A stretch of DNA of 64,000 nucleotides. Source: Pontibacter flavimaris. GTDB taxonomy: Bacteria; Bacteroidota; Bacteroidia; Cytophagales; Hymenobacteraceae. Shown here piece after piece: positions 1 through 64,000 of the stretch. The position numbers were made by a program, and so were the translations under genes. The stretch lies in assembly GCF_001907195.1 (NCBI RefSeq), contig NZ_LVWA01000009.1:62001-126000 (forward strand). Reading direction: 5' to 3'. The notes under the pieces were generated by a model. It searched no databases, was not told the DNA's origin, and saw nothing but the letters and a program-made list of their open reading frames with translations. Each line of letters starts with the position of its first letter. Within the stretch, counting starts at the first letter, position 1.

Positions 1-173
1 GTGCTCTGTATGTAGTGCAGCAATCTTGATTCTCTCCACGGAGCTAACTAACATGAATATAGTAAAAGTTAATGAGAGGAGTATACTTAGTGAGCGGTAG
101 ACTTGGATTACTCATTGATTGTGTTTTTAGCACTCCTCCTGCCATAACTTATCAGCAATAAACAAAGTAGCTA

Positions 174-914
174 ATGGGTATGGAACATCATGTCTCTATC
201 TGGCCGGTGCTGGTGCTGGCTTTCATCCATTTCTTTGGTATACAGCTACGGTTTCTGGCGGGGGTGCCGCGCAGCGTGTGGCTTTCGGTGGCAGGGGGAG
301 TATCGGTGGCGTACGTATTTCTGCACCTTTTTCCGGAACTCAGCGAGGGGCAGGAGCATGTGTCGCAGCTGAACTGGGCGGAGCAATTCCTGAGTCACCA
401 TGTGTACCTGATGTCGCTGGTCGGGCTGGCTGTTTTCTACGGGCTGGAGCGGGTTGTGGTAGAGGAAAAGTATAGGCAGAGGCAAGCGCCACGCAAAGAG
501 CAACCCCACCAGCAGGGAATCTTCTGGCTGCACATCGGCTCATTTGCCATTTACAACGCGCTTATCGGGTACATCCTTTTTCAGCGGGAAGAGGGCACGC
601 TGCAGAGTTTGCTACTGTTCTCCATTGCCATGGCCCTGCACTTTATCGTGAACGATTTCGGGCTGCAGGAGCATCATCATGATAGCTACCGCCGCATAGG
701 CCGCTGGGTGTTGGTGGCTGCCCTGGTGGTGGGCTGGGGCGTAGGGTATGTGGTGGCGCTGCCCGAGGCGCTGGTTGTGCTGGTAATGGCCTTCGTGGGC
801 GGAGGCGTGATCCTGAACGTGCTGAAGGAAGAGCTGCCCGAGGAGCGTGAAAGCCGCTATTGGGCCTTCATGCTCGGGGCAGGTTTATATGCTATCTTAC
901 TGTTATCTCTGTAG
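174..914 (+). CDS. ZIP-like multi-pass membrane protein
   Basis: A 246-residue, strongly hydrophobic protein with about seven or eight likely membrane segments and little soluble sequence. Two segments recall ZIP (SLC39) metal transporters: an early helix ending FLHLFPELSEG and a late one running into LNVLKEELPEERES, both with the acidic Leu-Pro-Glu pattern of that family. A His cluster (HHHD, near residue 165) would suit metal binding. It lacks the classic HxxxE ZIP core that I could point to, so divalent-metal transport is an inference; a conserved membrane protein of unknown function is the alternative. A second ATG lies two codons downstream. Its last 23 bases overlap the convergent symporter gene. 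No promoter was recognised in the 173 bases upstream. Confidence 0.6.
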   Translation: MGMEHHVSIWPVLVLAFIHFFGIQLRFLAGVPRSVWLSVAGGVSVAYVFLHLFPELSEGQEHVSQLNWAEQFLSHHVYLMSLVGLAVFYGLERVVVEEKYRQRQAPRKEQPHQQGIFWLHIGSFAIYNALIGYILFQREEGTLQSLLLFSIAMALHFIVNDFGLQEHHHDSYRRIGRWVLVAALVVGWGVGYVVALPEALVVLVMAFVGGGVILNVLKEELPEERESRYWAFMLGAGLYAILLLSL

Positions 915-2196
915 GCGGGTGCAGCTGGCCCTCGGTGCGGGCCACCATCATGGCCACCGTGGCATCGCCGGTAATATTTACCGTGGTGCGCAGCATGTCC
1001 AGCAGGCGGTCGGGGGCAAGTATAAGGGCAATGCCCTCGATTGGAATCCCGGCCTGCTGCAGCACGATCACCAGCATCACAATACCCGCACCCGGCACGG
1101 CGGCAGAGCCAATGGAAGCCAGCGTGGCGGTCATCACAATGCCCAGCTGCGCTGACAGGCTCAGGTCGATGCCGTAGGCCTGGGCTATAAAGACAGCCGC
1201 CACGGACTGGTACAGGCTGGTGCCGTCCATGTTCACGGTAGCGCCAAGCGGCAGCACAAAGCTGGTGATCTCCTTGTTAATGCCCAGGTTCTTCTCGGCG
1301 CACTCCATGGTGGCCGGCAGGGTGGCAGCACTGGAGGAGGTGGAAAAGGCCAGCATCTGGGCCGGAAATATGCCTTTCAGGAAATGGGTATACTTTGTTT
1401 TGCCTACCGTTACAACCAGAGCCGGGTACACCACAAAGATCATCAGGGCCAGCCCGATAATCACCACAATACAGTAGTAACCCAGCACCATCAGCAGTTC
1501 CCAGGCCGAGGCCGGGTCATCTCCGGCAAAGTCTACCACCAGCCCCGCCAGCAGGGCAAACACGCCATAGGGTGCGGTCATCATGATGATGTCCACAATC
1601 TTGAGGATGGCCATGTTCGCCCCCTCAAAGAAGTCGTTCACAGGCTGCGCCTTGTCAGGGGGGATCAGGATCAGGGCAATACCGAAGAGCAGGGCGAAGA
1701 AGATTACCTGCAGCATACTGCCGTTGCTGGTCATGGCCAGGAACAGGTTCTCGGGCACAATATCCACAAGTGGCTGCAAGGGCCCCTGTTGCTCCAGGGC
1801 GGCGGCATCGCTTGATTTATCTGAGGCGGTGCTGGCATACTGTTCTTTAAAATCCTCCCGTTTCTCGGGCGAGAAGGCCTTGCCAGGCTCAAAAATATTA
1901 ACCAGGATCAGGCCCAGCACCACAGCCAGCACGGTGGTGGCCAGGTAAGTGCCGATGGTTTTGGTGCCGATGCGCGAGAGGCGGCTGATGTCGCTGAGGC
2001 TGGAAACACCCGTGATAAGCGACACGAGCACCAGCGGCACGGCGATCAGCTTAAGCATGTTGATGAAGATGGTGCCAAAGGGGCTGATCCAATCGGTGGT
2101 GAAGCTATTGAGGCCAAGGGAGCTGGACGACATGCCCCAGGCCACACCCAGTGCCATGCCAATCAGGATTTGCCAGTGTAGAGCGAGTTTCTTCAT
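892..2196 (-). CDS. Dicarboxylate/amino acid:cation symporter (DAACS, SLC1 family)
   Basis: A 434-residue inner-membrane secondary transporter of the GltP/DctA family, which takes up glutamate, aspartate or C4-dicarboxylates with protons or sodium. Seen: the serine-rich re-entrant loop FSTSSSAATLPATMECAE (around 290), the NMDGTSLYQSVAAVF signature (around 325), and the C-terminal substrate-site region with DRLLDMLRTTVNITGD (around 400), where the Asp and Arg bind the substrate carboxylate and amino groups. Length is normal. An extra charged loop rich in Ser, Asp and Gln lies around 115-145. Substrate cannot be fixed from sequence alone. Its 3' end overlaps the convergent ZIP-like gene by 23 bases, so no terminator separates them. 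Confidence 0.9.
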   Translation of the reverse strand: MKKLALHWQILIGMALGVAWGMSSSSLGLNSFTTDWISPFGTIFINMLKLIAVPLVLVSLITGVSSLSDISRLSRIGTKTIGTYLATTVLAVVLGLILVNIFEPGKAFSPEKREDFKEQYASTASDKSSDAAALEQQGPLQPLVDIVPENLFLAMTSNGSMLQVIFFALLFGIALILIPPDKAQPVNDFFEGANMAILKIVDIIMMTAPYGVFALLAGLVVDFAGDDPASAWELLMVLGYYCIVVIIGLALMIFVVYPALVVTVGKTKYTHFLKGIFPAQMLAFSTSSSAATLPATMECAEKNLGINKEITSFVLPLGATVNMDGTSLYQSVAAVFIAQAYGIDLSLSAQLGIVMTATLASIGSAAVPGAGIVMLVIVLQQAGIPIEGIALILAPDRLLDMLRTTVNITGDATVAMMVARTEGQLHPPTEITVR

Positions 2197-2450
2197 ACGC
2201 AGTTGTGCAGGCGGAACTAGGGTTCTGAGGCCGCCGGTTTACTTAAGTATAATGGTTGCAAGAATGATGCTGCTGAAACGACACAACCCAAGCGGTGCAA
2301 GTATGATAAGTGCAGGTGCCGAACAGATGGTAGGTAAAACTAAGCATTTTCTGCAGGATTTCCGGTCTTTCCGCTAAAAAACAGCCTGAAATTAGGTGGG
2401 TTTATACTTTATGCTCATCTCCGAAACCACAGCAGAAGGCCCGGAAAAGC
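2197..2450. other. Intergenic region without a gene
   Basis: This gap, which extends to the cyclophilin stop at 2513, holds the upstream region of the symporter on the minus strand and several AAGTATA/TATACTT motifs, one near 2245 and one near 2402. No open frame with protein-like composition and no clear TAnnTTTG promoter were seen here. The cyclophilin terminator starts at 2451. Confidence 0.6.
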
Positions 2451-2483
2451 AAAAAAGCCAGCCCCGTGCATGCAGGGGCTGGC
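2451..2483 (-). terminator. Rho-independent terminator of the cyclophilin gene
   Basis: A perfect 9-bp GC-rich stem (gccagcccc / ggggctggc) with a 9-nt loop, followed on the minus strand by a run of six T. It lies 30 bases behind the cyclophilin stop codon. Confidence 0.85.
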
Positions 2484-2512
2484 TTTATACTTTGGTGTTG
2501 ATGATGAGGGTG

Positions 2513-2971
2513 TTACGCCTCGTTCACTACGATCTTCTCAATGCGGTCGTTGGCGCGGATCTGGTCGATCACGTCCAGGCCCTCCACCACTTTGCCGAAG
2601 CAGGTATGGTTGCGGTCGAGGTGGGCGGTGTTTTTGCGGCTGTGGCAAACAAAAAACTGAGAGCCGCCGGTGTTGCGGCCGGCATGGGCCATGCTCAGCA
2701 CGCCGCGGTCGTGGTACTGGTTCTCGCCGGAGAGTTCGCAGTCGATTTTATAGCCCGGGCCACCGGTGCCAGGCACGCCTTTGGCGCCCTCGCGCGAGTT
2801 AGGGCAGCCGCCCTGTATCACGAAATCAGGAATAACGCGGTGGAACGTAAGGCCGTCGTAGAAGCCTTCTTTTGCCAGCTTCACAAAATTATCTACCGTT
2901 TTAGGAGCGTCTTTCTCATAAAACTCAACTTTCATTACACCCTTGCCTGTATGGATTTCTGCGGTCTTCAT
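2513..2971 (-). CDS. Cyclophilin-type peptidyl-prolyl cis-trans isomerase
   Basis: A 152-residue single-domain cyclophilin without signal peptide, so probably cytoplasmic; it catalyses cis-trans isomerisation of Xaa-Pro bonds. Seen: FHRVIPDFVIQGG (catalytic Arg and Phe, residues 43-55), the AHAGRNTGGSQFFV core (Gln and Phe of the active site) and a C-terminal HLDRNHTCFGKVVEG in place of the usual LDGKHTVFG. The tryptophan that confers high cyclosporin affinity is replaced by His, as in many bacterial forms. It is a single transcription unit with its own TAnnTTTG promoter and a strong terminator. Confidence 0.93.
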   Translation of the reverse strand: MKTAEIHTGKGVMKVEFYEKDAPKTVDNFVKLAKEGFYDGLTFHRVIPDFVIQGGCPNSREGAKGVPGTGGPGYKIDCELSGENQYHDRGVLSMAHAGRNTGGSQFFVCHSRKNTAHLDRNHTCFGKVVEGLDVIDQIRANDRIEKIVVNEA

Positions 2972-3009
2972 ATATGGTTCTGTTTAGTTGAAACAATTGG
3001 TACAGATAA

Positions 3010-3017
3010 CAAAAGTA
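3010..3017 (-). promoter_or_regulatory. -7 promoter element of the cyclophilin gene
   Basis: On the minus strand the sequence reads TACTTTTG, matching the Bacteroidota -7 consensus TAnnTTTG, about 40 bases before the cyclophilin ATG. Confidence 0.6.
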
Positions 3018-3110
3018 CGAAAATTATAGTTTAAGAGACCAATAAACCGGGCTTAACACACCGGGCACCAGCAACAAGTATAGGTTACGCGCAAGTATAA
3101 ACCACACACT

Positions 3111-3770
3111 ATGGAAACAATAACGAGAGCCGGGTATGCGCTGGCCCTGTGCTGCAGCATGCTTTTAGCAAGCTGCGGTGGCGGTACCAACGAGGAAAAC
3201 GCCGGAAATGAGATGCAGCGCGTGGCTGGGACAAACCTGCGCGAGGAGCCGGAGTCCCCTGGCACTACCCCCGCCACCCCCGGCAAGCTGTCTGAAGAGG
3301 GTCAGCCGGACGCCGGTAAGACAGGCGCCAGGGTAGGAAGCAATGAGATGACACCCGGTCAGGAAATTTTAGAGAATATCACGGCAAACAAGGAACTGAG
3401 CGTGCTTACTGGTGCGCTGCGGCAGGCCGGGCTGGTGAACACGCTGAATGGTACTGGACCATATACGGTGTTCGCCCCGAAGAACAGTGCGTTTGAGGCC
3501 TTGCCAAATGACTCCCTGGAAGACCTGATGCAGTCCGGGAATAAGCAGCGCCTGACCGATTTGCTGCACAACCACGTGGTGGCCGGGAAACTGACCGCCG
3601 CCGACCTGACAGACGGGACCACGCTCAAAACCACCTCAGGCAGGCAACTCTCCGTTACGAAAAAGGGCAACGATGTGATGGTGAACGGAGCCAGGGTAGC
3701 ACAGGCTGATGTGATGAGCAGCAACGGTGTGATCCATATTGTGGAGGGTGTGCTGGCAACGAAGGAATAA
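3111..3770 (+). CDS. Fasciclin (FAS1) domain lipoprotein
   Basis: A 219-residue exported protein. The N-terminus has a lipoprotein signal peptide ending LLASCGGG (Cys near residue 22), then a low-complexity Pro/Glu/Gly/Thr linker to about residue 80. A single FAS1 domain fills the rest: the H1 motif is seen as GPYTVFAPKNSAFEAL and the H2 region as LLHNHVVAGKLTAADL, ending in the typical VIHIVEGVL. FAS1 domains mediate adhesion or protein-protein contacts at the cell surface; the partner here is unknown. The gene stands alone and ends in a strong terminator. Family call is firm, role is not. Confidence 0.92.
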   Translation: METITRAGYALALCCSMLLASCGGGTNEENAGNEMQRVAGTNLREEPESPGTTPATPGKLSEEGQPDAGKTGARVGSNEMTPGQEILENITANKELSVLTGALRQAGLVNTLNGTGPYTVFAPKNSAFEALPNDSLEDLMQSGNKQRLTDLLHNHVVAGKLTAADLTDGTTLKTTSGRQLSVTKKGNDVMVNGARVAQADVMSSNGVIHIVEGVLATKE

Positions 3771-3792
3771 ATCTCTGCAAACGAGCCGAAGG

Positions 3793-3824
3793 AGGCAGGC
3801 GCTTTAATGGTGCCTGCCTTTTTT
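3793..3824 (+). terminator. Terminator of the fasciclin gene
   Basis: An 8-bp stem aggcaggc/gcctgcct with an 11-nt loop followed by a T run, 22 bases behind the stop codon. Confidence 0.85.
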
Positions 3825-3839
3825 ATGCCCGCGCGATGG

Positions 3840-4541
3840 TTAGAATGGGTTGGTTGCCCACACGGTTAGCTCCGGAATAAAGCCGCGGTCGTCCATCTGC
3901 AGCGCGCTCTTGATGGCCCAGGCGATCTCTTCTGAGCGCAGTTTGTTAGTTTGGGGCCCGCGCTCCTGTCGGTCCGGCTGGCCAAAGGCGGTTGTTACCT
4001 CGCTAGGGTTTATCAGCATGACGCGCACGTTATACCTGCGCAGCTCGTTTTGCCAGGTCTGCGTCATACTTCTGAGCGCTGCTTTGGAGGAGGCATAAAC
4101 CGAGCCGCCTTCATACCCCTTAAGTGCCGCCGTGGAGCCGATGTTGATGATGTTGCCGTGGTTCTGCTTCTTAAAGACCTCTGCCGCTTTTGACGCCATC
4201 ATGGCCGCTCCGAACACGTTTACCCGGTATATGTTCTCAAAATCATCCAGCGTCAGCGCATCTATCGGTTTAGACAAGCCAATTCCGGCATTATTGATCA
4301 GCACATCCAGTCTGCCGTACTTTTCCATAAATGCCTGAAAGGTGCGCTTTACGTCATTTGGGTTGGCCACATCGGCAGTGATGGGCATGGCGCCGAGGTC
4401 ACCGGCTGCCTGCATGGTTCGTTTCTCGTCGCGGCCGGTAATGGCTACGTTGGCTCCGCTCCCGATGAGTAGTTTGGCTGTAGCATACCCGATGCCCAGA
4501 GTACCGCCTGTTATCAGAATGTTCGCGTTTTCAAGTTCCAT
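3840..4541 (-). CDS. Short-chain dehydrogenase/reductase (FabG-like SDR)
   Basis: A 233-residue classical SDR. Seen: the dinucleotide-binding TGGTLGIGYATAK (residues 11-23), NNAG (near 86), catalytic Ser of IGSTAAL and the YASSK catalytic pair (near 150), and the PSEVTTAF segment after the active site. An Arg soon after the glycine motif (TGRDEKR) suggests preference for NADP(H). The substrate cannot be deduced; 3-oxoacyl reductases and many alcohol dehydrogenases share this form. It converges on the fasciclin gene, whose terminator separates them, and the next gene upstream (rsgA) has its own terminator, so it is probably monocistronic. Confidence 0.88.
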   Translation of the reverse strand: MELENANILITGGTLGIGYATAKLLIGSGANVAITGRDEKRTMQAAGDLGAMPITADVANPNDVKRTFQAFMEKYGRLDVLINNAGIGLSKPIDALTLDDFENIYRVNVFGAAMMASKAAEVFKKQNHGNIINIGSTAALKGYEGGSVYASSKAALRSMTQTWQNELRRYNVRVMLINPSEVTTAFGQPDRQERGPQTNKLRSEEIAWAIKSALQMDDRGFIPELTVWATNPF

Positions 4542-4640
4542 AGTAAGAGTTGTTGCGTTTCAGAAGTATAAGTTTCTGTAACGGGGCGGGTAGCGATTAG
4601 TTAGTGGTGCTGTGGTGGTTGGGCCCGGTATAGCACCACA

Positions 4641-4662
4641 GGCACAAGCGGACGCTTGCGCC
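4641..4662 (+). repeat. Solo copy of a 22-bp palindrome (H1 element)
   Basis: A near-palindrome with arms GGCACAAGCG and CGCTTGCGCC. The same unit ends the long intergenic repeats at 18529-18550, 35661-35707 (interrupted) and 58671-58692 (inverted). Here it stands alone between the SDR and rsgA. Confidence 0.75.
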
Positions 4663-4683
4663 ATAGATCTGTAGCAAAAGAAA

Positions 4684-4703
4684 AGGCGCAACGAATTGCG
4701 CCT
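4684..4703 (-). terminator. Terminator of the waaA-rsgA unit
   Basis: An 8-bp stem aggcgcaa/ttgcgcct with a tight 4-nt loop; on the minus strand it runs into a T-rich tail. It is 60 bases behind the rsgA stop codon. Confidence 0.75.
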
Positions 4704-4714
4704 CTACAAGTATG

Positions 4715-4760
4715 ACTTTCTAAATTTTAACCTTCTAACTTTCTAACTCCAAAACTCTCT
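4715..4760. repeat. TAACTTTC-type AT-rich repeat tract
   Basis: A run of irregular units such as ttctaac and tttctaac immediately behind the rsgA stop codon. Related tracts occur at 13824-13905, 14369-14430, 55104-55186 and 63565-63654, nearly always touching a stop codon. Confidence 0.7.
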
Positions 4761-4762
4761 AC

Positions 4763-5686
4763 CTATTTCCGGTTGTCGCCGCCATGCAGCATGCTCAGGT
4801 AGCTTTCGTAGCGGGAGAGGGAAATATCGTTGTGGCGTACGGCCTCAATCACGGCGCAGCCGGGCTCGTTAAAGTGGGTGCAGTTGTTGAAGCGGCACTG
4901 GTTCAGGCGCTCCCGCATCTCCGGGAAAAAATGGCTCAGTTCCGCCGCCGGAATATCCACGATGCCTAGTTCCTTAATGCCGGGCGTATCGATGACATAT
5001 GTTTCGGGGTCGATCTCGAACATCTCGGCAAAGGTGGTGGTGTGTACGCCCTTGTCGGAGAAGCCGGAGATCTCAGAGGTTTTCAGCTCCAGGTCGGGCA
5101 CGATGAGGTTGATGAGCGAAGACTTGCCTACGCCGGAGTGCCCGGAGAGCAGCGTGGTTTTGCCGTGCAGCAGCGCCTTTACCTCGTCTATGCCTTCGTT
5201 GTTCATGGCCGATACCGCCAGGCTCGGATAACCGATTTTCTCATACATGTGGCTGATCTGGCGCTGGTACTCCATCACATCCTCGTCATACAGGTCGGTT
5301 TTGTTGAAGATGAGCATGGCCGGGATGTCATAGGCCTCGGCTGTAACCAGGAAACGGTCTATAAAGCCAAAGGAGGTACGCGGCGACACCAGCGTCACGA
5401 TGAGCATGGCCAGATCGAGGTTGGCAGCGATGATGTGGGAGTAGGCTGTCTTGTGCGTGCTCTGGCGGATGATGTAGTTCTCGCGGTCCTCGATCTTGTG
5501 AATCACGGCGGTGTCTTCTCCTGTTGTCTCTACCTCAAACTCCACGCGGTCGCCTACGGCCAGTGGGTTGCTCACCTTCAGGCCCTTTATCTTAAACTTG
5601 CCGCGCAGGCGCGCCCGGTGCAAATTTCCTTCCGCGTCGCGCACCAGATACCACGATCCCGTCGATTTTACTACAATTCCTTTCAT
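4763..5686 (-). CDS. rsgA: Ribosome small-subunit-dependent GTPase RsgA
   Basis: A 307-residue circularly permuted GTPase that acts in late maturation of the 30S subunit. Seen: an N-terminal OB-fold (1-70), G4 NKTD (128-131) placed before the P-loop GHSGVGKS (182-189) as is typical of the permutation, G3 DTPG (233-236) followed by IKELG, and a C-terminal zinc knuckle with the pattern C-x5-C-x-H-x5-C (CRFNNCTH, then PGCAV). Length is normal. Its ATG overlaps the waaA stop as ATGA, so translation is probably coupled; the pair shares a promoter upstream of waaA. Confidence 0.96.
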   Translation of the reverse strand: MKGIVVKSTGSWYLVRDAEGNLHRARLRGKFKIKGLKVSNPLAVGDRVEFEVETTGEDTAVIHKIEDRENYIIRQSTHKTAYSHIIAANLDLAMLIVTLVSPRTSFGFIDRFLVTAEAYDIPAMLIFNKTDLYDEDVMEYQRQISHMYEKIGYPSLAVSAMNNEGIDEVKALLHGKTTLLSGHSGVGKSSLINLIVPDLELKTSEISGFSDKGVHTTTFAEMFEIDPETYVIDTPGIKELGIVDIPAAELSHFFPEMRERLNQCRFNNCTHFNEPGCAVIEAVRHNDISLSRYESYLSMLHGGDNRK

Positions 5687-6933
5687 GTATTCTTTTTAAG
5701 CAGGGCGCTGATGTCGGCCATGATCCTAGCGGTGGCGCCGGCTTGCTCTTGTACGTATTCTTTTTCTTTGCCGGTTATACTTTGGCGGAGGCCCGGCGTG
5801 GTGTGCACTTGCTCAAATGCCTGCAGCAGTTCCCCGGCGTTTTGCACCGGAAAAGCGCAGCCCCGCGCCACCAAATCCTTCGCCTCCTGAAACTTGTCAT
5901 ACTTTGGGCCGAAGAACAGCGGCAGGCCAAACACAGCTGCCTCCAGCGTGTTGTGCAGGCCCTTGCCGAAGGCTCCGCCAATGTAGGCGTAGGTACCGTA
6001 GCTGTAAAGCGCCGAGAGCATCCCGATGTTATCGATCACCAGCACCTTATACTTTGGTGCATCTACTTCCGTAGCTTTGGAGAAGCGCACCGCATCCTCG
6101 CCCACGGCCTGCATCACGGCATTTATACTTGCCTCGTTCACCTCGTGCGGCGCGATGATGAATTTTATACTTGCTTTATAATTTTGAATCAGCGGCAGCA
6201 ATGCCTCTATATCCGCGGGCCAGCTGCTGCCCACCATAAATACCTGCTGCCCGGCAGCGAAGGCCTCTACCAATGGAATCGGTTTTATACTTGCCGCCGT
6301 CTGCAGCACCCTATCAAAGCGCGTGTCGCCGGCTATACTTGCCTTGTTTATACTTATACTTTGCAGCAGCTCCAGCGAGCTTTGGTTCTGGGTATAGATA
6401 TGCGTGAAGCGGCGCAGGATATTGCGGTAAAAATCGCCGTAAGGCTTAAAAAACACCTGCTCGGGCCGGAAAATAGCGGAGATGGAAAGTATAGGGATAC
6501 TTCGCTCAGCCAGCTCCTGCAGGTAATAGTGCCAGAACTCATACTTCACGAACACGGCCAGCCTGGGCCGCGCAATGTCCAGAAAGCGTTTGGCGTTGGA
6601 GGCGCTATCCAGGGGCAGGTAGAAAATGTAGTCGGCACCCGGGTAGTTTTTGCGCACCTCGTAGCCCGAAGGGGAGAAGAAGGTGAGCAGCACTTTATAC
6701 TTCGGAAACGCCTCCCGGAGCGCCTCCATGACCGGCCGCCCCTGCTCAAACTCGCCCAGCGAGGCACAGTGGAACCACACCAGCGGCGCCTGGTTCTGCC
6801 GTAGCGTCTCCTGCAGCCGCTCGAACTGCCGCTCGCGCCCCTGCCGCATCAGCTTCGCCTTCTCGTTAAAAGGGGCTGCCAGGGCAATGGCCGTACGGTA
6901 AGCCTTCAAGCCGATGTCGTAGAGTAGCTTCAA
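5683..6933 (-). CDS. waaA: 3-deoxy-D-manno-octulosonic acid (Kdo) transferase
   Basis: A 416-residue GT-B glycosyltransferase of the inner membrane (family GT30) that adds Kdo from CMP-Kdo to lipid A precursor. Seen: an N-terminal amphipathic segment, the ASLGEFEQGRP motif with the catalytic base Glu at about 61, FVKYEFWHYYLQEL (around 130), and the C-terminal nucleotide-sugar region with YIGGAFGKGLHNTLEAAVFG. Length fits the family. Codon use is odd: about ten AAGTATA motifs lie inside this one gene, read mostly as Ser-Ile (AGT ATA) or Lys-Tyr, using the otherwise rare ATA codon. It overlaps rsgA by 4 bases. Confidence 0.94.
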   Translation of the reverse strand: MKLLYDIGLKAYRTAIALAAPFNEKAKLMRQGRERQFERLQETLRQNQAPLVWFHCASLGEFEQGRPVMEALREAFPKYKVLLTFFSPSGYEVRKNYPGADYIFYLPLDSASNAKRFLDIARPRLAVFVKYEFWHYYLQELAERSIPILSISAIFRPEQVFFKPYGDFYRNILRRFTHIYTQNQSSLELLQSISINKASIAGDTRFDRVLQTAASIKPIPLVEAFAAGQQVFMVGSSWPADIEALLPLIQNYKASIKFIIAPHEVNEASINAVMQAVGEDAVRFSKATEVDAPKYKVLVIDNIGMLSALYSYGTYAYIGGAFGKGLHNTLEAAVFGLPLFFGPKYDKFQEAKDLVARGCAFPVQNAGELLQAFEQVHTTPGLRQSITGKEKEYVQEQAGATARIMADISALLKKNT

Positions 6934-6968
6934 ATTTTATACTTGCTTGCGAGTGTCTGGTTCTGTTG

Positions 6969-6976
6969 CAAATATA
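6969..6976 (-). promoter_or_regulatory. -7 promoter element of waaA-rsgA
   Basis: Minus strand reads TATATTTG, a full match to TAnnTTTG, about 36 bases before the waaA ATG. Confidence 0.65.
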
Positions 6977-7059
6977 GCGCTTTGGGGAGGGATAGTTGGC
7001 AAGGGTGCCATACTTTGTGGGGAAGGGCTTTGATTCCCGGTAAAGTTACTGTTATCTGC

Positions 7060-7067
7060 TATATTTG
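7060..7067 (+). promoter_or_regulatory. -7 promoter element upstream of the AT-rich orphan gene
   Basis: TATATTTG matches TAnnTTTG, 72 bases before the ATG at 7139. A small stem (gctaaa / tttagc) follows at about 7071-7097. Confidence 0.5.
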
Positions 7068-7138
7068 GTGGGCTAAACGTAGGTGATTACTTTTAGCCAC
7101 AAGTTGGCATACATTTAAATTGATAAGAAACCTTATAT

Positions 7139-7753
7139 ATGCAAAAAGGCTGTTTGATATCCATAGGAGTATTTTTGATTTTACTCTTTGGAATCATCTG
7201 GATATTACGAGACGCCTTTGAGCCTGAATATTACAATGTTGAGCTTGATCAACGAATTGGAGGAACATTGATTTGTGATGTAACTTATAATGCTGACCAC
7301 CACTCTTGGTCCTATATGATAGCCTATAAATACAGAGATGTAAATGACTCCACACATAAAATTGGCTATGGCTCATATGATGGAAGAGAGTGGAAAAAGG
7401 ATGAACAGTTAATCCAATATGGGAAATGGCTTATTCTAAAAACAGGTAACTATCACGGCTCTGATAAAATTTTTATAGGGGATTTAGAAGCCAATGAATG
7501 GAATGAGTTCGAATTTTCAGCGGCAAGTATCGAAAAAGACAGTATCTGGAATTTAGAAAATATTCATTCTTTGCCAGGATGGTTGCCTTCCGAAGCATTC
7601 GTAAATGAAATAAAGGACGGCAAGATTCATGTAATCTATGAATACAGGGTGGATAAAATAAACACGAAAGTCACCGAAAAAAGGGTAATTGAATATGAAA
7701 TTCATGAAGAGACTGGTGCTCCTAAGATGAAAAGAATAAGTCTACTGCCTTGA
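7139..7753 (+). CDS. Hypothetical membrane-anchored protein, AT-rich
   Basis: A 204-residue protein I do not recognise. One N-terminal membrane segment (about residues 6-23, GVFLILLFGIIWIL) is followed by a soluble, Tyr/Trp/Glu/Lys-rich domain rich in predicted beta strands, which would lie on the periplasmic side. The gene is visibly AT-richer than its neighbours, uses AAA/ATT/GAA-type codons and contains none of the AAGTATA motifs common around it, all signs of recent acquisition. It forms a pair with the next orphan gene, separated by a fold-back inverted repeat. No function is proposed. Confidence 0.75.
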   Translation: MQKGCLISIGVFLILLFGIIWILRDAFEPEYYNVELDQRIGGTLICDVTYNADHHSWSYMIAYKYRDVNDSTHKIGYGSYDGREWKKDEQLIQYGKWLILKTGNYHGSDKIFIGDLEANEWNEFEFSAASIEKDSIWNLENIHSLPGWLPSEAFVNEIKDGKIHVIYEYRVDKINTKVTEKRVIEYEIHEETGAPKMKRISLLP

Positions 7754-7758
7754 TAAAA

Positions 7759-7828
7759 AACGGTTGCCAACCCTATGTATACTTTATACTTCGGCTAAAG
7801 TCTTATACATAGTCTACACAAAACCGTT
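7759..7828. repeat. Fold-back inverted repeat between two AT-rich orphan genes
   Basis: Three nested complementary segments pair across a 70-base span: aacggtt (7759-7765) with aaccgtt (7822-7828), ctatgtata (7773-7781) with tatacatag (7804-7812), and acttt (7781-7785) with aaagt (7797-7801). The outer and middle stems are separated by bulges of unequal size (7 and 9 bases). The outline recalls an integron attC site, with AAC at the left and GTT at the right edge, but the flanking bases do not fit the attC R-box consensus well. It could also be a terminator. Confidence 0.5.
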
Positions 7829-7845
7829 GTACTACATTTACAAGT

Positions 7846-8517
7846 ATGAAAAACCTGATTATACTTATAGCCCTGCTTCTGACAACTGTCATAGCAACAG
7901 CACAGGTCGCTATTATTCAGGATAAGGACGGGTATACCAATGTTAGGGAGAAGCCGAACGGACAGTCACAGGTTATTCACAAACTATACAGCAACGAAGC
8001 CTTCTGGTATGACTATGAAGAGGGGCATGACACAAATGAATGGATTCCTGTCTTTATACCTAAAAATCTATTCTCTCTCAACTCCACAGAAGTTAGCTAC
8101 ATCGAAGGTTTCATACACAAGTCCAGATTACAAACACTCGACAAGTTACAGCCCTACAAGGGGACAGACTTTAAATTTGAGTATTTGATAGAGCCGTTTG
8201 CATTGAACAATAGAGTTGTTGACAAGTATAATGGCGCTGTAGCAGCTATAGCGGGCAGGCCTGTCTGGGGAACAGACGGAAACTTCCCAATTACACAAAT
8301 AAACGGAGTTAACGCCATAGTTGAAGGAAAGAAAGTTGAAATAAACCCGCCTCTCTACAACGATATCTACGAATGCACAAATACTTTTAAGGTCTATAAA
8401 AACGGAGATTGTTACATCGTGTACCAATGGAATAGCGATGGGGCGGGTGCTTATCAGGTTGTTTGGGTATTTACCAAAGACGGACTGAAGCAAAGACTCG
8501 TAGGGTCAATGATATAA
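7846..8517 (+). CDS. Secreted hypothetical protein with SH3-like N-terminus
   Basis: A 223-residue exported protein. A signal peptide covers about residues 1-19 (IILIALLLTTVIATAQ). Residues 20-60 (QDKDGYTNVREKPNGQSQVIHKL) resemble a bacterial SH3 domain, which usually binds cell-wall or other ligands. The remaining 150 residues show no motif I know. It is AT-richer than the surrounding genes, like its upstream neighbour, and may have arrived with it. The function is unknown; an envelope protein is likely. Confidence 0.75.
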   Translation: MKNLIILIALLLTTVIATAQVAIIQDKDGYTNVREKPNGQSQVIHKLYSNEAFWYDYEEGHDTNEWIPVFIPKNLFSLNSTEVSYIEGFIHKSRLQTLDKLQPYKGTDFKFEYLIEPFALNNRVVDKYNGAVAAIAGRPVWGTDGNFPITQINGVNAIVEGKKVEINPPLYNDIYECTNTFKVYKNGDCYIVYQWNSDGAGAYQVVWVFTKDGLKQRLVGSMI

Positions 8518-8605
8518 AGAAAAATAAGGGACCACCACGTGCATACTCAATGCTTCGGCAGCACCTCGCTCACCTCATATACGAATACCATTACCCCAAA
8601 ACTCC

Positions 8606-9088
8606 ATGCCCCTCACCATTCGCCCCATACAACCTGCCGACAACGAGCCATTGGCGTCGCTGATCCGTAGTGTTTTCCGGGAGTTTAAGATAGACAAGCC
8701 CGGCACGGTTTACACCGATCCTACCACCGATGCTTTAAACCAGCTGTTCGAGCATCCCGGCAGCGCGTACTTTGTTGCTGAGGAAGATGGCCTGATAGTA
8801 GGCGGCTGTGGCGTGTATCCTACCGAAGGCTTGCCCGAAGGCTGTGCGGAGCTGGTGAAGTTTTACCTTTCTGCCGAAGCCCGGGGCAAAGGCATTGGCA
8901 ACAAACTGATGCAGCAAAGTATAAATGCGGCGCGGTAGCTTGGCTACAAGCAGTTATACTTAGAGTCGTTCCCCGAGCTGGCCAGAGCCGTATCAATGTA
9001 TGAGAAAGCAGGTTTCAGGCCCTTGCCGCACGCACTGGGCAACTCCGGGCACAACGCCTGCACCATCTGGATGCTGAAAGAACTATGA
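8606..9088 (+). pseudogene. GNAT acetyltransferase gene interrupted by one in-frame stop codon
   Basis: The frame opens at ATG 8606 (MPLTIRPIQPADNEPL) and encodes a GNAT N-acetyltransferase with the acetyl-CoA-binding motif A, AEARGKGIGNKLMQQ. A TAG codon at 8936-8938 stops it after residue 110, yet the same frame continues without gap through LGYKQLYLESFPELARA, SMYEKAGFRPLP and ends in MLKEL at 9088, exactly the expected motif B and C-terminus. One C-to-T change (CAG Gln to TAG) explains everything. The real stop overlaps the next ATG as ATGA, so the original gene was translationally coupled to the methyltransferase. A sequencing error cannot be excluded. Confidence 0.88.
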
Positions 9089-9711
9089 GCATAGAAGAAG
9101 CCTACAACCGCTGGGCCACGCAATACGACACGAACAAGAACCGCACCCGCGACCTGGAGGCGGTGGCCCTGCGCGCCACGCTGGGAAGTATAAACTTTGA
9201 GCGATGCCTGGAGATCGGCTGCGGCACGGGCAAGAATACCGAGTGGCTGGTACGAAGGGCGCTGCACGTGACGGCTGTGGATTTGTCGGAGCAGATGTTG
9301 GAGCGGGCCAAGAAGAAAGTAAGCTCCAACAAAGCCGAGTTTATACTTGCCGACATCACCCAAAGCTGGAGCTTTGCAACGCAGCCATACGACCTGGTCA
9401 GCTTCAGCCTGGTGCTGGAGCACATTGCGGACCTGAATCATACTTTCAAGCAAACGGCTGCGGTGCTAAACCACGGCGGGCATGTATACATCGGCGAGCT
9501 GCACCCTTTTAAGCAATACAGCGGCACCAAAGCCCGCTTCGACACCGAGGAGGGAAGGCAGGAGGTGGAGTGCTACACCCACCATACTTCCGATTTTGTG
9601 CAGGCCGCCCGGCGGAACGGCCTCCGGCTGGTGGACGTCAACGAGTACTTCGACGATAACGACCGCGCCGGCCTACCGCGCATCCTGACCCTCCTGTTGC
9701 AGAAAGTATAG
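9085..9711 (+). CDS. Class I SAM-dependent methyltransferase
   Basis: A 208-residue Rossmann-fold methyltransferase (Methyltransf_11/25 type). Seen: motif I LEIGCGTGKNTEWL (residues 41-54), the acidic end of strand 2 in TAVDLSEQMLERAK, motif II FILADITQ and the post-motif VSFSLVLEHIADL. The C-terminal part carries YIGELHPFKQYSGTKA, common in small-molecule methyltransferases. The substrate is not evident. Its ATG overlaps the end of the broken GNAT gene by 4 bases, so translation was designed to be coupled; with the premature stop upstream its expression may now depend on other initiation. Confidence 0.88.
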   Translation: MSIEEAYNRWATQYDTNKNRTRDLEAVALRATLGSINFERCLEIGCGTGKNTEWLVRRALHVTAVDLSEQMLERAKKKVSSNKAEFILADITQSWSFATQPYDLVSFSLVLEHIADLNHTFKQTAAVLNHGGHVYIGELHPFKQYSGTKARFDTEEGRQEVECYTHHTSDFVQAARRNGLRLVDVNEYFDDNDRAGLPRILTLLLQKV

Positions 9712-9801
9712 GGGAAAACGTCATACTATAAACTGATAGAAGGTTTTGGACCAGTTTATACTTTGGAGCTTCCATCTCAGGTCGCAAAGAACCGCGGGTA
9801 G

Positions 9802-9831
9802 TTGTGAATCTTTTAAAATAATCTATATTTG
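9802..9831 (+). promoter_or_regulatory. -33/-7 promoter upstream of the VOC gene
   Basis: TTG at 9802-9804, a 19-base spacer and TATATTTG at 9824-9831 fit the Bacteroidota -33/-7 layout. The start codon is about 94 bases further on, leaving a long leader. Confidence 0.6.
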
Positions 9832-9924
9832 GCAAAGGCTATATCAGGCTCGCCTGAGTTTCCGGCTACAAAGTATACTTGGGTCCGTTATTCCTTTTAA
9901 TTTATATTTACTAAAACGATAAAT

Positions 9925-10356
9925 ATGGCATCAATCAGCCCTTACCTAACGTTTGCGGGCAACTGCGAAGAAGCCTTCAGCTTTTACAAATCCGTATTCG
10001 GCGGCGATTTCCCGTACGTAGGCCGCTTTAAGGACATGCCCTCTGAGAACCCGGTCCCGGAGTCAGAAGGAAACAAGATCATGCACATTTCATTGCCGAT
10101 CAGCAAAGAAACCACGTTGATGGGTTCTGATTCTTCAGAGGCCTTCGGACATGCCACCGTGATGGGCAATAACTTCTCCATCTCTATCAATGCGGAGAAC
10201 GAAGAGGAAGCCAAGCGCTTGTTCGATGGATTATCGGAAGGTGGTAAGGTAACCATGCCGCTGGACAAGACTTTCTGGGGGGCGCTGTTCGGCATGTTCA
10301 CCGATAAGTTCGGCATCCAGTGGATGGTGAACTACGATTACGAGCAGAAATACTAA
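9925..10356 (+). CDS. VOC family (PhnB-like glyoxalase-fold) protein
   Basis: A 143-residue protein of the PhnB/3-demethylubiquinone methyltransferase-like branch of the vicinal oxygen chelate superfamily. Seen: SPYLTFAGNCEEAFSFYKSV at the N-terminus, the HISLPISKETTLMGSD beta strand, and the C-terminal FWGALFGMFTDKFGIQWMVN typical of this branch. Members are dimeric and mostly of unknown function; a metal-dependent enzyme role is not supported by obvious ligands. It is a single gene with its own promoter and a long leader. Confidence 0.9.
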   Translation: MASISPYLTFAGNCEEAFSFYKSVFGGDFPYVGRFKDMPSENPVPESEGNKIMHISLPISKETTLMGSDSSEAFGHATVMGNNFSISINAENEEEAKRLFDGLSEGGKVTMPLDKTFWGALFGMFTDKFGIQWMVNYDYEQKY

Positions 10357-10381
10357 GCGTCGGTTTATACTTTAAAGACAG

Positions 10382-10753
10382 GTGAAAATACTCTTAGCCG
10401 TTGGGGTAGGGAGCTTTATTGGGGGCGTGGCACGCTACCTCTTATCGGTGTTTATCCAGACGCGGGCTGCTGTTGGGTTTCCGTATGGCACATTGGGGGT
10501 AAATATACTGGGCTGCTTTCTGATCGGGCTCGTCGCGGCCCTTTTGTCCAGGGGAGGGCTGGCAGCGGAATGGCGCCCTTTCCTGATTACCGGCGTTCTG
10601 GGCGGGTTTACGACCTTCTCGGCCTTCTCGCTGGAGTCGGTGTACATGCTGCAGGCAGAGCAGTACGGGCAAGCGATGCTTTACATCCTGGCCAGCGTGG
10701 TGCTTGGCTTGCTGGCTACTTTTGCCGGTATGTGGCTGGTCAAGCTGGCCTAA
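10382..10753 (+). CDS. crcB: Fluoride exporter CrcB/Fluc
   Basis: A 123-residue, four-helix inner-membrane fluoride channel. Seen: GGVARYLLS in helix 1, GTLGVNILGCFLIG with the conserved Asn in helix 2, and TGVLGGFTTFSAFSLE carrying the family GGxTTFSTF signature with the phenylalanines lining the fluoride path. Length is normal. Translation begins at GTG 10382; no ATG lies nearby. I looked for a fluoride riboswitch in the 25 bases after the VOC gene and saw none, and the short spacing suggests co-transcription with the VOC gene. Single crcB genes form dual-topology dimers. Confidence 0.95.
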   Translation: MKILLAVGVGSFIGGVARYLLSVFIQTRAAVGFPYGTLGVNILGCFLIGLVAALLSRGGLAAEWRPFLITGVLGGFTTFSAFSLESVYMLQAEQYGQAMLYILASVVLGLLATFAGMWLVKLA

Positions 10754-10756
10754 GCC

Positions 10757-11071
10757 TTAGCTAAGAAAGCCTTCCATACTTCGGAACACCGTCACCATCG
10801 CCTGCCCTCTTTCCGACAACGTATACTCGATGTGCAGCGGTTTCTCCTGCACCACGGTCTTCACCAGGATGTCGGCTTCCTCCATCTCTTTCAGCGCCGT
10901 GGCCACCGACTGCTTGTTGGAACCCGGCAGCTGGCGCAGCAAAGCGTTAAAACGCACTGGCCCATCCAGCGCCAGCCGGAAAATCTGCGGCTTCCATTTC
11001 CCTGATAATTGCTTCAGAATGCCCTCTGCGGGGCAGCTTGGCTCGTCCGGTGAAAAATTGTTGGTAGTCAT
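10757..11071 (-). CDS. HxlR family winged-helix transcriptional regulator
   Basis: A 104-residue MarR-like regulator of the HxlR group. Seen: the CPAEGILKQLSGKWKPQIF opening (the conserved Cys sometimes senses electrophiles), RFNALLRQLPGSNKQSVATA as recognition helix region, and EYTLSERGQAM at the wing. It ends 3 bases from crcB on the opposite strand and is divergent from the DsbA-like gene across 123 bases, so it most likely controls that gene and itself. Typical HxlR proteins act as homodimers on nearby redox or detoxification genes. Confidence 0.92.
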   Translation of the reverse strand: MTTNNFSPDEPSCPAEGILKQLSGKWKPQIFRLALDGPVRFNALLRQLPGSNKQSVATALKEMEEADILVKTVVQEKPLHIEYTLSERGQAMVTVFRSMEGFLS

Positions 11072-11077
11072 GTTTTT

Positions 11078-11091
11078 TTGACTAATTGACT
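11078..11091. promoter_or_regulatory. Candidate HxlR operator (TTGACT direct repeat)
   Basis: TTGACTAATTGACT is a direct repeat of TTGACT with an 8-base period, 7 bases in front of the HxlR start codon in the divergent region shared with the DsbA-like gene. Assignment rests on position only. Confidence 0.35.
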
Positions 11092-11194
11092 CTCTTAAAG
11101 TATAGCCCGACCTTTGTAAAAGAAATCAAATACGGCCGGTTGGTTATTAGCTAACAGGCCCGCATTTACAAAGTTTAACGCAAAATAGAAGACC

Positions 11195-12109
11195 ATGGAG
11201 ACAAAACCAATAATGATGCACTGCGATATAGAGACCGGTGCTTGCGAAATACCGGTAGCACAGGCAACCACAGAAGACACCAACATTGCCGCAGCCAAGA
11301 AGCCGATCAAGCTGCTATACTTTACCGACCCGATCTGCTCCTCGTGCTGGGGCATCGATCCGCAACTGAAAAAACTGGCGTTGGAGTACGGGCCATACTT
11401 TGAAGTAGAGTACCGCATGGGCGGTCTGCTGTCGAGCTGGGATGCCTACGGCGGCCGTGACGTGAACGGACCAAAGAGCGTAGCCCAGCACTGGGAAGAG
11501 GCCGGCGCCTACTACGAGATGCCGATAGACGGCGACCTGTGGCTGGAAGACCCGCTGCCATCGTCTTACCCGCCTTCCATCGCCTTTAAGGCAGCCCAAC
11601 TGCAGGGTGAAGAGAAAGCCGCAGCGTTCCTGAGAAGAATCAAGGAGATGATCTTCCTGGAGAAGAAAAACATTGCCCGCTGGGATAACCTGGCCCTGGC
11701 CGCCGAGCAAACCGGTCTGGATGTAGCACAACTGAAGTCCGACTTTGAAGGCAAAGCTGTGGAGTTATTCCAGAAAGATCTTGCGCTGGCACGTCAACTG
11801 GGTGTGCGTGGCTTCCCGACCATCTTTGTAACCGACGAAAACGATAAGCGCGTGCTGGTATACGGCTCCCGCCCGTACGAGCAGTATGAACAGGCGCTGC
11901 TGCAGTTGCACCCGGAGGCAAAAAAGCAGGAGTATGACACTACCTATACTTCACTTTTTGCCAAGTATAGCTCGCTTACCACCAAGGAGTTTGCGGTGCT
12001 TTCGGGGCTAGAAACCGGTGAGGCGGAAGCCTACTTGCAGGAGCTGCACGCAGAGGGCAAGATCGGGAAGTATGCTTCCAAGAACGGCGCCCTGTGGTTG
12101 AAGCAGTAA
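11195..12109 (+). CDS. DsbA family protein (FrnE/SpxH-like) with C-terminal extension
   Basis: A 304-residue thioredoxin-fold protein without signal peptide. The redox site CSSC sits in FTDPICSSCWGIDPQLKK (about residues 47-55), followed by the helical insertion domain and the cis-Pro loop GVRGFPTIFV (about 207). This layout matches cytoplasmic DsbA-like proteins such as FrnE and the ClpXP adaptor YjbH/SpxH. The last 60 residues (AKYSSLTTKEFAVLSG onward) look like a small helical domain. The first 35 residues are unusual and contain two Cys. Divergent from an HxlR regulator, which fits a role in thiol or electrophile stress. The exact function is not certain. Confidence 0.87.
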   Translation: METKPIMMHCDIETGACEIPVAQATTEDTNIAAAKKPIKLLYFTDPICSSCWGIDPQLKKLALEYGPYFEVEYRMGGLLSSWDAYGGRDVNGPKSVAQHWEEAGAYYEMPIDGDLWLEDPLPSSYPPSIAFKAAQLQGEEKAAAFLRRIKEMIFLEKKNIARWDNLALAAEQTGLDVAQLKSDFEGKAVELFQKDLALARQLGVRGFPTIFVTDENDKRVLVYGSRPYEQYEQALLQLHPEAKKQEYDTTYTSLFAKYSSLTTKEFAVLSGLETGEAEAYLQELHAEGKIGKYASKNGALWLKQ

Positions 12110-12116
12110 GCTGATC

Positions 12117-12179
12117 AGAACAAATTATAAAACAAAAAGCCCCGGCATTGCCGGGGCTTTTTGTTTTATAATTTGTTCT
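12117..12179. terminator. Perfect 31-bp inverted repeat acting as terminator
   Basis: Left arm 12117-12147 and right arm 12149-12179 are exact reverse complements with a single T between them. The GC-rich centre (agccccggca) is framed by A and T runs, so it would terminate transcription from either side. The arms are much longer than needed for termination; the arms minus their outer part recur in the terminator at 12586-12615. Confidence 0.85.
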
Positions 12180-12560
12180 ATTCTTATGGCGCGAGCGTCC
12201 ACGCTCGTGACGGGCTATAGTTGGGCCTCCCCGGGACAGGTTGGCCTAGTAGATTACAAATCCTGACACGATAATAAGACACGGGTTGCGCTGTCCCGAA
12301 GCATTTCGGGGAGACCCGCGCCAGCCAATCAGGTGCCATTTAATTCCCCTCCTCGGAGGGGGTAGGGGTGGGTTTATACACTTTGCTCTTCGGGATTTGC
12401 AATCCCGAAGTTCCTGTTATGAGGATTTGCAATCCGACTCTTTTTGCTTTTAGCCCCTGTCCGACAGTTGGCAAAGTATAAAAACGGATTACAAATCCTG
12501 ATCTTAACTTGCTTTCGGATTGCAAATCCGAAAGAGCGGAGTCCCTGTCTCTAGACTAGC
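12180..12560. repeat. Intergenic cluster of short palindromes
   Basis: This gap of about 380 bases has no gene. It contains a variant of the H1 palindrome (about 12188-12215), the palindrome cccgaagcatttcggg (12295-12310), a CCCCTCC/GGAGGGG unit (from 12346), and at least four units of the type ggattTGCAatcc or ggattacaaatcc between 12395 and 12535, plus two AAGTATA motifs. The units resemble REP/BIME-like elements collected in one place. Confidence 0.7.
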
Positions 12561-12585
12561 TAATCGCAACCTGAAGTATAAAACA

Positions 12586-12615
12586 AAAAGCCCCGGCACA
12601 CTTGCCGGGGCTTTT
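12586..12615 (-). terminator. Terminator of the regulator-peroxiredoxin unit
   Basis: Perfect 13-bp stem aaaagccccggca/tgccggggctttt with a 4-nt loop, 26 bases behind the peroxiredoxin stop. Confidence 0.85.
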
Positions 12616-12640
12616 CTATCAATAAGTCACTTTATAATGC

Positions 12641-13270
12641 TTAGTGCTTTGCAAGGTAGTTAGAAACACCTTCTTTGGTAGCCTGCATCGCCTCTTTGCC
12701 TTCAGACCAGTTAGCCGGGCAAACTTCGCCTTTCTCCTCGAAATACTGCAGGGCGTCTACCATGCGCAGGGCCTCGTCGATAGAACGGCCAAGCGGCAGG
12801 TCGTTTACAACCTGGTGGCGTACCACGCCTTCTTTGTCGATCAGGAACAGACCGCGGTAAGCAACCGGCTCACCTACGAAAGTAACTTCACCTTCGTCGT
12901 TGTAGTCGTAGTGACCAGCCAGCACGTCGTAGTTCTGCGCGATTGTCTTAGACGCATCTGCTACAAGTGGGTAGTTTACACCCTCGATGCCACCCTGCTC
13001 GCGCGGAGTGCTCAGCCATGCGAAGTGAGAGAAGTGCGTGTCAGTAGAGCAGCCTACCACGGCTACGCCTTTGCGCTCAAACTCCTCCATTCTGTCCTGG
13101 AAGGCGATGATCTCTGTTGGGCACACAAACGTGAAGTCCATTGGATAGAAGTAGAAAACTACGTGCTTCTTGCCAATGTACTGCTCCAATGAAAAGTTCT
13201 CTACGAATTCGCCGTTTTCTACGGCTGTTGCTTTAAAGGAAGGTGCTTTTTTACCTACTAAAACTGCCAT
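12641..13270 (-). CDS. Typical 2-Cys peroxiredoxin (AhpC/TSA family)
   Basis: A 209-residue cytoplasmic peroxidase that reduces hydrogen peroxide and organic hydroperoxides. Seen: the peroxidatic Cys50 in FYPMDFTFVCPTE, the supporting Arg in the STPREQGG segment, GLFLIDKEGVVRH, and the resolving Cys in GEVCPANW (about 174), so it should form disulfide-linked dimers. The C-terminal tail after the resolving Cys (EAMQATKEGVSNYLAKH) contains the YL-type motif linked to overoxidation sensitivity. It lies 31 bases behind a Fur-family regulator, with a shared promoter and candidate operator. Confidence 0.95.
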   Translation of the reverse strand: MAVLVGKKAPSFKATAVENGEFVENFSLEQYIGKKHVVFYFYPMDFTFVCPTEIIAFQDRMEEFERKGVAVVGCSTDTHFSHFAWLSTPREQGGIEGVNYPLVADASKTIAQNYDVLAGHYDYNDEGEVTFVGEPVAYRGLFLIDKEGVVRHQVVNDLPLGRSIDEALRMVDALQYFEEKGEVCPANWSEGKEAMQATKEGVSNYLAKH

Positions 13271-13301
13271 GTGTTATTTGTTTTTTTGGTTATTGAATAA
13301 T

Positions 13302-13769
13302 CTATTTAGAAACTCGTGTAATGCGTATTTGTTTATCGGGCTCCACCTTATTTCCCGTCAGCTGCACCGAAAAACCCTTGATCTCGAAATTTTCCAGGTT
13401 GCGCTTGCTGAAGAAATCTGCTAAGAGTTGCTCCAGTTCTGCATCCTCAAAGTCTACGATTTCCCTGGTCTTGCTGCAGTAGATGTGGTTGTGCACGTGC
13501 GTGTTGGCGTCGTAGCGCTTGCCGCCTTCCTCCGAGAGCGCCCGTTTGATCAGGCCTGTCTCTACAAACGTGTCCAGGGTTTTGTAAACCGTGCCCAACG
13601 AGAGGGTAGGGTTGGCCGGCCGCAGGTGCTGGTATACCTCCTCGGGAGTGGGGTGGTGCCCATGCAGGTCCATCACCGCCTCGAACACCACAATGCGCTG
13701 GTGCGTGGCTTTGAGGCCACCTTCCAACAGGCGTTGTCGCAATTCGTCTCGGGTCAGGTTGTGCTGCAT
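13302..13769 (-). CDS. Fur-family regulator, probably PerR-like
   Basis: A 155-residue Fur superfamily repressor. Seen: winged-helix part with KATHQRIVVFEAV, HHPTPEEVYQHL and the DNA-contacting LSLGTVYKTLDTF, then the dimer/metal domain with GGKRYDANTHVHNHIYC. The second structural-zinc motif is reduced: CxxC is replaced by CSKT, and I see no other CxxC, so the structural zinc may be absent. Being the first gene of a unit with a peroxiredoxin argues for peroxide sensing rather than iron control. A 15-bp operator-like palindrome lies just before the ATG. Confidence 0.88.
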   Translation of the reverse strand: MQHNLTRDELRQRLLEGGLKATHQRIVVFEAVMDLHGHHPTPEEVYQHLRPANPTLSLGTVYKTLDTFVETGLIKRALSEEGGKRYDANTHVHNHIYCSKTREIVDFEDAELEQLLADFFSKRNLENFEIKGFSVQLTGNKVEPDKQIRITRVSK

Positions 13770-13775
13770 ACTAGA

Positions 13776-13790
13776 TAAGAATGTTTCTTA
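13776..13790. promoter_or_regulatory. Candidate PerR/Fur box
   Basis: TAAGAATGTTTCTTA can be read as a 7-1-7 palindrome with six of seven pairs complementary, the usual form of Fur/PerR boxes. It lies between the -7 element and the start codon of the regulator, where binding would block transcription. Confidence 0.55.
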
Positions 13791-13807
13791 CTTAGGAAAA
13801 GTTCCTG

Positions 13808-13815
13808 CAAAGATA
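13808..13815 (-). promoter_or_regulatory. -7 promoter element of the regulator-peroxiredoxin unit
   Basis: Minus strand TATCTTTG matches TAnnTTTG, about 39 bases before the regulator ATG. Confidence 0.6.
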
Positions 13816-13823
13816 AGGTGTAT

Positions 13824-14432
13824 AGTTAAGAGTTAAAAGTTAGGAGTTAATAAAGTTAGAGAGTTTAGGAGTTAGAGAGTTGGAAGTTAGAAAGTTAGAA
13901 AGTGGGTAGTGCTTTCTGGGTTTATACTTTCTGCCGCAAGTTTAGCGAAGTATAAATGTGGCTGTGCATGGTGCAAGTTTGCAACTTGCTTTCTGCGGAG
14001 CAGAAAGGTATACATCAGCAGATACTTTATACTTCGACTGGCTTCAGGGACGAAGTATGAAAGCTGTTTAATCAAAGTATAAAGTATAGCAATAGCACTA
14101 CTTGTGGTATGAAACCTATACCCTTGGAGCTCCGGATCCAACCACCCCTACCCCTCCTTGTCTAAGGCGGGGAGCCTGGTACTACTCCTGCAAACGTTTA
14201 AGCGCTGTAGCTTCTGTTTCACCTCCCTTAATTCAGGAACTTCCGGAAAAGTCCCGGATGTGACCCTTTCAGGATGACAAAAGTATAAACTGTGGCTATT
14301 AAGTTGACAGGAGAAGCAGTAAGTATAAGCTCCCCTCCTTGGATAAGGAGGGGTTGGGGTGGTTGGATAACTTTCTAACCTTCTAACTTTTTAACTCTCT
14401 AACTCCCCAACTCCCCAACTCTCTAACTCCAA
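13824..14432. repeat. Gene-free region of mixed repeats
   Basis: No gene was found in this stretch. It begins with a GTTAGAAAGTTAG-type tract (13824-13905), then several AAGTATA motifs (13920-14085), a reversed CCCCTCC-type unit (about 14136-14174), a forward palindrome of the same type at 14332-14353 followed by ttggggtggttggata, and a second TAACTTTCTAAC tract (14369-14430) reaching the stop codon of the next gene. Confidence 0.7.
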
Positions 14433-15206
14433 TTACCTTCCCTTAAACTCCGGCCTGCGTTTCTCCACAAAGGCGTTCATGCCCTCTTTCTGGTCCTCGG
14501 AGGCGAAGCAGAGGTAGAAGTTCTTGCGCTCAAAGTATAAACCTTCGTCCAGGTTGGTTTCGAAAGAGCGGTTCACGGCTTCCTTGGCCAGTTTGGCCGC
14601 CACCGGCGACATCTGGGCAATCTCTGCGGCCAGTTTAAAGGCTTCTTCCAGGTATAGCTCTACCGGTACCACGCGGTTAATCAGGCCATGCTTTTCAGCC
14701 TCAAGCGCGCTCATGAACTTACCGGTCAGTACCATTTCCATGGCTTTGGCTTTGCCGATGGCTTTGGTCAGGCGCTGCGTGCCACCGGCACCGGGCATCA
14801 CCCCGATCTTGATCTCCGGCTGGCCGAACTGCGCCGCTTCTGAGGCCACGATCATGTCGCAGGTCATGGCCAGTTCGCAGCCGCCACCCAGGGCAAAGCC
14901 CGACACGGCGGCAATGATCGGCTTCTTGGTCTTGCGAATCTGATCCCAGGTGGAGAACTGGTCGATGTTGAGCATGTCGATGGCGGTTTTGCCGGCCATT
15001 TGCTTGATATCGGCGCCGGCGGCGAAGGCGCGCTCGTTGCCTGTGATGATGATCACGCGCACGGCATCATCCTCGTCCAGCGCTTTGAGAGCATCGCGCA
15101 GCTCGCCCATCAGCTGCAGGTTCAGAGCATTGAGTTCTTTGGGGCGATTGAGTTGTATGAGCGCCACGTGCGGCTGCGACTGGGGTGTAACAAGTATAAA
15201 TTCCAT
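14433..15206 (-). CDS. Enoyl-CoA hydratase/isomerase family protein
   Basis: A 257-residue crotonase-fold enzyme that most likely hydrates trans-2-enoyl-CoA in fatty-acid beta-oxidation. Seen: the oxyanion-hole segment AFAAGADIKQMAG (near 60-70), the family signature GFALGGGCELAMTCDMI (near 104-120) with the first catalytic Glu, and FGQPEIKIGVMPGAGGTQRL (near 127-146) with the second Glu of the hydratase pair. The C-terminus ends in RRPEFKG, usual for short-chain hydratases (crotonase). Both Glu residues favour hydratase over isomerase. Single gene on the minus strand behind lysC. Confidence 0.93.
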   Translation of the reverse strand: MEFILVTPQSQPHVALIQLNRPKELNALNLQLMGELRDALKALDEDDAVRVIIITGNERAFAAGADIKQMAGKTAIDMLNIDQFSTWDQIRKTKKPIIAAVSGFALGGGCELAMTCDMIVASEAAQFGQPEIKIGVMPGAGGTQRLTKAIGKAKAMEMVLTGKFMSALEAEKHGLINRVVPVELYLEEAFKLAAEIAQMSPVAAKLAKEAVNRSFETNLDEGLYFERKNFYLCFASEDQKEGMNAFVEKRRPEFKGR

Positions 15207-15274
15207 AGTTATCGATAGGTTTCGAGTATGAAGTTAGCTTTTTGCGGCAAGTATAGAAACCGGCATAGTATAAG

Positions 15275-16549
15275 TTACCGGCACACGATCTGAAACGTGG
15301 TGCGCGTGCGCTGCTCCAGCAATACTTCCTTGCCTTCCTGTATGCGTTTTATACTTTCAGGGTTATAATTCTTAACCGTGTAGAGCTGCAGGTTGGTGTT
15401 GTAATGGATCAGGAACTGGTCCTGCAAAGTCTGCATCAGCCGCTCCAGGCGCTCGGGGTTGTAGTCGGTGCAGATGGAGAAGGAAATGGCCGAGTTCTGC
15501 ATCAGGTTGATCTTTATCCGCAGCTCCGAGAGTGCGTTGAAGATCGTGCCCAGGTTCTTTTCGGAGATAAACGTAAAGTCCTTCACCCCGAACGACACCA
15601 GGCACTGGTTCTCCTTGATGATATAGGCCGGTGCTACGACCTCAAAACGGCAGTCGCAGATCTTGGTGCCCTCGCCCTCCGGGTCCAGAAACGACTTCAC
15701 GTAGAGCGGTATCTTTTTGTTGGCCAGCGGCTTGATAGTTTTGGGGTGGATGACCGAGGCGCCGTAATAGGCCATCTCCACCGTTTCCTGGTAGGAGATC
15801 TCGGGGTAACGCACCGTATCGGGGAAGTGCTTAGGATCGGCGTTTAGCAGGCCGGCCACGTCTTTCCATATCACCATTTCCGAGGCATCGAGGCAGAAGG
15901 CGAAGATGGCGGCGCTGAAGTCGGAGCCCTCGCGGCCCAGGGTGGTGGTGAGGCCGTTGTTGGTGCCGCCCAGAAAACCCTGCGTTACCACCAACCCTTG
16001 TTGCAGCAGTTGCGGCACGTCGCGGCGGAGCAGGCGCTCGGTCCAGGCCCAGTCTACTTTCCCTTCACGCCAGTTGCTGTCGGTTTGGATATACTTGCGG
16101 CTGTCTATCAGCGTGTTGTGAATACCCTGCTCCGCCAGAAAATAATGCAGGATGGCAGACGAAAAAAGTTCGCCAAAACTTACGGTTTGATCGTATACCT
16201 TATCAAAATTATCGTTCGGAGTGATTTCCTTTAGCTGATTGTGCAGTAGCTCGAACAAATGCTCCAGCCGCCGAAAGGCGCGGTGCTCCTGATCTGCCAG
16301 CAGCTCGCGCAGCACCTGCAGGTGGTAATCCTTCAGGTTTGCAAACTCAGAAGAGAAATCTTGTTGCTGGTACGCCAGGTGCAGCAGCGCCTCCAGGGCA
16401 TTGGTGGTTTTGCCCATCGCCGACACCACCACCAGCAGCTGACCCTCTTTGCCCTGCGTTTTAAGGATGCGGGTCAGGTTATGGAACGATCCGGCGCTTC
16501 TGACAGAGGCGCCGCCAAACTTATATACTGTAATCCTTTCTGTACTCAT
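15275..16549 (-). CDS. lysC: Aspartate kinase
   Basis: A 424-residue monofunctional aspartokinase, first enzyme of the Lys/Thr/Met/Ile branch. Seen: VYKFGGASVRSAGSF at the N-terminus (Lys10 in the KFGGAS phosphate loop), SFGELFSS (near 125), the substrate/ATP region LGREGSDFSAAIFA (near 206), IWKDVAGLLNADPKH, and VIHPKTIKPL. Two C-terminal ACT-type regions (about 305-410) should mediate allosteric control. Length is close to typical, with no homoserine dehydrogenase fused. It diverges from fbp across 87 bases. Confidence 0.93.
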   Translation of the reverse strand: MSTERITVYKFGGASVRSAGSFHNLTRILKTQGKEGQLLVVVSAMGKTTNALEALLHLAYQQQDFSSEFANLKDYHLQVLRELLADQEHRAFRRLEHLFELLHNQLKEITPNDNFDKVYDQTVSFGELFSSAILHYFLAEQGIHNTLIDSRKYIQTDSNWREGKVDWAWTERLLRRDVPQLLQQGLVVTQGFLGGTNNGLTTTLGREGSDFSAAIFAFCLDASEMVIWKDVAGLLNADPKHFPDTVRYPEISYQETVEMAYYGASVIHPKTIKPLANKKIPLYVKSFLDPEGEGTKICDCRFEVVAPAYIIKENQCLVSFGVKDFTFISEKNLGTIFNALSELRIKINLMQNSAISFSICTDYNPERLERLMQTLQDQFLIHYNTNLQLYTVKNYNPESIKRIQEGKEVLLEQRTRTTFQIVCR

Positions 16550-16593
16550 ACACGGTAAAATTAGGCAACGTTCGGAATATAGCCTAAAAATGA

Positions 16594-16601
16594 TATTTTT
16601 G
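16594..16601 (+). promoter_or_regulatory. -7 promoter element of fbp
   Basis: TATTTTTG matches TAnnTTTG, 36 bases before the fbp ATG. Confidence 0.6.
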
Positions 16602-16636
16602 TAATAAAATTAAAGCTATAGGATAAAATCATCTTT

Positions 16637-17644
16637 ATGAATGACAAACTCGGACTGCCTGTAGGCACAACGCTAGACAGGTTTATCATGCGGAAGCAAG
16701 AGGACTTCCCGTTCGCCACCGGGGAGCTGTCTCAATTGCTTCGTGACATTGCCCTGGCGGCCAAGATCGTGAACCGCGAAATTAACCGGGCCGGCCTGCT
16801 GGATGTCACCGGCGCCTATGGCCAGCAGAACGTGCAGGGCGAGGACCAGCAGAAGCTGGACGTGATCGCAAACATCCGCTTTATACGCGCCCTGCGCAAT
16901 GGCGGCGAGGTGTGCACCATCATTTCGGAGGAGGAAGACGACGCGATCCAGACGGGCAACACCCGCGGCAAGTACATCGTGGCCATCGACCCGCTGGACG
17001 GCTCCTCCAACATCGATGTGAACGTGTCCATCGGCACGATCTTCTCGATCTACCGGCGCACTTCCGAGCAGGGCTGCGACGGCACCATGGCCGACTGCCT
17101 GCAGCCGGGCGTGAACCAGGTAGGCGCGGGCTACATCATCTATGGCTCCTCCACCATGCTGGTGTACACCACGGGCAACGGCGTAAACGGCTTCACCTAC
17201 GACCCCACGCTGGGCGAGTTTTTCCTGTCGCACCCAAACATCTGCACGCCGAAAACGGGCAAGATCTACTCCATCAACGAGGGTACCTACAACTTCTTCC
17301 CGGAAGGCGTGAAGCAGTACGTGCAGTATTGCAAGGACAACGAGTACTCGGCGCGCTATATTGGCTCGCTGGTGGGCGATTTTCACCGGAACCTGCTTAA
17401 GGGCGGCATTTACATCTACCCCTCCACCTCTAAAGTGCCCAAGGGCAAGCTGCGCCTGATGTATGAGTGCAACGCGCTGGCATTTATCGTGGAGCAGGCC
17501 GGCGGAAAGGCCACCAACGGCTCTGAGCGTATTATGGAGCTGGTGCCGACAGAGCTGCACCAACGCTGCCCGCTGTTTATCGGCTCTCCGGAGATGGTAG
17601 ACAAGGCAGAGGAATTCCTGAAGGCCGAAGTGGCCGTAAATTAA
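16637..17644 (+). CDS. fbp: Class 1 fructose-1,6-bisphosphatase
   Basis: A 335-residue metal-dependent phosphatase that converts fructose-1,6-bisphosphate to fructose-6-phosphate in gluconeogenesis. Seen: the metal-binding ISEEED (96-101), the signature [10 protein letters not shown] (118-127), and the C-terminal substrate site [21 protein letters not shown] (near 269). Length and all key acidic residues are as in the FBPase class 1 family. It has its own TAnnTTTG promoter and a terminator and contains no AAGTATA motif, unlike many neighbours. Confidence 0.96.
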
Positions 17645-17683
17645 CCCAACCCATCTGGAATTAGTAATCAACAACAGCATCAC

Positions 17684-17717
17684 AAAGGCAGGGGGCGAAA
17701 AGCTCTCTGCCTTTTTT
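17684..17717 (+). terminator. Terminator of fbp
   Basis: Stem aaaggcag/ctgccttt around a 15-nt loop followed by a T run, about 40 bases behind the stop. Confidence 0.7.
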
Positions 17718-17721
17718 GCTT

Positions 17722-18030
17722 TTAGCGGCCGCTATACCTCAAGCGAATCTCGGCTTTCTGTATTTCCCGTTTAAGTATAAGCCGGGCAATGCGGGTGGCG
17801 ATGATCTCCTCGTCGGCGTCCACCATGGCCTGTTTTACCTTTTGCTCGTCCACGTCGATACGGTAGAGGATGTGCAGCAGGCGGCTGAAATCGTTGCGCA
17901 GGAGCTGCTGCACGAGGTGCGCCAGCTTAAACTCCAGCGCCTCCAGGTTAGTAGCCGGCAGATTATCCACCTCAAAGATGCGCTGCAGGTGGTTGGTGGT
18001 GCCCGTAAGTATGGCAGGTGAGTAAGACAT
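17722..18030 (-). CDS. Conserved hypothetical small protein
   Basis: A 102-residue, mostly helical, acidic protein; I do not recognise a named domain. The ATG at 18030 (MSYSPAILTGTTNHL) is preferred over an upstream start at 18093, because the extra 21 residues lie in AAGTATA-rich spacer and are aromatic and unlike the rest. The body contains FKLAHLVQQLLRNDFSRLLH and IDVDEQKVKQAM, suggesting a helical bundle with a protein-binding role. It converges on fbp. Confidence 0.7.
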   Translation of the reverse strand: MSYSPAILTGTTNHLQRIFEVDNLPATNLEALEFKLAHLVQQLLRNDFSRLLHILYRIDVDEQKVKQAMVDADEEIIATRIARLILKREIQKAEIRLRYSGR

Positions 18031-18049
18031 CAGGCAAAGGTACGTATAC

Positions 18050-18245
18050 TTTAGAAAATGCTGCTGGAAGTATAAATAGCCGAAAGCGGCCATGGTTATA
18101 CTTTATACTTTGATCAGGGTATAAAGTATACTTTTCTACTTCCCCCATTTATACTTTATAGCCCAAGTTGCGATTACCCCGTCCGCATCCCGAAAGTATA
18201 AAACCACTTATACTTCATGTTTATACTTGTGACATCGCCAAAGCA
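18050..18245. repeat. Dense AAGTATA/TATACTT cluster
   Basis: About ten copies of the 7-mer AAGTATA or its complement in under 200 bases, in both orientations, some back to back as tatactttatacttt. No gene is present. Confidence 0.75.
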
Positions 18246-18246
18246 G

Positions 18247-18556
18247 CGGCTATCGAACTTGATCCCAGTTCTTGGGTTGAGCGCCTTGTGAGATCCGGTG
18301 CCCGTTAAGGGCATGCCGAGCGCAAGCGAGGCAAGGAGGGAACACAGCGCGATGCCCGAGGACGAGCCCTCTCGGGCTGGAGAGCACCAAAGTATGAAAT
18401 GGAACTGTAGCTTATGTAAGTCTGGAGGATGAACGGAAGCTCGCAAGGATAGCTTGTGTCAAGTAGAAGGAAATGGTAGCTATGAAAGTATAGCTTGTAT
18501 CAAGTTGCGGGAAGCGGCAGCTAAAAGAGGCACAAGCGGACGCTTGCGCCAGAGAA
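18247..18556 (+). repeat. Long intergenic repeat, copy A (uninterrupted form)
   Basis: About 310 bases. Ordered conserved blocks are: tatcgaa, a gcgccttgtgagatccggtg block, a ggtgccc/gggca stem, gagccctctcgggct stem, agagcaccaaagtatgaaat, tatgtaagtctggaggat, gaagcggcagctaaaa, and the H1 palindrome at 18529-18550. The same order is seen at 35363-35713 and, inverted, at 58665-59066. This copy has no nested insertions and no AAGTATA array before H1, so it serves as reference. Paired blocks hint at a structured RNA or a non-autonomous mobile element. Confidence 0.7.
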
Positions 18557-18680
18557 GTATAAAAGATAGCCCAAGAATAAAGCATGGCTCTACTGTACGT
18601 CCATACTTTACGCCACGGGTATGCTTATACTTCGCCCAAAGTATAAAAGCAGAGCGAGTAAAGTATAAGACGGCTGAAAC

Positions 18681-18710
18681 AAAAAGCCCTCCGCTGGGGG
18701 AGGGCTTTTT
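18681..18710 (-). terminator. Terminator of the DUF5606 gene unit
   Basis: Perfect 12-bp stem aaaaagccctcc/ggagggcttttt with a 6-nt loop, 5 bases behind the stop codon. Confidence 0.85.
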
Positions 18711-18714
18711 ATAC

Positions 18715-19215
18715 TTATGCTTCCTTTTCGGTTTTCTTCTTGGAAGGCTTTTTCTCGGCCGGTGCCTTTTCCTCGGCCTCTGGTTTCTCTTTCGCCTTTT
18801 TTGATTCAGGTTTAGCTGCCTCGGTAAAGCCGACGTGCTGTCTTACGATGGCGTACCAGGTCGCCAGCTTTTTCATGTCCGACACGTACACGCGGTCCTC
18901 GTCGAAGGTTGGCAGCACGCTGGCCATAAACTCCTTGTAGTCCTCGTTTCCGGGCTTGTCGCCCAGCGGCAGGCTCTCGCCATACTTCTCGTTTACGCGA
19001 TCAAACACCTCGGCCAGCGGCACGGTGCCCTCCCCGTCAGTAGTGTAGATCGAGATCTCGTCGAGCAGCGACATGCGGTGGCGCGCCTGCGCTACCATGG
19101 TCTTCGGGTTCTCCTCCAGGCTCTCCAAAATCACGCCGGTGCGCGTAGGCTTCACGACACGGTAAAGGCCGCTCTGGCCAGATACTGCTGCAACTTGTCT
19201 TAAATCAATAGGCAT
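18715..19215 (-). CDS. DUF5606 family protein
   Basis: A 166-residue cytoplasmic protein conserved in Bacteroidota. The N-terminal 130 residues match my memory of the DUF5606 family (opening DLRQVAAVSGQSGLYRVV, then RTGVILESLEE), with a predicted beta-rich barrel-like part and a helical part (FMASVLPTFDEDRVYVSD). The last 35 residues are a low-complexity Lys/Glu/Ala/Pro tail, probably disordered. No catalytic residues are evident and the role is unknown. It lies 20 bases behind a TonB-C protein gene on the same strand and may be co-transcribed. Confidence 0.85.
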   Translation of the reverse strand: MPIDLRQVAAVSGQSGLYRVVKPTRTGVILESLEENPKTMVAQARHRMSLLDEISIYTTDGEGTVPLAEVFDRVNEKYGESLPLGDKPGNEDYKEFMASVLPTFDEDRVYVSDMKKLATWYAIVRQHVGFTEAAKPESKKAKEKPEAEEKAPAEKKPSKKKTEKEA

Positions 19216-19235
19216 AGGTAGTATGTGTGTTTTGT

Positions 19236-19655
19236 TTATAATTTAAATACGATCGGGATGCTGGCATCCACGCCAAAGCCGGGCGCCTTGAACTTCAGCA
19301 GCCTGGCCACGCGCAGCGCCTCCTCGCCGGTGCCCGCACCGGCATTGCGCAATACCTTAAAGTTAGACGTAGACCCATCCGGGTTCACGGTGAAGCTGAT
19401 GATGCAGTCGCCCTGCACGCGGTTGCGCTTGGCCAGCATCGGGTACTGCAGCTCCTTATAGATGGCTTTATACATGGCTTCCTGGCCTCCCTCGTAGAAG
19501 TCTGCCACGGGGATGGGCTTGTCAGGCATCCAAACGTTTTCCTCTTTAGAGGCCTGGGCCGTTGCCTTGCTGCCGCTCTGGGCGCTTGCCGTAACGGCCA
19601 TCATGGCAAATAAAATAAACAAAAATGAAATTCTGGTTCTCATAAGGGTAAACAT
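19236..19655 (-). CDS. Secreted TonB C-terminal domain protein
   Basis: A 139-residue exported protein. A signal peptide (about 1-25, ending VTASAQS) is followed by a TonB-C fold: FYEGGQEAMYKAIYKELQYP, then GDCIISFTVNPDGSTSNFKV and EEALRVARLLKFKAP. Unlike true TonB there is no Pro-rich spacer or N-terminal anchor, so it is a free periplasmic TonB-C-like protein, a common type in Bacteroidota whose partners are unknown. It lies upstream of the DUF5606 gene on the same strand. Confidence 0.88.
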   Translation of the reverse strand: MFTLMRTRISFLFILFAMMAVTASAQSGSKATAQASKEENVWMPDKPIPVADFYEGGQEAMYKAIYKELQYPMLAKRNRVQGDCIISFTVNPDGSTSNFKVLRNAGAGTGEEALRVARLLKFKAPGFGVDASIPIVFKL

Positions 19656-19715
19656 TTAAAATTTTCTACATCACGGGTCCTGCCGCCTCTCCAGTTAAAT
19701 GTCCCCTTGGCTCGC

Positions 19716-20324
19716 TCAGTGCTGATCCTGCACCTGCGCGTTCACCTCGTCTATAAAGGAGAGGATCTCGTCGCGGCCAAGCTGCTTTTCTGAGGAGGTG
19801 CGGAACATCTGGGGCAGTTCTTCCCATGTTTCACGCAGTTTACGCTTCCACGCGGCTATGGTTGAGTCTGTCTTGATGGACGACTGCTTGTCGAGCTTGG
19901 TGAACACGACCACGAAGGGCACGCCCTTGTTGCCGAGCTGGTGGATGAACTCCAGGTCCTGGGCCATGGGGTCGTGGCGGCTGTCTATCAGCACAAACAC
20001 GCAGGTCAGGTTCTCCCGCTTCTGCAGGTAGTAGTTTATCATGCGGCGCCATTCCTCGCGCGAGCTCTTGCTCACCTTGGCGTAGCCATAGCCCGGCAAA
20101 TCCACCAAGTACCACTCATCATTGATGAGAAAGTGGTTGATAAGTTGGGTCTTGCCCGGCTGCCCCGATGTTTTGGCCAGCTTCTTCTGTTCGGTAAGCA
20201 TGTTGATGAGCGAGGATTTGCCTACGTTGGAGCGCCCGATAAAGGCATACTCCGGCTTGTCGGGGGTAGGGCAGGCCTCCACCTTCGTGTTACTCATCAA
20301 GAATTTAGCTTCCTTAATAACCAT
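19716..20324 (-). CDS. engB: Ribosome biogenesis GTP-binding protein EngB/YsxC
   Basis: A 202-residue TRAFAC GTPase required for assembly of the 50S subunit. Seen: P-loop GRSNVGKSS (30-38), switch I threonine in GKTQLINHF, G3 DLPGYGYAKVS (near 74-84), G4 TKLD (near 142), and the C-terminal TSSEKQLGRDEIL. Length is normal. It is encoded on the minus strand, diverging from the PorE-like gene across a long, AT-rich control region. No AAGTATA motif is present. Confidence 0.95.
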   Translation of the reverse strand: MVIKEAKFLMSNTKVEACPTPDKPEYAFIGRSNVGKSSLINMLTEQKKLAKTSGQPGKTQLINHFLINDEWYLVDLPGYGYAKVSKSSREEWRRMINYYLQKRENLTCVFVLIDSRHDPMAQDLEFIHQLGNKGVPFVVVFTKLDKQSSIKTDSTIAAWKRKLRETWEELPQMFRTSSEKQLGRDEILSFIDEVNAQVQDQH

Positions 20325-20592
20325 GCTATTGCGTTTTGTGGTTCTGGTAAGCGGGTTCCCCGGCTGTTTTCCAGGCAGGGGAGGCGCCCGTGTGGCCTCT
20401 GTTTCTAAGAAAGGCTAAGATATAAACCCCAAAGGTAGCAAATAAATTCTCCACGGCCGGCGGCGTTAAGGGCCGCCTGTACTTATAACGCAGAAACCGG
20501 CGGAACATTTTACCCGCCCCGCTCCAGCCTGGCTCATACTTCTATAGAAACTACCCTGCTTTAAGTTGTCTGATTTGTGGAAAAAATATCGC

Positions 20593-20621
20593 TTGTTAAT
20601 ATAATATATTGCATATATTTG
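20593..20621 (+). promoter_or_regulatory. -33/-7 promoter with long leader upstream of the PorE-like gene
   Basis: TTG at 20593-20595, an 18-base spacer and TATATTTG at 20614-20621. If used, the mRNA leader before ATG 20888 is about 260 bases. The rest of the 563-base gap (20325-20887) is AT-rich with stretches such as tatatatctcg, and no gene was seen. Confidence 0.5.
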
Positions 20622-20887
20622 CTGTTGATTCAATTTCGTGTGAGTAACTTTATACCTGCGCCTCCTTCACTGGCAGGCACTCCGGAAAGCCCGCTTACGC
20701 TTTTCGGATGACCAATGCGTACATGGGTCAAAAAGTTTTATAGGGATATATGTGTTTAACATATACTAAATTTTATATATCTCGTATAGATGCTGGATTA
20801 GCTGTGCCGACCCCAAGGCCGCATGGTGATCCGAAAGTTTTTACCATCACCCAAACATTTAGGAAAGTATAACAAACCCTTTATCAC

Positions 20888-22879
20888 ATGAATTATTTAG
20901 CCAAATCGTTCTCGCGGGTTTCTCTGCTGCTTGCCATGGTGTGCCTTTTGGCTGCCACCGCATCGGCACAAAGCACCAGGAAACAAATGCGAACTGCCAA
21001 CAAGTTCTTTAAAAAGGAAAATTACCGTGCGGCCCTGCCTTACTATGACCAGGTGCTGGCCGCGGACCCCAACAACGCCAAGGCCCTGTACTTTGCAGGC
21101 ATCAGCTACCTGACCTTCGACAAGGAGAAGTCTGCTGATTACCTGTACCGCGCGCAGGAGCTGAACCCGAAGGTGGACAAGGAGATGGAGTACTGGCTGG
21201 GCCGTACCGACCACATCAACTACCGTTTCGACAGCGCCATTGAGCACTTCCAGAACTACCAGAAAACCATTAAGCAGCGCAACGTGGAGCGCAAGGAGGA
21301 AGTGGCGCAGCTGATCCAGTACGCCAAGAACGCCAAGCGCGAGGTGGCAAACCCGAAGGACGTGTTTGTGAAGAACCTGGGTGGTGACGTGAACACTGCC
21401 TTCTCGGAGCACAGCCCGGTTATCTCATCCGACTACAACTACCTGCTGTTCACCTCCCGCGCAGAGGGAGCTACCGGCGGTAAGGCCGCTGAGGATGGTG
21501 AGTACTTCGAGGATATCTTCGAGACCAACCGCACCGGCGTGGACTCCTGGGAGAAGCCGCGCATAGTGCCGGGTTCCCTGAACAGCGCCGGCCACGATGC
21601 CTCTATCCAGCTGTTCGACAACGACACCAAGCTGCTGCTCTACCAATCCGTGAACAACGGCGACATTATGGTGGCTGAGCGCCAGGCAGACGGAAGCTGG
21701 GGCGCGCCGAAGAGTATCAGCGACAAGGTGAACACCCGCGATTTCGAATCGGATGCCTACATCACGCCGGACGGAACCACCATGTTCTTCTCTACGAGCC
21801 ACTTCTCTGAGAACGGCGACCTGGACCTTTACATGGTACAGCGCACCAATGGCGGCGATTGGGGTAACCCGAAGAGCCTGGGCAGAACCATTAACTCCCG
21901 CTTCGACGAGGATAGCCCCTACCTGTCGGCCGACGGCACGCTTTTCTTCGCCTCCCGCGGACACAACAGCATGGGTGGTTACGACATCTTCGCCTCCAAG
22001 TATGACTCGGTGGCGCGCCGCTGGGCACGTCCGGAGAACCTGGGCTCCCCGATCAATACGCCGGATGATGACACATACTACCGCCTGGCTCCGGACGGAA
22101 GCTATGCTTACCTGTCGTCTTACCGCATCGGTGGCTACGGCGAGAAGGATATCTACACCATCAACTACATCAAGAACGCCGACGTGAAAGGCCGCGTGCT
22201 GGTGCAGGGCGACAGTACCCTGACACTGCCAGGCGTGGAGCTGATCTTCAACGGCCAGCAGGCGGATAACCGCCCGATCTCTTACCGCGACGTGAGCAAG
22301 CCGGACTCCGCTACCTATAACGTGAACGTGCTTTCAGGCCGTAAGTACCAGGTGCAGCTTTCTTTGGACGGCGAGGTGCTGGAGACGCAGGAGTTTGAGG
22401 TGCCGGTGGTGCTAGACGACACGACCACGATCAGAAAAGACTTCTTCGTGACCCTGGACGACACCACGGCTGCCCGTATCGCACGCCTTGCCCCGGACGC
22501 TGCTGTAGGAGAATACAAGTTCGAGAACATCTACTTTGCTACCGACAAGTATGACCTGCGCCCTGAGGCTGTTGAGGAACTGGACAGAATTGTGGAGATC
22601 ATGAAGGCCAACCCGACGCTGAACATCAGCATCGAGGGCCACACCGACTCCCGCGCCAGCGACTCTTACAACATGACGCTTGGCCAGAACCGTGCTGACG
22701 CTGCCTACGATTACCTGGTAAGCAAGGGCATTTCTGACAAGCGCATGACAACGGTAAGCTACGGCGAGAGCAGACCAGCCGTGCCGAACTCATCAGTGGA
22801 CAACATGCAGCTGAACCGCAGAACGATCTTCCGTGTGCTGAAGCGCGATGAGATTCAGCAGGGCCAGGAGATACAATAA
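20888..22879 (+). CDS. PorE-like protein: TPR, PD40 propeller, regulatory domain, OmpA
   Basis: A 663-residue exported protein. Signal peptide to about 27 (LLAATASAQS); TPR repeats about 30-125 (NKFFKKENYRAALPYYDQVL); a PD40/WD40-like beta-propeller about 165-430 with repeats such as DSPYLSADGTLFFASRG and DTYYRLAPDGSYAYLSS; a carboxypeptidase-regulatory-like domain about 435-525; and a C-terminal OmpA peptidoglycan-binding domain about 545-655 with IEGHTDSRASDSYN and LNRRTIF. This order is that of PorE, a periplasmic component of the type IX secretion system; related PD40-OmpA proteins exist outside it, so the assignment is probable. No AAGTATA motif occurs in nearly 2 kb. porT lies close downstream. 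Confidence 0.85.
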   Translation: MNYLAKSFSRVSLLLAMVCLLAATASAQSTRKQMRTANKFFKKENYRAALPYYDQVLAADPNNAKALYFAGISYLTFDKEKSADYLYRAQELNPKVDKEMEYWLGRTDHINYRFDSAIEHFQNYQKTIKQRNVERKEEVAQLIQYAKNAKREVANPKDVFVKNLGGDVNTAFSEHSPVISSDYNYLLFTSRAEGATGGKAAEDGEYFEDIFETNRTGVDSWEKPRIVPGSLNSAGHDASIQLFDNDTKLLLYQSVNNGDIMVAERQADGSWGAPKSISDKVNTRDFESDAYITPDGTTMFFSTSHFSENGDLDLYMVQRTNGGDWGNPKSLGRTINSRFDEDSPYLSADGTLFFASRGHNSMGGYDIFASKYDSVARRWARPENLGSPINTPDDDTYYRLAPDGSYAYLSSYRIGGYGEKDIYTINYIKNADVKGRVLVQGDSTLTLPGVELIFNGQQADNRPISYRDVSKPDSATYNVNVLSGRKYQVQLSLDGEVLETQEFEVPVVLDDTTTIRKDFFVTLDDTTAARIARLAPDAAVGEYKFENIYFATDKYDLRPEAVEELDRIVEIMKANPTLNISIEGHTDSRASDSYNMTLGQNRADAAYDYLVSKGISDKRMTTVSYGESRPAVPNSSVDNMQLNRRTIFRVLKRDEIQQGQEIQ

Positions 22880-22920
22880 CAAGTTAGTATGGCCTGAGCG
22901 CCAACTGAACCATACCCCAG

Positions 22921-22954
22921 AAGCAGGCCGGCACATGCCCGGCCTGCTTTTTTT
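22921..22954 (+). terminator. Terminator of the PorE-like gene
   Basis: 11-bp stem aagcaggccgg/ccggcctgctt with 7-nt loop followed by a T run. Confidence 0.88.
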
Positions 22955-22996
22955 ATATTTCGGAACATATTCTGCGGAATATAGTTTTAGGTACAG

Positions 22997-23004
22997 TATT
23001 TTTG
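22997..23004 (+). promoter_or_regulatory. -7 promoter element of ubiE-porT
   Basis: TATTTTTG matches TAnnTTTG, 29 bases before the ubiE ATG. Confidence 0.65.
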
Positions 23005-23032
23005 CCCTGTTACAATCATTTTATCCCAACCC

Positions 23033-23755
23033 ATGGCGGTAGTACCTTACAAAGACCAGAACGAGAACAAGAAGTCGCAGGTGGCCACGATGTTCAACAA
23101 CATTGCCGGCAAGTATGATTTCCTGAACCACTTTTTGAGCGCTGGCATCGACATCATCTGGAGGAAGAAGGCTGTAAGCCTGCTGGCTCCCGAGAAACCA
23201 AAGCAAGTGCTGGACATTGCTACCGGTACCGCCGACTTTGCCATTGAGACCCTGCGCCTGAACCCGGACAAGATCACGGGCGTGGACATCTCGGAGGGCA
23301 TGCTGGCCGTGGGGCGGGAGAAGCTGGCCAAACGCGGCCTCACCAATAAGATCGAGCTCAAGTATGGCGATTCGGAGAACCTGCCGTTTGCCGATAATAC
23401 CTTCGATGCCATAACCGTGGCTTTTGGCGTGCGCAACTTCGAGAATCTGGAGAAGGGCCTGGCCGAGATGCACCGCGTGCTGAAGCCGGGCGGAATGGCC
23501 GTGGTGCTGGAGTTTTCGATGCCGCGTGCCTTCCCGATGAAGCAGCTCTATCAATTTTATTTCAAGAATATACTACCAGCGGTAGGTAAACTCGTTTCTA
23601 AGGATAATGCTGCCTATACGTACCTGCCCGAGTCGGTGCAGGCGTTCCCGGACGGGCAGAATTTCCTGAAAATATTTCAAAAAGTAGGCTTTAAGACCAC
23701 GAAATGGCATTCACTCACATTTGGCATAAGCTCCATTTACACAGGCAAAAAATAA
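23033..23755 (+). CDS. ubiE: Demethylmenaquinone methyltransferase
   Basis: A 240-residue SAM-dependent methyltransferase (MenG/UbiE) for the last step of menaquinone synthesis. Seen: the family opening MFNNIAGKYDFLNHFLSAGID (given as its parts MFNNIAGKYDFLNH and LSAGID), motif I VLDIATGTADFAIET, the second signature AFGVRNFENLEKGLAEMHRV and KPGGMAVVLEFSMP. Length is normal. Its end overlaps porT by 52 bases in another frame, indicating tight coupling; the ubiE-porT order is common in Bacteroidota. Bacteroidota use menaquinone, so menG would be an equally good name. Confidence 0.88.
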   Translation: MAVVPYKDQNENKKSQVATMFNNIAGKYDFLNHFLSAGIDIIWRKKAVSLLAPEKPKQVLDIATGTADFAIETLRLNPDKITGVDISEGMLAVGREKLAKRGLTNKIELKYGDSENLPFADNTFDAITVAFGVRNFENLEKGLAEMHRVLKPGGMAVVLEFSMPRAFPMKQLYQFYFKNILPAVGKLVSKDNAAYTYLPESVQAFPDGQNFLKIFQKVGFKTTKWHSLTFGISSIYTGKK

Positions 23756-24468
23756 CCCTTAGCAGCCTGATCATACTTGCGCTGCTGCTATGCGGCACGG
23801 CCCAGGCCCAGCAAAAGGTAAACGCCCTGAACAAGCCCGGCTACGACCAGCGGCCCGTGCATTACGGTTTTTACCTGTCTCTGCCGCTCACCAAGTATAA
23901 TGTGCATCACTCGCAGGAGTATGTAGATCGGTTAAGGAATGGCAGCGACGAGGCCATCAATCCTAAGAATGACATCGGCTTTTATACCGGCCTGGTGCTC
24001 AACGTACGACTGGCCGAGTACCTGGATGCCCGCTTTGTGCCCGGAGTGGGCTTTTACAGCCGCACCATTGAGTTCAAGAACGTAGCTGTAAATAGAGAGA
24101 CAGAAGACGTGATGTTTGAGACCATTAATAATACTATGATAGAGCTACCAGTGCTGCTAAAGTATAAAGCCAAGCGCCGTTCTAACTACAGACCTTATAT
24201 AGTGGCAGGTGTAAAGCCAGGTATCGACTTAGGGAAGGCCAATAATGGAACGGGGGGGGATTTAGAGTTACAGGTAGAGAAGTTCGACCTGGCGCTGGAG
24301 TATGGCATCGGCGTTGATATATTTTACCCCTACTTTAAGTTTGCGCCGGAACTGCGTTTCTCACACGGCCTGATGAACCAGCACAAGCTTTTGTCGAATA
24401 GCACCTATAGCCGCTCTATCGATAAGCTAACCCACCACAACGTTTCACTTATTTTCTTCTTTGAATAA
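23704..24468 (+). CDS. porT: Type IX secretion/gliding protein PorT (SprT)
   Basis: A 254-residue outer-membrane beta-barrel protein needed for type IX secretion. Seen: N-terminal signal peptide (about 17-36, LSSLIILALLLCGTAQA), then barrel strands such as HYGFYLSLPLTKYNV, GFYTGLVLNVRLAEYLDARF, RRSNYRPYIVAGVKPGIDL and FKFAPELRFSHGL, ending in aromatic SLIFFFE as expected for an outer-membrane barrel. Gene order behind ubiE supports the identification. The start at ATG 23704 lies inside ubiE; a later start would cut into the signal peptide. Confidence 0.85.
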   Translation: MAFTHIWHKLHLHRQKITLSSLIILALLLCGTAQAQQKVNALNKPGYDQRPVHYGFYLSLPLTKYNVHHSQEYVDRLRNGSDEAINPKNDIGFYTGLVLNVRLAEYLDARFVPGVGFYSRTIEFKNVAVNRETEDVMFETINNTMIELPVLLKYKAKRRSNYRPYIVAGVKPGIDLGKANNGTGGDLELQVEKFDLALEYGIGVDIFYPYFKFAPELRFSHGLMNQHKLLSNSTYSRSIDKLTHHNVSLIFFFE

Positions 24469-24471
24469 GAA

Positions 24472-25224
24472 ATGACCAAAATTGCATTTGTTACCGGAGC
24501 CACCTCAGGCATCGGGCTGGCCACGGCTGTAGACTTGGCGAAACACGGTTTTAAGATAATTGCCACCGGCCGCCGCCGCGAGCGCCTGCAGGAGTTGCAG
24601 CAGAAACTGGGAGAGGCCAATGTATACCCCCTGGTGTTTGATGTGCGCGATAATGTGGCGGTGATAGAGGCGGTGGCCACGCTGCCTGATGCCTGGCGCA
24701 AGGTAGATGTGCTGGTGAACAATGCCGGCAATGCCCACGGGCTGTCGCCGATACAGGATGGATCGGTGGAGGATTGGGATGCCATGATCGATATAAACGT
24801 GAAGGGCCTGCTGTATGTGACCAAGGCGGTGCTGCCGCTGCTGCAGAAGCAGGGCGGAGGCCACATCGTGAACATCGGCTCCATAGCAGGCAAGGAAGTA
24901 TACCCCAACGGTAACGTGTACTGCGCCTCCAAGCACGCCGTGGACGCCCTCTCCAAAGCCATGCGCATGGACCTGGTGCAGTTCGGGATTAAGGTATCGG
25001 AGGTGAACCCGGGCGCGGTGGAGACCGAGTTCTCCGAGGTGCGCTTTAAAGGCGACAAGGAGCGCGCTGCCTCGGTGTACAAAGGTTTTCAGCCGCTGCA
25101 GGCCCAGGACATTGCCGAGTTGATCAGTTTTATCGTAACGCGCCCCGCCCACGTAAACCTGGCCGAAGTGCTGGTGCTGCCAACGGCGCAGGCTTCGTCC
25201 ACCATCATAGTAAAAGAACAGTAG
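24472..25224 (+). CDS. SDR family oxidoreductase (YdfG-like)
   Basis: A 250-residue classical SDR close to NADP-dependent 3-hydroxy acid/serine dehydrogenase (YdfG). Seen: TGATSGIGLATA (9-20) followed by TGRRRERLQEL, whose Arg cluster favours NADP, NNAGNAHG (near 83), the catalytic Ser in NIGSIAGKEVYPNG and Tyr/Lys in YCASKHAVDALSKAM, and VNPGAVETEFSEVRF. The C-terminal RPAHVNLAEVLVLPTAQAS is characteristic of the YdfG group. It begins 3 bases behind porT and is probably co-transcribed with ubiE-porT, though a functional link is not obvious. Confidence 0.88.
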   Translation: MTKIAFVTGATSGIGLATAVDLAKHGFKIIATGRRRERLQELQQKLGEANVYPLVFDVRDNVAVIEAVATLPDAWRKVDVLVNNAGNAHGLSPIQDGSVEDWDAMIDINVKGLLYVTKAVLPLLQKQGGGHIVNIGSIAGKEVYPNGNVYCASKHAVDALSKAMRMDLVQFGIKVSEVNPGAVETEFSEVRFKGDKERAASVYKGFQPLQAQDIAELISFIVTRPAHVNLAEVLVLPTAQASSTIIVKEQ

Positions 25225-25384
25225 AACGCTAAAGTATAAAGTATAAATCCCCGCCTCCGGAAGCATAGACCAGGGGCGGGGATATGTTTTTAGGGCAGCG
25301 TAGAAAGTATAAATCTTCTCCTAATCCAAGGCCATCTGCAGCAGCCGCATCAAAGTATAACCCTAAACAAAGTATAGCGCAGCA

Positions 25385-26977
25385 TCAAAATCCTTCCCTA
25401 TCGAAGGCGTGGACACGGACGTCGCTGGTGCGCTTGTCCTTTGTGTCAGGGCCAGCCTCCAGCTCCGTGCCTCGTTTCGTGTCGTATACTTTGGTCTTTT
25501 TCCCCCAGCCGCTCACTTTCGACTCATCTGTGATCTCATCCTCGCCGCGGCCACCCACAATCTTTATGGTAATTCCCTTCTTTACCTCGCCGGTCAGACT
25601 GAACTCATCATCCTCGGCCAACCCGTGCAGCGTGATCAGCCTGGTTTCGGAGCGCTTAAAGATGCGGTGGAACGTGACCAGTCCATCAGACTTGCGGCGC
25701 AGGGTTACCTCCGTTTCCGCATCGCTCAGGCGTTTTACCTCGAACTGATCCTCCTCGTCGGTGCCCACCACCAGCACCTCTTTCGCCATTATCTCATAAA
25801 ACTCCGCGGCGGCCTCGCGCAGCTGGTTGCGCCGGCTGATGAGCTTCTGTCTGGTGCTTTCCCCCTCCAGCTCGTAGATCGCCTCCGGGTACTGCCGCAC
25901 CGCCTGCGCTATCACCTCATCGGTTATACTTTGCTGCAGCCCCACGGCCAGCGAGTCGAACTGCGCGCGGGTGACCTGCGCCAGCGCCCGCTGGTCTATG
26001 AATTTCGAGTTGATGGTGAGGGCATAAACATCGTTGAAGTCTTCGTCAAACGACTCGAACTTGCGGATGGCCCAGTTGCGGCTGAAGATCCAGGGAATGA
26101 GGCCATCCTGAAAGCGGTAGAAGGCATTATCGCGGTCTTTGGGGATAGGGCGGTAGTGGTGGTTGCCGCTGCGCTCGAACGCTGCCCATTCCCATTGCCC
26201 CTCGTGGCGGTCCCAGTCACCGATGAGCAGGTCGAAGAGGCGTGCTTTGGCAAAGGCCACCTGGTCTATAAAATGATCGTCTTCTTCAAACCGTTTGTTC
26301 AGCATCTTCTCGCTGCCCACTATGTCGCTGGGGTTGCCCGTCACCTCATCCACCATGCGCTCGTCGGTGTACTTCTCTTCCAGCAGGTATACTTTGTTGC
26401 TGGCCACCTCCTCATGCTCGCCAAAGTCGGCATCGTTTGGCCGCACATACACCAGTTGCGGAGAGGCGTACGGGATTCCTGCCGCCTCGGCCATGGGCGG
26501 AAGTATGAGCGCGCCGTAGGGATTAATGGCTGAGATCTGGTCGCGGAGGATGTTTACCACAAAAGTCTTGCGCCATACTTTGGGCAGCACCTCAGAGGGC
26601 TCCTTGTCGAGGGAGCGGAGGGCATAGGTGTTGTCGTTGGGGCCAACCAGGGTAAAGCTGGTAGTCTGGAAGCCGCCGCCGATCTTCTCTATCTTCAGGC
26701 CGCCCCAGGTGGTGTCCATCTCGAACACCGGCACGGTTACCGGGGCATTCCAGAGCGGGCGATGGTGTTTCCCCCAGAACAGGCGGTGCAGGAAACCGCG
26801 CTTGTAGTGGGCGCCTGCTTTAATCGTCACGCTGTCTGCGGCCTTCGGGTTGGTTTTCAGGTGTTGGTATACTTCAGCATCTGCCACCGGAGTGGGGGCG
26901 TAGAAGTTTTTCCTGGCACAGCCAGCCGAAGTGATCAAGAATAGGGCAAGTATAACCTGCCTCCAATGTGGTTTCAT
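25385..26977 (-). CDS. Lipoprotein with HipA/FAM20-like kinase signatures, possibly truncated
   Basis: A 530-residue lipoprotein (lipobox ITSAGC, Cys20). Residues 93-300 contain segments that resemble a HipA/FAM20C-type kinase fold: TYALRSLDKEP (candidate ATP-Lys at 125), LFDLLIGDWDRHEGQW (248-262, compare GNxDRH in secreted kinases) and RPIPKDRDNAF (276-286, candidate metal Asp). From memory, Bacteroidota proteins with this region often have an N-terminal phosphoesterase and a C-terminal BamA-like barrel; here neither is present and the frame ends about 160 bases from the next gene. It could be a stand-alone variant or a truncated remnant. Enzymatic activity is an inference. Confidence 0.72.
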   Translation of the reverse strand: MKPHWRQVILALFLITSAGCARKNFYAPTPVADAEVYQHLKTNPKAADSVTIKAGAHYKRGFLHRLFWGKHHRPLWNAPVTVPVFEMDTTWGGLKIEKIGGGFQTTSFTLVGPNDNTYALRSLDKEPSEVLPKVWRKTFVVNILRDQISAINPYGALILPPMAEAAGIPYASPQLVYVRPNDADFGEHEEVASNKVYLLEEKYTDERMVDEVTGNPSDIVGSEKMLNKRFEEDDHFIDQVAFAKARLFDLLIGDWDRHEGQWEWAAFERSGNHHYRPIPKDRDNAFYRFQDGLIPWIFSRNWAIRKFESFDEDFNDVYALTINSKFIDQRALAQVTRAQFDSLAVGLQQSITDEVIAQAVRQYPEAIYELEGESTRQKLISRRNQLREAAAEFYEIMAKEVLVVGTDEEDQFEVKRLSDAETEVTLRRKSDGLVTFHRIFKRSETRLITLHGLAEDDEFSLTGEVKKGITIKIVGGRGEDEITDESKVSGWGKKTKVYDTKRGTELEAGPDTKDKRTSDVRVHAFDREGF

Positions 26978-27234
26978 ACAGATGCAAATCCTGTTAACAA
27001 GCTTATTTAACGTAAAACGGCTGTAATGTTTTCAAGTGAACGGCAAGTATACTTTAGTCAAGCAGTAGTTCGGGGTAGTGAAAGAAGAGGTATGTGCAGA
27101 GCTATACGTTTATACTTTTCAAGTTGATGCAGCGGGATTCAGGCTGGGCTTAAGGCAGGAAACCGGGTACGGAATCAGCGCTTTGCTCTGATTGTTGTCT
27201 AAACAAATAATGTGAAATAGTGGAGAAATCCTCC

Positions 27235-27242
27235 TACCTTTG
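27235..27242 (+). promoter_or_regulatory. -7 promoter element of the DUF5686 gene
   Basis: TACCTTTG matches TAnnTTTG. It covers the TTG at 27240, which therefore cannot be the start codon if this promoter is used. Confidence 0.55.
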
Positions 27243-27263
27243 CACGCTTCTAAAAGTATAGCT

Positions 27264-29750
27264 TTGCAAAGATATTTTGTATTATCCCTGCTACTGCTCG
27301 CCTCGCTGGTGAGCCACGCGCAGACCCGCATCTCGGGGCAGGCAACGGATGCCGCCACGGGCGAGGCCCTTCCTTTCGTGGGCATCTTTATCAAGAACTC
27401 CTCCATTGGCACCTCCACCGATGTGGAAGGCAAGTATAACATCCGCCTCTCCGCCACCCCCGACTCGCTGACGGCCGCCTTTGTGGGCTACCTGCCGCTC
27501 ACGCTGCCGGTGCAGCGGGGCGTGGCCGTGCAAACCCTGGACTTTAAGCTGCGCACCAACGCGCAGCAGCTGCAGGAGGTGGTGATACGCCCCGGCGAGA
27601 ACCCGGCCTGGCCTATTATGCGGCGCGTAATAGCGCAAAAGAACGTTAATGACAAGCGCAGGCTTACCGCCTACCAGTACGAGGCCTACACCAAAATGCA
27701 GTTCGACGTGGACAACGTGGGGCGGCAGAAAGGCAAGGGCGTGGTCGGAAAAGCCATCACTTCGCTGGTAGACTCGCAGCTTTACCTGGCTGGCGAGGAT
27801 GGTAAAAAGCTGCTGCCGTTCTTTATTTCCGAGTCGCTCTCTGACTTTTACTACACCCGCGATCCCAAGCGCAGCAAGGAAATTATAAAAGCTACCAAGG
27901 TAACTGGCATCGGCCTGCAGGACGGCACGCTGGTGTCGCAGGTGATCGGCAGCAACTACCAGGATTATAACTTTTACCAGAACTGGGTGAGCGTGCTGCA
28001 GAAGAACTTCATCAGCCCGATGGCCGACAGCTGGAAAGGCTACTATACCTATGAACTGGAGGACAGCACCTACATCGGCGACGACTGGTGCTACGAACTC
28101 TCCTTTAAGCAGAAGCGCCCGCAGGACCTGGCTTTTAACGGCCGTATGTGGATCACGGCGGATGGCTATGCGCTGCGCAAGCTGGACGCCACGGTAAGCA
28201 AATCAGCCAACATCAACTTTGTGGAGGGCATCGCCCTGAAGCAGGAGCTGCAGCAGGTAGGGGAGCAGGCCTGGATGCCGCTGGGCACGGAGGTGAAGAT
28301 CAGAATCGTGGGCCTCACGCCGAAACGCCCGGGTGTTCTGGCGAAAGTTTATACTTCGTACCGGGATGTGGTGGTGAACCAGCCGGAAAAACCCGGTTTC
28401 TTCGATAAGCCGGTTGAACTGCTGACCGGGGCCGGCAGGCAGGCGGAGAGCTTTTGGGAGCAGCGCCGCCACGACACCCTCAGCGTAGCCGACCGGCAAG
28501 TATACGCCACCATCAATGCCATCCGCGAAACGCCCAAAGTGAAGCGCTTTACCGATATGGCCACCGTGCTGGGCACCGGTTACAAGAGCTTCGGCAAGGT
28601 AAGCTGGGGACCATGGCCGTATACGTACGCTTACAACGACGTGGAGGGGCACTGTTTTCAGCTGGGCGGCAAGACCAACATCAACTTCAGTGACAAGCTG
28701 GAGCTGCGCGGCTACGCGGCCTATGGCACCGACGACCAGAAGTATAAGTATAGCCTGAGCGGGCGCTACATCCTCAGCCGCAAGCGCTGGAGCGAGGTGG
28801 GATTTACCCATCAGGAGGACCTGCAGCAGGTGGGGCTGATGTCGGATAAACTGGCGTCTAGTCCGTTTTTCCTGGGCTTCTCCCGGTTTGGTGAGCTGCG
28901 CCGTCCGATGATGGTGCGCGAGACGAATTTATACTTGCAGCGCGACGTGCTGCGCGGCGTAACCGAGCGCATCAGCCTGCGCAAGCGCCACTTCGACCCG
29001 CACTACGATTTTGCCTACTACAGGAATGGAGCAGACCAACCGGATGAACTGGCGAGCAGCTTTACTTCCACCGAAGTGAGCTTCCTGACCCGCTATGCCA
29101 GGGATGAAGTATACGTGGAGAACGATAATGACCGCATCAGCCTGGGCAGCGGCAGTTACCCAGTGCTGAGCCTGAAGTATACCCTGGGCCTGAACAACGC
29201 CCTAGGCGCTACGGTGGATTACCAGCGCGTGGACCTGGGGGTGGAGCAGGAGTTTGTGATGGGCCGCCTGGGCAACGCGCTCTACAGGCTGGAGGCTGGC
29301 AGGATCTTCTCGCCGGTGCCGTACCCGCTGCTGGAGGTGCACACCGGCAACGAGACGCCCTTCTATTACGACGCCACCTACAACCTGATGGACTACTTCG
29401 AATTCGCCAGCGATACCTATGCCTCCCTGCACTACGAGCAGTATTTCGAGGGATTGCTGTTCAACCGCCTGCCGCTCATCAAGAAACTGAAGTGGCGCGT
29501 GCTGGGCTCAGCCAACATCCTCTACGGCAGCCTCAGCCAAAGTAACCTGAACCTGATGCCGGAGCTAACGCCCGCAGGTAATCGGCAGGAGTCGTTCAAG
29601 GAACTGGGGCACGCGCCCTATGTGGAGTTGGGCTATGGGATTGAAAACATCTTCAAGATCCTCCGCGTGGATGCTTTCCACCGCCTCACCCACCTGGACG
29701 AAGGCACCCGGAAGTTCGGGCTCAAGTTCTCGGTGCAGTTTAAGCTGTAA
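27264..29750 (+). CDS. DUF5686 outer-membrane protein with regulatory-like domain
   Basis: A protein of about 828 residues. Signal peptide (LQRYFVLSLLLLASLVSHAQ), a CarboxypepD_reg-like beta sandwich (about residues 20-105, TDAATGEALPFVGIFIKN and GTSTDVEGKYNI), then a large DUF5686 region (WPIMRRVIAQKNVNDKRR onward) whose C-terminal half consists of amphipathic strands ending in KFGLKFSVQFKL, as in an outer-membrane barrel. Function is unknown; the architecture resembles TonB-receptor-like surface proteins. Start: no ATG exists near; TTG 27240 lies in the promoter element, so TTG 27264 is preferred. Contains nine AAGTATA motifs. Confidence 0.85.
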   Translation: MQRYFVLSLLLLASLVSHAQTRISGQATDAATGEALPFVGIFIKNSSIGTSTDVEGKYNIRLSATPDSLTAAFVGYLPLTLPVQRGVAVQTLDFKLRTNAQQLQEVVIRPGENPAWPIMRRVIAQKNVNDKRRLTAYQYEAYTKMQFDVDNVGRQKGKGVVGKAITSLVDSQLYLAGEDGKKLLPFFISESLSDFYYTRDPKRSKEIIKATKVTGIGLQDGTLVSQVIGSNYQDYNFYQNWVSVLQKNFISPMADSWKGYYTYELEDSTYIGDDWCYELSFKQKRPQDLAFNGRMWITADGYALRKLDATVSKSANINFVEGIALKQELQQVGEQAWMPLGTEVKIRIVGLTPKRPGVLAKVYTSYRDVVVNQPEKPGFFDKPVELLTGAGRQAESFWEQRRHDTLSVADRQVYATINAIRETPKVKRFTDMATVLGTGYKSFGKVSWGPWPYTYAYNDVEGHCFQLGGKTNINFSDKLELRGYAAYGTDDQKYKYSLSGRYILSRKRWSEVGFTHQEDLQQVGLMSDKLASSPFFLGFSRFGELRRPMMVRETNLYLQRDVLRGVTERISLRKRHFDPHYDFAYYRNGADQPDELASSFTSTEVSFLTRYARDEVYVENDNDRISLGSGSYPVLSLKYTLGLNNALGATVDYQRVDLGVEQEFVMGRLGNALYRLEAGRIFSPVPYPLLEVHTGNETPFYYDATYNLMDYFEFASDTYASLHYEQYFEGLLFNRLPLIKKLKWRVLGSANILYGSLSQSNLNLMPELTPAGNRQESFKELGHAPYVELGYGIENIFKILRVDAFHRLTHLDEGTRKFGLKFSVQFKL

Positions 29751-29766
29751 GCAAGTATAAAAGTAT

Positions 29767-29812
29767 AAAAGAGCCGGAGCTGTAAGTTTATACTTATGGC
29801 TCCGGCTCTTTT
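29767..29812 (+). terminator. Terminator of the DUF5686 gene
   Basis: Perfect 14-bp stem aaaagagccggagc/gctccggctctttt with an 18-nt loop that holds a TATACTT motif, followed by T residues. Confidence 0.85.
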
Positions 29813-29868
29813 TGTGTTCCGCTCCTTGGAGGAAATTACGCTTAGGAAATATCATCATACCTGCTTCA

Positions 29869-29917
29869 AGTTTTCAACTGGCTTGCTCCGCCCTGTCTAG
29901 ATCGCCAGTTGAAAACT
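29869..29917. repeat. 14-bp inverted repeat in a convergent intergenic region
   Basis: Arms agttttcaactggc (29869-29882) and gccagttgaaaact (29904-29917), 21-base loop, no T tract. Similar in style to the short palindromes elsewhere; function unknown. Confidence 0.6.
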
Positions 29918-30008
29918 GGCCTCATGAAATCCACAAGATGCAATCTTGCGGCAGGCAATAAGTTAGGACCAAAGTATAGCATTGGGGGAGGTTAACTATT
30001 TGCTATCC

Positions 30009-31112
30009 CTACCGCACCACCTTCACTGCTTTTTTTTTCACCGGCTTTGCTTCCTGCTGCGGCTGCTGTCGGCAATACCAGATCGCGAAGCCGGAGATGG
30101 AAAGTATACCTGGCATCAAACCAAAGAAAGCATAAAGCAGCTGAACGAAAAGTCCGGCAAAATCACCGAAGTGGACGGGATGCAGTGAGGTAAGGAAGCG
30201 GTCGAGCAGCGGTTGGTCCCGCACAAAGTATGGTGCGCCCAGTTCGCCGGTGGTATAGTCTGCCTGCAGTTTGCTATAGAACTTGCCGTAGTAGGAGGGG
30301 TCTGAGGTAAGGCGGCCAAGCAGTTGGATCTTGCCTTCTTCGTTTAATGGAAAGCGCAGGTAGGTGATCTCAAAGTCGGGATAAGCCGCTCTCGCTTCGG
30401 CCATGGCGGCGTCTACGGGGGTGGTAATCTGTGGCACGGCAACTTCTTTTGGGCCACCCTTTAAAGCTGTATTTACTACGGTTATGGCCAGGGACAAGCC
30501 CGTAACACACATGAGCAGGTTAAACGCCAGCGCCCACACGCCTACCACCCGGTGCAGGCTGGAGAACATACTTCTGCGGCTGTTAAAACTGACCTTCTGC
30601 CGGAAAGTGAGGACCTTGATGATAGACCGGCGGTAAAGTATAAATCCGGTGATGGTGAGCAGGAGCAGCGACACGCCCACCAGCAGCACCACAATTTTAC
30701 CGGGCGTACCCGAGAGCAGGTTGTAGTGAATGTTGAGCACTACGTACGAGAAGCGGTTGTGCGCCTGCCCCACAGTAGACAGTTTCTCGCCGGTTTCGGG
30801 GTGCACGAACAGCCACCGGCGCAGCTGCCCCTGCCGCAACTCATACAGCAGCGCCTCGTCTGGCGAGACCGGTAGGGCGGGTACCCGTATGTCCCAGCCC
30901 GGGTTCTCGGCCCGCACCCAGCCAATCGATTTGTCAATATGCAGCGCGTGGGCAGGCACCTCCAGGCGCGCGTGGCTGGCGAACAGGGCATCGTCGATGT
31001 CATCATCAAAAACAAGTATAACGCCAGAAAGGCTGATAACCAGGATGAACATCCCGGCTATCAGCCCGCACCAATGGTGAAGGGAAAAGGTTCGTTTTAC
31101 GCGTTTCTTCAA
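30009..31112 (-). CDS. PepSY-associated membrane protein (iron-regulated reductase type)
   Basis: An inner-membrane protein of about 367 residues with four likely membrane helices. Seen: RTFSLHHWCGLIAGMFILVISLSG as paired segments HHWCGLIAGMF and ILVISLSGVIL, heme-ligand-like His in helix 1, a PepSY-type periplasmic region (about 45-150), SLHRVVGVWALAFNLLMCV, a second PepSY-like region and the C-terminal LHPVHFGDFAGLFVQLLYAFFG. The family reduces ferric siderophores or iron. The ATG at 31187 would overlap the receptor by 71 bases; TTG 31112, 2 bases behind the receptor stop, gives the usual KKRVKRTF start and is preferred. Forms an operon with the receptor. Confidence 0.85.
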   Translation of the reverse strand: MKKRVKRTFSLHHWCGLIAGMFILVISLSGVILVFDDDIDDALFASHARLEVPAHALHIDKSIGWVRAENPGWDIRVPALPVSPDEALLYELRQGQLRRWLFVHPETGEKLSTVGQAHNRFSYVVLNIHYNLLSGTPGKIVVLLVGVSLLLLTITGFILYRRSIIKVLTFRQKVSFNSRRSMFSSLHRVVGVWALAFNLLMCVTGLSLAITVVNTALKGGPKEVAVPQITTPVDAAMAEARAAYPDFEITYLRFPLNEEGKIQLLGRLTSDPSYYGKFYSKLQADYTTGELGAPYFVRDQPLLDRFLTSLHPVHFGDFAGLFVQLLYAFFGLMPGILSISGFAIWYCRQQPQQEAKPVKKKAVKVVR

Positions 31113-31116
31113 GTTA

Positions 31117-33459
31117 TTACCACTTATAGGCAGCCCCCAACTGGAACCTGGCGCCGTTGGCTCTTGTAAAGTTATCGTTGCGGCCATACCAGTAGGCCTG
31201 CGGCAGGTAGTAAGCCTTATCGAGCAGGTTCTCCACGCCCAGGTTGAGGCTCAGCTTCTCGGTTGCCTGGTAAGAGGCCGCCAGGTTAAACACATCAAAT
31301 GCCTCTACAGGACCCTGGCCAGAAGTATAGCCTCCCTTGGCGTTCGGCTCAAAACGGTCGCGCGCGCCGGAGTACACCCACTGCAGGTTCAGGCTTAGAT
31401 TGCTTACCGGGTTCAGGTTGAGGTAGGATGTGAACTTGAACGGCGCGATACGCAGGCTGGACAGGTATTTGTCCTCGGAGTCGTTATAATCGTCGTTGTT
31501 GTTGATATCAGCCTTGCCCTCGCTGTAAGAGGCATTGGCGCCCAGGGTGACCTTATCAGAGAGGAACAAATCTACCAAAGCTTCAAAGCCCTCCACGCGC
31601 TCCGGCGCACGCTCGATCTCGTAGGCGCCGGCCTCGTTGGCAATCAGGTTGGCGCCCAGCTTGGAGGTGCTGATGAAGTAGGCGCCGCTGAAGGAGGCGA
31701 TCCCGACTTGGCTGTGAAAGCCCGCTTCGTAGTTGTTCACGATCACCGGCTCCAGGTCCATTTGCGAGATAAAATCCTCCTTGGCGCTGCGCACATAACG
31801 GCCCACGTCGATCATGGAGAAGCCTTGTGAGTAGCTCACAAAGGGCTTAAAGTACTCCAGCGCAGTGTAGCGCAGGCCGGCGTTAAAGGTGCTGGCGTTA
31901 AACTTCAGCTTGCCGCCCTGCACGTAATCGCCACCGGCGCCGCTTGCCAGCACCAACTGTTGAAAATCGTCCACGTTTACAGACACGTTATCGAAGCGGT
32001 AACCGGCCTTAAAGTTCAGGTGCTGCAGGATGTTGAGCTGCAACTGCGCGTAAGGCGCCAGGTTCTTCAGGTCCATTTCCGGTACCCAGGTGCGGCCATC
32101 CACCAGCGGCTGCGACGTCTCGTCGTTCAGGTAATCGGCACCATATACCACGCTGCCTGTTAGATCACTGCTGATGCTGAAAGGAGTATTCAAGTTCAAG
32201 CGCACGCCGTTCTTGGCGGATTTGATGGTGGACTGCCCGCCGCCCTCAAAGTATGGCGTGTAGCCATACACAGTGTAAAAGCTCTGCAGGTAGGTGCTCA
32301 GTTCCAGATCGGTGTTGAGGAACAGGTTTTTGCCGATGTAGCGCAGCTGGGCGTTGTGGTTATACTTGGTGCCCTCCGGCTCGCCCTGTACTTCACCCTT
32401 CACGCCGATGGAAGGCGATACGCCATAAACGCCCTCCTGTATCACATAATCAGAACTCTGGCGGCTGCCGAAGTAGTTATACATGGCCTCCACACGGTGA
32501 TCGGAGCTGAAGTTATAGCCAGCCTTGGCAAAGCCGTTGTACATGTTGGTTTCGCCCAGGCCATATACCGGGGAGATCACCTCACCGTCGCCGTCGCGCA
32601 TTACCCCCGTTTTTTCGTAGGTGCCGCTGGCCACGTAGTCGAAGTCTTTTATTTTGCCGGTGAACTGCTGCGACACACGGCCACCGAGGGTTTCATCAGC
32701 ATGGAAAAGGTTGCCTGTGCCCGTGATGGAAGTATAAGCGCTGAAGGGTTTGCTGGTATTTGGCTGCTTTGTGATGTAGTTGATCAGGCCGCCGTCGGCA
32801 CCGTTGCCATACACGGCAGTGGCTCCTTTAACCACCTCCACGCGTTCAATGGCAGCTGGGTCGATGGTGCGCACGTCGCGACTGCCGTTGCGCAGCGGGG
32901 TAGACTGTGGAATGCCGTCTACCATCACCAGCGCGTTACGGCCGCGCAGGGTCTGGCCCACATTGCTGGTGGTGTTACTGTTAATCGCCAGGCCAGGAAC
33001 GGTGTTGGCCAGGATGTTTGACAGATCGGAGCTTATCTGCGATTGCACCTGGAGCGTACGGGAATCCAGCACGTGCACCGAAGCCGGGGTTTCATCCAGC
33101 GTTTCTACGGAGCGGCTCGCCGACACCACCACCTCATCCAGGGAACTGGTGCTAGGGTCCACCGTAAAGCGCAGGTTCAGGTTATCTCCGGCGTTTAATG
33201 TCACCGGCTGGCGGACAGCTTTATACCCTATTCCCCCCACACGCAAAGTATAGCTGCCTGGTTTTATGTTATTGATGGTGAACTCACCGGCTGCGTTGGT
33301 GTTGGTGCCGAGCACTGTGCCCTCCAGGGCCACTGTCAGCAGCTCCAGGGTTTGCCCGTTCGGCGAGGTTACTTTGCCACTGATGCTGGCGTTCTGGCTT
33401 TGCGCCTGCCCAGCAGACAGAGCAAAAAGCCAAAGAATCAGGAGTAGATACTTCTGCAT
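31117..33459 (-). CDS. TonB-dependent receptor, probably siderophore/iron uptake
   Basis: A 780-residue outer-membrane receptor. Signal peptide to about 20; CarboxypepD_reg-like domain (about 24-105, ISGKVTSPNGQTLELLTVAL); plug with VLDSRTLQVQSQISSDLSNI, GRNALVMVDGIPQ and IERVEVVKGATAVYGNGADGG; then a 22-strand barrel ending in RFQLGAAYKW with terminal aromatic residue. The plug sequences and the PepSY reductase gene directly downstream argue for ferric-siderophore uptake. A TAnnTTTG element and two operator-like inverted sequences lie upstream, consistent with iron-dependent control. Confidence 0.93.
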   Translation of the reverse strand: MQKYLLLILWLFALSAGQAQSQNASISGKVTSPNGQTLELLTVALEGTVLGTNTNAAGEFTINNIKPGSYTLRVGGIGYKAVRQPVTLNAGDNLNLRFTVDPSTSSLDEVVVSASRSVETLDETPASVHVLDSRTLQVQSQISSDLSNILANTVPGLAINSNTTSNVGQTLRGRNALVMVDGIPQSTPLRNGSRDVRTIDPAAIERVEVVKGATAVYGNGADGGLINYITKQPNTSKPFSAYTSITGTGNLFHADETLGGRVSQQFTGKIKDFDYVASGTYEKTGVMRDGDGEVISPVYGLGETNMYNGFAKAGYNFSSDHRVEAMYNYFGSRQSSDYVIQEGVYGVSPSIGVKGEVQGEPEGTKYNHNAQLRYIGKNLFLNTDLELSTYLQSFYTVYGYTPYFEGGGQSTIKSAKNGVRLNLNTPFSISSDLTGSVVYGADYLNDETSQPLVDGRTWVPEMDLKNLAPYAQLQLNILQHLNFKAGYRFDNVSVNVDDFQQLVLASGAGGDYVQGGKLKFNASTFNAGLRYTALEYFKPFVSYSQGFSMIDVGRYVRSAKEDFISQMDLEPVIVNNYEAGFHSQVGIASFSGAYFISTSKLGANLIANEAGAYEIERAPERVEGFEALVDLFLSDKVTLGANASYSEGKADINNNDDYNDSEDKYLSSLRIAPFKFTSYLNLNPVSNLSLNLQWVYSGARDRFEPNAKGGYTSGQGPVEAFDVFNLAASYQATEKLSLNLGVENLLDKAYYLPQAYWYGRNDNFTRANGARFQLGAAYKW

Positions 33460-33468
33460 GTATGATAA

Positions 33469-33554
33469 TTTTATTTAGACTAATTATATATAAGGCAAAA
33501 GTATAAGCTAGGAGTATAACAGGCAAGATTTGTTTAAAATAAATCTAAATAAAA
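33469..33554 (-). promoter_or_regulatory. Receptor promoter with paired inverted operator-like sites
   Basis: A -7 element TACTTTTG reads on the minus strand at 33496-33503. It is framed by two copies of TTTTATTTAGAYT followed by AT-rich sequence, one on the plus strand at 33469-33493 and one on the minus strand at 33533-33554. Position and AT-rich form suit Fur-type operators for an iron-uptake operon. Confidence 0.5.
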
Positions 33555-33588
33555 TAGGCTGTTGTAACAACGTTCTCCTGAAACCGAA

Positions 33589-33615
33589 AAGCCTGTTACA
33601 GTAAGTAACAGGCTT
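33589..33615 (-). terminator. Stem-loop behind the OmpA pseudogene
   Basis: Perfect 11-bp stem aagcctgttac/gtaacaggctt with 5-nt loop and a short T stretch on the minus strand, about 60 bases behind the former OmpA stop. Confidence 0.6.
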
Positions 33616-33676
33616 GATAAAAGGATACTAAAAGAATATTGGGGTGGCAGAACCCGGGCGGGTGCTGCCATTGTGA

Positions 33677-34067
33677 TTACAGTTTTACAAACTCCACCCG
33701 CCGGTTATTCGATTTGGCCTCGGAAGTGCTCGCCCTTCATCAGCGCTTTTATAGTCGTGCCGCTCTCCACCAGGTTGATCGCCTTATCATCGCCAAGCAT
33801 CGCCACCTCCGCATTGCCGTGGTTCAGGTCCCAGCGCGACGGGAACTCACCGATCTCCTCGCCAGCCAGGTTATCGGAGCACATCACTTTGTCGCCCGGA
33901 ACAAAGTCATACTTGGTCCAGGCTTTCATGCTGCCTTCCGAGCTTTTATTTGCAGCACTACTGTTAGCCCCGATGTCGAACTGGGCATGGGCAGGGAGAG
34001 CGAAAACAGTCAGCAGAAAGGCGCAGGAAGTTCGTACTACGCTATAAGCATGTAAAAAGGCGTCCAC
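33677..34067 (-). pseudogene. OmpA-family gene with large internal deletion
   Basis: The first part (34067 to about 33720) encodes a signal peptide (TSCAFLLTVFALPAHAQ) and the known N-terminal segment of a Bacteroidota OmpA-family protein (KYDFVPGDKVMCSDNLAGEE, GEFPSRWDLNHGNAEVAM). The frame then stops at 33705. In another frame, ending at TAA 33677-33679, the same DNA reads EAKSNNRRVEFVKL, the usual extreme C-terminus of the OmpA domain. The whole middle, including most of the peptidoglycan-binding domain, is missing. A deletion that also shifted the frame explains both ends. The apparent GTG start overlaps the neighbour's terminator, so the true start may be lost too. Confidence 0.82.
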
Positions 34068-34094
34068 CAGCTAGTTTGCTGATGAACGCCTTTT
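34055..34094 (-). terminator. Terminator of the aldo/keto reductase gene
   Basis: 9-bp stem aaaaggcgt/acgcctttt with a 22-nt loop and T run on the minus strand, 20 bases behind the stop codon. Confidence 0.7.
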
Positions 34095-34113
34095 GGTAAA
34101 GTATAAGAAGCCG

Positions 34114-35076
34114 CTATGCCTTTTCAGTATAGGTGGAGGCTTCCTGCAACTGCTGCATGTCTGCTTCGCTCAGTGCTACCTGGGTGGCTTCGGTAAAGGC
34201 CTGTACGTGCTTGCTTTTGGTGGCGCTGGCAATAGGGGCCGTAACCAAGGGATTGTGCAGAAGCCAGGCCAGGGCAATACCGGCCTGCGAGGCTTTGTGC
34301 TTCCCGGCCAGTGCATCCAGGGCAGCCAGAATGCGCCTACCCCGCTCATCCAGGTACTTCTTCACGCCTCCTCCGCGCACGCTTTTATCCAGGTCGTCTG
34401 CACTGCGGTACTTGCCGGACAGAAAGCCGCTCGCCAGCGAGGAATACGTGATCACCCCCAGGCCCTCTTCTTGGCAGATAGGGGCAACTCCTTGCTCATA
34501 CTCCTGGCGGTCGTACAGGTTATAGCCCGGCTGAAACACCTCGTAGCGCGGCAGGCCCTGCGCCCTGCTGGCTTCAAGCGAGGCCCGCAGCCGCTCCGGC
34601 GAGAGGTTGGAGGCACCAATGTACCGTACTTTCCCGGCTTCTATCAGCTTCTGATACGCACGAAGGGTTTCCTCCACCGGAGTCTTGTCATCGTCCCAGT
34701 GGGTAAAGTATAAGTCAATGTGGTCTGTCTGCAGTCTTCTCAGCGAGTCTTCGGCTGCTTTCAGGATATGCTTCTCCGAGATATCCTTATGGCCCTGGCC
34801 CATATCCGAGCCGACCTTCGTGATCAGCACGACCTTGTCCCGGTTGCCGCGCTCCTTCATCCAATTGCCGATAATGGCCTCAGACTCGCCTCCCTTATTG
34901 CCTTCGGCCCAGCGCGAGTAGACATCGGCCGTGTCGATGGTGTTAAAACCAGCCTCCAGCACTTCGTCCAAAATGCCGTGAGACGCTCGTTCGTTCAGTG
35001 TCCAACCGAAAACGTTGGCTCCTACTACAATCGGCGATGTGTTTAGATCGGTGTTTCCTAGCTTTCTTTTATCCAT
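34114..35076 (-). CDS. Aldo/keto reductase
   Basis: A 320-residue NADPH-dependent oxidoreductase of the AKR (YajO/AKR11-13-like) group with a TIM-barrel fold. Seen: opening MDKRKLGNTDLNTSPIVVGAN, catalytic Asp/Tyr in FNTIDTADVYSRW (near 50), Lys in VLITKVGSDMG, His/Trp in LYFTHWDDDKTP, and the coenzyme-binding end ITYSSLASGFLSGKYR plus PIASATKSKHVQ. The ATG at 35076 starts right at the family N-terminus; the frame is open up to 35337, but that extension lies in palindromic repeats and is rejected. Physiological substrate unknown. Confidence 0.92.
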   Translation of the reverse strand: MDKRKLGNTDLNTSPIVVGANVFGWTLNERASHGILDEVLEAGFNTIDTADVYSRWAEGNKGGESEAIIGNWMKERGNRDKVVLITKVGSDMGQGHKDISEKHILKAAEDSLRRLQTDHIDLYFTHWDDDKTPVEETLRAYQKLIEAGKVRYIGASNLSPERLRASLEASRAQGLPRYEVFQPGYNLYDRQEYEQGVAPICQEEGLGVITYSSLASGFLSGKYRSADDLDKSVRGGGVKKYLDERGRRILAALDALAGKHKASQAGIALAWLLHNPLVTAPIASATKSKHVQAFTEATQVALSEADMQQLQEASTYTEKA

Positions 35077-35230
35077 GGTGCTTTTGTTTGATGTGTGATT
35101 TGGTGCTCTGGTATAAAAGCTGCTCAGGTGGTAAATGTTTACTACCGCCGGCGGATTCTTGTCTTTTGCGCGAGGGGAGCCTGCTTTTACTTCTTCCAAA
35201 GTATAATTCCATAGCTGCTGTTCTTGCGCG

Positions 35231-35354
35231 GACAGGTCGCGACCTGTCCCGACAAGTATAAACCCACTCCTGCCACCTGAGAGGAGAATCATACGCCCTT
35301 CTTCCCTGTCATCTCGAATTCTAAAGAGATCTCTCACTACGTTCGAGATGACAG
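35231..35354. repeat. Two palindromic repeat units
   Basis: gacaggtcgcgacctgtc at 35231-35248 is a perfect 18-bp palindrome; a related form sits near 59208. From 35306 to 35354 an outer pair ctgtcatctcga / tcgagatgacag frames an inner agagatctct unit; a longer relative is at about 59075-59150. Both pairs recur together, again next to the long intergenic repeat. Confidence 0.65.
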
Positions 35355-35362
35355 CAAGGCTG

Positions 35363-35713
35363 TAGCTATCAAACTAATACCCAGTCCTTGGGTTCAGCGC
35401 CTTGTGAGATCCGGTGCCCTGCAAGGGCAGCGCCCTGGCGCAGGAGGGAACACAGCGCGATGCCTGAGAGAGTTTACCCCGAAGCATTTCGGGGAGCCCT
35501 CTCGGGCTTGAGAGTACCAATGTCAGAAATGAAACGGTAGGCTTATGTGAACTAGAGGATCAGCGGTGTTTTGAAAGTATAGCTTGGTTTAGGTTGAAGG
35601 AAGCGGAGGCTAAAAAAGTATAAAGTATAGCAAGTATAAAGTATAGCCAAAGTATAAAAAGGCACAAGCGGACGCCCCCAAATGCTCTGGGCCTTTCAGC
35701 TTGCGCCAGCAGA
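35363..35713 (+). repeat. Long intergenic repeat, copy B (with two nested insertions)
   Basis: Same block order as copy A (18247-18556). Differences: about 20-25 bases carrying the palindrome ccccgaagcatttcgggg interrupt the gagccctctcggg stem (about 35471-35494); a 25-base unit of related sequence (cccaaatgctctggg core, 35676-35700) splits the H1 palindrome at its centre; and an array of AAGTATA motifs (about 35609-35660) lies before H1 where copy A has none. Confidence 0.72.
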
Positions 35714-35770
35714 AGTATGGCAAAGTATAAATCGACAAGTATAAAAGTATAGCTGAAGTATAAAAGTAGG
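35609..35770. repeat. AAGTATA array
   Basis: About ten AAGTATA units in 160 bases, nearly all in one orientation, spaced 9-20 bases apart (for example aaagtataaagtatagc). It starts inside copy B of the long repeat and continues beyond it. The rest of the gap to 36021 holds no gene. Confidence 0.75.
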
Positions 35771-35961
35771 CTCAGCGGTCCAGCCGGGTTGCAACCCCGA
35801 CGCCATCGCAGGATACAAGTTTGGTAGCTTGTTCTATAGAAAAATGCAGGTATAAGTTAACACTTCCACATACATCGCAACTTAGGTTCTATACTATGCA
35901 ACCTTGCCGCTTGCCTCTCTCGTGGCTACGCTGCCGCAGCCGGAGGCTCAGGACAAAAAAA

Positions 35962-35994
35962 TATCCCCCTGCAACCAGAGGCTGCAGGGGGATA
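35962..35994 (-). terminator. Terminator of typA
   Basis: Perfect 12-bp stem tatccccctgca/tgcagggggata with 9-nt loop and a T run on the minus strand, 28 bases behind the stop. Confidence 0.88.
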
Positions 35995-36021
35995 AGTATA
36001 ATTATTTATACTTGCTAAAGG

Positions 36022-37827
36022 CTACGAATCCACTCTGGCCATGCGGTTACGCTCGTTCTCGTCGAGGTAGATCTTGCGCATGCGCAGGCTCTTGGGCGTC
36101 ACCTCCAGGTACTCATCCTTCTGAATGTACTCCATGGCCTCCTCCAGCGAGAAGTTCTTGGCCGGGGCGATCTTGGCGTTGTCATCTGAGCCGGAAGCCC
36201 GCATGTTGGTCAGCTTCTTGCCTTTCTGGATGTTCACCGTGATATCGTTCTGGCGGTTGTGCTCGCCAATTACCTGGCCCATGTATACATCCACGCCCGG
36301 ATCAACGAAGAACACGCCTCTATCCTGCAGCTTGTCGATAGAATAAGCCGTACCAGGGCCGGTTTCCATAGAGATGATGGAGCCGTTGTTACGACCCGGG
36401 ATAGGGCCTTTGAACGGCTCATAGCTCTGGAAGCGGTGGTTCATGATCGCCTCACCAGCCGTGGCTGTGAGCACGTTGTTACGAAGGCCGATCAGACCGC
36501 GCGCCGGAATGTTGAACTCCAGGTGCTGCAGGTCTCCCTTTGGCTCCATAATAGAAAGCTCACCCTTGCGCATCGACACCAGCTCGATAACTTTACCGGC
36601 CGTTTCCTCCGGAACGTCTACCACCAGGTGCTCGATTGGCTCGTGGCGTACGCCGTCTATTTCTTTAAAGATTACCTGCGGCTGACCAACCTGAAGCTCA
36701 TAGCCCTCGCGGCGCATGGTTTCGATCAGTACAGACAAGTGCAGGATACCACGGCCGAATACCAGGAAGGAGTCCTCGCGGTCGGTTTCCTGTACGCGCA
36801 GGGCCAGGTTTTTCTCCGTTTCCTTGAACAGACGGTCGCGCAGGTGGCGCGAAGTCACGAACTTGCCCTCTTTGCCGAAGAAAGGAGAGTTGTTGATCGT
36901 GAACAGCATGTTCATCGTCGGCTCGTCGATAGCGATACGGGTAAGCGGCTCGGGGTTCTCCGCGTCAGCGATCGTGTCGCCAATGTCGAAGCCCTCGATA
37001 CCTGTCACGGCGCAGATCTCGCCGGCAGACACTTCCTGAACGGATTTCTTGCCCAGGCCTTCGAATACCTGAAGCTCCTTGATACGGCCTTTCTTGATGG
37101 AGCCGTCTGCTTTGCAAAGGGAGATCGGCATGCCCTCCTTCAGTGTTCCGCGGTGCACGCGGCCCACCGCGATACGACCCACGAAAGAAGAGTAGTCCAG
37201 GGACGTGATCTGCATCTGCGGCGTACCTTCGCGGTAAGGCGCAGGCGGGATCACATCAATGATGGCGTCCAGCAGCGGCGTGATGTCGGTGGTTGGCTTT
37301 GTCCAGTCGGTGCTCATCCAGCCCTGCTTCGAGGAGCCGTACAGCGTGGTGAAGTCCAGCTGGTCTTCTGAGGCGTCCAGGTTGAACATCAGGTCGAACA
37401 CCTGCTCGTGCACCTCGTCGGGGCGGCAGTTTTCCTTGTCCACTTTATTTACCACCACAATCGGCTTCAGGCCCAGCTGTATCGCCTTGCCCAGCACGAA
37501 GCGGGTCTGCGGCATGGCGCCCTCAAAGGCGTCCACCAGCAGCAGTACCCCGTCGGCCATTTTCAGCACGCGCTCCACCTCGCCACCGAAGTCGGCGTGA
37601 CCAGGCGTGTCAATTACATTGATCTTAACACCCTTATAGCGAACCGACACGTTCTTAGAAACGATCGTGATACCACGCTCGCGCTCCAGGTCGTTGTTGT
37701 CCAGAATAAGGTCGTCAAACTGCTGGTGCTCAGAGAATAGCTTGGAAGCATGGATGATCTTGTCCACAAGCGTCGTCTTGCCGTGGTCTACGTGTGCGAT
37801 GATCGCAATATTTCGAATATTTTGCAT
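36022..37827 (-). CDS. typA: Translational GTPase TypA/BipA
   Basis: A 601-residue ribosome-associated GTPase related to EF-G, important for 50S assembly and growth under stress. Seen: G1 AHVDHGKTTLVDK (11-23), switch I with ERGITI, G3 DTPGHADFGGEVER (near 74), G4 NKVD (near 128), then domain II, and the BipA-specific C-terminal region with ARGLIGLRNNVLTATAGEA and NKEVTVNI-like NDITVNIQKGKKLTNMRASGSD (given as parts). Length is normal. It has its own promoter and terminator and contains no AAGTATA motif in 1.8 kb. Confidence 0.96.
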   Translation of the reverse strand: MQNIRNIAIIAHVDHGKTTLVDKIIHASKLFSEHQQFDDLILDNNDLERERGITIVSKNVSVRYKGVKINVIDTPGHADFGGEVERVLKMADGVLLLVDAFEGAMPQTRFVLGKAIQLGLKPIVVVNKVDKENCRPDEVHEQVFDLMFNLDASEDQLDFTTLYGSSKQGWMSTDWTKPTTDITPLLDAIIDVIPPAPYREGTPQMQITSLDYSSFVGRIAVGRVHRGTLKEGMPISLCKADGSIKKGRIKELQVFEGLGKKSVQEVSAGEICAVTGIEGFDIGDTIADAENPEPLTRIAIDEPTMNMLFTINNSPFFGKEGKFVTSRHLRDRLFKETEKNLALRVQETDREDSFLVFGRGILHLSVLIETMRREGYELQVGQPQVIFKEIDGVRHEPIEHLVVDVPEETAGKVIELVSMRKGELSIMEPKGDLQHLEFNIPARGLIGLRNNVLTATAGEAIMNHRFQSYEPFKGPIPGRNNGSIISMETGPGTAYSIDKLQDRGVFFVDPGVDVYMGQVIGEHNRQNDITVNIQKGKKLTNMRASGSDDNAKIAPAKNFSLEEAMEYIQKDEYLEVTPKSLRMRKIYLDENERNRMARVDS

Positions 37828-37847
37828 TGAATAGGTTTTTCGAGCCG

Positions 37848-37855
37848 CAAAAGTA
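37848..37855 (-). promoter_or_regulatory. -7 promoter element of typA
   Basis: Minus strand TACTTTTG matches TAnnTTTG, about 21 bases before the ATG. Confidence 0.6.
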
Positions 37856-38049
37856 CTAAAAAGGCTTCAGACTTTCACTAGGTACCTCGAAATAAACAGG
37901 TTATAGTTGTATTAAATTTATTCTGCGGTGGCCGGAGCTGCTACAGGCTATGGGGCAAACATTTTCTTGTTATACTTTGTTTCCTAGAGAGTTAGGAAAT
38001 TTTTAACGTATACAGGAGAGGGGCAAGCTTTTTGCCTGCCGAAACAAGT

Positions 38050-38592
38050 ATGAAAATGATCCCGATATTTTTTTTGATCACCCTGCTGCACCTGTCGGCC
38101 TGCAACCAGCAGGAACCCGGTGCGGCGTTTATGCTGGCCGGCGATGAGCCGCTGGATAAAGCGCTAAAGGCCGAGCTGGCGGACCCGGCCCTGCAGGACA
38201 CCGTGGTGAAAACGGAGGCGGAGTGGCGCAAGCAGCTCACGCCGGAGCAGTATTACGTGCTGCGGCAGGAGGGAACCGAGCGCGCCTTTGACAACAAGTA
38301 TAACAGCAACAAGAAGAAGGGCGTTTACTACTGCGCCGCCTGCGGCAATCCCCTGTTCAGCTCCGGCACCAAGTTCGAGTCGGGCACCGGCTGGCCCAGC
38401 TTTTACGCGCCCATTGCCCGAAAGCAGGTGAAAGAGGTGGAGGACAGGTCGTTTCCGGGGGAGGTGCGCACCGAGGTGGAATGCGCCCGCTGCGGCTCCC
38501 ACATCGGCCACGTGTTTGAGGACGGACCCAAACCCACCGGCCTGCGCTACTGCCTCAACTCGGCGGCGCTCAGTTTCAGGGAGAAGAAGTGA
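38050..38592 (+). CDS. msrB: Lipoprotein methionine-R-sulfoxide reductase
   Basis: A 180-residue MsrB with an N-terminal lipoprotein signal ([15 protein letters not shown], Cys near 19), so it should repair oxidised methionine in envelope proteins, not cytoplasmic ones. Seen: [19 protein letters not shown], zinc pairs CAACG and [15 protein letters not shown], the [10 protein letters not shown] motif and catalytic Cys in [11 protein letters not shown]. All catalytic residues are present. ATG 38050 is chosen over TTG 38032 because it begins the signal peptide directly. Confidence 0.93.
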
Positions 38593-38601
38593 GGTTGATA
38601 T

Positions 38602-38742
38602 ATCGTTATTCGTTTTTTGTTGATCGTTGTTCGATATCGTCCGAAGTAAGGTTTGCACAGTAGGGTTTATTCGGGGATGCTATCATGCTAGCGAATTACA
38701 AACCATTATCCAGCCTCCCATTAACGAACAACGAATAACGAT
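38602..38742. repeat. Inverted repeat of CGTTATTCG type
   Basis: Arms atcgttattcgtt (38602-38614) and aacgaataacgat (38730-38742) are perfect 13-bp complements; a second pair cgttgttcg/cgaacaacg lies inside. Similar sequence (cgaataacggataacgaacaac) flanks rplY-prs at about 48740-48806. Confidence 0.6.
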
Positions 38743-38790
38743 CAGCTATCCTCTGCCGTACTCTAACTCTGAACCAAACAAAACAGAACG

Positions 38791-39060
38791 ATGGAAGAGC
38801 TACATTCAGAAGCTGAAAATATAGAGAACACCGCACAGTGCATCATCGACGCCTTTAAGCAGTTTGAGGTGCGCGAAGGCAGCGTACTGCCCTACCAGCA
38901 GCTGTATCCCTACCTGCAGGAACGCTACCCGCACTACAAGGATGTGCAGAAGGAGGCGGAGCATCACCTGGCAAAGGAAGGCTACATCAATCCCGCCCCG
39001 GAGGGCCTGATGCTGACGCAGGTGGGGCATGAGCACGTATGGGGCGAAAACAACCAGTAA
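38791..39060 (+). CDS. Small conserved hypothetical protein, possible winged helix
   Basis: An 89-residue acidic protein. Helical N-terminal part (ENTAQCIIDAFKQFEV), then LPYQQLYPYLQERYPHYKD, a further helix and a hairpin-like GYINPAPEGLMLTQVGHEHVW. The helix-helix-helix-hairpin order looks like a small winged-helix domain, but the recognition helix is acidic, so a protein-protein role is as likely as DNA binding. It stands alone. I do not know the family. Confidence 0.7.
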   Translation: MEELHSEAENIENTAQCIIDAFKQFEVREGSVLPYQQLYPYLQERYPHYKDVQKEAEHHLAKEGYINPAPEGLMLTQVGHEHVWGENNQ

Positions 39061-39256
39061 GCACTTAAGCCATTTACCAGAAGTAAAGTATAAAAGCCGC
39101 GCCCAAAGTATAACGCATACTTTGAGCGCGGCTTCTCTTTTGCGGATACGGAATCCATACTTCAGCAGAAGGACAGGCCGTTCAATTTTAGGGAACTTGC
39201 GCTGCGTTTCCGGTTTGGCGCGTATACTTTAAGTATAAACCACAGCCGCTGAACAG

Positions 39257-39598
39257 ATGCACAAGTATAAACTATATGGACTAAGTATGGCCCTGGCAAG
39301 TATGGCGGCCTGCACCTCGCTGAGCGAGGGACAGGAGAGCCTGCCGCCGGGCCCCTCAAACGAGCGGGTGACGCTCCGCCATAATCCGGCGCAAACGCTG
39401 CGCGACCGCATGGACAACCAGGCCAGCGAGATCAACCGGAAACGCAACATAGAGCAGTTCGACAGCAACAGCCCGGCCATGACGCCAAACACCCTGCGTC
39501 CGCAGCAGCTGCCCCACGCCCCCGTTGATTCCTCGCGGCACAACATCTATTGGCCATTGCCGCCGGCGCAGCCGCTGCCTCCCGTTATCGATCAGTAA
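39257..39598 (+). CDS. Small hypothetical lipoprotein
   Basis: A 113-residue exported protein with a lipobox-like MALASMAACTS (Cys near 19), then a Pro/Asn/Arg-rich, probably disordered body with no domain I recognise. The first codons contain AAGTATA motifs. A terminator follows directly behind the stop. Probably specific to close relatives; envelope location is inferred from the signal. Confidence 0.65.
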   Translation: MHKYKLYGLSMALASMAACTSLSEGQESLPPGPSNERVTLRHNPAQTLRDRMDNQASEINRKRNIEQFDSNSPAMTPNTLRPQQLPHAPVDSSRHNIYWPLPPAQPLPPVIDQ

Positions 39599-39634
39599 AA
39601 AAGGCCCGGCTATACTTGTAGCGGGGCCTTTTTT
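39597..39634. terminator. Bidirectional terminator between two small genes
   Basis: Perfect 11-bp stem aaaaaaggccc/gggcctttttt with a loop containing TATACTT. It serves the lipoprotein gene on the plus strand and the charged small gene on the minus strand. Confidence 0.8.
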
Positions 39635-39654
39635 GCAGTTGAGGGAGCAGGGCG

Positions 39655-39888
39655 TTACTTTTTCTTCTTGCCCCGGCTCACATCCTCCGGCTTCTGGTCA
39701 TCGCCCAGGTGCAGGTCGTCCGGCTCCAGGTCCACGTACACTTCATTCTCCGGCGGCGTGTTCTCCGATTCCCGGTCTGTTCCCCTGGGCGAGGGGTTTT
39801 TGGTTACCTTGTTCTCATGGTCCCGCTTCCCCAGGTTCTCCCCGTCGTCTCTCCTCGATTTTTCGCTATCGTTATGCTTCATAAACAA
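39655..39888 (-). CDS. Small highly charged hypothetical protein
   Basis: A 77-residue protein made mostly of Asp, Glu, Lys, Arg, Asn and Pro (SEKSRRDDGENLGKRDH, then PPENEVYVDLEPDDLHLG), ending in RGKKKK. It is almost certainly disordered. A start two codons later (MKHNDSEK) is possible. Coding is supported by codon-wise bias and its own terminator; function unknown. A spurious frame cannot be fully excluded. Confidence 0.55.
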   Translation of the reverse strand: MFMKHNDSEKSRRDDGENLGKRDHENKVTKNPSPRGTDRESENTPPENEVYVDLEPDDLHLGDDQKPEDVSRGKKKK

Positions 39889-39998
39889 GTATAGGTTAAG
39901 GTGATGCTTTATACTTACGGAAAAATGAAGCGTAAGTCATAGCAGGAAGCTGATTTTGCCAATTGCCGGGGAGGCGCGGCGCAATCGCGCCGGATTCG

Positions 39999-40006
39999 TA
40001 TATTTG
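39999..40006 (+). promoter_or_regulatory. -7 promoter element of metG
   Basis: TATATTTG matches TAnnTTTG, 18 bases before the metG ATG, so the leader is very short. Confidence 0.65.
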
Positions 40007-40023
40007 CACCTATAAGACGAAAC

Positions 40024-42066
40024 ATGACCACTACACCAAAACGCTATACTGTTACGGCAGCCTTGCCGTACGCCAACGGACCTGTTCACATCGGGCACCT
40101 GGCCGGGGTATACCTGCCAGCCGATATCTATGTGCGCTACCTGCGCCTGCAGGGCCGCGACGTGAAGTTTATCTGCGGCTCCGATGAACACGGCGTGCCG
40201 ATCACGATACGCGCTAAAAAAGAAGGCATTACCCCGCAGCAGGCCGTGGATAAGTACCACGAGCTGATCAAGCAATCGTTTGCTGATTTCAATGTCTCCT
40301 TTGATATCTACGACCGCACCTCCTCTAAAATTCACGCTGAAACAGCAGGCGGCTTTTTCAAGAAGCTCTACAACGATGGAAAGTTCATTGAGCAGACCAC
40401 GCAGCAGTACTACGACGAAAAGGCACAGCAATTCCTGGCCGACCGCTACATCGTGGGCACCTGCCCCAAGTGCGGCAACGAGAACGCCTACGGCGACCAG
40501 TGCGAGAACTGCGGCACCTCACTGAACGCCACTGACCTGATCAACCCGAAAAGCACGCTGAGCGGCGCGGTGCCGGTGATGCGCGAGACAAAGCACTGGT
40601 ACCTGCCCCTGAACGAATATGAGGCCTGGCTACGCGAGTGGATTGTGGAAGGCCACAAAGGTGACTGGAAGCCAAATGTGTACGGGCAATGCAAATCGTG
40701 GATAGACCAGGGCCTGCAGCCGCGCGCCGTAACCCGCGACCTGGACTGGGGCGTGCCGGTGCCGGTGGAGGGGGCCGAAGGCAAAGTGCTGTACGTGTGG
40801 TTTGATGCGCCGATCGGCTATATTTCGGCCACCAAAGCGCTTACGGATGATTGGGAGAAGTACTGGAAAGATGCGGATACCAAGCTGGTGCACTTTATCG
40901 GCAAGGATAACATCGTGTTCCACTGCATCATCTTCCCGGCCATGCTCAAGGCGCACGGCGATTTTATACTTCCGGATAACGTGCCGGCCAATGAGTTTTT
41001 GAATCTGGAGGGCGATAAGATCTCCACCTCGCGCAACTGGGCCGTGTGGCTGCACGAGTACCTGCAGGACTTCCCGGGCAAGGGCGACGTGCTGCGGTAT
41101 ACCTTGTGCGCCAACGCGCCCGAGACCAAAGACAACGACTTCACCTGGAAGGACTACCAGGCCCGCAACAACAACGAGCTGCTGGCTATACTCGGTAACT
41201 TCATTAACCGCGCGGTGGTGCTTACCCAGAAATACTACGAGGGTGCCGTGCCTGCCCGTGGCGAACTGACGGACTACGATAAAACGGTGCTGGAGGACCT
41301 GGAGGGCATGCCGATGGTAATCGCTACCTACATTGAGCGCTACCGCTTCCGGGATGCGCTGGGTGAACTGATGAACCTGGCCCGCCTGGGCAACAAGTAC
41401 CTGGCCGACACCGAGCCCTGGAAGCTGATCAAGACAGACCAGGAGCGTGTGAAAACCATCATGAACATCGCGCTGCAGATTTCCGCCAGCCTGGCTATCC
41501 TGATGGAGCCTTTCCTGCCTGAGTCTGCCGAAAAGCTGCGCACGATGCTGAACATGGCGGCGGGCAACAGCTGGTCTGCCGCCGGTGCCGCCGATCTGCT
41601 GAAAGAAGGCCACGTGATCGGTAAACCGGAGCTGCTGTTCGAGAAAGTGGAGGATGCCGCCGTGGAAGCGCAGGTGCAGAAGCTGCTGGACACGAAAAAA
41701 GCAAACGAGGCAGCCAATGCCGTGGTAGCTCCTGCCAAGGAGGACATTACGTTTGATGAGTTCTCCAGAATGGACATCCGCATCGGAACCATACTTACCG
41801 CCGAGAAAGTAGCCAAAACCAAAAAGCTCCTGAAACTCACCATCGACACGGGCCTGGACCAGCGCACGGTGGTAAGCGGTATCGCCGAGTTCTTTAGCCC
41901 GGAGCAGATTATCGGACAGCAGGTAAGCATTCTGGTGAACCTGGCTCCGCGCGAGATCAAGGGCATCACCAGCCAGGGCATGATCCTGATGGCTGAGAAC
42001 GCTGATGGCTCCCTGGCCTTTGTGCAGCCAAGCAAAGAGATCCGGAACGGCGGAACGATTAGCTAG
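40024..42066 (+). CDS. metG: Methionyl-tRNA synthetase
   Basis: A 680-residue class I aminoacyl-tRNA synthetase. Seen: the HIGH motif in [16 protein letters not shown] (about 11-26), a zinc-binding insert with two CxxC pairs ([17 protein letters not shown], near 147-163), [11 protein letters not shown], and [11 protein letters not shown] replacing canonical KMSKS (near 333). After the anticodon-binding helical domain comes a C-terminal EMAP/tRNA-binding OB domain (about 575-680, [15 protein letters not shown]) that promotes dimerisation. Length fits this two-part form. Own promoter with short leader and a terminator. Confidence 0.96.
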
Positions 42067-42121
42067 AAGTATAATCCCCCGAGTATAAACTGCCGCTAAA
42101 GTATAAATAGCCGTTAAAAGT

Positions 42122-42158
42122 AAAAACCTCACCTGCCTGTAAAGCGGGTGAGGTTTTT
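42122..42158 (+). terminator. Terminator of metG
   Basis: Perfect 12-bp stem aaaaacctcacc/ggtgaggttttt with 13-nt loop and T run. Confidence 0.85.
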
Positions 42159-42202
42159 TTATTTTAATGCTGGAGGTGGAGAAGGGACTTCGGGAAGTCG
42201 TT

Positions 42203-43387
42203 TCAGCTATCGCTAAAGAACAGCCATGCCAGCACGTAGCTGATGAGTACGAGCGCTATGCCGAGCGCAAAAACGGTATAGGCGAGCTTGAGCAGGCGGT
42301 ATTTCCTGGACAGCACTTTCCCCTGCAGGTAAATGTTGTCGGCCATGCTGTTGTAGAGTAGGTTGTGGTCGCGCATGATGTTGCGGATGCCATCCCGGTA
42401 CGTGCCCGGGTCCAGCTGCACGAAATCTCCGAAGAAGAGAAAGTCGATCTTGTTGTCGGGCATCACGGTGTTCTTGATGTTGGGGCGGGTGGAGCGTATG
42501 GCCAGGATAACGGTGACCAGGCAAACTACCGTGAGCAGGATGGAGGGGAGCAGCAGGTGCGGCACGTCCTGGAACTTGCTGAAGAAGGACGATATCATGA
42601 TGGAGGCGATGATGGCATTCACCGAAATGAGCATGTTGGCCTTGTTGTCGGCAATCACGCTCAGCTGCAGGTGGCTGGCCATGGTGGTCCGGAACATGGT
42701 CTCTATCCCTTTGCTCACTTTCTGCTCCTTCTCCTTGCGCAGGTCCTTCTTCAGGCTTTTGTTTTCCTCCCACAAAGTCTCCAGCTCGGCATTTTCTTTA
42801 CTCAGTTCCTTTCGCTTCTTCTTCAGGAGCTTCAGGTTGCCCTCCTTGCCGCCCGAGAAAGCACGTTTCGCGTACCTGGTAAAGTAATAATGCTTTTTCA
42901 GGAGGGTGCTGTGCCTGTCTATCCAATCATACTGGTCAAGCTTCGAGCCCGGATCCGCCGCTTTCTTCTCGGCCTTGGGCACATAGTCTTCCGCCGCCAG
43001 GAAACTGGCAACGGCATCGCAGAGCGCCTCCTCCAGCAGGTCCCGTGGCTGCTGGGGATAGCGGGTGGCGGCTATACTTTGCGAGATCCGCAATATCTCG
43101 GCTTTGGACAAACCACAACTCACCAGGAACTCGGTAACGGGCAGGATCTTTTGCTCCTCCAGCAGCTCCCCCTCCTCGTCGCAGTACAGGTCGTGGAGCC
43201 ATGCCGCCAGCATCAGCAGCCTGTTGTCGCGCTCATCGAAGTCACAGAACCTGCTGATGGACTCTGCCACGGCAACCAGGCTTTTGGTGTGCTGCAGGTC
43301 AAACCCCACCGATTCGTTGGTGCCCTCTATCGGAAGGTGGTGCCCCACAAAGACATTCGCCCTATCCAGAATATCATCCTCTATCAT
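42203..43387 (-). CDS. HD-domain Pycsar effector family (PycTM) protein
   Basis: A 394-residue membrane protein. Residues 1-145 form an HD phosphohydrolase domain: His33 (QHTKSL), His65-Asp66 (AAWLHDLYCDEEG) and a later Asp (EALCDAVASF). A Lys/Glu-rich coiled coil spans about 195-240. Residues about 240-394 match the PycTM/DUF5706 effector domain: SVIADNKANMLISVNAIIAS, a second membrane helix (LLLPSILLTVVCLVTVILAI), GTYRDGIRNIMRDHNLLYNSM and a C-terminal membrane helix. PycTM proteins in Pycsar immunity respond to cCMP or cUMP by disrupting the membrane; the HD part may hydrolyse the signal. It diverges from a class III cyclase gene 413 bases away. Confidence 0.85.
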   Translation of the reverse strand: MIEDDILDRANVFVGHHLPIEGTNESVGFDLQHTKSLVAVAESISRFCDFDERDNRLLMLAAWLHDLYCDEEGELLEEQKILPVTEFLVSCGLSKAEILRISQSIAATRYPQQPRDLLEEALCDAVASFLAAEDYVPKAEKKAADPGSKLDQYDWIDRHSTLLKKHYYFTRYAKRAFSGGKEGNLKLLKKKRKELSKENAELETLWEENKSLKKDLRKEKEQKVSKGIETMFRTTMASHLQLSVIADNKANMLISVNAIIASIMISSFFSKFQDVPHLLLPSILLTVVCLVTVILAIRSTRPNIKNTVMPDNKIDFLFFGDFVQLDPGTYRDGIRNIMRDHNLLYNSMADNIYLQGKVLSRKYRLLKLAYTVFALGIALVLISYVLAWLFFSDS

Positions 43388-43800
43388 GGTCGCACGGCAT
43401 TAGGTTAGTACTTGTTCAAAATTACTCCAGGGTCCACAACTGCAACTATAAGTATAGCGATAAGTAAAGTATAAATTATTGTTAACTAAGTTATGTATAC
43501 GTTTCCTTTGATCATAGGTCTGTTCCTGTACACTTAGCCAGTGGCAAGGTATTTTTAGTGTACCGATGCTTTTCTTCGCACCCACCTCCAGGCCGGTAGG
43601 ATGTAGGCTTCAAGTGGGCCTTCTATCGGACAGACAGGTTGTTTTTCGGCTATTTCACGGCAAGCCGGCGCAGCAGGAAGCCCCGTGCAGAATTATAGAC
43701 AATGTATTATCCGGCAGCATTCATTTTATCGCTGTTGACGTAAATATGAAGTATAAAATATAAATCTGAATTATACCAGTAGCATGTAATTGCCTTACAC
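43388..43800. other. Divergent control region between HD-PycTM and the cyclase
   Basis: 413 bases without a credible gene. It contains the HD-PycTM promoter near its left end, several AAGTATA motifs near 43450-43480 and 43750, and AT-rich sequence before the cyclase ATG. No clear TAnnTTTG element was found for the cyclase. Confidence 0.6.
43417..43445 (-). promoter_or_regulatory. -33/-7 promoter of the HD-PycTM gene
   Basis: On the minus strand TTG (43443-43445), an 18-base spacer and TAATTTTG (43417-43424), about 29 bases before the ATG. Confidence 0.6.
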
Positions 43801-45789
43801 ATGAGCCGAAACAGACAACTTGCCGCTATTATGTTTACCGATATCGAAGGGTACACCGCTATCATGCAGCAGAATGAGCAGCAGGCATTGGCTCTTAAGA
43901 ACCGGCACCGCGACGTGCTGCAGCGCTATCACCAGCAGTACCATGGCCGCATTGTCCAGTACTATGGCGATGGAGCGCTAAGTATGTTTCAGAGCGCGGT
44001 GAATGCGGTGGAGTGCGCCCTGGCCATGCAACTGGCATACCGGCAGGCGCCGCTGGTTCCGGTGCGGATAGGCCTGCACATGGGTGATGTGGTTTTAGAT
44101 GAGGAGCAGCTCTTTGGGGATGGGGTGAACCTGGCTTCCCGCGTGGAGTCTTTGGGGGTGGCCGGCAGCGTGCTGATCTCGGACAAGATTCGGGACGAAG
44201 TCCTGAACCACCCGAATGTCAGGACCTACTCTGTCGGGGCCTATCAGTTTAAGAACGTGGAGCGTAAAGTGGAGGTGTTCGCCCTGGACCACGAGGGCCT
44301 GGTGAAGCCCGCGCCTAACTCCCTGAGCGGGAAAACGGAGGAAAAGAAGAAGCCAGACCTGAGAACCGCGAAACGACCGCCTCCCAAAAGTATAGCCGTG
44401 CTCCCCCTGGTAAATATGAGCAACGACCCGGAACAGCAGTATTTCAGCGATGGGATTGCCGAGGAGATCATCAATTCCCTGTCTAACCTGAAGGATCTGA
44501 AAGTGGCTGGCCGTGCCTCCTCCCTTAGGTTTGACAGAAGGAACGTGGACCTGCGGGAGGTGGGGGAGAAACTGGGCGTGAGCACGGTGCTGGAGGGAAG
44601 CGTGCGCAAGCAGGGCGAGCGCTTTCGCATCACCGTTCAGCTGACCAAGGTAGAGGACGGGTTTCATATCTGGTCGGAGCGGTACGACGGGGATATGCAC
44701 GACATCTTTGCGGTGCAGGACCAGATCGCGACGGAAATAACAGAGAAAATGAAAGTGACCCTGCTGGGCAAAGGCCGCAGCAAGATACGCAAAACCTCTA
44801 CCCATAACGCGGAGGCCTATGAGCTATACCTGAAAGGCAGGTTTTACCTCAACAGGCGGGGCACGTATATCATCACAGGGATCAAATTCCTGGAGCAGGC
44901 CATCAAACTGGACCCTGACTTTGCCCTGGCGCATGCCGAGTACGCTGACGCCAACCTGATGGCCGGCCTCTACGGGCTGGTACCACCCAACAAGGTGATG
45001 CTCAAAGCCAAGCAATCGGCCGAAAAGGCCCTTAAGCTGAACCCGATGCTCTGCGAGACCTACTGCGCGCTCGGGTCTTACTATTGCTATGTCTGGGACC
45101 TGCCCGAGGCGGAAAGGCATTTCCTCAAGTCGTTGGAGCTCAACCCAAGCTACGCGCCGGCGCACGTCCGCTACGGGCTGAATTACCTGGCCTGGATGAA
45201 AGGAAACTTCGCCAAGGCAGAGGAGCATGGCCGGAAGGCTATCAAGCTGGAGCCGCTGAGCGCTATTTGCTTCGGCATCTATGCCCAGATTCTGCACACG
45301 GCCGGCAAGTTCGGAGAGGCCCTCGAAGCCTGTAAAACGGGGCTGGAGCTGGATAGCAATTCCTTCCTGTGCCTGCTCTATGAAGGCTACTCCTACCTGT
45401 TCATGAAGCAGTATGAGAAGGCGCTGGCCTGTTTTGAGCGGTTGATGGTGCTCTCGGGCAGGCATAATTTCGTGCACGGTGCCCTGATTATGACCCTCAG
45501 CAAGATGGGGGACCTGGAACGGGCGCGCCTGGAGCTAAGCAACCTGAAAGAGCGGGCCGAAAGGGAGTACATCGTGTGCACGGTGATAGGCATCGCGGCC
45601 GGCTGGGTGAATGACAGCCTGGATGAGGCTTTCCATTACTTTGAAAGAGGCTACCGGGAGCACGACCCCCTGCTGGTTTCGCTCAAGCACGAGCACTGGG
45701 TCTCTGATGCCGTCCGGGCGGACCCGCGCTACCAGAAGCTGCTGGAGAAAATGAACTCCCCTAACCTGCTGCGGTCGCAGCGCAAGTAG
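43801..45789 (+). CDS. Class III nucleotide cyclase with TPR repeats
   Basis: A 662-residue cytoplasmic protein. Residues 1-165: class III cyclase catalytic domain with both metal-binding Asp residues (FTDIEGYT, Asp14; YYGDG, Asp57) and the transition-state pair Asn110/Arg114 (FGDGVNLASRVE). The two purine-selecting positions, Lys in related IVKTTGDG and Asp in DDIFGDG of adenylate cyclases, are Gln53 (IVQYYGDG) and Gln103 (EQLFGDG) here, so the product is open. Residues about 195-320: TolB/FlgO-like domain (IAVLPLVNMSNDPEQQYFSD). Residues about 330-640: TPR array. Divergent from a Pycsar-type effector gene, which suggests a shared cyclic-nucleotide signal. Confidence 0.88.
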   Translation: MSRNRQLAAIMFTDIEGYTAIMQQNEQQALALKNRHRDVLQRYHQQYHGRIVQYYGDGALSMFQSAVNAVECALAMQLAYRQAPLVPVRIGLHMGDVVLDEEQLFGDGVNLASRVESLGVAGSVLISDKIRDEVLNHPNVRTYSVGAYQFKNVERKVEVFALDHEGLVKPAPNSLSGKTEEKKKPDLRTAKRPPPKSIAVLPLVNMSNDPEQQYFSDGIAEEIINSLSNLKDLKVAGRASSLRFDRRNVDLREVGEKLGVSTVLEGSVRKQGERFRITVQLTKVEDGFHIWSERYDGDMHDIFAVQDQIATEITEKMKVTLLGKGRSKIRKTSTHNAEAYELYLKGRFYLNRRGTYIITGIKFLEQAIKLDPDFALAHAEYADANLMAGLYGLVPPNKVMLKAKQSAEKALKLNPMLCETYCALGSYYCYVWDLPEAERHFLKSLELNPSYAPAHVRYGLNYLAWMKGNFAKAEEHGRKAIKLEPLSAICFGIYAQILHTAGKFGEALEACKTGLELDSNSFLCLLYEGYSYLFMKQYEKALACFERLMVLSGRHNFVHGALIMTLSKMGDLERARLELSNLKERAEREYIVCTVIGIAAGWVNDSLDEAFHYFERGYREHDPLLVSLKHEHWVSDAVRADPRYQKLLEKMNSPNLLRSQRK

Positions 45790-45836
45790 TGAGTGGCGCT
45801 GCTTTCTGCATAAGTATGGCGGTACGAAGTGCAGGC

Positions 45837-47102
45837 TCAGCCCATCATCACGCCCGCCTCGCTCGTTGCTTCTTTGGCCTTCCCGTTTAGCCGCTCCCGC
45901 TCTATGTGCTGTACCACAAAGTATAAACCGGTGCTTACCACGATGGCAAATACACTCAGCACCCACCAAAGCGTGTCGAAACTATACCTGGAGGCAATGG
46001 TGGTACCCATAAACGGGGCCACCACGTGCGCGGCTGCATATGAGATAGTATAAAGACCCAGGTAAGCACCACGGTTCCGGTCGTTGGAGCGCTCCACGGA
46101 AATAGTGGCCATAAAAGGCATCACCAGTATCTCCGAGAAGCTGAGCAGCACCATGGCCAGGTAGAGCAGGCTGGTGTGGTGCCCCAGGTTCAGGACCACA
46201 AAAGACGAGCCCAGCACCAGCACCCCCGCCGGTATGAGCCACGACTTCTTTATCTTATCGCCGATCAGGTAGACCAGGATCATCTCGCACAGGAAAACAA
46301 CGAACCCGTTCAGGGCCAGCAGCGTGCCGATACGCCCCTCCGGCAGCGCGTACACCTGGCGGTAGTAGAGCGGCAGCGTGGAAAGTAGCTGGAAAAACAG
46401 GATCGCGAAGCCACAGTTTAGAAGTATAAACACCAGGTACATGCCATCGGCGTAAGGGGAGCGCACCTTTTCCATACTTACCGCGGCAGTAGCCGTTCTC
46501 TTCTGCGGTTTGTGCCCCTGCCGCTTTCGGAAGTAGATGAAGAAGAAAAGCCCCGCCATGATGGAGGCAACCCCATCGCCGATAAACAGAAACTTGTAGG
46601 AGATGGCCGCCACCAGGCCCCCGATAACCGGTCCGATAGAGAAGCCCAGGTTCAGGGCCATCCGGTTCAGGGAGAAAGCCCGCGTTACGTTCTCGGGCCG
46701 GGCATAGTGCGCAATGGAGGCCGAGTTAGCAGGGCGGAGCATGTCGTTTACCAGGCTAAGTATAAAAACACCCGCCGCAATGAACTGGAACTGCTCCAGA
46801 AACAGGAACATAAAGTATAAACTGCCGCCGACGGTGAGGCTAAACAGCTGCACCTTAAAATGCCCGACCCTGTCGGTGAGCCAGCCGCCCAGAAACGAGC
46901 CGCACACGGCACCCAGGCCATAGATGCTAAGTATGATGCCGGCCTCTCTCAACGTATACCCAAGCGACTCCGTCAGGTAAACTCCCAGGAAAGGGATCAC
47001 CATGGCGCCGCTCCGGTTGATGAACATGATCAGCGAGAGCATCCAGGCGGGGCGGGAGAGTCCTCCGAAAGCGTTGCGGTAGAGTAGGAGAATTCGTTTC
47101 AT
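45837..47102 (-). CDS. MFS transporter (DHA1-like)
   Basis: A 421-residue major facilitator with 12 predicted membrane helices in two halves. Seen: the motif-A-like loop GGWLTDRVGHFKVQ between helices 2 and 3 (about 76-89), RAFSLNRMALNLGFSIGPVIGG (as parts RAFSLNRMALN and LGFSIGPVIGG) in helix 5, and a mid-protein Lys/Arg-rich cytoplasmic loop (KRQGHKPQKR). Such proteins are proton-driven exporters of drugs or metabolites; the substrate is unknown. It converges on the cyclase gene and has its own promoter. Confidence 0.9.
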   Translation of the reverse strand: MKRILLLYRNAFGGLSRPAWMLSLIMFINRSGAMVIPFLGVYLTESLGYTLREAGIILSIYGLGAVCGSFLGGWLTDRVGHFKVQLFSLTVGGSLYFMFLFLEQFQFIAAGVFILSLVNDMLRPANSASIAHYARPENVTRAFSLNRMALNLGFSIGPVIGGLVAAISYKFLFIGDGVASIMAGLFFFIYFRKRQGHKPQKRTATAAVSMEKVRSPYADGMYLVFILLNCGFAILFFQLLSTLPLYYRQVYALPEGRIGTLLALNGFVVFLCEMILVYLIGDKIKKSWLIPAGVLVLGSSFVVLNLGHHTSLLYLAMVLLSFSEILVMPFMATISVERSNDRNRGAYLGLYTISYAAAHVVAPFMGTTIASRYSFDTLWWVLSVFAIVVSTGLYFVVQHIERERLNGKAKEATSEAGVMMG

Positions 47103-47131
47103 AGCAGTGGCCCCAACGGATGGAGCGAAGG

Positions 47132-47139
47132 CAAATGTA
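47132..47139 (-). promoter_or_regulatory. -7 promoter element of the MFS gene
   Basis: Minus strand TACATTTG matches TAnnTTTG, 30 bases before the ATG. Confidence 0.6.
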
Positions 47140-47180
47140 TACTTTCGGGAGGAGATTTCTGCGGCTGCTCACTAAAAGTA

Positions 47181-47213
47181 TAAGCCCCTCACAAGTATAA
47201 ACTCAGAGGGGCT
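47181..47213 (-). terminator. Stem-loop behind pth
   Basis: Perfect 9-bp stem aagcccctc/gaggggctt with the loop holding an AAGTATA motif, 33 bases behind the pth stop; only a weak T tail. Confidence 0.6.
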
Positions 47214-47245
47214 TCTGGCATTTTTATACTTACTTTATACTTAGC

Positions 47246-47890
47246 CTACTTCGTGTTAAACTGATTCATGGTGCGCTCCAGCCCAATGGTGCCGAAGGCG
47301 ATGGCGGAGTCGGCGGCCTTCTCGATCAGCGACTGCAGCTCGATGTTCTCATCTTCGCTGAACTTGCTCAGCACATAATCTACCTGCTTGCCTTTATGGA
47401 ACGAGTCGCCGACACCAAAGCGCAGGCGCGGGTAGTTGTTGTGCCCCAATGTCTGCTCAATGTGCTTGAGACCGTTGTGGCCGCCGGCGCTGCCCTTGGC
47501 GCGTATCCGCAGCTTGCCAAAAGGCAGGGCAATGTCATCGGTGATCACCAGCATCTGGTCGGGCGTTAGCTTCAGGGAGTTCAAATAATGGCCCACGGCT
47601 TTGCCGCTCAGGTTCATGTAGGTGGTGGGCTTTACCAGCACAAAGGTGCGGCCCTTGGTCTTGATCTCGGTCACGAAGGCGTGGCGGCTCACGTCAAAGC
47701 TGCCCTCATACTTGCTTGCCAGGTAATCCAGCACCATAAAACCGATGTTGTGGCGTGTCTCAGCATATTCGGGGCCAATGTTGCCCAGGCCCACAATCAG
47801 GTATTTCATATGTGTGTCTTCGGTAGCGGCGGCCGGGGCAGCGGAGAGGCCCAGCCACTTTTTTATACTTTGAATTGTTGAATTGCTCAA
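47246..47890 (-). CDS. pth: Peptidyl-tRNA hydrolase
   Basis: A 214-residue enzyme that frees tRNA from peptidyl-tRNA dropped by stalled ribosomes. Seen: MKYLIVGLGNIGPEYAETRH with catalytic His in TRHNIGF, KPTTYMNLSG, the Asp of DDIALPFGKLRI, and KGSAGGHNGLKHIEQ. The conserved core begins at ATG 47809. The frame is open to a TTG at 47890, adding 27 residues (SIKKWLGLSAAPAAATEDTH); short KKLFG-like extensions are known to me in related species, so the longer form is kept, but the start is uncertain. Downstream of rplY on the same strand, a common pairing. Confidence 0.9.
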   Translation of the reverse strand: MSNSTIQSIKKWLGLSAAPAAATEDTHMKYLIVGLGNIGPEYAETRHNIGFMVLDYLASKYEGSFDVSRHAFVTEIKTKGRTFVLVKPTTYMNLSGKAVGHYLNSLKLTPDQMLVITDDIALPFGKLRIRAKGSAGGHNGLKHIEQTLGHNNYPRLRFGVGDSFHKGKQVDYVLSKFSEDENIELQSLIEKAADSAIAFGTIGLERTMNQFNTK

Positions 47891-48045
47891 GGTCTTACTT
47901 GCTGGTTGTTTATTGTTTGGGAGTCAAATAAAAAGTGCGCTGCTGTACAGATTCGTTGCTTTAAGAGCAACTATAGTCATATTACAAGCAGCAACTAACA
48001 ATTAAAACAGCAATTTAGCCATTCATCCATTTAATTGGTAAACAA

Positions 48046-48079
48046 AAAATCCTGCCCCGCTCAGCGCAGGACAGGACTT
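48046..48079 (-). terminator. Terminator of rplY
   Basis: Imperfect stem aaaatcctgcc/ggacaggactttt with a GC-rich loop and T run on the minus strand, 30 bases behind the stop. Confidence 0.65.
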
Positions 48080-48110
48080 TTGAGAATATTCTGAGCTGTG
48101 GCTCAAAAGA

Positions 48111-48695
48111 TTACTTTTTACCACGAGCCTCTTCCATCTGTGCACTCTTAAGGGCACGCGGAATAGTTACTGTAGCGATTGGAGCGCTTGGGTTTGTCAG
48201 GATTTCGTAGTTGTCCGGCTGGATTTTAGAAACCTTGATAGACTTGCCAAGTTCCAGGTCAGAGATGTTTACCTCTACGTAGTCTGGCAGGTTAGCAGGA
48301 AGCGCCTTGATCTTGATAGAACGTAGCTTGGTTACCAGCTTACCACCGGCCAATACACCAGGAGAAACACCAACAAACTTAACCGGAACGTCAATTTTCA
48401 CTGGCTTATCGTCCTGCAGCTCCAGGAAGTCAACGTGCAGCAGCATCTCGTTTACCGGGTGGAACTGAGAGTCCTGAAGGATGGCGCGGTAATGCGTACC
48501 TTCAATGTTCAGGTCTACCTCGTGTACTTCCGGCGTGTAAATCAGGTCGCGGAAAAGGATAGCTGGAGCATAGAAGTGAACCTGCTCCTGGCCACCGTAC
48601 AGTACGCCCGGTATTAAAGACTCATTGCGCAGCTCTTTCGACTGCTGCTTGCCGAGATTTGCTCTTTTAAACCCTATAATCTCTAACGTTTTCAT
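48111..48695 (-). CDS. rplY: 50S ribosomal protein L25/general stress protein Ctc
   Basis: A 194-residue two-domain L25 (TL5/Ctc type) that binds 5S rRNA. N-terminal L25 domain (1-95) with IIGFKRANLGKQQSKELRNE and SLIPGVLYGGQEQVHFYAP (FxPxxG-like), then the C-terminal beta domain (96-185) with PVKFVGVSPGVLAGGKLVT and PDYVEVNISDLELGKSIKV. It lies upstream of pth and downstream of prs on the minus strand, but each gap holds promoters or terminators, so they may be separate units. No AAGTATA motif within the gene. Confidence 0.94.
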   Translation of the reverse strand: MKTLEIIGFKRANLGKQQSKELRNESLIPGVLYGGQEQVHFYAPAILFRDLIYTPEVHEVDLNIEGTHYRAILQDSQFHPVNEMLLHVDFLELQDDKPVKIDVPVKFVGVSPGVLAGGKLVTKLRSIKIKALPANLPDYVEVNISDLELGKSIKVSKIQPDNYEILTNPSAPIATVTIPRALKSAQMEEARGKK

Positions 48696-48723
48696 AAAAA
48701 TGTTTTGTTAAAATATATCGCTA

Positions 48724-48731
48724 CAAAAGTA
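48724..48731 (-). promoter_or_regulatory. -7 promoter element of rplY
   Basis: Minus strand TACTTTTG matches TAnnTTTG, about 29 bases before the ATG. Here the element overlaps an AAGTATA motif. Confidence 0.6.
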
Positions 48732-48803
48732 TAGCCGTTTTCGTTAATAGTTGTTGGTTAATCGTTGATCGTATTCTGAAGTCGAATAACGGATAACGAA
48801 CAA

Positions 48804-49733
48804 CTAGATAAATAGCGAGCTGATCGACTCGTGCGTTACCACGTTGTTGATCGCCCGGGCGAACAGGTCTGCAAACGACAGCACCTTGATCTTAGAACTC
48901 TGCTGCCGCAGCGGAATCGTGTCCGACACCACCAGCTCCTCCAGCACCGAATTCTGGATACGCTCGTAGGCTGGGCCTGAGAGAATCGGGTGCGTGGCGA
49001 TGGCGCGAACCGTTTTCGCCCCTTTTGCCTTCAGCAGCTCGGCGGCTTTGGTTATTGTACCGGCCGTATCCACCATGTCATCCACCAGCACCACGTCCAT
49101 ACCTTCCACATCGCCGATTACCTGCATCGAGGCGATCTCGTTGGCGCGTTTGCGGTGTTTGTCGCAAACAACCATTTCGGCGCCAAAGTTCTTGGCAAAG
49201 GATCTTGTTCTCACCACACCCCCCACGTCAGGCGATGCGAAGATCAGGTCCTCGCCCAGGTTCAGGCTGCGCAGGTAAGGCACAAAAATGGCTGAACCAT
49301 CCAGGTGATCCACCGGGATGTCGAAGAAGCCCTGGATCTGGCCCGCGTGCAGGTCGCAGGTCATCAGGCGGTCAGCGCCTACCGATTGGATGGCGTTGGC
49401 CACCACCTTAGCGCCTATCGCTACCCGCGGCTGGTCTTTTCTGTCCTGGCGCGCGTAGCCATAGTATGGCATCACCACGATCACCTTGTGGGCCGAGGCA
49501 CGCTTGGCGGCATCCACCAGCAGCATCAGCTCCATCAGGTTGTCGGCAGGCGGAAACGTGGAAAGTACGATAAACACCTCCGCGCCACGAACTGACTCAT
49601 TGTAATGTACGCCTATCTCGCCGTCGCTGAAACGGGAGATGGTAAGGTCGCCGAGCTTAGTGCCATAAGCGGCAGCTATTTTCTCAGCCAGGTAACGGGA
49701 TGCTGAACCAGAGAAGATCTTAACTTGGGGCAT
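48804..49733 (-). CDS. prs: Ribose-phosphate pyrophosphokinase
   Basis: A 309-residue PRPP synthetase, which transfers pyrophosphate from ATP to ribose-5-phosphate to feed purine, pyrimidine, His and Trp synthesis. Seen: IFSGSASRYLAEKIA, the ATP loop MPYYGYARQDRKDQPR (about 88-103), DLHAGQIQGFFDIPVDHL (near 127), the flexible catalytic region KHRKRAN and the PRPP-binding VVLVDDMVDTAGTI (about 213-226). Length is normal. Downstream of tRNA-Gln and upstream of rplY; own promoter. Confidence 0.96.
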   Translation of the reverse strand: MPQVKIFSGSASRYLAEKIAAAYGTKLGDLTISRFSDGEIGVHYNESVRGAEVFIVLSTFPPADNLMELMLLVDAAKRASAHKVIVVMPYYGYARQDRKDQPRVAIGAKVVANAIQSVGADRLMTCDLHAGQIQGFFDIPVDHLDGSAIFVPYLRSLNLGEDLIFASPDVGGVVRTRSFAKNFGAEMVVCDKHRKRANEIASMQVIGDVEGMDVVLVDDMVDTAGTITKAAELLKAKGAKTVRAIATHPILSGPAYERIQNSVLEELVVSDTIPLRQQSSKIKVLSFADLFARAINNVVTHESISSLFI

Positions 49734-49785
49734 AATGGTGCTAAAACTAAATAACGGTTGATTTGTGTTTAGTTGATTATGCTCG

Positions 49786-49793
49786 CAAAGCTA
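49786..49793 (-). promoter_or_regulatory. -7 promoter element of prs
   Basis: Minus strand TAGCTTTG matches TAnnTTTG, about 53 bases before the ATG. Confidence 0.55.
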
Positions 49794-49863
49794 CCAAAAA
49801 TACTGATGGCAGGCATGAAATATTTCTGATTTTTAACCAGTTACAGTTGCCGTAGCAGCAAAA

Positions 49864-49897
49864 AAAAGAACAACACCCGTTGGAGTGTTGTTCTTTT
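49864..49897 (-). terminator. Terminator of the tRNA-Gln gene
   Basis: Perfect 13-bp stem aaaagaacaacac/gtgttgttctttt with 8-nt loop and T run on the minus strand, directly behind the tRNA. Confidence 0.88.
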
Positions 49898-49901
49898 TAA
49901 G

Positions 49902-49974
49902 TTGTCCGACCAGGGCTCGAACCTGGACTCTTCTGAACCAAAATCAGACGTGTTGCCAGTTACACCATCGGACA
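49902..49974 (-). tRNA. tRNA-Gln (anticodon UUG)
   Basis: Full cloverleaf on the minus strand: acceptor TGTCCGA/TCGGACA, D arm with TGGTGTAACTGG, anticodon stem TCTGA/TCAGA with loop TTTTGGT (anticodon TTG), and T arm CCAGGTTCGAGCCCTGG. The CCA end is not encoded. A strong terminator follows, and no other tRNA is adjacent. Confidence 0.96.
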
Positions 49975-50082
49975 ATCTCCCTACTAAACTTCAGGACTTT
50001 CGCCCCTGTGTCGTTTGGTGATGCAAAGATAGAGAGACGATTTTAAACTGCAAACAATTGCGCTAATATTTTTCGAAAAATG

Positions 50083-52299
50083 TTAGTCTAAAATCTGCTC
50101 CAGGGCCGTGTCATAGTGTTTTTTGGCCACCGTGATGCCCCCGAAAAGCTCGCCGTCTATATGGCAGTCATGGGCTGTTACGGTGCCTAATTTCGTGAAA
50201 TTCACGCCTTTATTTTGAAGGGCGCTTTCGAAAGCCGCCTGCTGCTCTGCGGAAACAGAAACCACTACGCGGCTCTGGCTCTCTCCGAACAGGTACGCAT
50301 CTTTTCTGAAATTCTTGTCTGTCTGGATGTCGAAGCCCAGTTCTTTTGGCATGGCAGACTCCAGCAGCGCGATGTATAAACCTCCATCTGCCACATCGTG
50401 CGCCGACTTCACCAGCTTCTGCGCGATCACCTCTTTAAGGACGTCCTGCAGCTTCAGTTCCTCGTCCATGTTAAAGTATGGGGCAGGGGTGAGCTTCACG
50501 TTATGGTAGGAGTACAGGTACTCGGAAGAGGCAATGTCGTTCTGCGCATCACCGATCATGTAAACAAGGTCGCCGGCGTTCTGGAAGGCCAGCGTCATGG
50601 CGTTGTTCTTGTCCTCCAGGATGCCCAGCATGCCAATCGTCGGTGTTGGGAATACCGGGCCCTCGTCGGATGACTGGTTGTAGAAGCTCACGTTGCCTCC
50701 CGTTACCGGCGTGCCGAAGGCGGTGCAGGCTTTGCTCATCCCTTTGATGGCGCCCACAAAGTGCCAGTATACTTCCGGCACATACGGGTTACCGAAGTTG
50801 AGGCAGTTGGTGATGGCCACCGGCTCGGCACCCGAGCACACGATGTTGCGGGCGGCCTCGGCTACGGCGATGGCTGTTCCTTCCTCCGGGTCGGCGTACA
50901 CGTAGCGGCTGTTGCAATCCACCACCACCGCAATGGATTTGTTCGTGCCTTTCACCTTCACCAGCGCGGCGTCAGAAGGGGCATTGGTCGTCATGGTGGC
51001 GGTGCCTACCATGGAGTCGTACTGGCGGTATACCCAGCGCTTGGAGGCGATGTTCGGGTGCGTGGTCAGGAACTCGGCCACGGCCTGGTAATCTTCCGGC
51101 TCGGCTACCTGGTCGATGTTGAATTTCTTGCTCTCGGCAAAGTAGGCCGGCTCACGGTACTCGCGGTGGTACACCGGAGCGCCTCCGCCCAGCACCAGGT
51201 CGTCGGCAGGTACCTCGGCAGCCAGCTCACCGTTCATGTAGTAGCGCAGCGTGCCGCCTTCCGTTACCACCCCGATCTGCTCACAGTAGAGGTCCCACTT
51301 ATCGCAGATGTCCTTGATGGTCTGCTCGTAGCCTTTCTTCATCACGATGAGCATGCGCTCCTGGCTTTCAGAGAGCAGTATCTCGAACGGCACCATGTTG
51401 GCCTGGCGCATCGGCACCTTCTCCAGCCAGATGTCCATGCCATGCTCGCCTTTGGCGCTCATCTCGGAAGTAGAGCAGGTGATGCCGGCAGCGCCCATGT
51501 CCTGCATGCCGATCACGTGGCCCGACTGGATGATCTCCAGCGTCGCCTCCAGCAGCAATTTCTCCTGGAACGGGTCACCCACCTGAACCGATGGAAGGTC
51601 TTTGGCGGAGTCTTCGGTAATGTCTTTAGAGGCGAAAGCGGCGCCGTGTATACCATCCTTGCCGGTGGCAGAACCTACGATGAACACCGGGTTGCCCACG
51701 CCATAGGACGTAGCAGAGGCGGTTTCGCCCACTTTCACGATGCCAGCCGAGAAGGCGTTTACCAGTGGGTTGATGTTGTAGCACTCGTCGAAGAATAGCT
51801 CGCCGCCCACGGTAGGGATGCCAAAGGCGTTGCCGTAATCGCCAATGCCTTTCACCACGCCGCGCAGCAGGCGCTGTGTTTTCTCTGATTTCGGGTTGCC
51901 GAAGCGGAGCGAGTTCAGCTGCGCGATCGGGCGGGCACCCATCGTGAAAATATCTCTGTTGATACCGCCCACACCGGTGGCAGCGCCCTGGTAAGGCTCA
52001 ATGGCGGAGGGGTGGTTATGCGATTCTATCTTAAAGCTGCAGGCGTAGCCGTCGCCGATGTCCACCAGCCCGGCGTTCTCCTCGCCGGCCTCGGCCAGCA
52101 TGCGCGGCGATGTCTTTGGCAGCGTTTTAAGCCAGACAATGGAGTTCTTGTAAGAGCAGTGCTCCGACCACATTACGGAGAAGATACTGAGCTCGGTGAA
52201 GTTCGGGGTACGTCCCAGGATCTGTTTGATACGTTCAAACTCCTCCTCCAGAAGGCCAAGCTTCTGGGCGGTTTCTACGGTAGTGAGTTGTTGTTCCAC
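50083..52299 (-). CDS. purL: Phosphoribosylformylglycinamidine synthase subunit PurL
   Basis: A 738-residue small-type PurL, the ATP-dependent synthetase of purine biosynthesis step 4 that needs PurQ (glutaminase) and PurS. Seen: [14 protein letters not shown] (near 40-54, active-site His47), [53 protein letters not shown] C-terminal repeat half with [19 protein letters not shown] (given in parts), and [19 protein letters not shown]. The absence of the C-terminal glutaminase domain marks the split form. Only one AAGTATA motif in 2.2 kb. Confidence 0.95.
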
Positions 52300-52328
52300 T
52301 TTATATGCTGACTTATGTAACGGTTTAG

Positions 52329-52336
52329 CAAAAATA
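52329..52336 (-). promoter_or_regulatory. -7 promoter element of purL
   Basis: Minus strand TATTTTTG matches TAnnTTTG, 30 bases before the ATG. Confidence 0.65.
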
Positions 52337-52545
52337 GCAACTTAAACCCTAAGAGCACAACTATAAAGCTAGCCTTTTTGCCGGCAACCGAATTCTAGGG
52401 CTGAATCATACCCTTGCCTGCATTAAAGTATGGGGCGATTGCATTGATCTCAGGTAAATAAAATATCTCCTTTTTTCTGTATATAAACCGATACCCTATG
52501 GAGGCTTATCCGTAAAGAATCCTGCAACTCCTTATTATTTAATCT

Positions 52546-52782
52546 ATGACCCAGTTTATGACTATCGTGAATCCTGATGTGATTACAACCACCTGCGGAC
52601 GCGTGTTAGACCTGAGCAACACCGAGTTGGTGATTGAGCGCTCTAACAGCCTCTTCAGCTACAACATCCATAAGCTGAAGTCGGGAGAGTACATCATCGC
52701 CGAGAAATTCTACGCCAACCCCTTCAACAACCGCTACATTCTGCTGAACGACGAGCAGATAGAGTTACTGAAGAATTTGTAG
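52546..52782 (+). CDS. Small conserved hypothetical protein
   Basis: A 78-residue protein with no membrane segment. Sequence suggests a small alpha/beta domain: VNPDVITTTCGRVLDLSNTE, then SFNSLFSYNIHK-like SNSLFSYNIHKLKSGEYI and a C-terminal helix DEQIELLKNL. A second Met lies at residue 5. I know no family for it. Codon use matches the surrounding chromosome, and the gap upstream of purL gives it its own control region. Confidence 0.68.
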   Translation: MTQFMTIVNPDVITTTCGRVLDLSNTELVIERSNSLFSYNIHKLKSGEYIIAEKFYANPFNNRYILLNDEQIELLKNL

Positions 52783-52863
52783 GTGAGTGTGCCGTGATTC
52801 TGAGGCTAGGGCTTTAGAGTCAGCTTGTTAAACCGTACCTTGTTGCGTTTTGACCAAGCAGCC

Positions 52864-53364
52864 ATGGTACACTTATTCCTACTTCTGATTAGCATGTGTT
52901 GGGGTTCCGGCACGGTTGCCGCCACCTGCAACACAGCCCCGGTTTCTGAGCCGGCGGTGGCGCAGGGGCAAACCTCGGGCTCGCGCCAGCATGACGCTGC
53001 AAAAGAGCGGCGAAAGAAGATCAAGCCAAAGAACGAGCGTACGCCGGCCGCGGCCGCCGTTACCAGCTCGCGCAATATAACAAGGGCCTCCGTATCGAAG
53101 CGGAGCGACGAGGGATACTATGCCGAACTGGTGATCATGGACAGCGGCCTGCCCCTGCGCAACCCGCAGGACCTGCAGATGACAGGAAGCAGCGGTAGCC
53201 AGGTGAGCGATGGTTCCCATATACTGTTTGAGAACTTTGGGCTGCCTTTTGAGGGAACTGTGCGCTTCAAGTCTCCCAACAAGATGAATACCGTGATCTA
53301 TGAGCGGGTGATCAGCTTTAAGATAAACGAGGCTGGCCGGTGGGTGGTGCGCGTTGATATCTGA
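52864..53364 (+). CDS. Secreted hypothetical protein
   Basis: A 166-residue exported protein. The signal peptide is MVHLFLLLISMCWGSGTVAA; next comes a Ser/Lys/Ala-rich, likely disordered stretch (to about 85), then a C-terminal beta-rich domain with YYAELVIMDSGLPLRNPQDL, FENFGLPFEGTVRF and RVISFKINEAGRWVVRVDI. No family recognised. ATG 52864 is chosen over TTG 52825 because the signal peptide begins there. Confidence 0.68.
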   Translation: MVHLFLLLISMCWGSGTVAATCNTAPVSEPAVAQGQTSGSRQHDAAKERRKKIKPKNERTPAAAAVTSSRNITRASVSKRSDEGYYAELVIMDSGLPLRNPQDLQMTGSSGSQVSDGSHILFENFGLPFEGTVRFKSPNKMNTVIYERVISFKINEAGRWVVRVDI

Positions 53365-53530
53365 CAGGGGTTCTGCTTAATCCTACTTAGATTCTGCTTA
53401 TACTATACTTGTTTCATGTAGCTTGCATGGCAGAGGTGCCGTGCCTGTTTTTCCGTTGCCTGCCGCGAAGGCCTATCCCTATGGCGCAAAACTTTTTAAA
53501 CCCTTGCATGGATATGAGAGATTTATACCT

Positions 53531-53538
53531 TAGTTTTG
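53531..53538 (+). promoter_or_regulatory. -7 promoter element of atpDC
   Basis: TAGTTTTG matches TAnnTTTG, 49 bases before the atpD ATG; a TTG at 53504-53506 could be the -33 part, with somewhat long spacing. Confidence 0.6.
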
Positions 53539-53565
53539 CACCCTGAAATAACTCCGTTATACTAG

Positions 53566-55098
<1,533 letters not shown>

Positions 55099-55190
55099 GT
55101 TTTATAGTTAAAAGTTAAGAGTTAGGAGTTAAAAGTTGGTTCTGCCACAATAACTCATAACTCTTAACTCTAAACTCTTAACTAATAAAG
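55099..55190 (+). repeat. Fold-back AT-rich repeat between atpD and atpC
   Basis: agttaagagttaggagtt (55113-55130) is complementary, with two mismatches, to aactctaaactcttaact (55166-55183). The hairpin sits in the transcribed spacer of the operon and belongs to the GTTAGAAA/TAACTTTC repeat family. Confidence 0.75.
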
Positions 55191-55436
55191 ATGTATTTAG
55201 AGATAATCACACCTGACAAGAAGGTTTATGCCGGCGAGGTAGAGGCCGCTCAGTTTCCGGGAGCCAACGGCTCTTTCGAGGTGCTGGACATGCACGCCCC
55301 GCTCATCAGCACCCTTGAAAAAGGAAGCATCCGTATCACTACCAGCAAAGGGCAGGAGTTCTTTACCGTGGACGGTGGTGTGGTAGAAGTACTCAATAAC
55401 AAGATCATCGTTCTGGCTGAGTCTGTATCAGCATAA
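55191..55436 (+). CDS. atpC: ATP synthase F1 subunit epsilon
   Basis: An 81-residue epsilon subunit comprising only the N-terminal beta-sandwich (YLEIITPDKKVYAGEVEAAQ, then GSFEVLDMHAPLISTLEKG and FTVDGGVVEVLNNKIIVLAE). The C-terminal helical hairpin of E. coli epsilon, which inhibits ATP hydrolysis, is absent; this short form is normal in Bacteroidota. It is co-transcribed with atpD across the hairpin-forming repeat and followed by a strong stem-loop. Confidence 0.94.
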   Translation: MYLEIITPDKKVYAGEVEAAQFPGANGSFEVLDMHAPLISTLEKGSIRITTSKGQEFFTVDGGVVEVLNNKIIVLAESVSA

Positions 55437-55455
55437 CAGCCGGTAACAAAGTATA

Positions 55456-55494
55456 AACAAGGCCTCCTGTTCTTCGTGAGCAGGAGGCCTTGTT
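55456..55494 (+). terminator. Stem-loop behind atpC
   Basis: Perfect 14-bp stem aacaaggcctcctg/caggaggccttgtt with 11-nt loop; the T tract is weak. It may stop convergent transcription from the antiporter as well. Confidence 0.75.
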
Positions 55495-55661
55495 GCTTTG
55501 GGGAAGTATGAATACCTGGGGAAGTATAAGTATGGATCAGGGCAGCCCCATGTTCGTGGCAGGCAACCTATAACCCAATATACGCACAGCCAGGAGCTGA
55601 GCCCCGCAGGAAAGTCAAGACGCAAGTATAAGTATAAACTCAGGTGTTCCCGGAGGGGGTG

Positions 55662-57185
55662 CTATGCCGTGGCGGTGGTGCTGGCGGCGGCAGCGCCCGA
55701 GAGGCCCAGGTTCTTCAGAGTGAGCATCAGGGCATCGCGGTCGTCTGTAATGATGAGGAGCTTGTCGTTGATGAACAGCTCGGTCTTGCCGGTGGGCACA
55801 AAGTATTTGCCGTCGCGCTTTACCAGCACGGCAAGCGTTTTTTCAGGCAAGGGTAGATCCATGAGCTTGTTGCCGCTCTTCAGCGCGGGCTCCGTTATGT
55901 TCAGCTCCGTCATCACAGACTTGATCTCATCTGAGAACTCCACATCAAAATCCTCGGGTTTCTTCAAGTCGTCGGGTTGCTCGGCCAGGCCCAGCCAGAT
56001 GGCCATTTTGGAGAGGGAGGTGCCCTGTATAACCAGCGATACCAGGGTGCAGAAGAACACAATGTTGAAGATGAGCCGGGCATGGGGAACGTCGGCGGCC
56101 AGCGGAAGTATGGCAAAGATGATAGGGACAGCACCGCGCAAGCCAACCCAGGAAACAAAGACCTTACCCTTGAAGGACATTTTACGGAAGGGCAGTAGGC
56201 ACAGGAAAACGCTTAATGGCCTGGTGATAAAGATCATCAGGAAGCTGATGATGAGGCCAGGTATAATGACCGGGACAAGCTCGCGCGGGTTAACGAGCAG
56301 GCCCAGGGTGAGGAACATGATCAACTGGCTCATCCAGGCCATGCCATCGAAAAAGTTCAGGGCGGAGCGTTTGTGCACAAACCGAGAGTTGCCGATAACC
56401 AGGCCTGCGATGTAGACGGCCAGGTAGCCGTTGCCCTTGATAAAGTAGGTGGCGGAGAAAATGAAAATACAGCAGGTAAACACCAGGATAGGGTACAGCG
56501 AGCTGTTATCGATCTTCACGCTGTTGATGATCCGGACCGACAGCCTCCCCAGCAGGTAACCTGCCACCGCCCCGATCAGGAGCTGCATCAAAAGCATGCC
56601 CGCCGCCGCCAGGTAGTTCGGGGACGCATCCATCATCACGATCTCTATCAGCGTGATTGTGAGAATGTAGGCCATCGGGTCGTTACTGCCGCTTTCCAAC
56701 TCCAGCATGGGGCGCAGGTTATTCTTCAGGTGCAGCCCTCTGGAGCGGAGAATGGAGAAGACCGAAGCCGAATCCGTTGAGGACATGGTGGCCGCCAGCA
56801 GCAGGGCCGTGGTTAAGCCTATCGCGGCCGACTCCATGGTCATGCCGAGGATCCACCAGCAAAGCACTCCGGTGAGCACAGCCGTGAGCAGCACGCCGAA
56901 GGTAGCCAGGATGACGCCCTGGGCCAACACCGGCTTAATGTCTTTGAACTTGGTATCCATACCGCCCGAGAACAGGATGATGCACAGGGCCACCGTGCCG
57001 ATGGTCTGGGCTACCTGGATGTTCTCGAACTCAATGCCCAGGCCATCGGTGCCGCATAGCATCCCTACCGAGAGGAAGAGCAGGAGGGCCGGCACCCCGA
57101 ATTTATGCCCTGCTTTGCCGGCCAGAATGCTCAGGAAAAAAAGTATGGCCATGCCAAAAAGTGCCAGTTCGACGGTTATACCCAT
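55662..57185 (-). CDS. Potassium/proton antiporter (CPA1, NhaP2/CvrA type)
   Basis: A 507-residue inner-membrane cation/proton antiporter. About 12-13 helices fill residues 1-385, with the CPA1 signatures SSTDSASVFSILRSRG (near 141-156) and GSNDPMAYILTITL (near 170), where Asn-Asp forms the ion site. A cytoplasmic TrkA-C (RCK C-terminal) domain follows at about 420-495 (PLPEKTLAVLVKRDGKYFVP), which in NhaP2 relatives binds regulators. It probably adjusts internal K+ and pH. Own start far from neighbours; no TAnnTTTG found. Confidence 0.92.
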   Translation of the reverse strand: MGITVELALFGMAILFFLSILAGKAGHKFGVPALLLFLSVGMLCGTDGLGIEFENIQVAQTIGTVALCIILFSGGMDTKFKDIKPVLAQGVILATFGVLLTAVLTGVLCWWILGMTMESAAIGLTTALLLAATMSSTDSASVFSILRSRGLHLKNNLRPMLELESGSNDPMAYILTITLIEIVMMDASPNYLAAAGMLLMQLLIGAVAGYLLGRLSVRIINSVKIDNSSLYPILVFTCCIFIFSATYFIKGNGYLAVYIAGLVIGNSRFVHKRSALNFFDGMAWMSQLIMFLTLGLLVNPRELVPVIIPGLIISFLMIFITRPLSVFLCLLPFRKMSFKGKVFVSWVGLRGAVPIIFAILPLAADVPHARLIFNIVFFCTLVSLVIQGTSLSKMAIWLGLAEQPDDLKKPEDFDVEFSDEIKSVMTELNITEPALKSGNKLMDLPLPEKTLAVLVKRDGKYFVPTGKTELFINDKLLIITDDRDALMLTLKNLGLSGAAAASTTATA

Positions 57186-57361
57186 AATTGTTTAAGCTGA
57201 TTTAGAAGTAATCTATATTTTATACTTCGGTTTGAAATTAGACTTTACCTGAAAACTGAATAACCCAAACAAGCAAATTGCTTTCAGGTTTATAAATTGG
57301 CGCAGCCTTTTACAATATAAGAAATCCTCCTTAAATTAAGCCAGAATTTTACTTACACATC

Positions 57362-58492
57362 ATGCCCGATATCCACCCAAAAACCACTCCCATTTACCAA
57401 ACCTCGGTGTTTGCCTTCGACGACCTGGATGCCCTGGAGCTATACTTTGAGCAGCCGGGGCAGAATTACATGTACACCCGCTACGGCAACCCGAACACCG
57501 ATGAGCTGGCCCGCGAGGTAAACAAGCTGGAGGGCGGGGCAGGAGGGGTGGTCACCTCGTCGGGTATGTCGGCCATACTGGCGGCGGTGCTGGCCGTTTG
57601 CAAAGCCGGCGACCACGTGCTCTGCGCAGAGGAGATTTACGGCGGCTCTGCCGCGCTGCTAAGCCAGGAACTGACGCGCATCGGCATGGAGGTGACGTAT
57701 GTGCCAACCGCTGATACCTATAATTTGCAGCAATACACCAGGCCCAACACGCGCCTGATGCTGGCAGAAACCATGAGCAACCCCCTGCTGCAGGTGCTGG
57801 ACATTGCCAAACTGGCTAAGGAAACCAGGAAGCAAAGTATAAAACTGGTGATCGATAACACCTTCGCTACTCCCATACTTACCAAGCCGCTGGCGCTGGG
57901 CGCTGACATTGTCATCCACAGCGTTACCAAGTACCTGTCGGGCCACAGCGACGTGACAGCGGGCGTGGTGGTGTGCCGGGAACAGGAGGACCTGCAGCGC
58001 GTGCAAACGGTGATGAAGGTATATGGGCTGAACCTGAGCCCTTTTGAAGGCTGGCTGGCGGCGCGCGGCCTGAAGACGCTGCGCCTGCGTATGAAGCAAC
58101 ACAGCAGCAACGGCCTGCAACTAGCGCAATACCTGCAGCAGCACCCCAAGGTGGAGAAAGTATGGTACCCGGGTCTGGCGGAGCATCCGCAGCACGAATT
58201 GGCAAAGGAGCAGGGACAAGGGCTGTTCGGTGGCATGCTTAGCTTCAGGGTGAAAGATGACACGGCGGCCGTAAACCGCTTTATGCGTGCCTTGCCAAGC
58301 ATTCCGTTTGCGCCGTCTTTGGCGGGGGTGAATACTTCTATCTCTCACCCGCTCGGCACCTCGCACCGCTCCCTCTCGGCAGAGCAGCAGCAGAAACTGG
58401 GTATAACGGTGGGGGTGATTCGTTTCTCGGTAGGGATCGAGGAGCCGGAGGAACTGATCGCAGAGTTGGAGACGGCGCTGGCGGCGGTGTAG
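57362..58492 (+). CDS. Trans-sulfuration PLP enzyme (cystathionine gamma-synthase/lyase family)
   Basis: A 376-residue PLP-dependent enzyme of the Cys/Met metabolism family. Seen: the neighbouring-subunit Tyr/Arg of YMYTRYGNPNTDELA (37-51), SSGMSAILA, the PLP-Asp in LVIDNTFATPIL (near 166) and PLP-Lys190 in SVTKYLSGHSDVTAGV. The C-terminal SLAGVNTSISHPLGTSHRSL is typical of gamma-synthase/gamma-lyase and methionine gamma-lyase enzymes, which cannot be separated here. I saw no SAM riboswitch upstream. Confidence 0.9.
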   Translation: MPDIHPKTTPIYQTSVFAFDDLDALELYFEQPGQNYMYTRYGNPNTDELAREVNKLEGGAGGVVTSSGMSAILAAVLAVCKAGDHVLCAEEIYGGSAALLSQELTRIGMEVTYVPTADTYNLQQYTRPNTRLMLAETMSNPLLQVLDIAKLAKETRKQSIKLVIDNTFATPILTKPLALGADIVIHSVTKYLSGHSDVTAGVVVCREQEDLQRVQTVMKVYGLNLSPFEGWLAARGLKTLRLRMKQHSSNGLQLAQYLQQHPKVEKVWYPGLAEHPQHELAKEQGQGLFGGMLSFRVKDDTAAVNRFMRALPSIPFAPSLAGVNTSISHPLGTSHRSLSAEQQQKLGITVGVIRFSVGIEEPEELIAELETALAAV

Positions 58493-58664
58493 CAGGGCGC
58501 TTATACTTTGTTCACTCTCTGGCGCGAGTCTCCGACTTGTGTCTACTGTGGTGTCGGTCCTGTGGCTTTGGTGGCTTGAAGAGCCATACTTTATACTTGT
58601 CTGAATCAGAATTTTCAGGATGAAGGGATGAGCAGGGCTTTATACTTTGGCTATACTTCAGATT

Positions 58665-59066
58665 ATCTCTGGCGCAAGCGTCCGCTTGTGCCTTCTTATA
58701 CTTTGGCTGATTTGCTGTTCCGGACATCCTTGTCTGGAACCAAAGCTGCTGCGGATTTCCTAATCCGCTTAGTGCGCACTACTATACTTCTCTTTATACT
58801 TGCTCATACTTGCTGATTTATACTTTCCTGGCCGCTGCTTCCTGCAACTGGAACTAAGCTATACTTTGTAGCTGCCGTTCATCCTATAGACTTACATACC
58901 TACCGTTTCATTTCATACTTTGGTGCTCTCAAGCCCGAGAGGGCTCGTTTTCCCGCTCGGCGCTGGGAGCTTTTCCTTTGCTCCTGACGTCGCAATGCCC
59001 TCCGGGCACCAGAAAAACTCGCATAGGCGCCTCACAGAAAAACTGGGTTCTAATTCGATAGCTTCT
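58665..59066 (-). repeat. Long intergenic repeat, copy C (inverted, with an insertion cluster)
   Basis: Reverse complement shows the block order of copies A and B: tatcgaa, ggtgcccggagggca, gagccctctcgggcttgag, agagcaccaaagtatgaaat, tatgtaagtctataggat, gaagcagcggc, and H1 (58671-58692). Between the gaagcagcggc block and H1 lie about 120 extra bases made of AAGTATA motifs and two palindromes, the same place where copy B has an AAGTATA array and copy A nothing. Confidence 0.72.
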
Positions 59067-59278
59067 GCCCTAACTGTCATCTCGACCTTTAGGAGAGATC
59101 TCTTTAGAATTCCCGATAGATCTCTCGCCCTGCTCGAGATGACAGGAAAGGGAGCAAGTATAACTCCCCTCCTCGGAGGGGTTGGGGTGGGTTTATACTT
59201 TGTAGGGACAGGTCGAGACCTGTACGCGCGAGAACAGCAACTATGAAACTTATACTTCAGCCAAAGCTATTACAAATT

Positions 59279-59340
59279 CCCCTCCTTGGATAAGTCTCGG
59301 ATCCCGGACTTGTTCCGGGGGAGGGGCAGGGGTGGTTGGA
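59279..59340 (+). repeat. CCCCTCC palindrome split by a nested palindrome
   Basis: The unit seen intact at 14332-14369 is here interrupted after ccccTCCTTggataag by 26 bases (59295-59320) containing cccggacttgttccggg, itself a palindrome; the unit then resumes as gaggggcaggggtggttgga. Confidence 0.72.
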
Positions 59341-59400
59341 TACGGCACTGCGAAAGACCGTGCTCTTATGGGGTGGGGTGACCCTTAGAAAGAGTAACGG

Positions 59401-60534
59401 CTACACCACCTCCAGCAGGCGCCTCAGGTGCTTCACCACCTTTGCCAGATCTTCCTCCGTCATACTGCTGCTGCTGGGCAGGCAGAGGCCACGGGCAAAA
59501 AGCCTGCCGCTGAGGTTGTTGCCCACGTAAGGGTGCTGCGCAAAGAGTGGTTGCAGGTGCATGGGCTTCCAGAGGGCGCGGGTCTCGATGTTCTCCTCCT
59601 CCAGGGCCAGGCGTATACTTTCCGGCGTATGCGGCTCCGGTAAAAGCACGGTGGTGAGCCAGCGGTTAGAGAAGCAGGTCTTCGGTTCCGTGACAAACTC
59701 CAGTCCCTCTATATGGCCGAGTTGCTGCCTGTAAAACTGGAAGATCTCCTTACGTTGCTTAATGCGCTTCTCCAGCATCTCCATCTGCCCTCGTCCAATA
59801 CCGGCGCTGATGTTGCTCATCCGGTAATTATAGCCCATCTGCGAGTGCTCGTAGTACGGGGCCGGGTCTTTGGCCTGTGTGGAGAGGAAGCGGGCCTGCT
59901 CCACCAACTGCCCATCCTCCGAGATAAGCGCGCCGCCCCCCGACGTGGTAATGATCTTGTTGCCGTTGAAGGAGAAGACACCCACGCGCCCGAACGTGCC
60001 CACCTGGTGGCCGCTGTAGCGCGAGCCCAGCGCCTCCGCTGCATCCTCTACCACCGGGATTCCAAACTCATCCGCAATGCTCATGATCTCCTTTAGCTTG
60101 GCGGGCATGCCATATAGGTGCACCAGCATGATGGCGGCCGGGCGTTTGCCCAGGCGCAGACGGTCGGCAATGGCTTCGTGCAGGGCCTCCGGGCTCATGT
60201 TCCACGTTTCAGGCTCACTCTCCACGAATACGGGCCGGGCGCCTAAGTATAAAATAGGGTTAGCCGAGGCCACAAAGGTAAAAGTAGAGCAAAGCACCTC
60301 ATCGCCGGGCCTTACGCCTACCACCTGCAGGGCCAGATGCAGGGCAGCGGTGCCAGAGCTAAGGGCCACGGCATGGCGGGCGTTGGTGTGCTGGCAGATG
60401 TCGTGCTCAAAGCCCGTCAGGTTTGGCCCGGCAGTGGTCACCCAATTGTCCTCTATTGCTTTTAAAGCATAGTTCTTCTCATGCCCGCCCATGTGCGGCA
60501 CCGAAAGGAAAATACGTCCTGGCCTGTAAATCAT
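59401..60534 (-). CDS. DegT/DnrJ/EryC1/StrS family PLP aminotransferase
   Basis: A 377-residue sugar aminotransferase of the DegT family, usually acting on nucleotide-linked keto sugars for surface polysaccharides. Seen: NWVTTAGPNLTGFE (substrate-gating region), HAVALSSGTAALHLAL (phosphate-binding loop), the PLP-stacking stretch FTFVASANPILYLGA, Asp-Ala-Ala of VEDAAEALGSRY, and PLP-Lys193 in FSFNGNKIITTSGGG. Active residues are complete. No glycosyltransferases or sugar-nucleotide genes lie adjacent, so the pathway is unclear; a WecE/PglC-side enzyme is a reasonable guess. Confidence 0.92.
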   Translation of the reverse strand: MIYRPGRIFLSVPHMGGHEKNYALKAIEDNWVTTAGPNLTGFEHDICQHTNARHAVALSSGTAALHLALQVVGVRPGDEVLCSTFTFVASANPILYLGARPVFVESEPETWNMSPEALHEAIADRLRLGKRPAAIMLVHLYGMPAKLKEIMSIADEFGIPVVEDAAEALGSRYSGHQVGTFGRVGVFSFNGNKIITTSGGGALISEDGQLVEQARFLSTQAKDPAPYYEHSQMGYNYRMSNISAGIGRGQMEMLEKRIKQRKEIFQFYRQQLGHIEGLEFVTEPKTCFSNRWLTTVLLPEPHTPESIRLALEEENIETRALWKPMHLQPLFAQHPYVGNNLSGRLFARGLCLPSSSSMTEEDLAKVVKHLRRLLEVV

Positions 60535-60779
60535 AGTAGTGTAATGTGAGGTAGGGCTTCTGCGGCTGCGACGCCTCGGATTCAGATGCTATCATACGGC
60601 GTCGTCGTCAGTTTGGCTGCCCGGTTCAGGTAAAGATGCGGTGCAAATGCTCTTTAATATACCATTTTCCCGCAAAGTATAATAGTTTAGTCCTATACTT
60701 TTTTAGGAAGAGCTGGGCCATGGCCGCGTTTTCAGCGTAAATTCATAGCTTGCGATCTCTAAACCCAACTACGCAGACG

Positions 60780-61586
60780 ATGCTCGATTTCCCGAACGCC
60801 AAGATAAACCTGGGCTTGTACATCACCGAGAAGCGCCCCGACGGTTTCCACAACCTGCAGTCGTGCTTTTACCCGGTGCGCTGGTGCGATGCGTTGGAGC
60901 TACTGCCTGCGGAGGAGTTGCGGTTTGATATGACGGGCCTGCCGGTGCCCGGAAACCCGGAGACGAACCTGTGCCTGAAAGCCTACAAGCTGCTGCAGCA
61001 GGATTACAACTTGCCGCCGGTGCACCTGCACCTGCACAAGGTGATACCCATGGGAGCGGGCCTGGGAGGCGGCTCTGCGGACGCGGCTTTTACCCTGCGC
61101 CTGCTTAACCAGCAGTTTGCGTTAAATCTAAGCGATGAGGTACTGGAGAACTACGCCCGCCAACTGGGCTCCGACTGCGCTTTCTTCGTGCAGAACAAGC
61201 CCGTTATCGCCACGGAACGCGGGGATGTGTTTACGCCGGTCGCCCTGGACCTGAGCGGCTATACATGTGTGGTGGTTTACCCGGGCATCCACATCACCAC
61301 GGCAGAGGCTTACGGAAGTATAAAACCGCAGCAACCTTCCTGCTCTATGGAGATGCTCCTGAAGCAGGACGTGAAAGTATGGAAAGAGGTGCTGAAGAAC
61401 GACTTTGAGGAAGCCCTATTCCCGAAGTACCCGGAGCTGCCACAGCTAAAGGAGCAGCTCTATGAGGCTGGCGCCACCTATGCCGCCATGACGGGCTCGG
61501 GCTCCGCCGTGTACGGCCTGTTTAAGGAGACGCCCCCTAACTTAGTCTTTCCCGCTCACTACGCTGTCTGGCAGGGGCTGCTGTAG
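60780..61586 (+). CDS. ispE: 4-diphosphocytidyl-2-C-methyl-D-erythritol kinase
   Basis: A 268-residue GHMP kinase of the MEP isoprenoid pathway. Seen: MLDFPNAKINLGLYITEKRP with the substrate-site Lys, DGFHNLQSCFYPV, the GHMP ATP loop PMGAGLGGGSADAAF (near 89-103), the Asp of LGSDCAFFVQNKP, and AMTGSGSAVYGLF motif 3 (near 245). ATG 60780 is chosen over TTG 60750 because the family N-terminus begins there. Its last 45 bases overlap the convergent DMT transporter gene. Confidence 0.95.
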   Translation: MLDFPNAKINLGLYITEKRPDGFHNLQSCFYPVRWCDALELLPAEELRFDMTGLPVPGNPETNLCLKAYKLLQQDYNLPPVHLHLHKVIPMGAGLGGGSADAAFTLRLLNQQFALNLSDEVLENYARQLGSDCAFFVQNKPVIATERGDVFTPVALDLSGYTCVVVYPGIHITTAEAYGSIKPQQPSCSMEMLLKQDVKVWKEVLKNDFEEALFPKYPELPQLKEQLYEAGATYAAMTGSGSAVYGLFKETPPNLVFPAHYAVWQGLL

Positions 61587-62483
61587 TTTCCTTTTACGGC
61601 GCTTTTCCAGCGTGTCCAGCACAGGGTAAATAAACACACTCAGCAGGATAACCCCGGCGCCTATGTAAAAGCCCTGCGATAGCTGGTCGCCCTCGTTAAA
61701 GATAAACCAGGCAAGTATAATCCCATACACCGGCTCCAGGTTCACGGTCAGGTTCACAGTATAGGCTGAGATGCGCTGCATCAGGCGAACGGAAGCGGTG
61801 TAGGCATACACCGTGCAGGCCAGCGCCAGCACCAGCAGGTATATCCAATCCATTCCGGTAAGGCCGAAGTTCAGGCTGCCCTCTGCAAAGTATAACGTAT
61901 AAACCGGGAAGAAGAGCACCGTGCCCACAAACGCCCCGGCCATCTCATACATGGTAATGGTGGTGGAGGGTATCGTCTTGACCAGGTTGGCGTTGATGAT
62001 GGTGAAGATAGAGCCAAGCAGTGCCGCGCCTATGGCCATGCTGATGCCCAGCACACTATCGAAACTGGTTTCGTGCTGGAAGATGATGTAGAGACCCATG
62101 ATCACGAGCAGGGCCAGGAAAATCTCGTGTGGCTTTACCTTGCCCTTGTTGAAGAGCGGCTCCAGAAAGGCTGTCCAGAGGCTGCTGGTGGAGAGGCCCA
62201 CCAAACTGATGGACACCGAAGACACCCGCGCCGCCGCAAAGAACAGAATCCAGTGGGCAGCAATGACTACACCTACCAGCATGATCCGGATAACCATGGC
62301 GCGCCCTATCCCAAAAGGCGTGCCGTTCCTATACATGATGGCTCCCAGCGCCAGCGCCGTGATGAGGGTGCGCATGGCCACCAGCTCCACGGCAGGTATG
62401 GTGATCAGCTTACCAAGTATGGCCGTGAAGCCCCACAGGAAGATAACAAAGTGGAGCTCGATAAAATCTTTGAGACGTGGCAT
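61542..62483 (-). CDS. EamA/DMT superfamily transporter
   Basis: A 313-residue inner-membrane protein with ten predicted helices in two EamA repeats. Repeat 1 shows FVIFLWGFTAILGKLITIPA, LVAMRTLITALALG and ARVSSVSISLVGLSTSSLWTA (given in parts); repeat 2 shows TITMYEMAGAFVGTVLF and NLEPVYGIILAWFIFNEGDQL, the usual EPVxxxxxxxxxxGE-like end. Members export or import amino acids and other small metabolites; the substrate is unknown. Its ATG abuts the stop codon of the LptF/G gene (TAA-ATG), so both are one unit. Overlaps the ispE 3' end by 45 bases. Confidence 0.9.
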   Translation of the reverse strand: MPRLKDFIELHFVIFLWGFTAILGKLITIPAVELVAMRTLITALALGAIMYRNGTPFGIGRAMVIRIMLVGVVIAAHWILFFAAARVSSVSISLVGLSTSSLWTAFLEPLFNKGKVKPHEIFLALLVIMGLYIIFQHETSFDSVLGISMAIGAALLGSIFTIINANLVKTIPSTTITMYEMAGAFVGTVLFFPVYTLYFAEGSLNFGLTGMDWIYLLVLALACTVYAYTASVRLMQRISAYTVNLTVNLEPVYGIILAWFIFNEGDQLSQGFYIGAGVILLSVFIYPVLDTLEKRRKRKLQQPLPDSVVSGKD

Positions 62484-63560
62484 TTAGCGCGGAACGTAAC
62501 GGTATAATAAAAAGCCGATGCCTGTAAACACGATGGTCGGGATCCAGGCGGCGATCTGCGGCGCAATATCGCCCACCTGCGCCAGGCTTCGGCTCGTGAT
62601 CACGAAAATGATGAAGATGAAGGCCAGCAAAAAGCCCAGCGCAATCTGGAAGCCCACGCCACCCCGCGCCTTGCGCGCACTCACGATCACCCCGATCACG
62701 GTAAGTATGATGATGGCGAAGGGGTAGCTGAAGCGCTCATACTTTTCGATGAGGTACGTCTCGATGTCGTCGGCGCCACGTGCTATCTTCTCGTTGATGT
62801 AGTCGTTCAGCTGCGTCAGCGTCAGGGTCTGCTCCAGCTTGTAGGTGCTCTCAAAGTCCTTGGGCCACATATTTAGGGTGGTATCCAGGTTGCTGCCTTT
62901 GTAAATGGTTTCGTTCTCGCCATCAAAGGTGCGCAGCGTGTACTGGTTGATGTGCCACTTCTCTTTCTCGGCGTTCCAGGAGATGCTGCTGGCGCTGAGC
63001 TTCTGGTGCAGGTCAGTGCCCTTTATGGTTTCCATGGCAAAGTTGTAGCCAATGTGGGCCGCGTTGTTGTAACTCTCCATGTACACGTAAGCATCCGGCC
63101 CGATTTTGATGTGGATGTTGCGGCTGTCGTAGGTAAAGGGGCTCTTGATGTACTTCACCTCAAAAGCTACCCGCTCTTTGTTCGCGATGGGGATCACCCA
63201 GCCGATCAGCACGAAGATAGTGGCCCCGATGATCGAGGCACCTATCAGGTAAGGCACCAGCAGGCGCCTGAAACTCACGCCGCTGCTCAGGATGGCCACA
63301 ATCTCGGTATGCGAGGCCAGCTTGGCCGTAACGAAAACCGTGGCGATGAACACCGTGATCGGACTGAGCATGTTGGCGTAAAACGGCACCAGGTTCAGAA
63401 AATAATCGAACAGGATCTCGTGCGCACTTGGGTTCGTCTTGATGAAGTCGTCATTCTTCTCGGTGAATTCAATCACCAGAATAACGGCCACTAAAATCAG
63501 CACCGTAAACACGTAGGCGCTCAGGAACTTCTTTAGTATGTACTTGTCGAGGAGCTTCAA
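62484..63560 (-). CDS. LptF/LptG family LPS export permease
   Basis: A 358-residue YjgP/YjgQ-type permease that, with LptB and LptC, extracts lipopolysaccharide from the inner membrane. Seen: opening LLDKYILKKFLSAYVFTVLI, helix 2 PFYANMLSPITVFIATVFV, HTEIVAILSSGVSFRRLLVPY (coupling helix contacting LptB, given in parts), a periplasmic beta-jellyroll from about 130 to 250, and three C-terminal helices. Bacteroidota often carry LptF and LptG apart; which one this is cannot be decided. First gene of a unit with the DMT transporter. Confidence 0.92.
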   Translation of the reverse strand: MKLLDKYILKKFLSAYVFTVLILVAVILVIEFTEKNDDFIKTNPSAHEILFDYFLNLVPFYANMLSPITVFIATVFVTAKLASHTEIVAILSSGVSFRRLLVPYLIGASIIGATIFVLIGWVIPIANKERVAFEVKYIKSPFTYDSRNIHIKIGPDAYVYMESYNNAAHIGYNFAMETIKGTDLHQKLSASSISWNAEKEKWHINQYTLRTFDGENETIYKGSNLDTTLNMWPKDFESTYKLEQTLTLTQLNDYINEKIARGADDIETYLIEKYERFSYPFAIIILTVIGVIVSARKARGGVGFQIALGFLLAFIFIIFVITSRSLAQVGDIAPQIAAWIPTIVFTGIGFLLYRYVPR

Positions 63561-63650
63561 CTTAAGTTAGAAAGTTTAAAGTTAGAAAGTTAGAAAGTGG
63601 GAGAATTAGCAAGTATAACTTTTTAACTTTCTAACTCTCTAACTTTCTAA
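63561..63650. repeat. Mirror-like GTTAGAAA/TTTCTAAC tract
   Basis: Units agttagaaag on the left and ctttctaact on the right form a long imperfect inverted repeat between the LptF/G start and the tgt stop, with an AAGTATA motif in the loop. Could act as a terminator for tgt. Confidence 0.7.
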
Positions 63651-64000
63651 CTACAAACGTGTCATCAATTTCTTTACCATCACATCTTTCCAGTCGCGGA
63701 AAGTTCCGTTCAGGATGTGCTGGCGGGCCTGCTTTACCAACCACAGGAAAAACGTGAGGTTGTGCACGCTGGCAATCTGGCCTGCCAGGTACTCAGTGCT
63801 GTGGATGAGGTGGCGCAGGTAGGCCTTGGTGTAAAACGTGCTTACGTAGCCACCCAGCTCCGCGTCTATCGGGCTGAAGTCATCGGCCCACTTCTTGTTC
63901 CGGATGTTGATGATGCCCTGCGTGGTGAACAGCATGCCGTTGCGGGCGTTGCGTGTGGGCAGCACGCAATCGAACATGTCCACGCCCAGGGCAATGTTCT
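63651..64000 (-). CDS. tgt: Queuine/preQ1 tRNA-guanine transglycosylase, 3' part
   Basis: The C-terminal ~116 residues of Tgt; the gene continues beyond the window edge. The enzyme exchanges guanine-34 in tRNAs with GUN anticodons for preQ1. Seen: GVDMFDCVLPTRNARNGMLF with the nucleophile Asp-region and tRNA-binding segment, then PIDAELGGYVSTFYTKAYLRH, IASVHNLTFFLWLVKQAR. In E. coli Tgt this middle part is ECDCYTC with three zinc Cys; here they read Leu, Gly and Ser, while the His ligand (SVHNL) is kept. So the usual zinc site seems to be missing. Confidence 0.92.
   Translation of the reverse strand, partial: NIALGVDMFDCVLPTRNARNGMLFTTQGIINIRNKKWADDFSPIDAELGGYVSTFYTKAYLRHLIHSTEYLAGQIASVHNLTFFLWLVKQARQHILNGTFRDWKDVMVKKLMTRL

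Follow-up and report, generated by a model that had tools for sequence, protein, structure and literature searches.

The stretch of Pontibacter flavimaris DNA analysed here, hereafter the window, is 64,000 nucleotides long and is pervaded by a short word, AAGTATA. Counted on both strands, the word occurs at 181 sites, against a mean of 4.15 and a maximum of 10 in 100 dinucleotide shuffles; the original prediction had put AAGTATA and its complement TATACTT at about 180, and the effect is larger than it had noted. Under a second-order Markov model, AAGTATA ranks first among the 7-mers of the window (181 vs. 8.1 expected), AAGTATAA first among the 8-mers (124 vs. 2.0) and AAGTATAAA first among the 9-mers (79 vs. 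0.6), and AAGTATG, which had been said to add further copies, is also in excess (56 vs. 8.4). The logo is compact, spanning 10 bp, with an extended consensus of approximately (a)AAGTATA(A>G)(A>C); it has no long flank, and AAGTATA has no palindromic symmetry. The principal features are as follows.

1..64000, both strands: 181 scattered AAGTATA sites (counts and k-mer scan)
5683..6933, minus strand: Kdo transferase gene (waaA-like, PF04413), 10 sites
16637..17644: fructose-bisphosphatase gene, 0 sites
18045..18228, no single strand: dense cluster with sites of both orientations, 10 in total
27240..29750, plus strand: DUF5686 gene, 9 sites
35575..35762, plus strand: intergenic cluster of 10 sites, every one on the plus strand, some of them paired in tandem at a spacing of 7 bp
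36022..37827, minus strand: typA, 0 sites, an example of a motif-free conserved gene
58502..58866, minus strand: cluster of 9 sites, every one on the minus strand

The waaA-like and DUF5686 genes thus hold the numbers of sites claimed for them (about ten and nine), and sites lie, as had been reported, in both orientations, inside genes and in spacers, with the greatest density between genes. They are clustered, some in tandem. The word had also been said to force rare ATA and AGT codons; indeed, 19 window sites occupy the sense frame xxA AGT ATA, compared with 0.6 after synonymous-codon shuffling, an approximately 30-fold excess. Each of the eight genes named as motif-free has 0 sites: typA, prs, rplY (L25 ribosomal protein), the fructose-bisphosphatase and peroxiredoxin genes, a small GTPase gene (engB-like) and an ATP synthase alpha/beta-family gene, for which engB and atpD are the names of the original prediction, and the OmpA/PD40 gene, which we take to be the gene it called PorE-like.

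The enrichment is not confined to the window, the outcome that the original prediction had set against itself. The 4.62-Mb genome contains 10,628 copies of AAGTATA, one per 435 bp, compared with 276 of the reversed word. Across 50 Pontibacter genomes, with a dialect assigned where the dominant word exceeds 1,500 copies, the dominant word is AAGTATAA (A) in 22, AGGTATAG (G) in 12 and AACTATAG (C) in 5, and in the remaining 11 no word is above 1,500. These dialects cluster on the rpoC tree, which requires 8 dialect changes where 500 label shuffles required a mean of 24.5 and at least 19, and motif-free genomes occur in several of its branches. C words are most numerous in genome G017 (8,208). 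Clear mixtures of A and C are found in three genomes (G046, G061 and G048), all of them inside the C clade, and one genome with A and some C words (G063) adjoins this clade, with weak support (63). Few places hold sites of different dialects, as an in-place switch would leave them, and the counts are small: A with G in rpoC (19 A and 5 G genomes), A with C (2 genomes of each), and A with G in typA (3 and 1). In other genera of the family, 150 sampled genomes from five genera were near the control, at most approximately 1.4 times it, and k-mer scans of non-Pontibacter loci of at least 7 kb revealed no word with a comparable excess; the motif is limited to Pontibacter among the sampled genomes of its family. 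A literature search found no earlier report of the motif.

The site-free genes had been interpreted as evidence that selection removes the motif where expression is high. The eight window genes agree with this proposal, but typA in G genomes and rpoC carry sites: typA has 3 in the 22 A genomes, 0 in the 5 C genomes and 18 in the 12 G genomes (0.84 per kb), and rpoC has 0.76-1.20 per kb. Across 14 window genes, site density is weakly linked to protein conservation (rho -0.47, p 0.09).

Along one complete chromosome (G020) the sites are evenly distributed, with 26-49 in each of 20 samples of 20 kb. Both orientations and every reading frame exceed synonymous shuffles, with the exception of one C-word frame that would contain a stop. 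According to gene calls made as greedy longest open frames, from which the coding, gap and conservation figures are approximate and of which at least one lies on the wrong strand (16673-17683, shadowing the fructose-bisphosphatase gene at 16637-17644), gaps between convergent genes are denser in sites than divergent gaps in all four samples. Sense and antisense A words within genes are about equal, at 42:40 for the window and 197:190 for G020; the ratio is unequal in two of the four samples, 143:187 in G014 and 253:148 in G017, where a stop in one antisense frame accounts for part of the imbalance. The motif is depleted on mobile DNA, as represented by three plasmids of three A species, all typed mobilizable: in the 210 kb covered of their 394 kb, there are 50 sites where 30 are expected, barely an excess, although their residence time is uncertain, whereas 489 kb of the chromosomes of the same species carry 790 sites (61 expected).

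Conservation of sites between strains had been proposed as a check, and when P. chinhatensis is compared with P. mucosus, sites are in fact over-conserved: 44 of 51 are retained, compared with 156 of 247 words of the same composition (p 0.001). Only coding DNA shows this at a significant level; in the remainder the comparison is 14/18 vs. 52/83 (p 0.28). The identical sites represent 44/55 and 44/51 of those in the two species, and most of the others differ by point substitutions, which disfavors the insertion of ready-made units. Alignment gaps coincide with 4/55 and 1/51 sites, one of which, present in both lists, is an artefact of aligning three sequences. Another three non-identical sites fall in one poorly aligned stretch. 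Vsr-like conversion from one neighboring word is likewise disfavored, since the A sample shows no clearly depleted neighbor; among the one-substitution neighbors in the G and C samples, several are low (0-2 seen, 3-5 expected), on small counts.

Genes for transformation are present in these hosts. ComEC, DprA and ComEA-like genes are uninterrupted in 48 of the 50 Pontibacter genomes, and all three are interrupted in the same two, G009 and G021. The ComEC frame of G017 has 561 residues, compared with 702-736 in 47 others, and its domain is whole. A full T2SSE ATPase of the type IV pilus was found in none of the 50 genomes, which contain only fragments of approximately 60 residues; the pilus of a Neisseria-type receptor is thus missing. 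ComEA was considered as the reader of the dialect. Its tree, built without the broken genes of G009 and G021, sorts by dialect with 7 changes, at first striking against the 11 of typA; because rpoC (8) and the gene upstream of comEA (7) sort likewise, ComEA is not an independent pointer to a receptor. The gene upstream of comEA seems to have passed between dialects, as does the typA copy of G015. A literature search found no transformation test of Pontibacter.

The original prediction had made no choice between four analogues: DNA uptake sequences, Chi sites, HIP1 and nucleoid-protein sites. Of these the uptake sequence is tentatively favored, and the other three less so, because of the genus-wide dialects, the near-expectation counts on plasmids, the intergenic enrichment and the absence of a significant replication-strand bias. 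We therefore lean toward reading the motif as a sequence of the DNA-uptake type that transformation and recombination have spread; genome-wide over-representation, related dialects in related species, depletion on mobile DNA and transformation genes in the host are all characteristic of such sequences. Within the same phylum, Riemerella columbina is described as preferring its own DNA in transformation (PMC7965970). According to this model, competent Pontibacter would preferentially take up, or retain, motif-bearing DNA, a single strand of which would enter via ComEC, be protected by DprA and then be recombined. Since motif-bearing DNA is favored, alleles that gain a site would displace site-less alleles, and the word would accumulate by molecular drive wherever proteins and regulation permit. 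Altered specificity of the putative receptor would create a new dialect that the genome follows slowly, and the mixed A and C genomes would be in transit. The more elaborate proposition, that Pontibacter combines sequence-specific uptake without a type IV pilus, a novel putative receptor, three dialects and genomes caught in mid-switch, is advanced tentatively, at a little less than even confidence.

Several observations weigh against uptake. Clusters and tandem sites are superfluous in a model that needs one tag per fragment, all 11 motif-poor genomes retain uninterrupted comEC, comEA-like and dprA genes, and the full T2SSE ATPase is lacking. Moreover, G009 and G021 are motif-rich despite their broken competence genes (5,041 and 2,537 copies), with no clear decay in a test of one-off variants in these two genomes, and G017, richest in C words, is the genome with the short ComEC. 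The apparent passage of two genes between dialects and the confinement of significant over-conservation to coding DNA count on the same side.

Among the alternatives, a Chi-like signal would halt an end-degrading nuclease of the AddAB/RecBCD type, guarding the chromosome and boosting recombination, with enzyme variants in each branch reading different words. Chi sites, too, are short words in excess on the chromosome, with different sequences in different species, and the Pontibacter words are similarly lineage-specific, rich on chromosomes and poor on plasmids. Unlike Chi, the word has no significant replication-strand bias (leading:lagging 368:322 in 400 kb of G020, binomial p 0.087), a comparison the original prediction had proposed; this does not contradict a Chi-type mechanism, because drive on incoming linear DNA would be strand-symmetric. 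The strong intergenic preference and a density far above that of known Chi sites nevertheless make this explanation unlikely. To a similar degree we doubt that the motif is the site of a nucleoid (chromosome-organizing) protein, maintained by weak selection at thousands of positions, with dialects tracking changes in the protein: the even chromosomal spread, the over-conservation and the clusters and tandem pairs fit such a role, but motif-free genomes in several branches, three related words in one genus and divergent, promoter-type gaps that are not the densest do not.

Biased mutation or repair, or a process tied to methylation of the kind suggested for HIP1, could convert other words to the motif and would yield sites on both strands and in all frames. 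We consider it very improbable: no source neighbor is clearly depleted in the A sample, the plasmids that share these cells have escaped (subject to their residence time), and the word is non-palindromic. Cyanobacterial HIP1 is likewise an over-represented word that is very frequent genome-wide, but the account cited describes it as palindromic (GCGATCGC) and discusses it with methyltransferases (PMC4390886), and the Pontibacter word, unlike it, has dialects. Finally, a promoter, terminator or other transcription signal, suggested by the intergenic enrichment and the two unequal sense:antisense ratios, is scarcely credible given the parity of sense and antisense A words and the denser convergent gaps.

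If the uptake interpretation is correct, Pontibacter would represent a third, independent case of uptake sequences, in Bacteroidota that lack type IV pili, and genome-wide tags would re-evolve with other machinery; there would be a receptor to find, a natural series (A, A and C, C) in which to watch dialect change, and a use for tagged DNA in easing laboratory transformation. To our knowledge, dialect-bearing uptake sequences are well established only in the Neisseriaceae and Pasteurellaceae. The uptake signal sequences of the Pasteurellaceae occur in more than one variant within the family and possess a long flanking pattern. The Pontibacter word belongs to another phylum, has no long flank and has a putative uptake role, but shares with them, as far as the cited account goes, the genome-wide iteration of a word linked with competence (PMC1626085). 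From the Neisseriaceae uptake sequences it differs in phylum, in its shorter, AT-rich core, in that no full type IV pilus ATPase was found in the 50 genomes and in that its uptake role and receptor are putative. The cited accounts of the Neisseriaceae describe related dialects in related species, a two-dialect genome and mobile elements with atypical counts (PMC3630211, PMC7371117). Pontibacter likewise repeats a short word thousands of times, has related dialects, two-dialect genomes and atypical counts on mobile elements, and the overlapping dyad pairs described there have a counterpart in the C word, of which the G017 sample contains 84 pairs with a 3-bp offset.

The original prediction, that AAGTATA and its complement TATACTT are hugely over-represented in the window (about 180 copies by hand count), proved almost exact: the word occurs 181 times on both strands versus a mean of 4.15 and a maximum of 10 in 100 dinucleotide-preserving shuffles, and it is the most over-represented 7-mer under a second-order Markov model. 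Under this model, the longer words of the window are headed by AAGTATAA (124 copies, 2.0 expected) and AAGTATAAA (79, 0.6 expected), and AAGTATG, which had been said to add further copies, does so (56, 8.4 expected). Throughout the 4,623,791-bp genome that holds the window (at C9:62001-126000), AAGTATA is present in 5,461 + 5,167 copies, one site per 435 bp, versus 134 + 142 for the reversed word used as a control. The nearest named records for the DUF5686 protein of the window come from Pontibacter species (89-91% identity, the window's own record perhaps being absent from the search).

Copies of AAGTATA range from 966 to 11,818 across 24 relatives in the genus, and lie at 0.4-1.3 times the reversed control in 14 genomes from other families of the same order. 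k-mer scans of 20-kb samples revealed that some relatives are rich in AGGTATA(G) or AACTATAG instead. The words AGGTATAG, AACTATAG and AAGTATAA were counted in 50 Pontibacter genomes, and each genome was assigned the dialect of its commonest word, provided that this exceeded 1,500 copies; 22 genomes were of the A dialect, 12 G and 5 C, and 11 had none. Three genomes hold a clear mixture of A and C words, and a fourth, G063, combines 6,128 A copies with 907 C copies.

Copies of the two words in the clearly mixed genomes
G046: 4,476 A; 2,002 C
G061: 3,911 A; 2,617 C
G048: 2,125 A; 6,288 C

The pooled pattern ARSTATAR was counted in these 50 genomes together with 150 from five other genera, sampled from the larger family; the excess was confined to Pontibacter, the top ratio to control outside the genus being about 1.4. 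Among the 11 motif-poor Pontibacter genomes, three (G041, G056 and G057) stand at 0.95-1.2 times control and one (G055) at about 1.45, while the remaining seven, at 1.9-3.6 times control, would be decaying remnants.

The dialects follow the phylogeny of rpoC. On a tree of 3.5 kb of rpoC from the 50 genomes, the 12 G genomes form a single clade (support 100), as do the 5 C genomes together with the mixed genomes G046 and G061 (support 100), which G063 adjoins (support 63). Parsimony requires 8 dialect changes on this tree, versus a mean of 24.5 and a minimum of 19 in 500 label shuffles; the corresponding numbers are 11 for typA and 7 each for the ComEA-like protein and the gene upstream of comEA. 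The typA gene of G015 (locus L150) groups with G061 and G004 (support 100) and was probably transferred between dialect groups, because G015 falls with the G genomes by rpoC, by ComEA and by the gene that lies upstream of comEA.

The sequence logo spans about 10 bp and takes three forms, (a)AAGTATA(A>G)(A>C), (c)AGGTATAG(c) and AACTATAG.t, with nothing informative in the flanks beyond it for any word and no clear depletion of single-substitution neighbours in the A sample. In 20 evenly spaced 20-kb samples of G020 (P. kalidii, as judged from an identical TraG protein on its plasmid), each holding 26-49 sites, the proposed test for strand bias around the origin and terminus found none that was significant (368 sites with and 322 against the leading strand, as assigned by GC skew; p 0.087). 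As predicted, sites lie in both orientations within genes and also between them, with sense:antisense counts of 42:40 in window genes, 197:190 in P. kalidii, and 143:187 and 253:148 in the genomes G014 and G017. Within genes the words are 3.1-40 times as frequent as after synonymous-codon shuffling, whatever the frame and orientation, except for one C-word frame that would hold a stop codon. By crude gene calls, density is 2.8-8.9 sites per kb outside genes versus 1.2-1.9 inside, and convergent gaps hold more sites per kb than divergent gaps in all four samples; the densest gaps in the window are tandem (12.6 per kb). Sites are clustered (index of dispersion over gaps 1.6-2.3), and tandem site pairs are spaced 7 bp apart. 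Two possible local arrays were also observed:

G019 (taken as P. actiniarum) C1:1944098-1946633, one strand: about 40 listed AGGTATAG copies at a regular spacing of about 66 bp, resembling a CRISPR or other repeat array
L013 (G013 C1:1-20000): TAGTATAG/ACTATACT words occur some two dozen times and may form a tandem array

Window sites were aligned to nine Pontibacter loci and their retention compared with that of control words of the same composition. Retention exceeds control in seven loci, is zero for both in one, and is lower in the motif-poor P. ummariensis.

Retention of window sites (control words in brackets)
P. chinhatensis: 24/40 (69/212)
P. mucosus: 25/40 (68/210)
P. anaerobius: 17/38 (74/219)
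P. litorisediminis: 17/37 (66/213)
Uncultured Pontibacter: 16/33 (42/141)
P. oryzae: 6/19 (22/87)
P. ruber: 2/7 (1/20)
P. vulgaris: 0/7 (0/17)
P. ummariensis: 1/16 (17/73)

Between P. chinhatensis and P. mucosus, which are 92.2% identical, 44 of 51 gap-free sites are unchanged, compared with 156 of 247 words in the control set (p 0.001); the difference is significant in coding DNA only (30/33 versus 102/160, p 0.0018; outside it, 14/18 versus 52/83, p 0.28).

In three A-dialect species the word is a chromosomal trait, as scored in non-overlapping 70-kb plasmid parts.

Sites on plasmids and chromosomes
P. kalidii: plasmid 20, expected 13.3 (70 kb); chromosome 690, expected 50.5 (400 kb)
P. akesuensis: plasmid 12, expected 7.7 (70 kb); chromosome (G001, taken as this species) 57, expected 6.1 (44 kb)
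P. actiniarum: plasmid 18, expected 9.1 (70 kb); chromosome (G019, taken as this species) 43, expected 4.6 (44 kb)

ComEC (PF03772) and DprA (PF02481) are present in all 50 Pontibacter genomes. The ComEC frame has 702-736 residues in 47 of them and 561 in G017 (C23:51507-52310), where the Competence domain is whole and a contig end or truncation is possible. In 48 genomes a ComEA-like, membrane-anchored protein with helix-hairpin-helix repeats measures 310-346 residues between stops; ComEA models match part of it, and its sequence also matches ComEA structures. None of the 50 genomes gave a full T2SSE match (PilB/PilT/GspE type), only fragments of about 60 residues, three of them barely above the cut-off. 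Two genomes carry a second DprA-family gene (G061 C2:451482-452096 and G058 C61:1243-1854). Stops interrupt ComEC and, solely in these two genomes, DprA in G009 and G021; the comEA-like gene is broken in G021 and has a single early stop in G009 (comEA-like and comEC loci with stops or frameshifts: L252 and L253 in G021, L245 and L254 in G009). That the three interruptions coincide in G009 and G021 suggests that the proteins act together and are otherwise kept, although sequencing error in both assemblies may account for the interruptions. The coincidence does not tie these genes to the word, since all 11 motif-poor genomes keep the three genes, and G009 and G021 still have many copies of the word without clear decay.

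Taken together, the traits of the word fit a DNA uptake sequence best: it is not palindromic, lies all over the chromosome, shows no preferred orientation in the case of the A word, is scarce on plasmids, is over-conserved and comes in dialects. A Chi-like signal, a nucleoid-protein site and a mutational origin are retained as rival explanations. If the word is an uptake sequence, molecular drive through DNA uptake would spread it. We found no earlier report of the Pontibacter word among the open-licence papers listed on uptake sequences, transformation, over-represented motifs, HIP1 and molecular drive. In the same phylum, Riemerella columbina is described as preferring its own DNA in uptake, and its frequent k-mers as all A/T-rich, their function being left open by the authors (PMC7965970). 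Mobile elements are described as set apart by their counts of DNA uptake sequences (DUS; PMC7371117). Neisseria DUS, as described in PMC3630211, occur in thousands of copies and in dialects, with one two-dialect genome and overlapping dyads; the Pontibacter word shares with them its thousands of copies, its dialects and the existence of genomes holding two dialects.
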